A DNA stretch of 37,431 bases, taken from contig NZ_JADWYU010000110.1 in the NCBI RefSeq assembly GCF_016786325.1, positions 1 through 37,431 on the forward strand, given 5' to 3'. The first letter of the stretch is position 1; each line of letters begins with the position of its first letter. Source of the DNA: Frankia nepalensis. Its GTDB lineage: Bacteria; Actinomycetota; Actinomycetes; Frankiales; Frankiaceae. A program made the position numbers and the translations under genes. The notes beneath the pieces are model-generated. The model made no database searches. It worked only from the letters and a program-made list of their open reading frames with translations, and was not told the DNA's origin. This document shows, one piece after another, positions 1-37,431 of the stretch.

Positions 1-92
1 CGCCGCGCGCGCGGGGGCGCCGGGGCCCCGCGCCCCCCCCCCCCCCCCCCCGGGGGCCGGATGGACGCGCGGGCGTCCTTGCCGCCAGCCGC
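1..92. other. Low-complexity left edge with a 19-C run
   Basis: No gene is visible before the kgd stop codon. The stretch is almost pure G/C and contains an uninterrupted run of 19 C at 33-51, followed directly by five G. A C-run joined to a G-run can fold back on itself and could form part of a kgd terminator. A homopolymer of this length at a sequence edge could equally be an assembly or sequencing artefact. Confidence 0.5.
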
Positions 93-3000
93 CTAGGAGG
101 CGAAGGCGGCCTCGATGAGGGCGCGCTGCTCCTTCTCGTGGACCTTGGACGAGCCCGACGCCGGGGCGGCGGCGGCCTTGCGCGAGACCCGGCGCAGCCG
201 CAGGCCGGCCGGCAGGAACTCCGGCAGGTGCAGGCCCATGTGCGGGTAGCCGCCCTGGTTCGCCGGCTCCTCCTGGACCCAGACGATGTCGGTCGCGTTC
301 GGGTAGCGGCGCAGCACCTCGGCGACCTCGGCGCCCGGAGTCGGGTAGAGCTGCTCGACCCGGACGAGCGCGAACTGGCCTCCGTCGTCCCGCCTGCCCC
401 GCGCGTCGGCCAGGTCCCAGTGCACCTTGCCGGCCGACAGCAGCACCCGGCGCACGGCGGCCGGGTCCGTGATCGACGCGTCGTCGATCACGGGCCGCCA
501 GGAGCCGGACGTCAGCTCCTGCACGGTCGCGGTCGCGGCCTTCAGCCGCAGCATCGACTTCGGCGTGAACACCACCAGCGGGCGGCGGACCGGCGAGAGC
601 GTCTGACGGCGCAGCAGGTGGAAGTAGCTGGCCGCGGACGACGGGTTGGCCACGGTCATGTTCTCGTCGGCGCACAGGGTCAGGAACCGCTCGATCCTGG
701 CGGAGGAGTGGTCGGGGCCCTGGCCCTCGTAGCCGTGCGGCAGCAGCAGGGTCAGCGCGTTGCGCTGGCCCCACTTCGCCTCGCCGGCGGAGAGGAACTC
801 GTCGATGATCGACTGGGCGCCGTTGGCGAAGTCGCCGAACTGCGCCTCCCACAGCACCAGCATGTCGGGCCGGGCGACCGAGTAGCCGTACTCGAAGCCC
901 ATCGCCGCGTACTCGGACAGCAGCGAGTCGTGGACGTAGAACGTGCCGACAGGGCCGCCGTCGGCGCGACGCAGGGTGCGCAGCGGGGTGTAGTCCTCGC
1001 CGGTGTAGCGGTCGACGAGTACGGAGTGGCGCTGGCCGAACGTGCCCCGCCGGCTGTCCTGGCCGGTGAGCCGCACCGAGCGGCCGTCGAGCAGCAGGCT
1101 GCCGAGCGCGATCGTCTCCGCGCAGGCCCAGTCGATCGCGCCGGTCTCGACCATCTGGGCGCGCCGCTCCAGCTGCGGGCGCAGCCGGGGGTGCACGGTG
1201 AAGTCGGCCGGCAGGTTCACCTGGGTGTCGATGACCTGCTTGACGACCTCCAGCGGCACCGCCGTGCCGACCGCGGCGGCCGCGGCGGCGTCGGCGGGCG
1301 TGGTGACGATCCGCGGCTGCGGGGTGGGCCGGTCGCCGGCCGCGTCGCGGGTCTCGGCGAACGCCTTCTCCAGTTCGAGGCGGTAGGTCTTCATCGCCTC
1401 CTCGGCCTGGTCGCGGGTGATGTCCCCGCGGCCGATCAGCGCCTCGGTGTAGAGCTTGCGCACGGACCGCTTCGCCGCGATCTCGTCGTACATGAGCGGC
1501 TGGGTGAACGACGGCTCGTCCATCTCGTTGTGGCCGCGCCGCCGGTAGCAGATCATGTCGACCACGACGTCCTTGTGGAACGCCTGCCGGTATTCGAACG
1601 CCAGCGCCGCCACCCGGACGCAGGCCTCCGGGTCGTCGCCGTTGACGTGGAAGATCGGCGCCTGCACCATCCGGGCGACGTCGGTGGCGTACACCGACGA
1701 GCGGCTCTCGGTCGGCGAGGTGGTGAAGCCGACCTGGTTGTTGATGACCAGGTGCACGGTGCCACCGGTGCGGTAGCCGCGCAGCTGCGAGAGGTTGAGC
1801 GTCTCGGCGACCACGCCCTGGCCGGCGAACGCCGCGTCCCCGTGGATGAGCACGGGCAGGACGGTGAAGCCCTCCATGCCCTTGTTCAGGATGTCCTGCT
1901 TGGCGCGGACGACGCCTTCCAGGACCGGGTCGACGGCCTCCAGGTGCGACGGGTTGGCGACCACCGAGACGGGGACCTTGCGGCCCTGCGGGCCGGTGTA
2001 GATGCCCTCGGCGCCCAGGTGGTACTTCACGTCGCCGGAGCCGTGGGCGGTCTGCGGGTCGAGGTGGCCCTCGAACTCCGCGAAGATCTGCCGGTAGGAC
2101 TTGCCGACGATGTTCGCCAGCACGTTGAGCCGGCCGCGGTGCGCCATGCCGATGACGACCTCGTCCATGCCCGTGCCGGCGGCCTGCGCGAGCACCTCGT
2201 CGAGCAGGGGGATCGCCGACTCGGCGCCCTCGAGGGAGAACCGGCGCTGGCCGACGTACTTGGTCTGGAGGAAGGACTCGAACGCCTCGGCGGCGCCGAG
2301 GCGCTCCAGCACGTGCAACTGCTCGGCCGGGTCTGGCCGCTCGGCGGAGCGCTCGACCCGGGCCTGGATCCACTTGCGCTCGGCCGGCTCCTGGATGTGC
2401 ATGTACTCGATGCCGACCCGGCGGCAGTACGAGTCGCGCAGCACCCCGAGGACGTCGCGCAGGGCCAGGGTGCGGTGGCCGGCGAACCCGTCGACCGGGA
2501 ACTCGCGGTCGAGGTCCCACAGCGTCAGGCTGTGGCTGTTGATGTCCAGGTCCGGGTGGCTGCGGATCGTGAACTCGAGCGGGTTCGTGTCCGCCATCAG
2601 GTGGCCGCGGACCCGGTAGGCGTGGATCAGCTCCTGCACCCGGGCGCTGTGGTCGAGGTCGCCCTCGTGGCTGGTCGGGATGTCGGTGATCCACCGGACC
2701 GGCTCGTAGGGGACCCGCAACGAGCGGAAGATCTCGTCGTAGAAGTCGTCCTCGCCGAGCAGCAGCTGGTGGATCCGGCGCAGGTACTCGCCCGACTGGG
2801 CACCCTGGATGATCCGGTGGTCGTAGGTGCTGGTCAGCGTGGTGACCTTGGAGATCGCCATCCTGGCGAGTGTCTCGGTGGAGGCGCCGGCGAACTCGGC
2901 GGGGTACTCCATCGCGCCGACGCCGATGATCGTGCCCTGGCCCTCCATCAGCCGCGGCACCGAGTGGACGGTGCCGATGCCGCCCGGGTTGGTCAGGCTG

Positions 3001-3863
3001 ATCGTGACGCCGGAGAAGTCCTCCGTGGTGAGCTTGCCCGCCCGGGCGCGGCGCACGATGTCCTCGTAGGCGCCCCAGAACTGGGCGAAGTCCATGTTCT
3101 CGGCTTCCCTGACCGCCGCGACGACCAGCTGCCGGCCCTTGCTGGTGACCAGGTCGATCGCCAGGCCCAGGTTGACGTGCTCCGGCGTGACCAGCGCCGG
3201 CTTACCGTCGACCGTCGCGAACGAGTTGTTCATCTCCGGGAAGTCGGCGAGAGCCTTCACCATCGCGAACCCAATGAGGTGCGTGAAGGAGATCTTGCCG
3301 CCGCGAGAGCGGGCCAGGTGCCGGTTGATGACGATCCGGTTGTCAATCATCAGCTTCGCTGGCACGGCGCGCACCGACGTCGCCGTCGGCACATGCAGCG
3401 ACGTCTCCATGTTGGTGACGACCCGGGCCGCGGCGCCCCGCAGCGTGGTGGCCGGCGCGCCGGGGCGCGCGCTCGACGCCTGGGCCGGCTTCGCCGCCGG
3501 CGCTGCCGCGGTGGGCGCCGCCGTGGGGGGCGCCGTGGCGGTGGGTGGCGTGGCGGTGGGTGTCGGAGCGGGTGCCGCCTGGGCCGGCTCCGCGGGCTCC
3601 GCCGGCTCGGCCGTGGCGGGCGCGGCCGCTGGCGCGGCCTCGGCGGCCTCCGGCGCGCCGGAGGCCTCGACGATCGCGCGGGCGCTCTCCGGGTCCGTGT
3701 GGTCGGTCGCGGTCGGAGCGCCTGGGTGGTAGTCGGAGAGGAACTCACGCCATTCGGGCGACACACTGTCTGGATCCGCGAGGTACTGCTGGTAGATCTC
3801 GAACACCAGCCACTCGTTGGTTCCGAAGTCTGGTCCTGACGCGGGTACCGTCGGTGCTGTCAC
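93..3863 (-). CDS. kgd: Multifunctional 2-oxoglutarate decarboxylase/dehydrogenase (E2-E1 fusion)
   Basis: 1256 residues, matching the actinobacterial Kgd/SucA fusion. The protein decarboxylates 2-oxoglutarate with thiamine diphosphate and feeds the TCA cycle as the E1 (and E2-like) part of the oxoglutarate dehydrogenase complex. Visible domains are a short N-terminal E1 segment (about 13-45, FGTNEWLV), an Ala/Pro/Thr-rich linker (about 70-140), an E2-type acyltransferase core (about 145-370) with the catalytic DHR triplet at 348-350, and the thiamine-dependent E1 domain (about 395-1250) with GMAHRGRLN near 572 and GDAAFAGQG at 675-683. As usual in this family there is no lipoyl domain. The start is GTG at 3863, and the N-terminus aligns with remembered mycobacterial Kgd. 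The family is typically inhibited by the FHA protein GarA, which is not encoded here. The gene stands alone and diverges from the hydantoinase gene. Confidence 0.96.
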
Positions 3864-4286
3864 GGGGCCAATCGCCTCTATCCACGGTCTGACTTCACGT
3901 TTTGCTGAAGGGCAGCCATTGAAAGGCCCTTCCGCTACCGCCCATCCAGGCTACTCGCCGGGGCCGAAGGTCCCTCTCCCGGCCCATTGCGGCATATCAG
4001 TCTGCAGTCGTCCGACGTCGCGTCTCAGCCGTCGCCGGCCGGAGCCGGTGGCGAGGCGTGGTCGCGGCGCTGCCCTCCGATATCCGGTGGCGTGCCCAAG
4101 GCGGACATCTGGGTCACTCCGCCCACCGGGGAGCCCAGGCCGGGCCTGGGCCGTGACCAGACGCTACCGGCTGGCTCCCGGGCGCCGCCGGTGTGAGTTT
4201 CCCGGCATCGGCGTCGCGGCGTCGGGCCCGCGTCACATCTGACGTCCGGCCGGACCCGGTGACCGGCGGCGTGCGACGCTGCCGGC
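3864..4286. other. Divergent intergenic region kgd / hyuA
   Basis: 423 bp between two divergent starts, so promoters for both genes should lie here. I could not identify convincing -35/-10 pairs. The part nearest kgd (about 3890-3930) is less GC-rich than its surroundings and holds an inverted repeat, listed separately. Open frames crossing the region have no recognisable protein character. Confidence 0.6.
3907..3932. promoter_or_regulatory. Inverted repeat upstream of kgd
   Basis: GAAGGGC (3907-3913) and GCCCTTC (3926-3932) are perfect complements separated by 12 nt. The repeat lies 44-69 nt upstream of the kgd GTG in a locally AT-richer stretch. That position suits an operator or a 5'-leader hairpin. 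No regulator can be assigned. Confidence 0.35.
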
Positions 4287-6614
4287 GTGGCGGCGGGCGC
4301 GGCGGTGGGCGAACAGGACGGCTTCGCGGGCGACGGCGGTACGGCGGCGAGGGGACGGAGCCTGCCAGGCCTGCGCGTGGGCGTCGACACCGGCGGGACC
4401 TTCACGGACCTCGCGGCGATCGGGCCGGACGGGCAGACGCTGTTCGCGAAGGTGCCATCGGTTCCGTCGGACCCGTCCGTCGCGGTTCTCGCGGCGCTGG
4501 CTCGAGCCTTCCAGCGGATCTCCCCCGAGATCTCCCAGCAGACCCCCCAGATCGCTTACCCGCCGGATCGACGAGGTCGATCCGGCGGGGACCCTGTCGT
4601 CGATCCGGCGGGGACCCCGGGCTTCGCGGATCCGCCGGGAGCCCCAGGGGCCCTGAGCCCGCCGGGAACCGCGGCGACACCGGGTGGCCGGCGCGGCACG
4701 GGCCAGGACGACCCGGCCAGCCGGTGGGTCGAGCGGTTCGCGCACGGCACCACCGTCGCGACCAACGCGCTGCTGGAGCGGGCCGGTGCCAGGACGGCGC
4801 TGGTCACCACCCATGGGTTCCGCGACGTCATCGAGATCGGCCGGCAGAACCGGCCGTCGCTCTACGACCTGACCAGGGACCGGCCGGCGAGCCTGGTCCC
4901 GCGCGCGCTGCGGTTCACCGTGCGCGAGCGCTGCGGACCCGACGGCGTGCTGGTCGAGCTCACCGACGCCGAGATCGTCCGGGTCGTCGACGAGGTCGCG
5001 GCCGTGGGTGGTGTCGAGGCGGTCGCCGTCTGCCTGCTGTTCTCGTTCGCCTGGCCGGAGCACGAGCGGCGGCTCGCCGCCGGCCTGCGCGCCGGCCTGC
5101 CCGGGGTGACCGTCGTCGCCTCCAGCGAGGTGCTGCCCGCGTTCCGCGAGTACGAGCGGTTCGCGACGACCGCGGCGGACGCCTACCTGACGCCCAAGCT
5201 GTCGACGTACCTGACCAGGCTGGGTGGGCGGGCCGCCGCCGCGGGCGTCGGCGAGCCGCTCGTCATGCGGTCGTCCGGCGGGGTGGCCAGCCTCGCCGAG
5301 GCGGCCGCGCACGCCGCCACCTGCGTGCTGTCCGGCCCGGCCGGCGGCGTCGTGGGCGCCGCCTACGTCGCCGGCCTCTCCGGGGTGCGCGACCTGCTGA
5401 CCTTCGACATGGGCGGCACGTCGACCGACGTCGCGCCGGTCCTCGACGGCCGGGCGCTGACCACCTCCGAGTCGGTGGTGGCCGGTGTCCCGATCATGTT
5501 GCCGACCGTGGACGTGCACTCCGTGAGCGCCGGCGGCGGCTCGATCGCCTGGGTCGACTCCGGCGGCGCGCTGCGGGTCGGCCCGTCCTCCGCCGGCGCC
5601 GACCCCGGGCCCGCCTGCTACCAGCGCGGGGGGCGGGAGGCGACGGTGACCGACGCCGACCTGGCGCTGGGGTATCTCGGCGACGGCGCGAGCCTTGGTG
5701 GCAAGGTCACGCTGTCCGCCGCGGCGGCGACGGCGGCGCTCGAGCGGCTCGGCGCCCGCCTCGGCCTGACGGCGCTCGCGGCCGCCGCCGGGGTGGTCGC
5801 CGTCGCGGACGCCGAGATGACCCGCGCGCTGCGGGTCGTCTCCGTGGAGCGGGGGCTCGACCCGCGCGCGCTCGCGCTGGTGGCCTTCGGCGGGGCCGGC
5901 GGGACGCACGCCTGCGCGCTGGCCGAGGCGCTCGGGATGACGACCGTGCTGGTGCCCCGGGCGGCCGGGGTGCTCTCGGCGCTGGGGCTCGCGCTCGGTG
6001 ACGTGCGCCGTGACCACGCGGCGCCGTTGCGCGGCCGGCTCGGTGACGTCGACCTCGCCGGCGCGTTCGCCCGGCTCGCCGCCGAGGCCGCCTCGGCGGC
6101 CCGGGCGGCCGGCGCCGTCGGCGACGCCGGCGACCTGGTGCTGGAACGCCAGCTGGACTGCCGCTACGTCGGCCAGGCGCACGAACTGACGGTCTCCGCC
6201 GGTGCCGCCGGCGCGGGCGCCGGGAGCGAGCCGGCCGGCGGGGAGCCGTCGAACGAGACGCTGGCCGCCACCGCTCGGGCGGAGTTCGAGCGGGCGCACC
6301 TGCGCCGCTACGGCCACGTCGCGCCCGACCGGGACGTCGAGGTCGTCGCCGCGCGGCTCGTCGCCACGGTCCCCGGGCTGCGCCCGGCGCTCGCCGCCGA
6401 GCCCGCGGCCCTTGGCGCGCCCCGCGGCCGGCGCGAGGTCTTCCTGGACGGCGCCTGGCACGAGGTCGACGTCGTCGCCCGGGCCGCCCTCGGCCCCGGC
6501 GACGCGCTGGCCGGCCCGGCCGTCGTCGAGTTCGCCGAGGCGACCTGCCTCGTCCGTCCTGGCTGGTCCGCGCGCGTCGACGCGGTGGGCACGCTCACTC
6601 TTACGCGCGCGTGA
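4287..6614 (+). CDS. hyuA: Hydantoinase A / oxoprolinase family ATP-dependent amidohydrolase subunit
   Basis: 775 residues of the hydantoinase A/5-oxoprolinase family, which opens hydantoin or 5-oxoproline-type lactam rings using ATP. The actin-like ATPase phosphate-1 signature DTGGTFTD is at 34-41, HGTTVATN at 153-160, a second phosphate loop FDMGGTSTD at 373-381 and an AFGGAGG loop near 535. The C-terminal family domain ends the protein. Residues about 76-142 are a Pro/Gly/Asp-rich insertion between the first strand-helix unit and HGTTVATN, where I expect a short linker; it is encoded by a dispersed-repeat cluster. The partner subunit HyuB, usually adjacent, is absent: the next gene is convergent thiL. 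The start GTG at 4287 is chosen because the N-terminal motif follows about 30 residues later; later starts are possible. The substrate is unknown. Confidence 0.85.
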   Translation: MAAGAAVGEQDGFAGDGGTAARGRSLPGLRVGVDTGGTFTDLAAIGPDGQTLFAKVPSVPSDPSVAVLAALARAFQRISPEISQQTPQIAYPPDRRGRSGGDPVVDPAGTPGFADPPGAPGALSPPGTAATPGGRRGTGQDDPASRWVERFAHGTTVATNALLERAGARTALVTTHGFRDVIEIGRQNRPSLYDLTRDRPASLVPRALRFTVRERCGPDGVLVELTDAEIVRVVDEVAAVGGVEAVAVCLLFSFAWPEHERRLAAGLRAGLPGVTVVASSEVLPAFREYERFATTAADAYLTPKLSTYLTRLGGRAAAAGVGEPLVMRSSGGVASLAEAAAHAATCVLSGPAGGVVGAAYVAGLSGVRDLLTFDMGGTSTDVAPVLDGRALTTSESVVAGVPIMLPTVDVHSVSAGGGSIAWVDSGGALRVGPSSAGADPGPACYQRGGREATVTDADLALGYLGDGASLGGKVTLSAAAATAALERLGARLGLTALAAAAGVVAVADAEMTRALRVVSVERGLDPRALALVAFGGAGGTHACALAEALGMTTVLVPRAAGVLSALGLALGDVRRDHAAPLRGRLGDVDLAGAFARLAAEAASAARAAGAVGDAGDLVLERQLDCRYVGQAHELTVSAGAAGAGAGSEPAGGEPSNETLAATARAEFERAHLRRYGHVAPDRDVEVVAARLVATVPGLRPALAAEPAALGAPRGRREVFLDGAWHEVDVVARAALGPGDALAGPAVVEFAEATCLVRPGWSARVDAVGTLTLTRA
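4515..4675 (+). repeat. Dispersed GATCCGGCGGGRACCC repeat cluster A (inside hyuA)
   Basis: Two exact copies of the 16-mer GATCCGGCGGGGACCC start at 4579 and 4602. Around them are related GGATCCGCCGGGAGCCC-like and CTCCCAG modules. The cluster is translated in frame as part of the hyuA linker (residues about 76-142) without a stop. It is the same family as the clusters near 8815, 12255, 13145, 16550, 18305 and 33330. Confidence 0.8.
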
Positions 6615-6635
6615 GGGCGGGTGCCGGCGACCCGG

Positions 6636-6685
6636 GCCATGCGCCTCGGCGGGCCGATCGGCCATGCGCCTCGGCGGCCCGATCA
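6636..6685. repeat. Two-copy 25-bp direct tandem repeat
   Basis: GCCATGCGCCTCGGCGG begins at 6636 and again at 6661. The two 25-bp units differ at two positions near their ends. The repeat lies just after the hyuA stop codon in noncoding sequence, and no function is evident. Confidence 0.75.
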
Positions 6686-6805
6686 GCGGCGAATTAGGCT
6701 CAGTAAGGACTTTTGGCCCGTCGCCTCTCGCTGGGAACAGGCCGACTAGCTGCGCCGTTACCATGACAGTGCCGGCCCGCATCATGGCCCCCGGACCTAA
6801 AACAC

Positions 6806-6820
6806 GTCGCTACGAGCGAC
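6806..6820. terminator. Short hairpin between convergent genes
   Basis: GTCGCT (6806-6811) and AGCGAC (6815-6820) form a 6-bp stem with an ACG loop, located between the hyuA and thiL ends. No U-tract follows, as is common in high-GC actinobacteria, so the terminator role is only suggested by position. Confidence 0.3.
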
Positions 6821-6977
6821 CTTGCCCCGTGAGGCGACCTGGCGGGCCGGCATCTACTTCATCCTGTTGCTCGCCGCCCGCCGGGCGGCTTCCCGGGGAT
6901 CAGATGTCGCTCTGGGGTGTTCCCCGGGCCTCTGGACCCCGGCGTCGCGCCGCGCGCGGCCTTTGGATTCAGACCCG

Positions 6978-7928
6978 TCAACCACGCGGATAGTGGTCCC
7001 AGCCCTGAGCGCCGGCATAGGGGGCGCCGTCGACGACGACGCCCGAGCCCTCGGTCACCTCGCCGACGAGGCGGGTCCCGGGCGGCAGCGGGGCCGTGGG
7101 CGGCAGGCAGGCGACGAACGCGTTGTCGTCGCCACCGGTCAGCACCCAGCGCAGCGGGTCGGCGGCCAGCCGCTCGGCCGCCGCGCGCAGCGGCGCGGCG
7201 ACGTCGAGGGCCGCGGCGCGCAGCTCGACCCGGACACCGGACGCGGTGGCGACGTGGCCCACGTCGGCCAGCAGGCCGTCGCTGACGTCGCACATCGCGG
7301 TCGCGCCGGCGGCCGCCAGGGCCTGGCCGGCGGCGTACGGCGGGCTGGGGCGGCGGTGCGCGTCGAGCAGCTCGACCGGCCCGTCGGCGCCCGCGTCGAG
7401 CAGCTCGAGGCCGGCCTGCGCCCAGCCCAGGCGGCCGGCGAGCACCACCCGGTCACCCGGCCTGGCGCCCCCGCGCAGGACCGGCGCGGCGCCACCGAGG
7501 TCGCCCAGCGCGGTGATGGCGAGCAGCACCCGGTCGGCCGAGCTCACGTCGCCGCCGGCGACATACGCCCCGACCTCGGCGCACTCGTCGCGCAGCCCGT
7601 CCGCGAGCCGCAGCGCCCAGTCGACCGGCAGGTCGCCCGGCGCGGCGAAGCCGACCAGCAGGCCGGTCGGCCGGGCGCCCATCGCCACCACGTCGGAGAG
7701 GTTCTGCGCCGCCGCCTTGCGGCCGACGTCATACCCGGACGAGTAGTCGCGGCGGAAGTGCCGCCCCTCCAGCAGCAGGTCGGTGGTGGCCACGACCCGG
7801 CCGTCGGGCGCGGCCAGCAGGGCGGCATCGTCGCCGGGCCCCACCAGCAGCCCTTCGCCGCCCGGGAACCGGGCTGTGATCGCCCTGATCAGGCCGAACT
7901 CACCGAGATCGGCTAGATGGCCGGTCAT
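6978..7928 (-). CDS. thiL: Thiamine-monophosphate kinase
   Basis: 316 residues, the usual ThiL length. The enzyme phosphorylates thiamine monophosphate to thiamine diphosphate with ATP, the last step of cofactor synthesis. Family signatures in order: GPGDDAALL near 30 (metal/nucleotide binding), TTDLLLEGRHF near 47, a KAAAQNLSDVVAMGA helix that contacts ATP, AGGDVSS near 130, DVSDGLLADVGHV near 220, and a C-terminal LTGGDDNAF loop where many homologues read GEDY/GEDH. The ATG at 7928 fits because MTGHLADLGEFGLI is the normal ThiL start, although the reading frame stays open upstream for another 600 nt. The product is the cofactor used by Kgd, but the two genes are not in one operon. Confidence 0.93.
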   Translation of the reverse strand: MTGHLADLGEFGLIRAITARFPGGEGLLVGPGDDAALLAAPDGRVVATTDLLLEGRHFRRDYSSGYDVGRKAAAQNLSDVVAMGARPTGLLVGFAAPGDLPVDWALRLADGLRDECAEVGAYVAGGDVSSADRVLLAITALGDLGGAAPVLRGGARPGDRVVLAGRLGWAQAGLELLDAGADGPVELLDAHRRPSPPYAAGQALAAAGATAMCDVSDGLLADVGHVATASGVRVELRAAALDVAAPLRAAAERLAADPLRWVLTGGDDNAFVACLPPTAPLPPGTRLVGEVTEGSGVVVDGAPYAGAQGWDHYPRG

Positions 7929-8226
7929 TGGGAGACCGGTGGGGTGACGGACGGGGAGCCGGACGGTCGCACGCCGGAACTCTAGCGTCGCGCCGCGCCG
8001 CGGGTCATCCTGCGCCGATCGCGTACGGATTGTCAGAACATGCGGCGAATATCCCGACCACGGCGGAATGCGGACGCCGGGATTGCCAGAAGACGCTCCC
8101 CGCCGGCGGGGAGCGGCCGCGCGCGGAGGGCGCCGGCCGCGCACGGGAGCACCGGTGGCGAATTGGTCGCTCCGCCCCCGGATTTCCCGGACGTGTCGCG
8201 GGGCCTTTGGAATTCTTCGGGGTTCT

Positions 8227-8238
8227 TTCCCGCGGGAA
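8227..8238. promoter_or_regulatory. Perfect 12-bp palindrome TTCCCGCGGGAA
   Basis: TTCCCGCGGGAA equals its own reverse complement. It lies about 300 bp upstream of the thiL start and 625 bp upstream of the acetamidase start. This could be a regulator site or chance; no second copy was noticed nearby. Confidence 0.3.
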
Positions 8239-8549
8239 CCCGGCCCGAATGGCGCCGGGAGTTCGCCGATGGGCCCGGGTGATCGCCGCGGCCCCGGTGC
8301 GTGGCGAGGTCGCGAGCGGCCTGGGTCGGGTCGCTCGACGGGTTGGTCACCGGACCTGGTGGCCCCGACCGTAGCGGTAGGTGCGGCTGGGGTCGCGGCT
8401 CGCGTCCGGAGCGCGGCATCGGCTCGGCGCCTGGCGCGGGTCCGCCGGTGAGCGACCACGCCTCGCGACCGGCCGGCGGGGTTCGCCGCCGGCGCTCGGC
8501 TGGCGGCGCTGGTCGGGGGGCCGGCACGCCAGATCACCGAGGGGCCGAT

Positions 8550-8586
8550 GGAACCAAACTGTTCCGTGGTAAGGGCACCTTTGACG
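8550..8586 (+). promoter_or_regulatory. Operator-like repeat and possible -35 box upstream of acetamidase gene
   Basis: GGAAC (8550-8554) and GTTCC (8561-8565) form a perfect inverted repeat with a 6-nt spacer. A TTGACG hexamer follows at 8581-8586. No good -10 hexamer sits at 17-18 nt spacing (GGTGGAAT lies somewhat further), so this is only a candidate promoter. It is about 280 nt upstream of the acetamidase start. Confidence 0.3.
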
Positions 8587-8794
8587 CACGCGAGGCGGGG
8601 ACATGGTGGAATGCTGCCGATGGCAACCTCGCCGACATCTGGCCGTCATATCCCGCTGGGACTCTGACGCCCGTGCCGCTCGACATCCTCTGCCACCCCC
8701 CTCGTCTGGTGGCGCCGGTCGCGCGCGCCTCCAGTCCGAGCGCGTGCGCGCCTTCGCGAGAGGTCCAGGCCCCCTCGCCGGACGCCGGCCCGTA

Positions 8795-8845
8795 CCCGTC
8801 AGATCGGCGACGCCGATCCGGCGGGAACCCCGGGGCCGGGCCCAG
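8795..8845 (+). repeat. Dispersed repeat cluster B (upstream of acetamidase)
   Basis: GATCCGGCGGGAACCC starts at 8815, preceded by CAGATCGGCGACGCC, which resembles the left half of the cluster at 18305. The copy ends about 20 nt before the acetamidase GTG, so it would lie in the 5' leader of that gene. Confidence 0.75.
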
Positions 8846-8862
8846 GCGCGGGTAGGGCGCCG

Positions 8863-10752
8863 GTGGCACTGCAGCCAGGGAAGGGGAAGGTCGAGGGCAA
8901 GCACTACCTGCCGTCCACCCCGGAGACGGTCAGCTGGGGGGAGCTGCCGACCGCGCGCACCCGGCCGGTGCTGACCGTCGACACCGGGGCCACCCTCACC
9001 ATCGACACGGTCAGCCAGGAAGGCATCCTGGAGGACCAGGGCCGCGACCCGGACGCCTACTTCGGCCGCCACGGCGTCACCCCCGCCGAGGTGCTCGAGG
9101 ACGCCAGGGCGATCGCCGCCTCCGGTATCCCGCACCGCTTCGGCGTCGACGGCCCGCACGTCGTGACCGGGCCGGTGTTCGTGCGCGGCGCCGAGCCGGG
9201 TGACGTGCTGCGCGTCGAGGTCATGTCGCTGCTGCCGCGCGCCCGCTACGGGATCATCTCCAACCGGCACGGGCAGGGCCTGCTCGCCGGGGAGTTCCCC
9301 GAAGGCCCCCCGCCGGACGACGCCGCCGACTCCCGGCACTGGGAGAACTACCGCACGGTCAGCAGCTTCTGCGCGGTGGAGCGCCGGCGCGGCAAGCTGT
9401 TCGGCGCGCTCGACGCGGGGGGCGGCGCCCGCGTGCGCTTCCCGCTCGTCCCGTTCATGGGGATCATGGCCGTCGCCGTGGACCTTGGCGCGAACGGCGC
9501 CGAGGCGGACCTCGCCACCTCCGCCATTCCCTCCACCTCGGTCGGCCTGCACGGCGGCGCGCTGGACTGCCGGGAGCTGGGGGCCGGCTCCCGGCTCTAC
9601 CTGCCCGTGCAGGTCCCCGGGGCGCTGTTCGCCGTCGGCGACCCGCACTACGCGGCCGGGGACGGCAAGATCGGGCTCACCGCGCTCGAGGGCCCGCTGC
9701 GGGCCACCTTCCGGCTCACCACGCTGCGCGAGCCGGCCGCGCGGGCGGCCCTCGGCTCGCTGCGGGAGCCGTTCGTCGAGACCGACACCTACTGGCTCAC
9801 GATCGGGCTGGACGTCGACGTCACCGAAGCGGTGCGGCGGGCCGCCCGGTCGGCGGTGCTGTTCCTGTCCAGCCGGCTCGGCCTGGAACGCGCCGCCGCG
9901 CTGGCCTACCTGTCGGCCGCCGCCGACGTCGGGATCAGCCAGGTCGTCAACGGCGTCCACACCGCCTACTGCCGGATCCGCCGCGCGGACTTCCCCGATC
10001 AGGTGCCGGTCCGGCCGCGGCTGCCGCGTGCCTCGCTCGGCCGGCTGGTCAGCACCGGCGACGACCTCGAGGACGACGCGTTCGACCTGGACCCGCAGCC
10101 GGAGCCCGACGCGGCCGCCCGCGACGTCACCGGCCGCCACGGCGGCGGCCGAGGCCGCCCGGCCGGGGCGGCCCGCGACCGGGTACGCGCCGCTGGCGCC
10201 GATCAGGTCGACGTCGCCTCGGGCACCGGCGAGGCGGACGCCGCGTCCGGCGCCCAGTCCGAGGCCGCGTCCGGCGCCGCCCAGTCCGATGCCTCGTCCG
10301 GCGCCGCCCAGGCCGAGGCCGCGTCTGGCACCCAGGCCGATGCCTCGTCCGGCGTCGGCGAGGCGGATGCCGCGCCCGCCGAGCCAGCCGACGCCGTGCC
10401 CGCCGTCCGGGCCGGGTCTCGCGTCGGCGCCGCGCCCGGCGCCCGCGCCGCGTCCGCGCCCGGCGACGAGGACCGGCTCGCGGGCGACGGAGCCGAGGGC
10501 GACGAGCTCGATGGCGGCCGCCTCGACGAGGAGGGGCCTCTCGGCCAGGTCCCCCCGCGTGACCGGGACGGGCAGCGTGACCGGGACGGGCAGGGTGACC
10601 AGGACGGGCAGCGGGACGGGGACGGCGGCGAGTCGACTCACCCGGACGGGCCTGAGGCCGCCGCGCTCCCGACGCCGCCCACCCCGCGCGGCGCGCGCAA
10701 GGCGACCAGCGGCCGCCCCGTCCCCGGCCGGCCCGCCGGCGCCGGCCGCTGA
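8863..10752 (+). CDS. Acetamidase/formamidase family protein with long repetitive C-terminal tail
   Basis: 629 residues. Residues 1 to about 380 form a complete acetamidase/formamidase (FmdA/AmdA-type) domain, a family that hydrolyses short amides to ammonia and the acid. Recognisable pieces are GPVFVRGAEPGDVLRVEV near 104, PFMGIMAVA near 200, ATSAIPSTSVGLHGGALDCRE near 222 with the conserved GG, VPGALFAVGDPHYAAGDG near 250, and AYLSAAADVGISQVVNGVH near 347. After about residue 385 comes a roughly 245-residue low-complexity tail rich in Ala, Ser, Glu, Asp and Gln with two repeat types, then Asp/Gln/Arg-rich hexads. The tail is absent from ordinary family members and should be disordered. The start is GTG at 8863 behind a weak GGGTAGGG. 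The substrate is unknown. The gene converges on the helicase gene, 64 bp away. Confidence 0.85.
   Translation: MALQPGKGKVEGKHYLPSTPETVSWGELPTARTRPVLTVDTGATLTIDTVSQEGILEDQGRDPDAYFGRHGVTPAEVLEDARAIAASGIPHRFGVDGPHVVTGPVFVRGAEPGDVLRVEVMSLLPRARYGIISNRHGQGLLAGEFPEGPPPDDAADSRHWENYRTVSSFCAVERRRGKLFGALDAGGGARVRFPLVPFMGIMAVAVDLGANGAEADLATSAIPSTSVGLHGGALDCRELGAGSRLYLPVQVPGALFAVGDPHYAAGDGKIGLTALEGPLRATFRLTTLREPAARAALGSLREPFVETDTYWLTIGLDVDVTEAVRRAARSAVLFLSSRLGLERAAALAYLSAAADVGISQVVNGVHTAYCRIRRADFPDQVPVRPRLPRASLGRLVSTGDDLEDDAFDLDPQPEPDAAARDVTGRHGGGRGRPAGAARDRVRAAGADQVDVASGTGEADAASGAQSEAASGAAQSDASSGAAQAEAASGTQADASSGVGEADAAPAEPADAVPAVRAGSRVGAAPGARAASAPGDEDRLAGDGAEGDELDGGRLDEEGPLGQVPPRDRDGQRDRDGQGDQDGQRDGDGGESTHPDGPEAAALPTPPTPRGARKATSGRPVPGRPAGAGR
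10200..10390 (+). repeat. Degenerate coding repeat, ASG(A)xQxEAAS type
   Basis: About seven imperfect 8-10 residue units built from EADAASG, QSEAASGA, AQSDASSGA, AQAEAASG and QADASSG are encoded head to tail in the acetamidase tail. The DNA repeats as GCCTCGTCCGGCG-like words. This indicates expansion by slippage or unequal exchange. Confidence 0.8.
10558..10630 (+). repeat. 18-bp tandem repeat encoding RDRDGQ hexads
   Basis: Units start at 10558, 10576 and 10594, with a partial one at 10612. The first two are identical (CGTGACCGGGACGGGCAG) and the third differs at two bases. They encode acidic/basic hexapeptides near the C-terminus of the acetamidase-like protein. Confidence 0.85.
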
Positions 10753-10816
10753 CGGTCCCCGTCCACGAGCCGCTCGGACCGACCGCCTCGCCGCTTTCCG
10801 CCCCGACGCTCCCGCC

Positions 10817-13800
10817 CTACGCCAGGTCGTCGTCGAGGCCGTCGAGCTCGGACAGCGCGATCGGGGCCCAACGGCGGGTGACGTCGCCCGCCTCGGCGCG
10901 GACCGCCTCGGCCCGAGCGGCCAGGTTCAGCTCGTCGGTGGCCGGCGGCGGTGCCGACCAGCCCATGGTGGCCGCCGCGTCCTCGGCATCCGGGGGCATT
11001 TCGGCGGCCGGCCGTGGCGCGGTCGCGGCCATGCCGAGGGAGACGCCCGCGCCACCCGGCTGGCCGGGCGCCGCCTGGCCGCCGACGCCGGGCGTGCTGG
11101 CGGCGCCAGCGGCGCCGGAGGGGGCGATCCCGGCCGCGGCCAGCCGGGGCCACAGGCCGGCGAGGGCGGACGCCGGATCGCTTTCGAAGTCGGACTGGCG
11201 GATCCGCCAGAAGGGCCAGCCCGCGCGGCGCAGCTGACGTTCCCGGGCGAAGTCGTGGGCGACCTGCTCGGGGGTGCCGACCTCGTCGCCGTCGCACTCG
11301 ACGGCGAGCCGGGCCCGTCCGCCGGCCACCACCAGGTCGATCCGGCGGCCGTTCACCTCGACCTGCGGTGCCACCCGGTAGCCGGCGCGCACCAGCTCGC
11401 GGAACACCCGCTGCTCGAACAGCGAGTCGAAGCGCGGATGCGGGATGTCCGGGGCGACCTCGTCGAGCCGCGGCGGCTGGTCGGCGTCCGACCGCCCGGC
11501 GTGGCCGCGCGACAGCACGTAGCTCAGGTAGTTGTGCCGCAGGTCGCCGGGATCCAGGTCGTCCAGGTTCACCGAGTGGAACAGCCACACCTGGTCGCGG
11601 GCGCGCGAGGCGGCGACGTTGAACCGGCGCTGGTACTCCTGCCTGGTCAGCGCCATCGTCGGCGTGCCGGGCGCGACCACCATCGACAGGAACACCACGT
11701 CGCGCTCGTCGCCCTGGAAGTCCGGCGGCGTGCCGACCCGCAGCCGGCGGCGCTGCTGCTCGGCCGCCGACATCCGGGCGGCCAGCAGGGACCGGATCAG
11801 CTCGGCCTGCCCGCCGCCCTGCAGGACGACGACGCCGAACGAGGCGCCGTCGTGGCGGGGGTCGGCCGCGCTGGCGAGCACGTGGGAGACCAGTGCCTCC
11901 GCCTCGGCCGGGTTGCGCAGCGCGCCCGCCACGCCGGTGGTGTGGGCGTGCGGGACGTAGCGGGCGCGCAGCGGCGGCAGCCGGTCGGCGCCGAACTGGC
12001 GCAGCGGCACCAGCGGCGCGTCCCGGTAGAACATCGCCGACGACCACTCGATGATCTCCGGCATGCAGCGGAAGTGCTCGCGCAGCCGGATCACCTCGCC
12101 GAACCGGGTCCGCAGCAGGCTGAACAGGCTCGAGCGCGGGGTGAACGAGACGCGCAGCCAGCCCGGCAGGTCGGGCAGCAGCGCGTCGAGCCGGCGGAAC
12201 ACCTGGTCCAGCGCGTCGTCCTCGCCATCGGCGCCGAGCCCACCGGCCCCGGCGCCCCTGCCTGATCCGAGGTCCCCACCCGGTGGGCGAAGTCGATCTG
12301 GCAGGCCCGCTGGGAGGTCCGCGGCGGGCTTGGCCGAGGTGACCGGCAGGGCCACCGGAGGGGTGCACTGGCGGTCGTCGCCCACGATGATCACCCTGGG
12401 GGCGAGCCAGAGCAGGAACAGGCTGTCCAGGCCCGCCTGGCTGCCCTCGTCGACGATCACGACGTCGAAGCTGTCGCGCACCGCGGGGATCGTGGCGAGC
12501 ACCTCGGCGATCGGCATCACCCAGGCGGGCACCGCCGTCTGGGCGAGCGCCATGGCCTCACGCGCGGCCTGCCGGTAGCGCTCGGCGTGCCGGCCGGCGA
12601 GCCGTCCGCCGGCGGCGACGGCGTCCGCGTAGGCGCGCAGCGCGGCCGACTCGCGGGTACCCATCCGCTCCAGGCAGTGCCGCCACGCCTTCGCCCCGGC
12701 GAGCTCGGCGGTGGCGGCGCCGACCGCGTCCTCGGCCGCGTCGAGCTGGGTGTCGAGGTCCCCGACTCCGAGCCCTCCGACCTGGAGGCCCCCGACTTCG
12801 AGGCCCCCGGTGGTGCCGTCGGCGGCGCGGCGGGCCGCGTCGGCGTCGGCGAGCCAGCCGGCGGCCAGCGCCCAGGCCCACGCCTCGTCGAACCGGTCCA
12901 GCCGCCGCCGCCAGCCATCGTGGTCCGGCTCGGCCAGGCCGGCGGCGGCGACCAGCAGGTCCGCCAGCCCAGGGTGGGCGCGCGTCAGCCGGTCGAGCAG
13001 CTCGGCGCGGCGGGCGGACGCCTGGCGGGCGGCGAGCGCGTCGAGCAGGGCCAGCCGGGCGGTCCGGTAGCCGGCGAGGTCGCGGGTGGCGAGCGCCCCG
13101 GCGACCCGGCGCAGCTCGGCGGCCGGGGCGCCCGGTTCGCGGACCCGCTGGTGGATCTCCCAGCTCGCCGACCTCCCAGATCCGCTTCGCGGATCCGGCA
13201 GGAACCCTGCCGCGGACCGGGCGGAGACTCCGGATCCGGCGGGAACCGCGGGCCGCGCCGGTCCGTCGGCCTCCCAGATCGCCGGCCTTCCGGGCCGCCG
13301 GTCTGGTGGGAACCCCGTCCCCGATCCGGCGGGAGCCCCGGCGGCGGCGCGCAGGCTCGCTCCCAGCCGGTCGATCTCGTCGCTGGCGGCGGTGGCCGCG
13401 AGCCGCCGCCGGGCGAGCTCCACCGCGCCGGACAGGTCGCGCAGCGCCGCCGCCGAGCCGAGGTCGACGATCTCCGTGTCGCCGTACGCGCCCACGGGGT
13501 TGTCCCGGTCGCGCGCGGCGGCCATCAGCACGGCGCGGATCCGGTCGCGCGCGGCGACGACGGTGGCGACGACGGCGAGCGCGTCGCGCGCCTCGGTCAG
13601 CCGGGCGAGCCGGACCTCCGGCGGCGGCGGCGCGGCTTCGCCGGCCACGTCGCCCGGCTCGCCGGGTGATCCGCCGGGCGGGCCGCCGAACCCGACGGGA
13701 ACACCCGCGAGCGCCCACGCGCGGGCGGCGGCGTCGAGCGCCGCCTCGGCCCGCAGCCGGATCAGCACCAGGTCCAGCAGCTCCGGCGTCGTCGGCGCCA

Positions 13801-16288
13801 CCCCGTCGACCGTCGCCGCCGTCAGCAGGTCGGCCGCGTCCCTCTGCGCCCGGGAGCGGAACATCCGGCGCAGGTTGCCGCCGTCGTCCAGGTGCGCCCG
13901 CAGCGCCTCGCCGGCGGCCAGCAGCCGGGCGGCCGGCTCACCCGTCCCGTCGACCGCCGCGGCCGTCACCGCGGGCGGCAGCGTGACGTCGCGCAGGCCC
14001 AGGGCCGTGAGCGCCTCGGCCGCCTCGGCGAGCGCCGGCGCGGCGGCGGCCACCTTGTTCCAGACCGCCGCGTCCCGTCCGGTCAGCGCGTCGTCGAGCG
14101 CCCGCGGCAGCCAGGGGGCGCGCCGGCCGGCCTGGCGCGCCGTCCGCAGCGCCCGGGTGACCGCGTCGACAGCGACCGCGAGGCGCTCGATGTCGTCCGT
14201 GCCGAGCATGCCCAGCGCCTCGGCGACGTCCTCGACCGCCGCTCCGGCCGCGGCCCGGGCGGCGGCGGCCGCCTCGGCCACGGCGGAGCGCTCGCGCTCC
14301 AGCAGGAGCTCGACCGCGTCCACGCCCGGCAGGGTGATCTCCCCGAGGCGCACCGCCTCCTCGTCGTCGACCCGAGCCCCGGGAACCCCGGCGGTGCCCG
14401 GCGCCGCGCCGGCGGTGACGGCGCTCAGCAGCGTCCACAGCTCGCCGGCCTCGGCCGCGGTCAGCGGCGCGCGCGGCGGCGCGGGCTGGCGCGCGGCCGG
14501 CCGGGCGGCGCCGGTGCCGGGGGAGCCCGCATCCGGCCGGGGGACCGGGAGCGGGAGCCAGCCGTGCTCGGCACGCTCGCGGCGAACCCGCGCGGCGATC
14601 GCGCCGCGCGTCCCGGACCAGCCGGGGGCGACCTCGGTCTCCGGATGGCCGACGGCCTCGGCCGCGCGGCGCCGCTGGATGGTCGCCGTCAGCTCGTCGC
14701 GGCGCGCGATCGCGGCGTCCCGGCGGGCGCGCGCCGCGTCGATCCGGCGAGCCTGGCCGTCCGGGTGGTAGGCGGCCTTCTCCGCGGCCAGCGCGCTGAT
14801 GCTGGCGGCGAGCTCGGCCGCGCCCAGCGCCGGGGCCCCTTGCGGACCGGCGTCGCCGACCGCGAGGGCCGTGGGCTCGGTGAGCGACACGCACAGCCGC
14901 CGCAGCGACTCCGGCAGCTTGTCCCGCAGCACCCGCAGCGCCTGCGCCTTCTGGCTGGTGACCAGCACCCGCTGTCCCTCGGCCAGCAGCGCCGACACCA
15001 GGTTCGCGATGGTGTGCGTCTTGCCGGTGCCGGGCGGGCCCTCCACCACGACCCCGCTGTCATGGCGCAGCCGCTCCATGACGTGTGCCTGCTCCGGGTT
15101 GGCCGGCAGCGGGAACAACGGGTCGTCCGAGAGCTGACCGGGGCTGGCCGCGCCCTCCGCGGCCAGCCACGCCAACCGCTCGCCGGCCTCCAGCGTCTCC
15201 ACCAGCTGGACGAGCCCGAGCGGCGGGCGGCCTTCTCCGCGCAGCGCGTCGAGCATCTGCTCGTAGTAGTTCAGCAGCGCCGCGTTGCCGCGGGCGCGCA
15301 GCACCAAGGCCGGGGCGAGGTCGATGCGTGGCCGGTCGGTCGGCGGGCCGGGCGGCTGCCAGGCGGGGGAGTAGCCATCGTGGCCGACGTCGAGCGCCAG
15401 CGTCAGCCAGTCGCGCAGCAGCCGCTCGTCGTCCCCGCCGAGCGGCGCGGCCGGCCGGGCGCGCAGCCGCTCGTGCAGCGCGTTGGTGCGCTCCTCGTGG
15501 AAGGCGGCGAGCCCGTCCAACAGGGCGCCGTCCTCCAGCCGGGTCGCGACCCCTTCGGGCACCCGCAGCCGGATCGCGGAGGTCACCGGGTCGACCTCGA
15601 CCGCGAGCCGGGTGGTCAGCAGGTGGCGGCGCAGCGTCCGGCCGTCCGGGGCGCGCCAGGAGAGCAGCCCGGTGGCGAGCACCAGCTCCAGCCCGTCGCC
15701 CTCCTGCGCGAGCCGGCCGGCCACGCCGTGCAGCACGCCGTGCAGGGCGCGCCGGTCCGCGTCAGCCCTCGCCCGGCCGGCCCAGATCTGCCAGGTGGGC
15801 AGCCAGTCCTGGTAGGCCTCGGGCACCTCGGGCCGGTCCACGAGCCGGACCGGCTCGCCGAATCCCTCGACCACCGGCTGGCCACCGGGCCGGCGCGGAA
15901 CCCCGTCCGGCCAGGCCCCGTCCGGCCACGGCCCGTCGGACCAGCCGGGGCGGGAACGCAGGCTGGTCTCGCGCAGCGGGGGTGAGTCCGACGGCATGTC
16001 GCCCGGCTCGGGCAGCACCACCCAGCCGGCCAGGGTCTCCGGCAACGGTGGCGGCGACGGCAGCACGGCCGCGGCCGGCGCCTCCAGCGCCACCTCGCCC
16101 GCGGTCGCGTGCTCGAACAACGACACCCCGCCGGGCAGCTCCGAAAGCCACACCACCAGCGGGTTGTCCTCGACCGTCGGCACCTGGTCGGCCTGGGACA
16201 GCGCCAGCTCGCGCAGGAACCGCACCAGCCGGTGACACCGGTTGGTGAGCATGGCGAACCGTTCCTGCTCAGCCGACGCCGCCGTCAT
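10817..16288 (-). CDS. Giant SF1 (Upf1/Dna2-like) helicase with C-terminal PD-(D/E)XK-type nuclease domain
   Basis: 1823 residues from ATG 16288, chosen because GGAGGG sits 5 nt upstream; an in-frame start at 16336 lacks this. Walker A GPPGTGKTHT is near 417-425, an 850-residue insertion follows, then Walker B VVIVDEGSQ near 1270, motif III VGDDRQCTPP, LREHFRCMPEII, FQGDERDVVFLS, and motif VI RRFNVAASRAR near 1560. These are Upf1/Dna2-like SF1 helicase motifs. The C-terminus (about 1615-1725) has FEQRVFRELV, RRIDLVV and LAVECDGDE, followed by WRI, fitting a Vsr/DUF559/MTES_1575-like nuclease fold with E, D and ExD acidic residues. Such fusions act on DNA and some belong to phage-defence systems; the role here is inferred. 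Two dispersed-repeat clusters and two mini tandem repeats lie in its linkers. It diverges from the EndoQ-UvrD gene. Confidence 0.85.
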   Translation of the reverse strand: MTAASAEQERFAMLTNRCHRLVRFLRELALSQADQVPTVEDNPLVVWLSELPGGVSLFEHATAGEVALEAPAAAVLPSPPPLPETLAGWVVLPEPGDMPSDSPPLRETSLRSRPGWSDGPWPDGAWPDGVPRRPGGQPVVEGFGEPVRLVDRPEVPEAYQDWLPTWQIWAGRARADADRRALHGVLHGVAGRLAQEGDGLELVLATGLLSWRAPDGRTLRRHLLTTRLAVEVDPVTSAIRLRVPEGVATRLEDGALLDGLAAFHEERTNALHERLRARPAAPLGGDDERLLRDWLTLALDVGHDGYSPAWQPPGPPTDRPRIDLAPALVLRARGNAALLNYYEQMLDALRGEGRPPLGLVQLVETLEAGERLAWLAAEGAASPGQLSDDPLFPLPANPEQAHVMERLRHDSGVVVEGPPGTGKTHTIANLVSALLAEGQRVLVTSQKAQALRVLRDKLPESLRRLCVSLTEPTALAVGDAGPQGAPALGAAELAASISALAAEKAAYHPDGQARRIDAARARRDAAIARRDELTATIQRRRAAEAVGHPETEVAPGWSGTRGAIAARVRRERAEHGWLPLPVPRPDAGSPGTGAARPAARQPAPPRAPLTAAEAGELWTLLSAVTAGAAPGTAGVPGARVDDEEAVRLGEITLPGVDAVELLLERERSAVAEAAAAARAAAGAAVEDVAEALGMLGTDDIERLAVAVDAVTRALRTARQAGRRAPWLPRALDDALTGRDAAVWNKVAAAAPALAEAAEALTALGLRDVTLPPAVTAAAVDGTGEPAARLLAAGEALRAHLDDGGNLRRMFRSRAQRDAADLLTAATVDGVAPTTPELLDLVLIRLRAEAALDAAARAWALAGVPVGFGGPPGGSPGEPGDVAGEAAPPPPEVRLARLTEARDALAVVATVVAARDRIRAVLMAAARDRDNPVGAYGDTEIVDLGSAAALRDLSGAVELARRRLAATAASDEIDRLGASLRAAAGAPAGSGTGFPPDRRPGRPAIWEADGPARPAVPAGSGVSARSAAGFLPDPRSGSGRSASWEIHQRVREPGAPAAELRRVAGALATRDLAGYRTARLALLDALAARQASARRAELLDRLTRAHPGLADLLVAAAGLAEPDHDGWRRRLDRFDEAWAWALAAGWLADADAARRAADGTTGGLEVGGLQVGGLGVGDLDTQLDAAEDAVGAATAELAGAKAWRHCLERMGTRESAALRAYADAVAAGGRLAGRHAERYRQAAREAMALAQTAVPAWVMPIAEVLATIPAVRDSFDVVIVDEGSQAGLDSLFLLWLAPRVIIVGDDRQCTPPVALPVTSAKPAADLPAGLPDRLRPPGGDLGSGRGAGAGGLGADGEDDALDQVFRRLDALLPDLPGWLRVSFTPRSSLFSLLRTRFGEVIRLREHFRCMPEIIEWSSAMFYRDAPLVPLRQFGADRLPPLRARYVPHAHTTGVAGALRNPAEAEALVSHVLASAADPRHDGASFGVVVLQGGGQAELIRSLLAARMSAAEQQRRRLRVGTPPDFQGDERDVVFLSMVVAPGTPTMALTRQEYQRRFNVAASRARDQVWLFHSVNLDDLDPGDLRHNYLSYVLSRGHAGRSDADQPPRLDEVAPDIPHPRFDSLFEQRVFRELVRAGYRVAPQVEVNGRRIDLVVAGGRARLAVECDGDEVGTPEQVAHDFARERQLRRAGWPFWRIRQSDFESDPASALAGLWPRLAAAGIAPSGAAGAASTPGVGGQAAPGQPGGAGVSLGMAATAPRPAAEMPPDAEDAAATMGWSAPPPATDELNLAARAEAVRAEAGDVTRRWAPIALSELDGLDDDLA
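12255..12335 (-). repeat. Dispersed repeat cluster G (diverged, inside giant helicase gene)
   Basis: Read on the minus strand this contains GCGGACCTCCCAGCGGG, CCAGATCGACTTCGCCC and GGGGACCTCGGATC, the same modules as clusters D and E but more diverged and without an exact 16-mer core. It encodes a Pro/Gly/Asp-rich loop just after helicase motif III (VGDDRQCTPP) and before DALDQVFRRLD. Confidence 0.55.
12762..12806 (-). repeat. 15-bp mini tandem repeat inside giant helicase gene
   Basis: Three 15-bp units starting at 12762, 12777 and 12792 encode repeated VGGLx pentapeptides in the long insertion between Walker A and Walker B. Confidence 0.7.
13145..13345. repeat. Dispersed repeat cluster C (inside giant helicase gene)
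   Basis: On the plus strand GATCCGGCAGGAACCC starts at 13192, GATCCGGCGGGAACCG at 13233 and GATCCGGCGGGAGCCC at 13323, with CTCCCAG modules near 13157, 13173 and 13271. The host gene is on the minus strand, so the element is inserted in the opposite orientation to the gene. It is nevertheless read through in frame, giving a Pro/Ser/Gly/Arg segment with PAIWEA and SASWEIH remnants. Confidence 0.8.
15901..15944 (-). repeat. 15-bp mini tandem repeat in N-terminal part of giant helicase gene
   Basis: Three units (15901, 15916, 15931) of CCCGTCCGGCCAG type encode DGxWP-like pentapeptides (DGPWPDGAWPDG) around residues 115-130. Confidence 0.7.
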
Positions 16289-16340
16289 CCCAACCCTCCG
16301 GTCCCCGATCCCCCGAATAATCCTCCATGCCGTCACCGCG

Positions 16341-16421
16341 CCCGCCGGTCACCCGGCGAGGCCGCGTCCGCCGCGCTCCCACGGCGGGCCGTCGGTGGGA
16401 GCGCGGTGGGTGACCGGCGGG
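16341..16421. repeat. Nested perfect inverted repeat (26 paired bases)
   Basis: Outer arms CCCGCCGGTCACCC (16341-16354) and GGGTGACCGGCGGG (16408-16421) are perfect 14-bp complements. Inner arms CCGCGCTCCCAC (16371-16382) and GTGGGAGCGCGG (16395-16406) are perfect 12-bp complements around a 12-nt loop. Between outer and inner stems there are 16 unpaired nt on the left and 1 on the right. The structure could extrude as a cruciform or form an RNA hairpin in the leader of the minus-strand helicase gene, whose start is 53 nt away. Confidence 0.85.
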
Positions 16422-16464
16422 CCGTCCGGTGGGTGAGGTCGTGCTGTCGTCCCCCGGTGGCCCC

Positions 16465-16486
16465 GCCTCCGGGGCGGCCCGGAGGC
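16465..16486. repeat. 9-bp hairpin
   Basis: GCCTCCGGG (16465-16473) and CCCGGAGGC (16478-16486) pair perfectly around a GCGG tetraloop. It is the second of three hairpins in the divergent intergenic region. Confidence 0.7.
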
Positions 16487-16514
16487 CCCGCCGGCGGCGC
16501 GGGAGAATGTCCTT

Positions 16515-16545
16515 CGTCCCGGCGGGCGCTGGCGCTCCCGGGACG
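16515..16545. repeat. 8-bp hairpin
   Basis: CGTCCCGG (16515-16522) and CCGGGACG (16538-16545) pair perfectly around a 15-nt loop. It is the third hairpin in the divergent intergenic region, directly before repeat cluster D. Confidence 0.6.
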
Positions 16546-16547
16546 GT

Positions 16548-16760
16548 GGGCGCGGATCCGCCGGATCGCGGACCTCCCAGCAGACCTCCCGGGTCGGCCT
16601 CGCCGATCCGGCGGGGACCCCGGGCCTGTGGACCCGCCCGATCGGCTCAGCCGATCCGGCGGGGACCTCGGACCCGGCGGGGACCCGTCGTCGAGCTGGC
16701 GGGGACTCGACCTCCCGGCAGGGACCCCGGGCTTCGCTGATTCGGGCAGGAACCCCGGGT
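16548..16760 (+). repeat. Dispersed repeat cluster D (upstream of EndoQ-UvrD gene)
   Basis: GATCCGGCGGGGACCC starts at 16605 and a one-base variant at 16653. Further diverged units carry GGCGGGGACC, CTCCCAGCAGACCTCCC and CCCGGGCTTCGC. The cluster ends only about 16 nt before the chosen start of the EndoQ-UvrD gene. Confidence 0.8.
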
Positions 16761-16776
16761 GGGAGGCGTGGCGAGC

Positions 16777-20604
<3,828 letters not shown>

Positions 20605-20608
20605 CGGA

Positions 20609-20642
20609 AACGGACGGGCGCGGCCAGTCCCGGACGTCCGTT
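20609..20642 (+). terminator. Hairpin just after the EndoQ-UvrD stop
   Basis: AACGGACG (20609-20616) and CGTCCGTT (20635-20642) are perfect 8-bp complements with an 18-nt loop. The stem starts 5 nt after the stop codon. Only TCTG follows, not a U-tract, so this is a probable but unproven terminator. Confidence 0.45.
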
Positions 20643-20674
20643 CTGCCCCGGTTGCCGGATCTGACCGAGTGGGG

Positions 20675-20736
20675 TTGAGGTACAACAAGGTGCCATACCA
20701 ACCGCACATGGACCGTTGAGAAGCCCTCCGGAGGGC
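20675..20736 (+). promoter_or_regulatory. Possible promoter and 14-bp palindrome upstream of methyltransferase gene
   Basis: TTGAGG (20675-20680) with TACCAA 15 nt later (20696-20701) is a weak promoter-like pair in a locally AT-richer patch. A perfect 14-bp palindrome GCCCTCCGGAGGGC follows at 20723-20736, about 90 nt before the methyltransferase ATG. It could be an operator or leader hairpin. Confidence 0.3.
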
Positions 20737-20824
20737 CGGTGACGAGCCGCCGCGCGCGGACCCGGCGCGCCGCCTGAACGGTGCCGACCTCCACCCGACC
20801 GCGCATGACCGGAGACCCAGCGCT

Positions 20825-21577
20825 ATGAGCCTCGAAGACACCGCACGCGACTGGACACGACACGGCAACGACGACCCGCTGTGGGCGGTCCTCGTCGACC
20901 CCGCCAAGCGTGGTGGAGGCTGGGACATCGACGACTTCCTCGCCACCGGCAAGGAGGATGTCGACACGGCCCTCGGCGTCCTCGACCGTCTCGGCGGGAC
21001 GCCGACCCAGACCGGCGTCGCCCTCGACTTCGGCTGCGGCGCCGGACGACTGACCCAGGCCCTGGCCGCCCACTATGACAAGGTCATCGGCCTGGACATC
21101 TCCGAGCCCATGCTCGCCACCGCCCGCCGACTCGACCGTACCGGTGGCCGAGCGGACTTCCAGCACAACGCGACCGCCGATCTCGCGGCGATCCCCACCG
21201 CCAGCGTCGACCTGGTCTTCACGAGCATCGTCCTGCAGCACGTGCCGCCGGACGCGGCCGAGAAATACCTGCTCGAGTTCGGACGCGTGCTGCGGCCGGG
21301 CGGCGCCGCCATCATTCTCATGCCTACCGGCATCCGGCCCACCATCCAGGGGCTGCTCTTCCGGTACGCCCCGCCCGCCGTCGTCGGGGCTCTTCAGCAG
21401 CGTCTGCTGCACTACCCGGCGCCGATGCAGATGAACACGCTTCCTGTCCGGATCATGACGTCTCATCTGAGCCGCGCCGGCCTCCGGATCATCGGCACCA
21501 CCGACGAGCCCCAGCACGCCCCGCACTGGAACTTCACCCGGTACTACGCGATCCGCCCGAAGACCTCGGTGGCCTGA
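20825..21577 (+). CDS. Class I SAM-dependent methyltransferase
   Basis: 250 residues with a class I (Rossmann) methyltransferase fold. Motif I is ALDFGCGAG (66-74), the acidic end of strand 2 is GLDISEPML (D91), and SVDLVFTSIVLQHVPPD (about 127-143) followed by RVLRPGG completes the SAM-binding core. The C-terminal third (LPVRIMTSHLSRAGLRIIGTTDEP) is typical of small-molecule methyltransferases. The acceptor is unknown. The ATG at 20825 has a GGAGA about 9 nt upstream. The gene has its own upstream region and converges on the next gene, so it is probably a single-gene transcript. Confidence 0.85.
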   Translation: MSLEDTARDWTRHGNDDPLWAVLVDPAKRGGGWDIDDFLATGKEDVDTALGVLDRLGGTPTQTGVALDFGCGAGRLTQALAAHYDKVIGLDISEPMLATARRLDRTGGRADFQHNATADLAAIPTASVDLVFTSIVLQHVPPDAAEKYLLEFGRVLRPGGAAIILMPTGIRPTIQGLLFRYAPPAVVGALQQRLLHYPAPMQMNTLPVRIMTSHLSRAGLRIIGTTDEPQHAPHWNFTRYYAIRPKTSVA

Positions 21578-21618
21578 GCCGCTACGCGCGGTTCAGGGTC
21601 TCTGGCTGCGTTCCTCGA

Positions 21619-21641
21619 CCGATCGGCGCGCGCCGGATCGG
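21619..21641. terminator. Near-perfect palindrome between convergent genes
   Basis: CCGATC-GGCGCG and CGCGCC-G-GATCGG pair with a single-base bulge, without a loop, in the 133-bp gap between two convergent genes. It is a candidate bidirectional terminator. The flanking GGATCGGACC and AGGATCGGCC words are weakly reminiscent of the dispersed-repeat family. Confidence 0.35.
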
Positions 21642-21710
21642 ACCAATCGCGGCAGGATCGGCCGAGGTTGGCGGGCCCGGTTGGTCATGGGCGCTCGAAC
21701 GCCGCCGCTT

Positions 21711-23456
21711 TCAGCGGTCGAGCAGGCGGTCGAGGTCGACGCGGATCAACCACTGGTCCAACTTGAACGGCGGGTACGGCCACGAAATGCTGTCCAGGAC
21801 CAGTTGGTTCACCGGGAGCCAGAGAATTCTCCGCTGGGCGTCGACCGCGGCCCGTCGGACTCCGATATACCGGGTTGACGGGCCGCGAAGCTGCGACAGC
21901 CCGGTATCGATCGCCGATGTGCGGAAGGTCATCTCGTGGCCGGCGCCGGCCGGCTGGACCACCTGGAGCGTTCCGTCGAGGCCGGTGAGCAGAATGGCTC
22001 CGCTGACCGGATCCATTGTCAGGCTACGGACGAGGCCGCCCCGCCCGGTCTCCTGGAGCAGGTAGTCGGGACGGCATTCGATTCCGAAGTAGTCGGGCCA
22101 GTCGGCGGTCGCCGGCGCCGCGGTCACGAGGCTGCGCTCACGGCCGGCCTTGACGTAGACGGCCATCGCGTCCGCGCGCAGGCCATGGGCATTGGTCCGC
22201 GCCACGTAGAGATTCCCGGCCATGTCGAAGCAGGCCGACTCCATCCGGGATTTGTCCTGCGCGGCCCGCACCGCGGCGCTCTTCGGGGTGATCTGCCCGG
22301 AGCTCGCCGAGTAGGAGAACTCCTGTACCGGGAACGGCTCAGCCACCTTGTTTCCGGAAAAACAGTCACTGATCAGCACAAACCGCTCGTCATCCGGCTC
22401 GCTGGTCGGGTCGGTCACGACCTCTCGCGGGTTGACCACGGTCGAGATGCCCAGCGGGCTGGTCGGCGGATACTGCCACCAGGCTCGGGTCCGCCCCTCC
22501 AGATCGACGACGAGCAGCGCGCCGGATTTGGTCCCCCGCCCGCCGGCTCCGAAGTACTGGGCGATGACGAGGTGGCCCGAACGCGGCAGCCGCGCCACCG
22601 AGGCCGGTCCCCGGCCGGACAGGGGCGACGTGGGCCCGATGGTGGGAAAGGCGCTGGCGGCCACCGTCGGCGGCGCGAGCGCGGCGAGCTGGGCGGCCGT
22701 CCAGGAGAGCGAGGGCTCGTAGCGCCAGTCACCGGCGCGGTCGCGCCGAAGCTGGCCGATGCTGGGGAACTCGCCGTGAACCTTGGTGTCCCAGCCGTGG
22801 TACGGCATGACGGAGACCAGCACCACCCGCTCGCCCATCACCGGGTCGGGGACGACGATCACGTCGGCGACGTCCGCGCCACCGACCCCCCGGACGGTCG
22901 GGTCCGGATTCGAGACGAAGAAGTGCCCGGCGGATGACGGGATCATCAACTGGGTGAATCGCCGCGTGTCCGGGTGGAAGATCCCCGCTTCCATGCTGGC
23001 CGCGGTCGGGAACATCTGGTCGTCGCTGAACGGCGTCGTGCCGATGAACACCGTGCCGTCGCTGGCGACCGTGGCCATGAACGCCGACTGGCCGGGGCCG
23101 AATCCGAAACCGGGCACGTCGACGGTCTCGATCGTCGAGGACCGCGCCAGCCTGCCGAAGCTGCCCGGCGTGCCGAAGATCGACAGAAGGTCGAGAGCGT
23201 CGTCCGCCGAGCTCGGCAGCAGCCGCTGTATGCCGACCGTCGCGCCGAAGGTCGCGGCTCCCAGGCCGGCACCCAGCCCGAGGGCGCCAAGGAGCCGCCG
23301 GCGGGTCGGGCGGGCGCCGGGCGACGGCGGTTCGCCGCCGGGCGCTCTGGCCCCGCCGTGCCGCCGGCCAAGCCCGATGTTGCCGTGGTGGCGAGTATCG
23401 GCGAGGGACCACCGTTGGCCGGCGCCACGGCCAGCTGGATCGTGTGAGGTAGCCAT
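21711..23456 (-). CDS. Tat-exported protein, probable beta-propeller
   Basis: 581 residues. A long polar N-terminus leads to a twin-arginine signal: TRRRLLG at 51-57, then a Gly/Ala/Leu-rich hydrophobic stretch to about 75. This predicts export by the Tat system and possibly lipid-free secretion or anchoring by the uncleaved signal. The mature part contains recurring strand-like blocks (TVASDGTVFIGT, GHLVIAQYFGAGG, GNLYVARTNAHG, GAILLTGLDGTLQVV) typical of six- to eight-bladed propellers; no catalytic motif was recognised. It lies 82 nt downstream of aftD on the same strand, suggesting a role with cell-surface glycans. The ATG at 23456 has GGGAAG very close (1 nt), so the true start may differ. 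The function is unknown. Confidence 0.7.
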   Translation of the reverse strand: MATSHDPAGRGAGQRWSLADTRHHGNIGLGRRHGGARAPGGEPPSPGARPTRRRLLGALGLGAGLGAATFGATVGIQRLLPSSADDALDLLSIFGTPGSFGRLARSSTIETVDVPGFGFGPGQSAFMATVASDGTVFIGTTPFSDDQMFPTAASMEAGIFHPDTRRFTQLMIPSSAGHFFVSNPDPTVRGVGGADVADVIVVPDPVMGERVVLVSVMPYHGWDTKVHGEFPSIGQLRRDRAGDWRYEPSLSWTAAQLAALAPPTVAASAFPTIGPTSPLSGRGPASVARLPRSGHLVIAQYFGAGGRGTKSGALLVVDLEGRTRAWWQYPPTSPLGISTVVNPREVVTDPTSEPDDERFVLISDCFSGNKVAEPFPVQEFSYSASSGQITPKSAAVRAAQDKSRMESACFDMAGNLYVARTNAHGLRADAMAVYVKAGRERSLVTAAPATADWPDYFGIECRPDYLLQETGRGGLVRSLTMDPVSGAILLTGLDGTLQVVQPAGAGHEMTFRTSAIDTGLSQLRGPSTRYIGVRRAAVDAQRRILWLPVNQLVLDSISWPYPPFKLDQWLIRVDLDRLLDR

Positions 23457-23538
23457 TCTTCCCGGATAGTAATCCGCCTGCGCAGGATCCCCGTCCGAAT
23501 GGCCAGACGTGCGGACCGAGGCCGGAAGGTGACGGTAT

Positions 23539-26500
23539 TCAGCGGTAACGAGATGGTGGGCGCTCTGTGACGGCGTCCGGTTCGTCCTCGGCCGGTGGGG
23601 CGGTGGAACCGAAATCGCGGCGGGGGCGTCGAGACTGGGCGATCAGCATGGTCTCCTCCGGGTCGCTGCCCCGGGGACCACCGCCGACCAGCTCGGGAAA
23701 TTCCACCTCCGCCTCGGACTCGGCCTCGGAGACCGGAGGCGCGGGCGCCACGAGGTTCGCCAGGGCGGCCGCGAAGGCGAGCGCGCCCGCCGCCTGTACC
23801 GGCCAGCTGAACGGGCCTTCGCCCGAACCGGGCACCGCGTCCGGCCCGAGCGCGACGCCGATGCCCGCGGCGGTCATGGCGAGCAGCCCAGTCCAGGGCA
23901 ACAGCCAGGGCAGGCGAAGACCGACGACCGTCAGGACCGGCACGGCGAGGGCAACCGGACCGGCGACGAGGAAGACGGCGACGGTGGCGACCAGGCAGCC
24001 GACGACCGTGCCAGCCAGCCTGGCGCGCGTCGAGGACGGACGCCGCGGGCCGGGGAGCCGGGGGTGGTCGTCGGGTTCGCCCGACCGCCGCCGGCGCGAC
24101 CGGGCCGGCACCAGCGCCAGCGCCAGCAGAACCAGCACCAGCAGCCCACCGACGACGAGGTTGCGGCGGTACTCGTGACCAGGCTTGTTCTCGATCACGA
24201 TCGAGCCGGCCTCGCCGGCCGGCACGATCCAGCCCTGCTGCCAGCCGTCGAGTCGCACCGCCCGCAGGGGCGCGCCGTCCAGGCTGGCCGTCCACGACTC
24301 GTTGGCGTTCTCCCGGACGGCCAGGAACGCCCGCCCCCCCGCCGCGATGGAGACCACCCGCCGCTCGGGCGACCACGAGGTGACCGACGTCGACCGGGCG
24401 GTCGACCCGCTGGCCGCGGCGTCGGTCTCGACCAGCGTCAGCGAGGACACGAGCAGCGCCTCCCCGGCGTGCTCGATGGTGAGCAGGTGCGGCCCGGCGT
24501 CCAGTGAGATCGTCCCGTCGGGAGCGCAGACCGTGGTGCGCAGCGGGAGCGCCGCCGCCACGTCCGCCTGCGTGCCCTCGACGCGCAGGTCGTAGCGGGT
24601 GCCGTCGACCAGCAGTGCCGGGCCTTCCCCGCACGGGATGGCGAACGGCGCGTCCGACGCCGCGGAGGACTCGTCACCTGACGGAACGGCCTGCATGGTT
24701 CCGGTAACGGTCAGCCGCATCGGCCGGGGCACGTCGAACCTGCGGGTCAGGGTCTGTTCCTCCGACCCGCCGAACGGCTCGGTGATGTCCACCCGGTCGC
24801 GCTCGAACGAGTAGATGACCTGGCCCTGCCCGGGTGTCGTGAACAGGCCGGCCGCGTCCGCGGGCGCCTGCGCGTAGCGCTGGATCGGTACGCCCGGGAT
24901 GGCGATCTCCCGGATACCGGCGCTGAAGTCGTTGTCCTCTTGCTCGATCACCCGCTCGAAGGTGAGCCGGTACCAGGAACTCGGCCCCGGGGGCACCGCC
25001 AGCCGCTGGATCGACTCGTCCGCGCGCACGTCCGTCAACGCGGTCCCGGCCGCGGTCGTGACCCGGATCGTGCGCACCTTGGGCCGCCACCTGCCCTCGG
25101 CCAGAAGCTGGACGTCGATGTAGGGCACCGTCACCGGCTGCGCGGTGTCGACCTGGATCCAGCCGCCGACGGATCCCAGCTTCGGGTCCGAGGCGACGTT
25201 CCAGTAGGTGTGCGACAGGCCGTCGACCGCCGCGTAGGGTCCGACGTCGGCGCTGGCGACCAGCGGGGAGCCGTAGGACGACGCGCTGACCTTGACGCCG
25301 TCGGAGTATCCCGCGACCGTCTGGTGGTCGACGGGGTCACCGTCGGCCCACTGGTGGGGCGGCTCCCCTGATCTGCCCGTGTTCTCGTCCGGGCCCAGCA
25401 GGTACGACTGCCCACGGTGCACGACGCCGAAGTCGTAGTCCCGGCGCTTGAACGTGTCGGTCACCATCCAGGCCGTCGTCGGTTCGACGATCTCGCTCGC
25501 GAGCGGCCTTTCCACGACCGGGCCAGCGGCGCTGGCGTCGGAGGCTGATCCGGAGGAGGCGGAGGGGCGCAACGGCGACTCCGGCAGGCCGTCCAGGTCG
25601 CTGGCGAGGATGACCGCGCGGTCGGCGCCGAGGACGCCCTGCGCGGCGAGCTGTACGGTCGCCTCGGCTCCGCCGGACACGACGACGGCCGTGTCGGCCG
25701 GGTAGGCGGTCACCGTGGACGCCCCGTCGGGTACCGCCCACACCTCGAGCGCCGGCACCGTCCCCCGCGGGCGGGCGGTTTCGGGGAGCAGCCGCTGCCT
25801 GGCGCTCGGGCGTTCGGGCATGGACGGCCCGAAGGTCGCGACCTGGCGCAGGCCCGAGCTCTCCAGTGCCCGGTGCACCTGCTCCGTGGACGGCGGGATG
25901 TCCCAGTCCTTGTCGTCGATGTCGTTGCGGACCAGCACCTGGCCGACCCCCGCCCGGGCCAGCGCGGCCGCGAGCCCGGGTGCCGAGCCTCTCGCCAGCG
26001 CCTGTTCGATGCCGTCCATCCAGCGGGTCATGCCGACCTGGCCCAGCGGCACCAGGGCGCGGCTCGCCCAGGGGGTGCTGGCTAGCCACGCGAGCGGCTC
26101 GTCGAGCGAGCGGCCCCACTCGTACTCGGCGAACGGAATGCCCGGCAGGAGCAGGGTCCGGCCGCTGGCGGGCTCTTCGGCCAACCAGTCCGCGGCCTCG
26201 TGCCAGTAGTCAGGGACCTTGGTGAACGACCCGGACTGAAACGACCGGCCGGCGAGCGTGGGTGTCATCGCGGTCACCAGCGCGGCGGCCGTGAGCATGG
26301 CGACGACGACCGGGATCGGGATCAGCCAGCCGACGTCCCGGGGAACGCGCGGCGACGGCTTCTCGGCGGGCGCCGGCTCGGCGGCCGACGGCTGGCTCCG
26401 CTGGGCGATCGGGCTTCTCCAGACCCGGCCACGGTCCAGCGGGACCGAGAGGGCGTGCGCCATCCCCAGCGCGAGTGGAAGGTGGGCGACCGGCTGGAAC

Positions 26501-27714
26501 TTGTAGACGTTGCGGAGGAAGGCCAGCTGGTCCGCGAGCAGCGCCCGGACGCTGCCGGCCAGCGGGCTGGTGGGCTGGCCCGGGTAGGCCGCGCATACCG
26601 CGATCACCCCGACCGCCAGGCTGAGCAGCAGGAACCGGCGTCCCGGCAGGTCTCGGCGGGCCAGCCCCCAGAGCCCGATCCCGGCCATGACCGCCGAGCC
26701 GACGACCGGTACCGCCTCGTTGACGCTGGCCGTGGCGGCCGGCAGCCAGGGGTTGGGTGCCCGGAGGTAGGCCATCCAGTCGGCGGTGCCGCGAAGCGCC
26801 TCGGCCACGGAGGTGGCCGCGGTGGTGGCCTCGGCCGTCTCGGTGTAGGGGAGGAAGTTCAGGCCGTACCGGTTCTGGGCCAGGAGCGCGAGCAGCCACC
26901 AGGCCGTCGCCAGGATGATCGAGATCACCCACCACACCCGCAGTGCCCAGGCCCGGCGGCTCCACCCAGCGAGCAGCAGCAGCATCCCGGGGCACAGCAG
27001 GACGCACAGCGTGACGCTCGCGTTGACGCCGCCCGCGCAGAAGACGGCGAAGCCGGACAGCGCGGCCGCGCGGCGCGGCGACAGCGGGGCAGCGCCCGCC
27101 CGCCGCGCGCGGTCGCCCGGCTCACGGCGCGCCGCGTCGTCGGTGTCACCACCGGCGCCGCCGCCCGGCCGCAGCGCCAGGACGAGCGGGAGCGTGATCC
27201 AGGGGAGCATCGCCGCGCCGGTCAGCGCGACCGAGGCCGAACCGATCTTCGTCAGGAAGATCGGCGACAGGGCGTAGCCCAGGCCGCCGACGACCCTGGT
27301 CCATGGCCGGCCGACACGCATCGCGTCGGCGAGCCGGACGACGCCCCACGCCGCGACCGTCAGGAGGAACGCCATCCACAGCCGCTGGGTTATCCAGGGC
27401 GGCAGGTGAAGCACCTTCCCGACGAGAAAGAACGGCCCCATCGGGAACAGGTAGCCGACGTACTGATTCGGGAGGAAGCCGAAGTCAGACGAGGAGTTCC
27501 ACAGGTGGGTGGCGCGTCCCAGAAACTGCAACGGCGCGAGCGGCACGTCGAGCTTGGTATCGGCGGTCAGCTTGCCCGGCGACTGCGACAGGTAGAGCAC
27601 CACGAAACCCGCGGCGATGGCGAACAGAGGCCACCTGGGCGTCCGGCGGTAGCCGTCGGCGTCGCGCCGGGCGCGTTCGCCCAGGGCCGGGTCCGTGTGA
27701 GTGGGCTCCGCCAT
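23539..27714 (-). CDS. aftD: AftD-type alpha-(1->3)-arabinofuranosyltransferase family protein
   Basis: 1391 residues from ATG 27714, close to the roughly 1400 of mycobacterial AftD. The open frame continues to 27903, but homologues begin near here, just before the first membrane helix. The N-terminus (about 30-490) is a polytopic GT-C membrane domain with the family stretch LSQSPGKLTADTKLDV, whose acidic loop residues would bind the lipid-linked donor, followed by FLGRATHLWN and NQYVGYLFPMGPFF. Extracytoplasmic beta-rich modules follow, including a discoidin/CBM32-like segment (about 815-945, YAAVDGLSHTYWN ... GGWIQVD). Several C-terminal helices lie at about 1180-1325. AftD adds arabinofuranose branches to cell-wall arabinan in mycolate-containing bacteria; in another actinobacterium the acceptor may differ. 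A flippase-like gene lies upstream and a Tat-exported protein downstream. Confidence 0.88.
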   Translation of the reverse strand: MAEPTHTDPALGERARRDADGYRRTPRWPLFAIAAGFVVLYLSQSPGKLTADTKLDVPLAPLQFLGRATHLWNSSSDFGFLPNQYVGYLFPMGPFFLVGKVLHLPPWITQRLWMAFLLTVAAWGVVRLADAMRVGRPWTRVVGGLGYALSPIFLTKIGSASVALTGAAMLPWITLPLVLALRPGGGAGGDTDDAARREPGDRARRAGAAPLSPRRAAALSGFAVFCAGGVNASVTLCVLLCPGMLLLLAGWSRRAWALRVWWVISIILATAWWLLALLAQNRYGLNFLPYTETAEATTAATSVAEALRGTADWMAYLRAPNPWLPAATASVNEAVPVVGSAVMAGIGLWGLARRDLPGRRFLLLSLAVGVIAVCAAYPGQPTSPLAGSVRALLADQLAFLRNVYKFQPVAHLPLALGMAHALSVPLDRGRVWRSPIAQRSQPSAAEPAPAEKPSPRVPRDVGWLIPIPVVVAMLTAAALVTAMTPTLAGRSFQSGSFTKVPDYWHEAADWLAEEPASGRTLLLPGIPFAEYEWGRSLDEPLAWLASTPWASRALVPLGQVGMTRWMDGIEQALARGSAPGLAAALARAGVGQVLVRNDIDDKDWDIPPSTEQVHRALESSGLRQVATFGPSMPERPSARQRLLPETARPRGTVPALEVWAVPDGASTVTAYPADTAVVVSGGAEATVQLAAQGVLGADRAVILASDLDGLPESPLRPSASSGSASDASAAGPVVERPLASEIVEPTTAWMVTDTFKRRDYDFGVVHRGQSYLLGPDENTGRSGEPPHQWADGDPVDHQTVAGYSDGVKVSASSYGSPLVASADVGPYAAVDGLSHTYWNVASDPKLGSVGGWIQVDTAQPVTVPYIDVQLLAEGRWRPKVRTIRVTTAAGTALTDVRADESIQRLAVPPGPSSWYRLTFERVIEQEDNDFSAGIREIAIPGVPIQRYAQAPADAAGLFTTPGQGQVIYSFERDRVDITEPFGGSEEQTLTRRFDVPRPMRLTVTGTMQAVPSGDESSAASDAPFAIPCGEGPALLVDGTRYDLRVEGTQADVAAALPLRTTVCAPDGTISLDAGPHLLTIEHAGEALLVSSLTLVETDAAASGSTARSTSVTSWSPERRVVSIAAGGRAFLAVRENANESWTASLDGAPLRAVRLDGWQQGWIVPAGEAGSIVIENKPGHEYRRNLVVGGLLVLVLLALALVPARSRRRRSGEPDDHPRLPGPRRPSSTRARLAGTVVGCLVATVAVFLVAGPVALAVPVLTVVGLRLPWLLPWTGLLAMTAAGIGVALGPDAVPGSGEGPFSWPVQAAGALAFAAALANLVAPAPPVSEAESEAEVEFPELVGGGPRGSDPEETMLIAQSRRPRRDFGSTAPPAEDEPDAVTERPPSRYR

Positions 27715-27992
27715 CGGGTACCCGGTACCTGGCCTTCGCCGGACCGAGGCGACCGGTCCTGATCGGCGGATACGAATCGTTGTCTCCATCGCTGTCACCG
27801 GGTCGGCGGGGCGTGCTATGGCTCCGTACATACCAGCACAGCCGGGAAGGAAATAGCGCGTCGGCCCACGACGGCGACGCCGGGCACTCATCCGGGATCG
27901 CACAGCGACGGCGGGCCGCCGCGTCGTCGAATGCCGGGCGCTTCACGGGCGTAGGGCACGCCCTGAGCGCGCCGAGGCGATCGGACGCCTGT
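27715..27992. other. Intergenic gap upstream of aftD
   Basis: 278 bp between the flippase stop and the aftD start, both on the minus strand. The frame of aftD is open through most of it (alternative starts at 27789 and 27903). An AT-richer patch around 27770-27860 could hold a promoter, but no convincing hexamer pair is visible. Confidence 0.4.
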
Positions 27993-29492
27993 TCATCGCC
28001 GGATGGGCTCGGTGGGGCGGCTGTCACCTCGCTGGCCCCAGCGTCCCGCCGTCCCGTCCGCGGTCGTGATGACCGGCGAGGCCGCGGCGGGCGGACCCGA
28101 AGCCGTGACGGCCGCGAGGCCGTCCGGTCCGGCGGCGGCGCCGTCGCGACCGGCGGCGCGCCGGTCGGAATGGTGCAGCCGGTAGACGAGCCAGCCGGCG
28201 ACGGCGGCGGTCCCGGCCAGGCAGGCCAGGGCCGCCGCCGCGGTGCGCTCGATCGCGCCGCCGGCGAGGGCGAGGCCGGCGCCGGTCAGCGCCGAACAGA
28301 CGAAGAGCGCCACGACGATCACGCGTTGGTTCGCGCCCAGCAGGTAGGTGGCGAACATCATGGCGACCGCCATGAACGTCATCGCGAGCGCGAGTACCCA
28401 CAACGAGCCGGCGGCCGCCGTCAGGTCCGGGCCGAACACCAACGTCAGCAGCGGTTTGGCGCCGACGAGCCCGACCAGGGTGAGCACGAGCCCTGGCGCG
28501 ATGACGCAGCCGACCGCCATCGCCAGCGCCCGGCCCGCCGGCTGGCCCTCCTTGCGCCGTCGCGCCGCTTCGGGCAGCAGGAAGTTCGCGACCGCCAGCC
28601 CGGTGTACACGGGCACCTTGCAGGCCGTCGAGATCGCCGCGTAGGCGCCCACCGCGTCCGGGTTGCGCCAGCCGACGATCACGACGTCCATGTTCTGCAG
28701 CAGCGCCAGCGGGACGAGGGTGCCGAACGCGATCGAGGCGTCCGTGATCAGGCTGTCCCTGGTTCGTCGCCGAGGCGGCGGCAGCATCGGGACCGGGCCG
28801 GTGGTGGTGGCCGAAGCCAGCGCGGCGTCGAGGCGGGGCCGCGACCTCGGGCGCGGTGGCCGGGGCAGCGCCGGGGTGCGGGCGACCGCCCAGCGGGTCT
28901 GCTCGGCGCCCACCGCTATGGACAGCGCCAGCCCCAGCCCGGCCCCGTTGACCCCGAGCCCGGCGGCGACCAGCGCGACCCCGAAGCCGATCCGCAGCGC
29001 GGCCTCGAACACGAGGCTGATGGCCAGCGCGGGGTAGTTGCCGCGGGCCTGGAGCAGGCCGCGTTCCACGTAGAGGGGCACCAGGAACGCCGCCGCGATC
29101 GCGGCCTCGGCGATCGCCAGCGGGTGCGGGTAGGACAGCAGCGCCGCGACCGGCCGGCACAGCGCGACCGCGATCACGGAGGAGACCGCGATCGCGGCGA
29201 ACGTGACCCCGCGCAGCTGGCGGATCCAGGCGCGTCGCTCGCGGCGGGTCTCGCCGATCAGCGCCGACTCCCGATGGACCACGGCGGTGAGCACGGCCGT
29301 CCCGACGACCGAAAGAATCATGAAGATATTGGTCTGGACGACGACGGCGCCATAGGCGTCCGGGTCGAGCATCCGGGCGAGCGCCAGGTTCATCAGCAGG
29401 TTGAAGACGTTGACGACCATGCCCGCCGCGGCGAGAGCCATCGGGCCACGCAGCAGCTCGGCGACAAGGTCCCGCTTCACCGACAGCGCCAT
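27993..29492 (-). CDS. Polysaccharide biosynthesis/flippase-like (MATE/MOP superfamily) membrane protein
   Basis: 499 residues from ATG 29492, chosen because GGAGAGG lies just upstream; an in-frame start at 29537 lacks this. The protein has about 12-14 hydrophobic segments. The N-terminus reads LRGPMALAAAGMVVNVFNLLMNLALARMLDPDAYGAVV, split here as LRGPMALAAAGMVVNVF and NLLMNLALARMLDPDAYG, which is the classic opening of Wzx-type lipid-linked oligosaccharide flippases. A long hydrophilic cytoplasmic loop (about 210-245, Pro/Arg-rich) divides two six-helix halves, and the C-terminus is a disordered Ala/Gly/Pro tail. Its location next to aftD and a methyltransferase suggests it moves a glycan precursor across the membrane. 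The substrate cannot be read from sequence. Confidence 0.8.
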   Translation of the reverse strand: MALSVKRDLVAELLRGPMALAAAGMVVNVFNLLMNLALARMLDPDAYGAVVVQTNIFMILSVVGTAVLTAVVHRESALIGETRRERRAWIRQLRGVTFAAIAVSSVIAVALCRPVAALLSYPHPLAIAEAAIAAAFLVPLYVERGLLQARGNYPALAISLVFEAALRIGFGVALVAAGLGVNGAGLGLALSIAVGAEQTRWAVARTPALPRPPRPRSRPRLDAALASATTTGPVPMLPPPRRRTRDSLITDASIAFGTLVPLALLQNMDVVIVGWRNPDAVGAYAAISTACKVPVYTGLAVANFLLPEAARRRKEGQPAGRALAMAVGCVIAPGLVLTLVGLVGAKPLLTLVFGPDLTAAAGSLWVLALAMTFMAVAMMFATYLLGANQRVIVVALFVCSALTGAGLALAGGAIERTAAAALACLAGTAAVAGWLVYRLHHSDRRAAGRDGAAAGPDGLAAVTASGPPAAASPVITTADGTAGRWGQRGDSRPTEPIRR

Positions 29493-29832
29493 CGACCTCT
29501 CCGTAGGGCGGTCAGGCGCTTTTGCGCGGCCTGGCACCGGCCCAGCGGCGTGGCGATCCCGCCAGCCGGACTCGACGGGCTCATCGAGCGGCCTGACCCG
29601 TCATCACCGATGACACAGAGGACCCCCGAAAGCTGGCGACGGCTGATCCGGCCGGCCGGGACCGCCAGGCACGTCGACGGTTTCCGTGGAAGTTCGCCGA
29701 GGTGGTGCCCACACCGAGCGCAAGGTGCCCTGGCCGCCGGTCATCCGGATGGTCCCAGACAGTTTCCCGTGGCCTTACCCACCGCTCAAGTAAACCAGCT
29801 ATCGTCCGCCGGGTACCTGGCCGCGGCGGCGA
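29493..29832. other. Gap between methyltransferase and flippase genes, with hairpin
   Basis: 340 bp, no supportable gene. GTCATC (29600-29605) and GATGAC (29609-29614) form a 6-bp stem with an ACC loop. It could terminate the upstream methyltransferase transcript or act as an operator for the flippase gene 108 nt away. The stretch 29755-29810 is AT-richer and holds a TTTACTTGAGC word on the minus strand, a possible but weak promoter. Confidence 0.4.
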
Positions 29833-30657
29833 TCAGATCTTGCGAAGAATCAGCAGGAGATTCCAGGTGAGAACCTCGCGCACCCCCGGCACCTTCAAAA
29901 TCGGCTTGGACCAGTCCGGCAGGTATCGCGGAAGCGCGTCGATGACGACGACGTCCTGCCGGGAGCGAGCCCAGGCCAGGGTGTCGGCGACATACACGGG
30001 GAACATGGTCTCGCCGTAGATGTTCTTGGGCGGCACCCCGTTGCGCCGCTCGTAGCGGGCCTGCGCCCGGCGGCCGCCCAGGTAGTGCCACGGCGCGGTC
30101 TCGTGCCCGCCCCACGGCGACAGCCAGGTGCAGTAGCTCAGGTAGATGAGTCCGCCGGGGCGGGTCACCCGGACCAGTTCGGAGGACATCTGCCAGGCGT
30201 CCGGCACATGCTCCAGCACGTTCGACGTGTAGCAGATGTCCACCGAGTCGGTGCGCACCGGCAGCGCGAGCGCGCTGCCCCGGATCCGGCCGGGAACATC
30301 GGTGACCGCCAGCTCGGACACGTCCGGCTCGACCCAGCAGTAGCGGGCGCCGGCCTCTAGGAACGCGTCCCGGAAATGGCCCGGGCCACCGCCGACGTCG
30401 AGCACCGACTGGCCGGCGACCGAGGTGTAGCGGGACAGCTGGCGGACCGAGTCCGCGGCGATGAGCTGATAGAAGCTGGCCGGCGGGTCGACGGGCTTCT
30501 TGCGGTGCTCGGAGAAGAGCGTCCAGGAACGACGCAGGCCCCAGCCGACGTATGGCACGGAGGGCAGCGCGACCGCGCGTGGCCGTGCCGGTTCCGGCGT
30601 CGGCTCGGCCGTCGACGCCGTGGTGGCCGGTAGCGAATCCGGGGCCAGGTCAACCAT
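29833..30657 (-). CDS. Class I SAM-dependent methyltransferase (Methyltransf_11 type)
   Basis: 274 residues. Motif I is VLDVGGGPGHF (85-95), the strand-2 acid is in VEPDVSEL (near 111), SALALPVRTDSVDICYTSNVLEHVPDAW spans about 128-155 and RVTRPGGLIYLSYCTW about 163-178. The first 30 residues are disordered. The middle and C-terminus (GGHETAPWHYLGG, KNIYGETMF, EVLTWNLLLILRKI) recall a mycobacterial methyltransferase family (Rv0224c type, from memory) found in the broader aftD neighbourhood. With aftD and the flippase gene downstream, a role in modifying a surface glycan or lipid is plausible inference. The ATG at 30657 is the first start after the long divergent region. Confidence 0.85.
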   Translation of the reverse strand: MVDLAPDSLPATTASTAEPTPEPARPRAVALPSVPYVGWGLRRSWTLFSEHRKKPVDPPASFYQLIAADSVRQLSRYTSVAGQSVLDVGGGPGHFRDAFLEAGARYCWVEPDVSELAVTDVPGRIRGSALALPVRTDSVDICYTSNVLEHVPDAWQMSSELVRVTRPGGLIYLSYCTWLSPWGGHETAPWHYLGGRRAQARYERRNGVPPKNIYGETMFPVYVADTLAWARSRQDVVVIDALPRYLPDWSKPILKVPGVREVLTWNLLLILRKI

Positions 30658-30956
30658 AGGCGGACCCTAACACCCCGTCCGAGAGCGCCAACGTGACGGG
30701 CGGGCCCCCCAGGAGCCGCCGCGGGAGGCATCCCGGCGCCCGGCCAAGGAATTCGGCCGCCGCGGGAGTCCCTGTGGGACCGACCTCACACCGGTGCCCC
30801 GAACCGGCGACCCGCGGGCCCGCCCGGCTCGTCGACGGGTCGAGCCCGTCGGTCGTCGTTCCTGGCCGGCGCCGCGGCCGTGGCCGCCGCGCCGTGTCGG
30901 GTTGGTGCCGGTCCGGTTCTCGCTGAATATCTATGGACGGCTATGTCCCTCTTCGC

Positions 30957-30969
30957 TATTGTCGCAATA
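30957..30969. promoter_or_regulatory. Short inverted repeat TATTG-TCG-CAATA
   Basis: A perfect 5-bp inverted repeat with a 3-nt centre in the AT-rich block, 13 nt upstream of the TTGACT box. Possible regulator half-sites; on the minus strand the same block contains a TTGCGA word that could serve the divergent methyltransferase gene. Confidence 0.35.
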
Positions 30970-30981
30970 CTGAGCGTCCGA

Positions 30982-31010
30982 TTGACTCAGATCACCGAAG
31001 GATCTGAATA
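30982..31010 (+). promoter_or_regulatory. Candidate promoter with overlapping operator for the PLP enzyme
   Basis: TTGACT (30982-30987) is a good -35 box; at 17 nt spacing lies TGAATA (31005-31010), a weak -10. Filling the spacer exactly is a 7-bp perfect inverted repeat, TCAGATC (30987-30993) and GATCTGA (31001-31007), separated by 7 nt. A repressor dimer bound there would block RNA polymerase. The leader to the first GTG would be roughly 55-60 nt. Confidence 0.45.
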
Positions 31011-31072
31011 GCCCCGTCCCGCGAGACGATCCACTCACGCGTGCCGGGCCGCGAAGGTCTGGGTACTGGGGG

Positions 31073-32416
31073 GTGGTCGTGGTGGTGTCCGTGGACGCGG
31101 TCGGCTCGGTGCCGACCCCGGCCCCGTTCTCGGCTCGGCACCGGCGGCTGGCGCCGGCTTTCGACCACGTGCTGGCGCAGCCGCCGGGCGGGCTCGCCGA
31201 GATGCACCGGCTGCGCGGGCGGGTGCCGTTCTGGGACCCGGTCATCGACGAGATCGACGGCCGCCGGATCCGGGTGGGCGACCACTGGCTCATCGACTTC
31301 GCGTCCTGCAACTATCTCGGGCTCGACCTCGAGCCCGAGATCATGGCCGCGGTGCCCGAGTACCTCGCCCGCTGGGGGACCCATCCGAGCTGGTGCCGGC
31401 TGGTCGGCAACCCGCGGCTGTTCACCGAGCTCGAGCAGGCTCTCGCCGAACTGCTGGGCGCCGAGGACACCTTGCTGTTCCCCACGGTCAGCCACATCCA
31501 CTTCTCCGTGCTGCCCGCGCTGGCCGGGGCCGGCGCGGTGTTCGTCGAGCTGCGCGCGCACCACACGATCCACGAGGGCGCCCGGATGGCCTCGACGCGC
31601 GGGGCGCGCGTCATCCGGTTCCGCGAGGAGAACCTGCCGGGGCTTGCCCGCAAGCTGGCGGCGAGCGACCGCAACCCCAAGGTCATCTGCGTGGACGGCG
31701 TGAACAGCATGACGGGCAACGGCCCGCCGCTGGCCGAGCTGACCGAGCTGGCCCGGGCCTACGACGCGCTGCTCTACATCGACGACGCGCACGGCTTCGG
31801 GGTGCTGGGCGAGCGGTCCGCCGACGAGCTGTCGCCGTACGGGTCCCGGGGCAACGGCACCGTCCGGCACCTCGGCGGCGATTACGACGGTCTGGTGCTC
31901 GTCGGCGGCCTTTCCAAGGCGTATTCGTCGCTGCTGGCGTTCGTCGCCTGCCCACCGGAAATCAGGCATTTCCTGCGAATCGCGGCGGGGCCCTATACCT
32001 ATTCTGGTCCTCCGCCGGTGGCGTCGTTCGCGACCGCCCAGGCGGGCCTGCGATTCAACGCCATTCGCGGCGACGTCCGCAGAGCCGACCTGTACCGGCG
32101 GACGTCGCGGGTGCTCGACGGCATCCATGCACTGGGCCTGGAAACCCGCAACGAGACTGGTTTCCCGATCATCGAGGTCCCGCTGGCCGACCCGGATCTG
32201 ATCGAACCGCTCGGGACCTTCCTGTTCAACCGGGGCATCCTCGCGACCATGGTGCCGTATCCGATCGTGCCTCGCCGCGAGACCGGCTTCCGGATCTCGG
32301 TGACGGCCGCCAACACCGACGCCGAGATCGAGGAGCTGTTGCGCGTCATCGCGGCGGCGGCCGACCGCTTCCCGCTGCGGCGGGCCGCCGACGGCCCGGA
32401 AACAGGCGACGGGTAG
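31073..32416 (+). CDS. Alpha-oxoamine synthase-like PLP-dependent enzyme (class I/II aminotransferase fold)
   Basis: 447 residues, fold type I PLP enzyme. DFASCNYLGLDLEP (near 85) matches the opening of the family that condenses acyl-CoA or acyl-ACP with an amino acid (BioF, KBL, serine palmitoyltransferase, autoinducer synthases). The PLP-anchoring Asp and His are in YIDDAHGFGVLG (D237, H240) and the Schiff-base lysine is K282 in GGLSKAYSS. Unlike typical members, the usual SRLxxG substrate motif reads SWCRLVGNPRLFTELE, and the SGYxAN loop is FPTVSHIHFS. This suggests an unusual acyl or amino substrate. It stands alone: no biotin, heme or sphingolipid genes are adjacent. Several GTG codons (31073-31093) could be the start. 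It is probably controlled by the operator-like repeat upstream. The product is unknown; a lipid or signal molecule is speculation. Confidence 0.78.
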   Translation: MVVVVSVDAVGSVPTPAPFSARHRRLAPAFDHVLAQPPGGLAEMHRLRGRVPFWDPVIDEIDGRRIRVGDHWLIDFASCNYLGLDLEPEIMAAVPEYLARWGTHPSWCRLVGNPRLFTELEQALAELLGAEDTLLFPTVSHIHFSVLPALAGAGAVFVELRAHHTIHEGARMASTRGARVIRFREENLPGLARKLAASDRNPKVICVDGVNSMTGNGPPLAELTELARAYDALLYIDDAHGFGVLGERSADELSPYGSRGNGTVRHLGGDYDGLVLVGGLSKAYSSLLAFVACPPEIRHFLRIAAGPYTYSGPPPVASFATAQAGLRFNAIRGDVRRADLYRRTSRVLDGIHALGLETRNETGFPIIEVPLADPDLIEPLGTFLFNRGILATMVPYPIVPRRETGFRISVTAANTDAEIEELLRVIAAAADRFPLRRAADGPETGDG

Positions 32417-32461
32417 CCACGCGGGTGGACCTGGCCGCCGGCCCGGCGCGCCTGGCTACCC
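32411..32461. terminator. Bidirectional terminator-like inverted repeat containing both stop codons
   Basis: GGGTAGCCA (32411-32419) and TGGCTACCC (32453-32461) are perfect 9-bp complements. The left arm includes the TAG stop of the PLP enzyme (32414-32416). The right arm includes, on the minus strand, the TAG stop of aat (32456-32458). The 33-nt interior is GC-rich and can pair further. Convergent position and symmetry argue for a shared terminator. Confidence 0.6.
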
Positions 32462-33442
32462 AGTGCGTGGGGCGGCCAGCCGCGCGACCGGGAGCTGGTC
32501 GGTGACCAGCCGCACGTCGGCGTCGCGGACCGCCCGCAGTGTCGCCAGATACGCGCCGCGGGGTATCTCCACGGCGCCCAGGCCGCGCAGGTGGTCGGTC
32601 GCGATCTGGACGTCGATCAGGCTGCCGCCGGCCGCCGTGAACCGGGCGTCGAGGTCGAGCAGCGCCACCTTGGAGGCGTCCGTGCGCGCGTGGAACATCG
32701 ACTCGCCGACGTGGACCCCGCCGACCAGGATCCCGAACTGGCCGCCGACGAGTTCCTCGCCGTCCCACACCTCGACGCTGTGCGCCCAGCCGAGCGTGTG
32801 CAGCCGGGCATAACCCGCCCGGAGCTCGTCGGTGATCCAGACCTCCGGGCCCGTCCGCCGGCAGCGCGCCACGACCTCGTCGAAGCAGCGGTTCACGGTG
32901 GTGGTCCAGCCGCACGACCGGACCCGCCGACGCAGCGACGCGGACGCGCGCACCCCGCCGGCCGGGATCACCGCGCGCGGCTGGGGGCACCACCACGGCA
33001 GATCGCCGGGCCTCGGCCGACGCCCGTGGAGCAGCCCGACGCGCGCGCCCGCCGCGAGGAGGTGGAGCACCAGGCGGTGCATGCCGACGACGGCCGTCAC
33101 GTCCTCGCTGGGCCAGGGGAACGCCCCGGCGCGGTAGGCGCCGATCAGTGTCTCGGGGGTGGGCCGCCCGCCCACCGCCACCGGCGCGTCCGCCGGCGCC
33201 GCCTCCAGCGCCAGGTCGTCCCACCAGGACGGCCCGGGCGGATCGGGGCGCGCGGTGAGGCCCGCGATCTCCTGGCGGCCCTCCCGGCTCGGCTCCCGGC
33301 CCTCCCCGGCCGCCTTCGCCGGTTCGGCGGGCACGCCGGATCCGGTGGGCACGCTGGATCCGGCGGGGCCCCCGGGCTTCGCCGGTTCGGCGGGAGCCCC
33401 GCCGAACCGCCCGCGCGCGGCGTCGTCGTCGCCGGACGTCAC
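32456..33442 (-). CDS. aat: Leucyl/phenylalanyl-tRNA--protein transferase
   Basis: 328 residues. Aat moves Leu or Phe from charged tRNA to N-terminal Arg/Lys of proteins, marking them for ClpS-ClpAP/ClpCP degradation (N-degron pathway, cytoplasm). Family signatures: LIGAYRAGAFPW near 96, WWCPQPRAVIP near 145, the GNAT-like core WITDELRAGYARLHTLGWAHSVEVWDGEELVGG (WITDELRAGY near 204, GWAHSVEVWDGEELVGG near 219) and VGESMFHARTDASKVAL near 245. The first 85 or so residues exceed the family norm by about 50; they are Pro/Gly/Glu-rich and encoded by dispersed-repeat cluster F. The GTG at 33442 is 10 nt after the stop of the GGDEF-EAL gene, with AAGG just upstream, so the two genes are probably co-transcribed. 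Confidence 0.93.
   Translation of the reverse strand: MTSGDDDAARGRFGGAPAEPAKPGGPAGSSVPTGSGVPAEPAKAAGEGREPSREGRQEIAGLTARPDPPGPSWWDDLALEAAPADAPVAVGGRPTPETLIGAYRAGAFPWPSEDVTAVVGMHRLVLHLLAAGARVGLLHGRRPRPGDLPWWCPQPRAVIPAGGVRASASLRRRVRSCGWTTTVNRCFDEVVARCRRTGPEVWITDELRAGYARLHTLGWAHSVEVWDGEELVGGQFGILVGGVHVGESMFHARTDASKVALLDLDARFTAAGGSLIDVQIATDHLRGLGAVEIPRGAYLATLRAVRDADVRLVTDQLPVARLAAPRTG
33330..33412. repeat. Dispersed repeat cluster F (inside aat N-terminus)
   Basis: On the plus strand GATCCGGTGGGCACGC starts at 33339, GATCCGGCGGGGCCCC at 33357 and GGTTCGGCGGGAGCCC at 33384, with CCCGGGCTTCGCC between, matching clusters A and D. aat runs on the minus strand and reads it as PAEPAKPGGPAGSSVPTGSG-type sequence in frame. 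Confidence 0.75.
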
Positions 33443-33452
33443 GGCCTTATGG

Positions 33453-35747
33453 TCACCGTCCTCGGGGCTGGCTCGGCACCGCGGCCCCGCCAGCCGGTGT
33501 CCGCTCCACCAGCTCGGCGAAGCGGTCGGCCGGCACGGGCGGGCTCACGTGGTAGCCCTGGGCGAAGTCACAGCCGAAAGCTTCCAGCAGCGCGAGCGTC
33601 GCCGCGCTCTCCACGCCCTCGGCGACGACCCGCAGCCCGAGGTCGTGGGCCAGGTCGACGGTGTGCCTGACGATCTTCTGCGCGACCGTGTTGCTGTCCA
33701 GCCTGCGCACGAACGACTGGTCGAGCTTGATCACATCCACCGGGAAGTCCCCGCCCAGGTAGTCCAGCGTCGAGTACCCGGTCCCGTAGTCGTCGATCGA
33801 GATGCCGATGCCCGCCTCGTGCAGCTGGCTGAGCACCGCGGCCGAACGGGACCGGTCGAGCATCACCGTGGTCTCGGTCAGCTCCAGCTCGATCGCCTCC
33901 GGGCACAGCCCGTGGGCGGCCAGCACCCCGCGCACCTGGTCCGGGAACGCCTGGTCGAGCAGGTCCGTCGCGGAGATGTTGACCGCGAGCGTCACCTCCA
34001 TGCCGTCGGCCCGCCAGCGGGCCAGCTGCGCGCACGACTGCTCGAGGACCTTCATCGTCAGCGCGCCCATGAGCCCGGCGTGCTCGGCCAGCGGCACGAA
34101 CGACGCCGGCGTGAGCAGGCCGCGGTCAGGGTGCCGCCACCGGGCCAGCGCCTCCGCCGAGCGGACCTGCCCGGTGGCGATGTTCAGCTTCGGCTGCACG
34201 TGCAGCTCGATCTCGTCGCCGCTGATGCCGGCGCGCAGGTCCTCGACCAGGCCGAACTCGAACAGCGGGTTGTCGGGGTGCCCGGGGTCGTAGTTCTCGA
34301 CGCCGGTGTGCCGGTTCTTCGCCGCGTACATCGCGATGTCGGCCCTGGCGAGCAGCTCGTCGGCGTTCGCCGCGTGGCTGGGGTACACGGCCATGCCGAT
34401 GCTCGCCGTCGCCGTGTACGTGAGCACCCCAACGTCGAGCGGGTCCGCGAGCGCGGTCCGCACCCGGTCGGCGACCAGCCGCGAGCCGTCGGCGTCGGTG
34501 CGCTCCAGCAGCACGGCGAACTCGTCGCCGCCGAGCCGCGCGAGCACGTCACCGGGGCGCAGCGCGGTCGCGATCCGCCGGCCCGCCTGCGTCAGGATCT
34601 CGTCGCCGAGGCGGTGGCCGAGGGTGTCGTTCACCAGCTTGAACTTGTCCAGGTCGAGGACCAGCAGGGCGACGCGCTGCCCGGCCGGCGAGTTCTCGAT
34701 CGCCGCGCGCAGCCGTTCGGTCAGCCCGCGCCGGTTGGGCAGCCCGGTCAGCTCGTCGGTGCTGGCCAGCTCCTTGGTCTCCGCCAGCCTGCGTACCTCG
34801 GCGAAGGTGAACGCCGCCCGGACGAGGGCGGCGATCAGCGTGGCGGCCGAGAGCACCACCGAGGCCAGGTTCAGCCGGACCGTCGCGCCGGCGACCAGCA
34901 CGCCGAGGGCGGCCAGCGCGAGCACGGTCGGCACGACCAGCACAGCCCACCCGGACGCCCGGGCCGGCCGGGTGCGCGGCTCCCGCTCCCAGGCGGCCAG
35001 CGCCAGCATGAGCGGGGAAAGCGCCCAGAAGACGTCGTCGAAGCCGCCGGGGGAGAACCAGCCGATCTGGACCGCGTTCACCAGGTAGGCCGAGTCGGCG
35101 ACGACGAAGAAGATCATGCCGAGCGCCAGCAGCCACCACACCCGGCCGGGGTGGCGCCCCAGCAGGGCGAACACGCTGACCACCAGCAGCAGCAGGAACA
35201 GGTCCGCGACCGGGTAGGCCAGCATCAGCATCGTGTCCCGCGGCCCGAGCGCCGAGCTGTCGCGGATGAGCAGGACGCCGACGCCGGTCGTCACCGCCGC
35301 CATGCCGAACGCGCTGACGACCACGTCGAGCAGCACGCTGTGCGGCAGCCGGAGCACGCGGCGGCGCAGGAGCAGGATGACGGCGGCGTAGCAGGCCGGG
35401 TAGAAGGCGAGCCAGCCGATATCGCAGTACGACCCCGAGATCGCCTGCTGGCCATCCGGAGTGACCGGCCGGAGGAGATTGAACGTGATCGTCGAGGTGC
35501 CATAGGCGAGCAGCCCGACACCCAGGATCGCCCAGGGCGCCCGTTCACCGCGGATCAACGTCGCGCGCAGCACGCAGAAGGCGCCGGCCGCCAGACTGAA
35601 CCCGTTGCGCAGCGGCCAGGCGATCGTGTCCAGGGCCGCGACGGGAACGAAACACGCCAGGAGCTGCACGACGACCGCGGCCACGAAGACCAGCTGGCCG
35701 ACCCGGATCAGCCGGTAACGCCGCGGCGGCGTGCCAATCGTGATCAC
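33453..35747 (-). CDS. Membrane-bound GGDEF-EAL protein (cyclic di-GMP turnover)
   Basis: 764 residues. GTG 35747 is preferred over the open frame reaching 36224 because GGAGAG lies 8 nt upstream and the membrane domain starts directly after. Residues about 15-310 hold 9-10 hydrophobic segments, a membrane sensor without a recognised ligand motif. The GGDEF domain (about 330-495) has the motif at 406-410 and the product-inhibition I-site RPGD five residues before it, so it could be a feedback-controlled diguanylate cyclase. The EAL domain (about 510-755) has EAL at 532-534, ELTETTVM, IDDYGTGYSTLDYL, KLDQSFV and VAEGVES, so the phosphodiesterase residues look intact. It could both make and degrade c-di-GMP. 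aat follows after 10 nt, an unusual operon partner. A strong hairpin lies in the upstream region. Confidence 0.92.
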   Translation of the reverse strand: MITIGTPPRRYRLIRVGQLVFVAAVVVQLLACFVPVAALDTIAWPLRNGFSLAAGAFCVLRATLIRGERAPWAILGVGLLAYGTSTITFNLLRPVTPDGQQAISGSYCDIGWLAFYPACYAAVILLLRRRVLRLPHSVLLDVVVSAFGMAAVTTGVGVLLIRDSSALGPRDTMLMLAYPVADLFLLLLVVSVFALLGRHPGRVWWLLALGMIFFVVADSAYLVNAVQIGWFSPGGFDDVFWALSPLMLALAAWEREPRTRPARASGWAVLVVPTVLALAALGVLVAGATVRLNLASVVLSAATLIAALVRAAFTFAEVRRLAETKELASTDELTGLPNRRGLTERLRAAIENSPAGQRVALLVLDLDKFKLVNDTLGHRLGDEILTQAGRRIATALRPGDVLARLGGDEFAVLLERTDADGSRLVADRVRTALADPLDVGVLTYTATASIGMAVYPSHAANADELLARADIAMYAAKNRHTGVENYDPGHPDNPLFEFGLVEDLRAGISGDEIELHVQPKLNIATGQVRSAEALARWRHPDRGLLTPASFVPLAEHAGLMGALTMKVLEQSCAQLARWRADGMEVTLAVNISATDLLDQAFPDQVRGVLAAHGLCPEAIELELTETTVMLDRSRSAAVLSQLHEAGIGISIDDYGTGYSTLDYLGGDFPVDVIKLDQSFVRRLDSNTVAQKIVRHTVDLAHDLGLRVVAEGVESAATLALLEAFGCDFAQGYHVSPPVPADRFAELVERTPAGGAAVPSQPRGR

Positions 35748-36229
35748 CGGGGGTTCTCTCCGAGATCCGTGCGTTTCCCGGAGTGCGGGCCCGCCGGCGT
35801 CCGGGCCGGCGCGCTGCGGGGGCGGGGCGGACAGCCCTTCAGGCCCCCCTCCTGGGAGCACCGCCCGTTGTGATGCCGCGGGACCTGCAGGTGGGCGGGG
35901 CTCAACATGCGCCAATTGTCGCTGATAGCACCCCCGCCCACGGCGGGGGTGATGACCTGGCGGGACTGACCTGTTCCCGCGTTGAGCCCGGCCAACACAC
36001 GGGTGGTCCCCTGGACCCACGAGTCCAGGCCGATCCGAGAAAAACCGCTGGCGGGCACGGCCCTGGCCCGCCCTGGCCAGACGGCGACATAGGTTCTGGA
36101 CTGACCACGCAACGCGGCCGGGCCGCCCTGAGCCGGCGCCGGGCGGTCGTGTGCCCGCCGCCGCGGGGACACGCGGCCGCGGCCCGCGGGCGGCGGCGCC
36201 GGCCGTATTCGACGGAAGGGCCACACCCG
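35748..36229. other. Divergent intergenic region GGDEF-EAL / LLM oxidoreductase
   Basis: 482 bp between divergent starts. Both strands have open frames here that merely extend the flanking genes in frame; they lack family similarity and the ribosome-binding sites support the shorter starts. A strong 10-bp hairpin lies at 35929-35951. On the plus strand TAGGTT at 36090-36095 fits a TANNNT -10 box for the LLM gene, but no -35 is visible. Confidence 0.5.
35929..35951. promoter_or_regulatory. Strong 10-bp hairpin in divergent region
   Basis: CACCCCCGCC (35929-35938) and GGCGGGGGTG (35942-35951) are perfect complements around a CAC loop. It lies about 180 nt upstream of the GGDEF-EAL start and 280 nt upstream of the LLM start. 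It could be an operator or an RNA leader element; it does not match the known cyclic di-GMP riboswitch cores that I can recall. Confidence 0.5.
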
Positions 36230-37102
36230 ATGCGGATTGGGCTCCAGATCCCCGACTTCACCTGGTCGGGCGGGCCAGAGCGGCTCGGCGCGAACCTCGT
36301 GGAGATCGCCAGGACGGCCGACGCGGTCGGCTTCGACAAGCTCGCCGTGATGGACCACTTCTTCCAGATCGCCTATGTCGGGCCGCCCGAGAACGACATG
36401 CTGGAGGCCTACACCACCCTCGGCTTCCTCGCGGCGAGCACCGCCCGGGTGAAGCTGCTGACGCTGGTCACCGGGGCCGTCTACCGGCACCCCGGCGTCC
36501 TCGCCAAGACGATCACCACCCTGGACGTGCTGTCGGGCGGGCGGGCCTGGCTCGGCATCGGCGCCGCGTGGAACGAGGAGGAGTCGGTCGCCCTCGGCAT
36601 CCCGTTCCCGCCGGTCGCCGAACGGTTCGAGCGGCTGGAGGAGACGCTCCAGGTCTGCCTGAGGATGTGGTCGGACGACGAGAGCCCGTACGACGGCGCG
36701 CACTACCAGCTCACCCGGCCGCTCAACTCGCCACAGAACCTGACCCGGCCCCATCCGCCGATCATGATCGGCGGTGGCGGCGAGAAGAAGACGCTGCGCC
36801 TGGTGGCCCGCTACGCCCAGGCGTGCAACCTGTTCCCCGGCCCGGACCTCGAGCACAAGCTCGACGTGCTGCGCGCGCACTGCGAGGCCGAGGGCCGCGA
36901 CTACGACGAGATCACGAAGACCTGCTACTACAGCTTCGACGTCGGCGAGAGTGGCAAGAACGTCGGCGCGATCCTCGCGGACCTGGAACGGCTCGCCGCG
37001 CTGGGCATCCAGGAGGTCATCGGCAACGTCGCCGACGTCTCGAAGCTCCAGCCGCTGGAGATCCTCGGCTCCCAGGTCATCGGCCAGGTCGCCGACCTTT
37101 AG
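36230..37102 (+). CDS. LLM class F420-dependent oxidoreductase
   Basis: 290 residues, bacterial luciferase-like TIM-barrel. MRIGLQIPDFTW opens strand 1. GFDKLAVMDHFFQ near 35, the AYTTLGFLAASTARVKLLTLVTGAVYRHPGVLAKTITTLDVLSGGRAWLGIGAAWNE region (AYTTLGFLAASTARVK near 63, YRHPGVLAKTITTLDVLSGG near 84, GIGAAWNEEE near 108) and PPIMIGGGGEKKTLRLVARYA near 182 are standard family blocks. The YRHP and GGGG segments bind deazaflavin in characterised members, so F420 use is likely; the substrate is unknown. The ATG at 36230 has GGAAGGG nine nt upstream. It is not linked in an operon with a visible partner. Confidence 0.9.
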   Translation: MRIGLQIPDFTWSGGPERLGANLVEIARTADAVGFDKLAVMDHFFQIAYVGPPENDMLEAYTTLGFLAASTARVKLLTLVTGAVYRHPGVLAKTITTLDVLSGGRAWLGIGAAWNEEESVALGIPFPPVAERFERLEETLQVCLRMWSDDESPYDGAHYQLTRPLNSPQNLTRPHPPIMIGGGGEKKTLRLVARYAQACNLFPGPDLEHKLDVLRAHCEAEGRDYDEITKTCYYSFDVGESGKNVGAILADLERLAALGIQEVIGNVADVSKLQPLEILGSQVIGQVADL

Positions 37103-37239
37103 CACCGACCCCGTTCGCCGTCAACGGACCGGCGGCCCGTGCCGGTCCGGCATGCTGGAGCGATGACGCCCGCGCCCGGCCAGCCCAACCGCGGTCGCCC
37201 GGCGGCCGCGCAAGCGTTCCTTTCTCGCGGCGGCGACCT
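37103..37239. other. Short gap before the right-edge gene
   Basis: 137 bp. It contains a 26-codon open frame (ATG 37163, TGA 37241-37243) whose stop overlaps the GTG start of the following frame as GTGA. This might be an upstream leader peptide with translational coupling, but nothing else supports it as a gene. Confidence 0.3.
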
Positions 37240-37431
37240 GTGACGGAACCCAGCCAGGATCCCGACCTCGGGCCTGGACCGGCCCCGGCCCTTCCGGTCC
37301 AGCCCGGTACCAGTCCTGTCGGGGCGCTGAGCGCCCCGATGGCGGAGCGCCAACCGGAACCCAGCCAGGATCCCGACCTCGGGCCTGGACCGGCCCCGGC
37401 CCTTCCGGTCCAGCCCGGTACCAGTCCTGTC
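37240..37431 (+). CDS. Partial Pro-rich protein with 37-residue tandem repeats (runs off the window)
   Basis: From GTG 37240 the frame is open to the window end (64 codons). The translation begins MTEPSQDPDLGPGPAPALPV and then QPGTSPVGALSAPMAERQ, after which EPSQDPDLGPGPAPALPVQP repeats. The repeat period is 111 bp, a multiple of three, which supports coding. The segment is Pro/Ala/Gly-rich and should be disordered, probably an N-terminal extension of a larger protein whose domains lie outside. No strong ribosome-binding site is visible. Function cannot be judged. Confidence 0.55.
   Translation, partial: MTEPSQDPDLGPGPAPALPVQPGTSPVGALSAPMAERQPEPSQDPDLGPGPAPALPVQPGTSPV
37244..37431 (+). repeat. 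111-bp tandem repeat at right edge
   Basis: The 77-bp segment 37244-37320 recurs without visible change at 37355-37431, giving a period of 111 bp; the second copy is cut by the window end. Such near-identity points to recent duplication. The period keeps the reading frame of the GTG-37240 ORF. Confidence 0.9.

What the first reader, a model, noticed from the sequence alone, without database searches (positions are those of the whole stretch)
4515..33412. A dispersed GATCCGGCGGGRACCC repeat family invades genes in frame, in both orientations
Seen: the 16-mer core GATCCGGCGGGGACCC occurs exactly at 4579, 4602 and 16605. One- to three-base variants are at 8815, 13192, 13233, 13323, 16653, 33357 and others, often next to CTCCCAGATC/CTCCCAGCAG and CCCGGGCTTCGC modules. 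Clusters sit between genes (8795, 16548) and inside hyuA, both giant helicase genes (three clusters) and aat, always in a predicted linker or N-terminal extension and never breaking the frame, whichever strand the host gene uses. Inference: a small mobile or recombining element that is stop-free in many frames, comparable in effect to the Rickettsia palindromic elements that insert into coding genes. I do not know a described element with this core.
Basis: partly seen in the sequence, partly recalled or inferred. Interest (0 to 1): 0.78.

Follow-up and report, generated by a model that had tools for sequence, protein, structure and literature searches.

The report
Self-nesting mobile hairpins in Pseudofrankia genomes
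A tiny DNA hairpin has spread through the genomes of a group of soil bacteria, landing between genes, inside a tRNA gene, inside copies of itself and, usually in steps of 13 codons, inside protein genes whose reading frame it keeps.

Summary
The 16-mer is one arm of a dispersed imperfect hairpin (body 37 nt). Cores within one mismatch number 225 in the window's genome and 403 in one relative; the reversed pattern gives 0-2. It is frequent in 7 of 8 genomes of the genus (Pseudofrankia) and in Candidatus Frankia californiensis, low or near background elsewhere in the family. The hyuA and large-helicase inserts are absent from every relative covering them. All 10 copies with coding sequence on both sides on one strand keep the frame; genes are hit about 4-8 times less often than random positions.

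New here: many long copies are hairpins inserted inside hairpins. Spacings of 68 of 101 nesting levels sum to 39 (shuffles: mean 29, maximum 43), and arrays with equal arms have modal lengths 37, 76, 115 and 154. At two positions of a longer repeat, filled and empty copies differ by 3 nt swapped for 42, net 39 nt or 13 codons. One copy splits a tRNA gene that is intact in three relatives. No RAYT transposase was found in the seven genomes. The mobilising enzyme is unknown.

The parts
4521..4670 (+). Element cluster inside hyuA, in frame. Its core 4530-4644 is a three-level nested hairpin: left units at 4530, 4542, 4558 and right units at 4579, 4602, 4629; spacings 12+27 and 16+23, 115 nt in all
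   Evidence: absent in 5 of 5 relatives that cover it
8794..8830 (+). Single 37-nt hairpin between genes
   Evidence: no clear copy at the place in 6 relatives (single 3-mismatch core matches in G030 and G033)
12256..12323 (-). Degenerate inverted copy inside the large helicase gene
   Evidence: inverted repeats I1 and I2 to the 16.6-kb cluster; the stretch is about 75 nt longer than in G030
13155..13338 (+). Element cluster inside the minus-strand helicase gene, in frame
   Evidence: covariance-model hit 13170-13208; absent in 7 relatives
16572..16755 (+). Intergenic element cluster between the two helicase genes
   Evidence: no core in G029, G031, G033; G032 (six cores) and G030 (one degenerate copy) have copies in the opposite orientation in the same intergenic stretch
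18310..18369 (+). Degenerate element in the linker of the UvrD-like helicase gene
   Evidence: 283-313 nt here against 108-184 nt in G029, G030 and G032; no core in 6 relatives
33279..33399 (+). Element cluster at the 5' end of the aat reading frame: N-terminal extension or upstream region
   Evidence: no core in G029, G030, G031, G033; G032 has one in the opposite orientation
4287..6614 (+). Host gene: hydantoinase/oxoprolinase (hyuA type)
   Evidence: PF01968, PF05378
10817..16336 (-). Host gene: AAA_11/AAA_12 helicase with MTES_1575 nuclease domain
   Evidence: PF13086, PF13087, PF18741
16759..20604 (+). Host gene: UvrD-like helicase
   Evidence: PF00580, PF13361
32456..33442 (-). Host gene: aat, leucyl/phenylalanyl-tRNA-protein transferase
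   Evidence: PF03588

Best explanation
This is a family of non-autonomous mobile hairpins. The basic unit is a 37-nt imperfect palindrome between NNG and YG. Shown at two positions of a longer repeat: where the element is present, [NNG-37 nt-YG] stands in place of 3 nt, a net gain of 39 nt (13 codons). Shown by unit counts, spacings and lengths: a unit can insert into another unit at four points of its 5' arm and loop, each event adding 39 nt, so many arrays grew from the inside as L(n)-loop-R(n); tandem copying of one arm adds to this. Because 39 is a multiple of three and the 37-nt body has no stop in any of the six frames, an insertion into a gene often keeps the frame; copies that harm a gene are purged. 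Inferred: the target is folded (hairpin) nucleic acid, and an enzyme acting in trans reads the hairpin; it is not a RAYT/IS200-type Y1 transposase.
For: Dispersed family. Polymorphism: hyuA and helicase inserts; tRNA-Gly(tcc) gene of G032 split by a three-level copy (119 nt against 3 nt in G028), intact in G028, G030 and G000; copies present in one and absent in the other of G032/G028, both ways; an AgB1.9 copy missing in 5 relatives. Hairpin kept by compensatory change: 466 of 602 cells Watson-Crick against 377 (maximum 397) in 300 shuffles; 3 pairs changed on both sides, 99.6% of cells paired. Nesting: n and m correlate (Spearman 0.64, 177 elements); 68 of 101 levels sum to 39 (shuffled mean 29, maximum 43 of 5000); modal lengths 37/76/115/154; paired spacer scars. 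Three-nt replacement. Frame: 10 of 10; body open in six frames. No Y1_Tnp in 7 of 7 genomes with 22-403 cores.
Against: 64 of 177 elements have unequal arms, 33 of 101 levels do not sum to 39 and 47 of 113 equal arrays miss the predicted length; the G032 cluster at the 16.6-kb place has six right units, mostly 23 apart, against two recognised left ones, so tandem copying of one arm also occurs. Inner right units are less diverged than the next (0.67 against 1.08 mismatches, p=0.02) but left units are not (p=0.27). The tRNA site loses 4 nt, not 3; two G032/G028 cases are off by a base or more. Inverted repeats in the flanks, expected for hairpin targets, are only weakly enriched (3 of 300 shuffles reach the value, 9 of 300 after removing similar flanks). 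The filled/empty pairs are copies of a repeat, not one locus in two strains. With the CTG..TG ends one of six frames has a stop. Composites may move as units, so recurring scars are not all independent.
Confidence: 0.75

Rival explanations
1. Ordinary REP/BIME elements moved by a RAYT (Y1 HUH) transposase, now lost or unseen.
For: Short imperfect palindromes, arrays of units, mostly intergenic, sometimes in genes, as reported for REPs.
Against: Y1_Tnp is not found in the 7 genomes of the genus with 22-403 cores, three of them in one or two contigs, and is found in the genus member with 1 core. The one Y1_Tnp of G023 has no right-arm match with up to 3 mismatches in its 2.4-kb locus, part of which is masked; of 10 RAYT loci scanned, 3 have single or double 3-mismatch right-arm matches and none an array. 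No GTAG or CGTC tag at the ends.
Confidence: 0.1
2. A MITE of a DNA transposon with terminal inverted repeats and target-site duplication.
For: Small non-coding mobile repeat with inverted arms. Among 56 single-unit copies the flanking dinucleotides are equal in 12 against 8.2 expected (18 of 2000 shuffles reach it), though the five TG/TG cases among them are copies of one repeat.
Against: Over all 171 centres equal dinucleotides are 49 against 45 expected (405 of 2000 shuffles); the two resolved positions lose 3 nt and the original bases are not duplicated; the body is one hairpin with a 3-nt loop.
Confidence: 0.11
3. Tandem slippage or recombination within pre-existing repeats, without transposition.
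For: 64 of 177 elements have unequal arms; a G028 site with one hairpin is an array in G032; right-arm arrays in G032.
Against: New sites appear in a tRNA gene and in conserved genes of single lineages; left and right spacings are coupled to 39, which slippage of one arm would not give.
Confidence: 0.07
4. Functional sites (protein binding or transcription termination) kept by selection, not mobile DNA.
For: Stable hairpin with compensatory changes.
Against: No fixed place relative to genes (14 at 3' and 13 at 5' sides in G000), present inside genes and a tRNA, copy number 1 to 403 among eight members of one genus.
Confidence: 0.04

Closest known systems
Rickettsia palindromic elements (RPE), as described in PMC3733652
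   Same: Palindromic, dispersed, many inserted in frame in genes likely to encode functional proteins
   Different: Different sequence and phylum; a 3-nt replacement, 39-nt step and self-nesting were not seen in the passages read (RPE papers themselves were not read)
REP elements (GTAG and CGTC superfamilies) and BIMEs, PMC3733652
   Same: Short imperfect hairpins, mostly intergenic, some within ORFs including repair helicases; CGTC family without transposase association
   Different: No GTAG/CGTC tag, no RAYT found in the genomes of the genus that are rich in it, growth by insertion into the hairpin itself rather than by dimers
GC clusters (GC42) of yeast mitochondrial DNA, PMC4478555
   Same: 42-nt palindrome, copy-number variation between strains, structure under constraint, merger and shuffling of units, amplification mechanism unsettled
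   Different: Organelle; putative AG target-site duplication instead of a 3-nt loss; nesting arithmetic not in the passages read
Repetitive hairpin-forming elements of sponge mitochondria, PMC2800124
   Same: Hairpin repeats that invade genomes, double and multiple hairpins, copies in rRNA genes
   Different: Organelle, tandem rather than nested hairpins in the passages read

Membership tests
REP elements of RAYT/REPtron systems | Y1 (PF01797) RAYT gene in the genome | tested here: not met
   0 of 7 genomes of the genus with 22-403 cores; search rings in E. coli and 4 other controls; G023 outside the genus has one
REP elements of RAYT/REPtron systems | GTAG or CGTC tetranucleotide tag at one end of the stem-loop | tested here: not met
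   Flanking dinucleotides and arms of 171 centres; alignment A2 of 20 copies
REP elements of RAYT/REPtron systems | Short imperfect palindrome in many mainly intergenic copies | tested here: met
Rickettsia palindromic elements | Palindrome inserted in frame within protein genes | tested here: met
   function of the proteins not tested
Rickettsia palindromic elements | Sequence similarity to an RPE family | not tested
   No RPE sequence was at hand; the strict hairpin pattern hit only Frankiaceae in genome contigs
MITE | Target-site duplication | tested here: not met
   No duplication at the two resolved positions; flanking dinucleotides equal 49 of 171 against 45 expected, 12 of 56 against 8.2 in single units
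MITE | Parent transposon with the same ends | tested here: inconclusive
Integron attC sites | Integron integrase in the genome | tested here: not met
   TIGR02249: 0 of 8 genomes over cut-off; weaker matches in 8 of 8 and in all 14 controls
Known structured RNA | Match to an Rfam family at gathering score | tested here: not met
   0 matches in the window plus 4 loci

The most novel reading that the evidence does not exclude
A new mode of mobility: a hairpin that inserts into hairpins (its own, other palindromic repeats, a tRNA anticodon arm), putting itself in the place of 3 nt. It would be carried by an enzyme that reads folded single-stranded DNA or RNA and is none of the known hairpin transposases, perhaps by insertion at the RNA level followed by copying back. 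Its 39-nt step makes it a natural generator of 13-codon protein inserts.
Probability: 0.25. Interest if true: 0.85.

Novelty: new variant of a known kind. Interest (0 to 1): 0.62.

Why it matters
Small palindromes that enter genes in frame are known from Rickettsia; how they insert is, as far as I recall, not known. This family has hundreds of copies, members of its genus at 77-95% identity with filled and empty sites, and a sharp insertion rule (3 nt out, 42 in; self-nesting in 39-nt steps). That makes the mechanism testable and offers a natural source of 13-codon insertions in proteins.

Tried and rejected
RAYT-driven REP: PF01797 not found in the rich genomes of the genus; RAYT loci of the family have no right-arm arrays. 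Y2 transposase PF04986: 0 of 8, but the control set was silent too, so absence is not shown. Integron integrase: none over cut-off. Rfam: none in 5 sources. Target-site duplication: not supported over all copies, a weak excess in single units. Genes linked to the element: of 570 called genes 130 lie near elements, and the only family of 3 or more members has 1 of 4 near; the crude gene caller under-calls. Hairpin targets judged from flanks: weak. The first unit-divergence test used unequal filters, and searches counted some elements from two centres; one search replaces their numbers. One search used a pattern with an off-by-one error and found nothing; one search is the correct scan. Literature: the listings of searches showed no description of this element; only open-licence PMC papers are held, and supplements were not read.
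Full report
Setting. The window lies on contig C377 of a 10.7-Mb genome (G000). Of the 8 genomes held for its genus, G032 is Pseudofrankia sp. BMG5.36 (matching contig lengths) and G033 is Frankia sp. AgB1.9 (100% identity). G023, of another genus of the family (g7), is Candidatus Frankia californiensis Dd1 (contig length). The readings of g7 as Protofrankia, g2 as Frankia and g6 as Parafrankia are recalled and come from no call.

Observation. The core occurs as described: 19 matches with up to 3 mismatches against 4.95 expected, and 180 in the genome with up to 1 mismatch against 0 for the reversed pattern. With GATCCGGCRGGRACCC, up to 1 mismatch, the counts in the genus (G000, G028-G034) are 225, 106, 22, 112, 46, 403, 28 and 1; in g7 G023 has 54 and G024 15; the other 25 of 35 genomes of the family have 1-10, with controls of 0-2.

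Anatomy. The unit is ACCTCCCAGATC-GGCTTCGCC-GATCCGGCRGGRACCC, an imperfect hairpin with an A.C and a C.C mismatch in the consensus (some copies pair there) that folds as drawn as DNA. The right arm is the more constant one. Stem pairs co-vary, for example GATCGGC/GCCGATC, GATCGAC/GTCGATC, GATCTGC/GCAGATC, GATTGGC/GCCAATC. Of 602 cells in 86 distinct centres, 466 are Watson-Crick, against 377 on average and 397 at most in 300 shuffles (some chance matches are among the 86). In alignment A2 of 20 chosen copies, 99.6% of cells pair and 3 pairs change on both sides, which no shuffle of 500 reaches.

Mobility. hyuA: about 50 residues absent in 5 of 5 relatives that cover it. Large helicase: 62 residues absent over all columns in 6 of 7; the DNA alignment shows all 7 without it. 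The core of the hyuA insert (4530-4644) is a three-level nested hairpin of exactly 115 nt. In G032 a three-level copy splits a tRNA-Gly gene after the anticodon loop: ARAGORN finds tRNA-Gly(tcc) intact at this place in G028, G030 and G000 and not in G032. G032 and G028 (91.8% identical) differ in copies in both directions, and one G028 site with a single hairpin is an array in G032. A copy of AgB1.9 is missing at the same place in G029, G030, G032, G028 and G000, though that intergenic stretch is too divergent to fix the ends. Against a simple picture, two window places are also occupied elsewhere: the 16.6-kb intergenic place has six cores in G032 and a degenerate copy in G030, and the aat 5' place has a core in G032, all in the opposite orientation to the window's. 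I read these as separate insertions into tolerant places.

Nesting. In 177 elements with a unique centre, left and right unit numbers correlate (Spearman 0.64, p = 6e-22); they are equal in 113. Equal arrays have modal lengths 37 (47 of 80), 76 (14 of 20), 115 (3 of 8) and 154 (2 of 4), as predicted by 37 + 39k; 66 of 113 are exact, and the one five-level array has 186 instead of 193. For 101 nesting levels the left spacing plus the right spacing is 39 in 68, against a shuffled mean of 29.3 and maximum of 43 in 5000. The pairs (16,23), (21,18) and (15,24), and (12,27) as in hyuA, are insertions after nt 13, 18, 12 and 9 of the 37-mer, each replacing 3 nt. The sequence scars are coupled the same way, for example GATCACG[..]CGTCCGCCGATC and GATCGCTG[..]TGTCGCCGATC. 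Units of 35 nt give a step of 37, seen as (12,25). In 64 of 177 the arms are unequal, and the G032 cluster at the 16.6-kb place has six right units against two recognised left ones, so one arm can also grow by tandem copying. Copies come from several genomes and some may be orthologous or may have moved as composites, so these counts are not independent events.

Insertion rule. A longer repeat of G032 is found with and without the element at two positions: GGGCGCTGAGC-GCC-CTCCCC becomes GGGCGCTGAGC-[CTG..37..TG]-CTCCCC, and GTGGCTGG-GTT-GGC becomes GTGGCTGG-[CAG..37..CG]-GGC. Three nt go, 42 come, net 39. These are paralogous copies, not one locus in two strains. The tRNA site loses 4 nt. Duplication of flanking bases is not seen over all 171 centres (49 equal dinucleotides, 45 expected); in 56 single units there are 12 against 8.2, of which the five TG/TG cases belong to one repeat. 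The first position and the tRNA site lie on the 3' side of a hairpin, and own-unit targets lie in its 5' arm and loop, hence the inference of folded targets; inverted repeats in other flanks are only weakly enriched.

Genes. Of 99 elements with both flanks (51 in G000, 48 in G032; 18 lone cores and 9 at stretch ends were set aside), 10 have coding sequence of one strand on both sides: all 10 are in frame and free of stops. Random positions fall in that class in 49.6% and 49.3% of cases, against 13.7% and 6.3% of elements, so gene insertions are depleted. A net gain of 39 nt explains why survivors can keep the frame: 65 of 80 single units have a length that gives a multiple of three, and the 37-nt body has no stop in six frames, though the CTG..TG ends add one stop in one frame and the hyuA core has one stop in one of the frames not used.

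Mechanism. The enzyme is unknown. RAYT is not found in the seven rich genomes of the genus at the sensitivity of PF01797. No gene family recurs beside the elements in the fetched 0.98 Mb. I take trans-mobilisation by a hairpin-reading enzyme as most likely, without evidence on its class.

Papers. PMC3733652: passages and the section on genome distribution read; intragenic REPs and RPEs are described there and the words Frankia, actinobacteria and Streptomyces do not occur in its main text. PMC4478555, PMC2800124, PMC2770080, PMC6735867 and PMC4447401: passages only. PMC4447401 analysed palindromic repeats of Frankia genomes in a supplementary table that I did not read.

Noticed in passing
e.g. 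G032:C3:18749-18769, G030:C1:255933-255953; seen near L161 7800 and L163 19700: A second dispersed palindrome, GCGAAGRAAGATCATTTTCGC: 182 copies in G032, 35 in G030, 21 in G028, 8 in G000, none in the other 31 of 35 family genomes (up to 2 mismatches; control 0).
   Followed up: partly
L148, L150, L158, L162, L163, L205 (G032): A longer dispersed repeat of roughly 200 bp (GTCGGGCGCTGAGCGCCCTCCCCGCGTGGTTCCGGGCCCTGGCATATGGCGG...GCGCTGATGCGCCGTCACC) that carries the hairpin at two positions in some copies and not in others.
   Followed up: partly
L151 2197-5145 (G032:C11) and the matching loci L279, L280, L281: A dense array of 21 tRNA genes (20-22 in the stretches of three relatives); the tRNA-Gly(tcc) gene within it is split by the hairpin in G032.
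   Followed up: partly
window 16.3-16.8 kb and 33.26-33.5 kb against L106 15026-15185 and L107 13553: The same intergenic or 5' places hold copies of opposite orientation in G032 (and G030 for the first): tolerant places hit more than once.
   Followed up: partly
window 37244-37431: A 77-nt stretch repeated exactly at 111-nt spacing at the window's end.
   Followed up: no
window 10204-10405: Coding repeats of about 24-27 nt (GCCGCGTCCGGCGCCCAGTCC type), unrelated to the hairpin.
   Followed up: no
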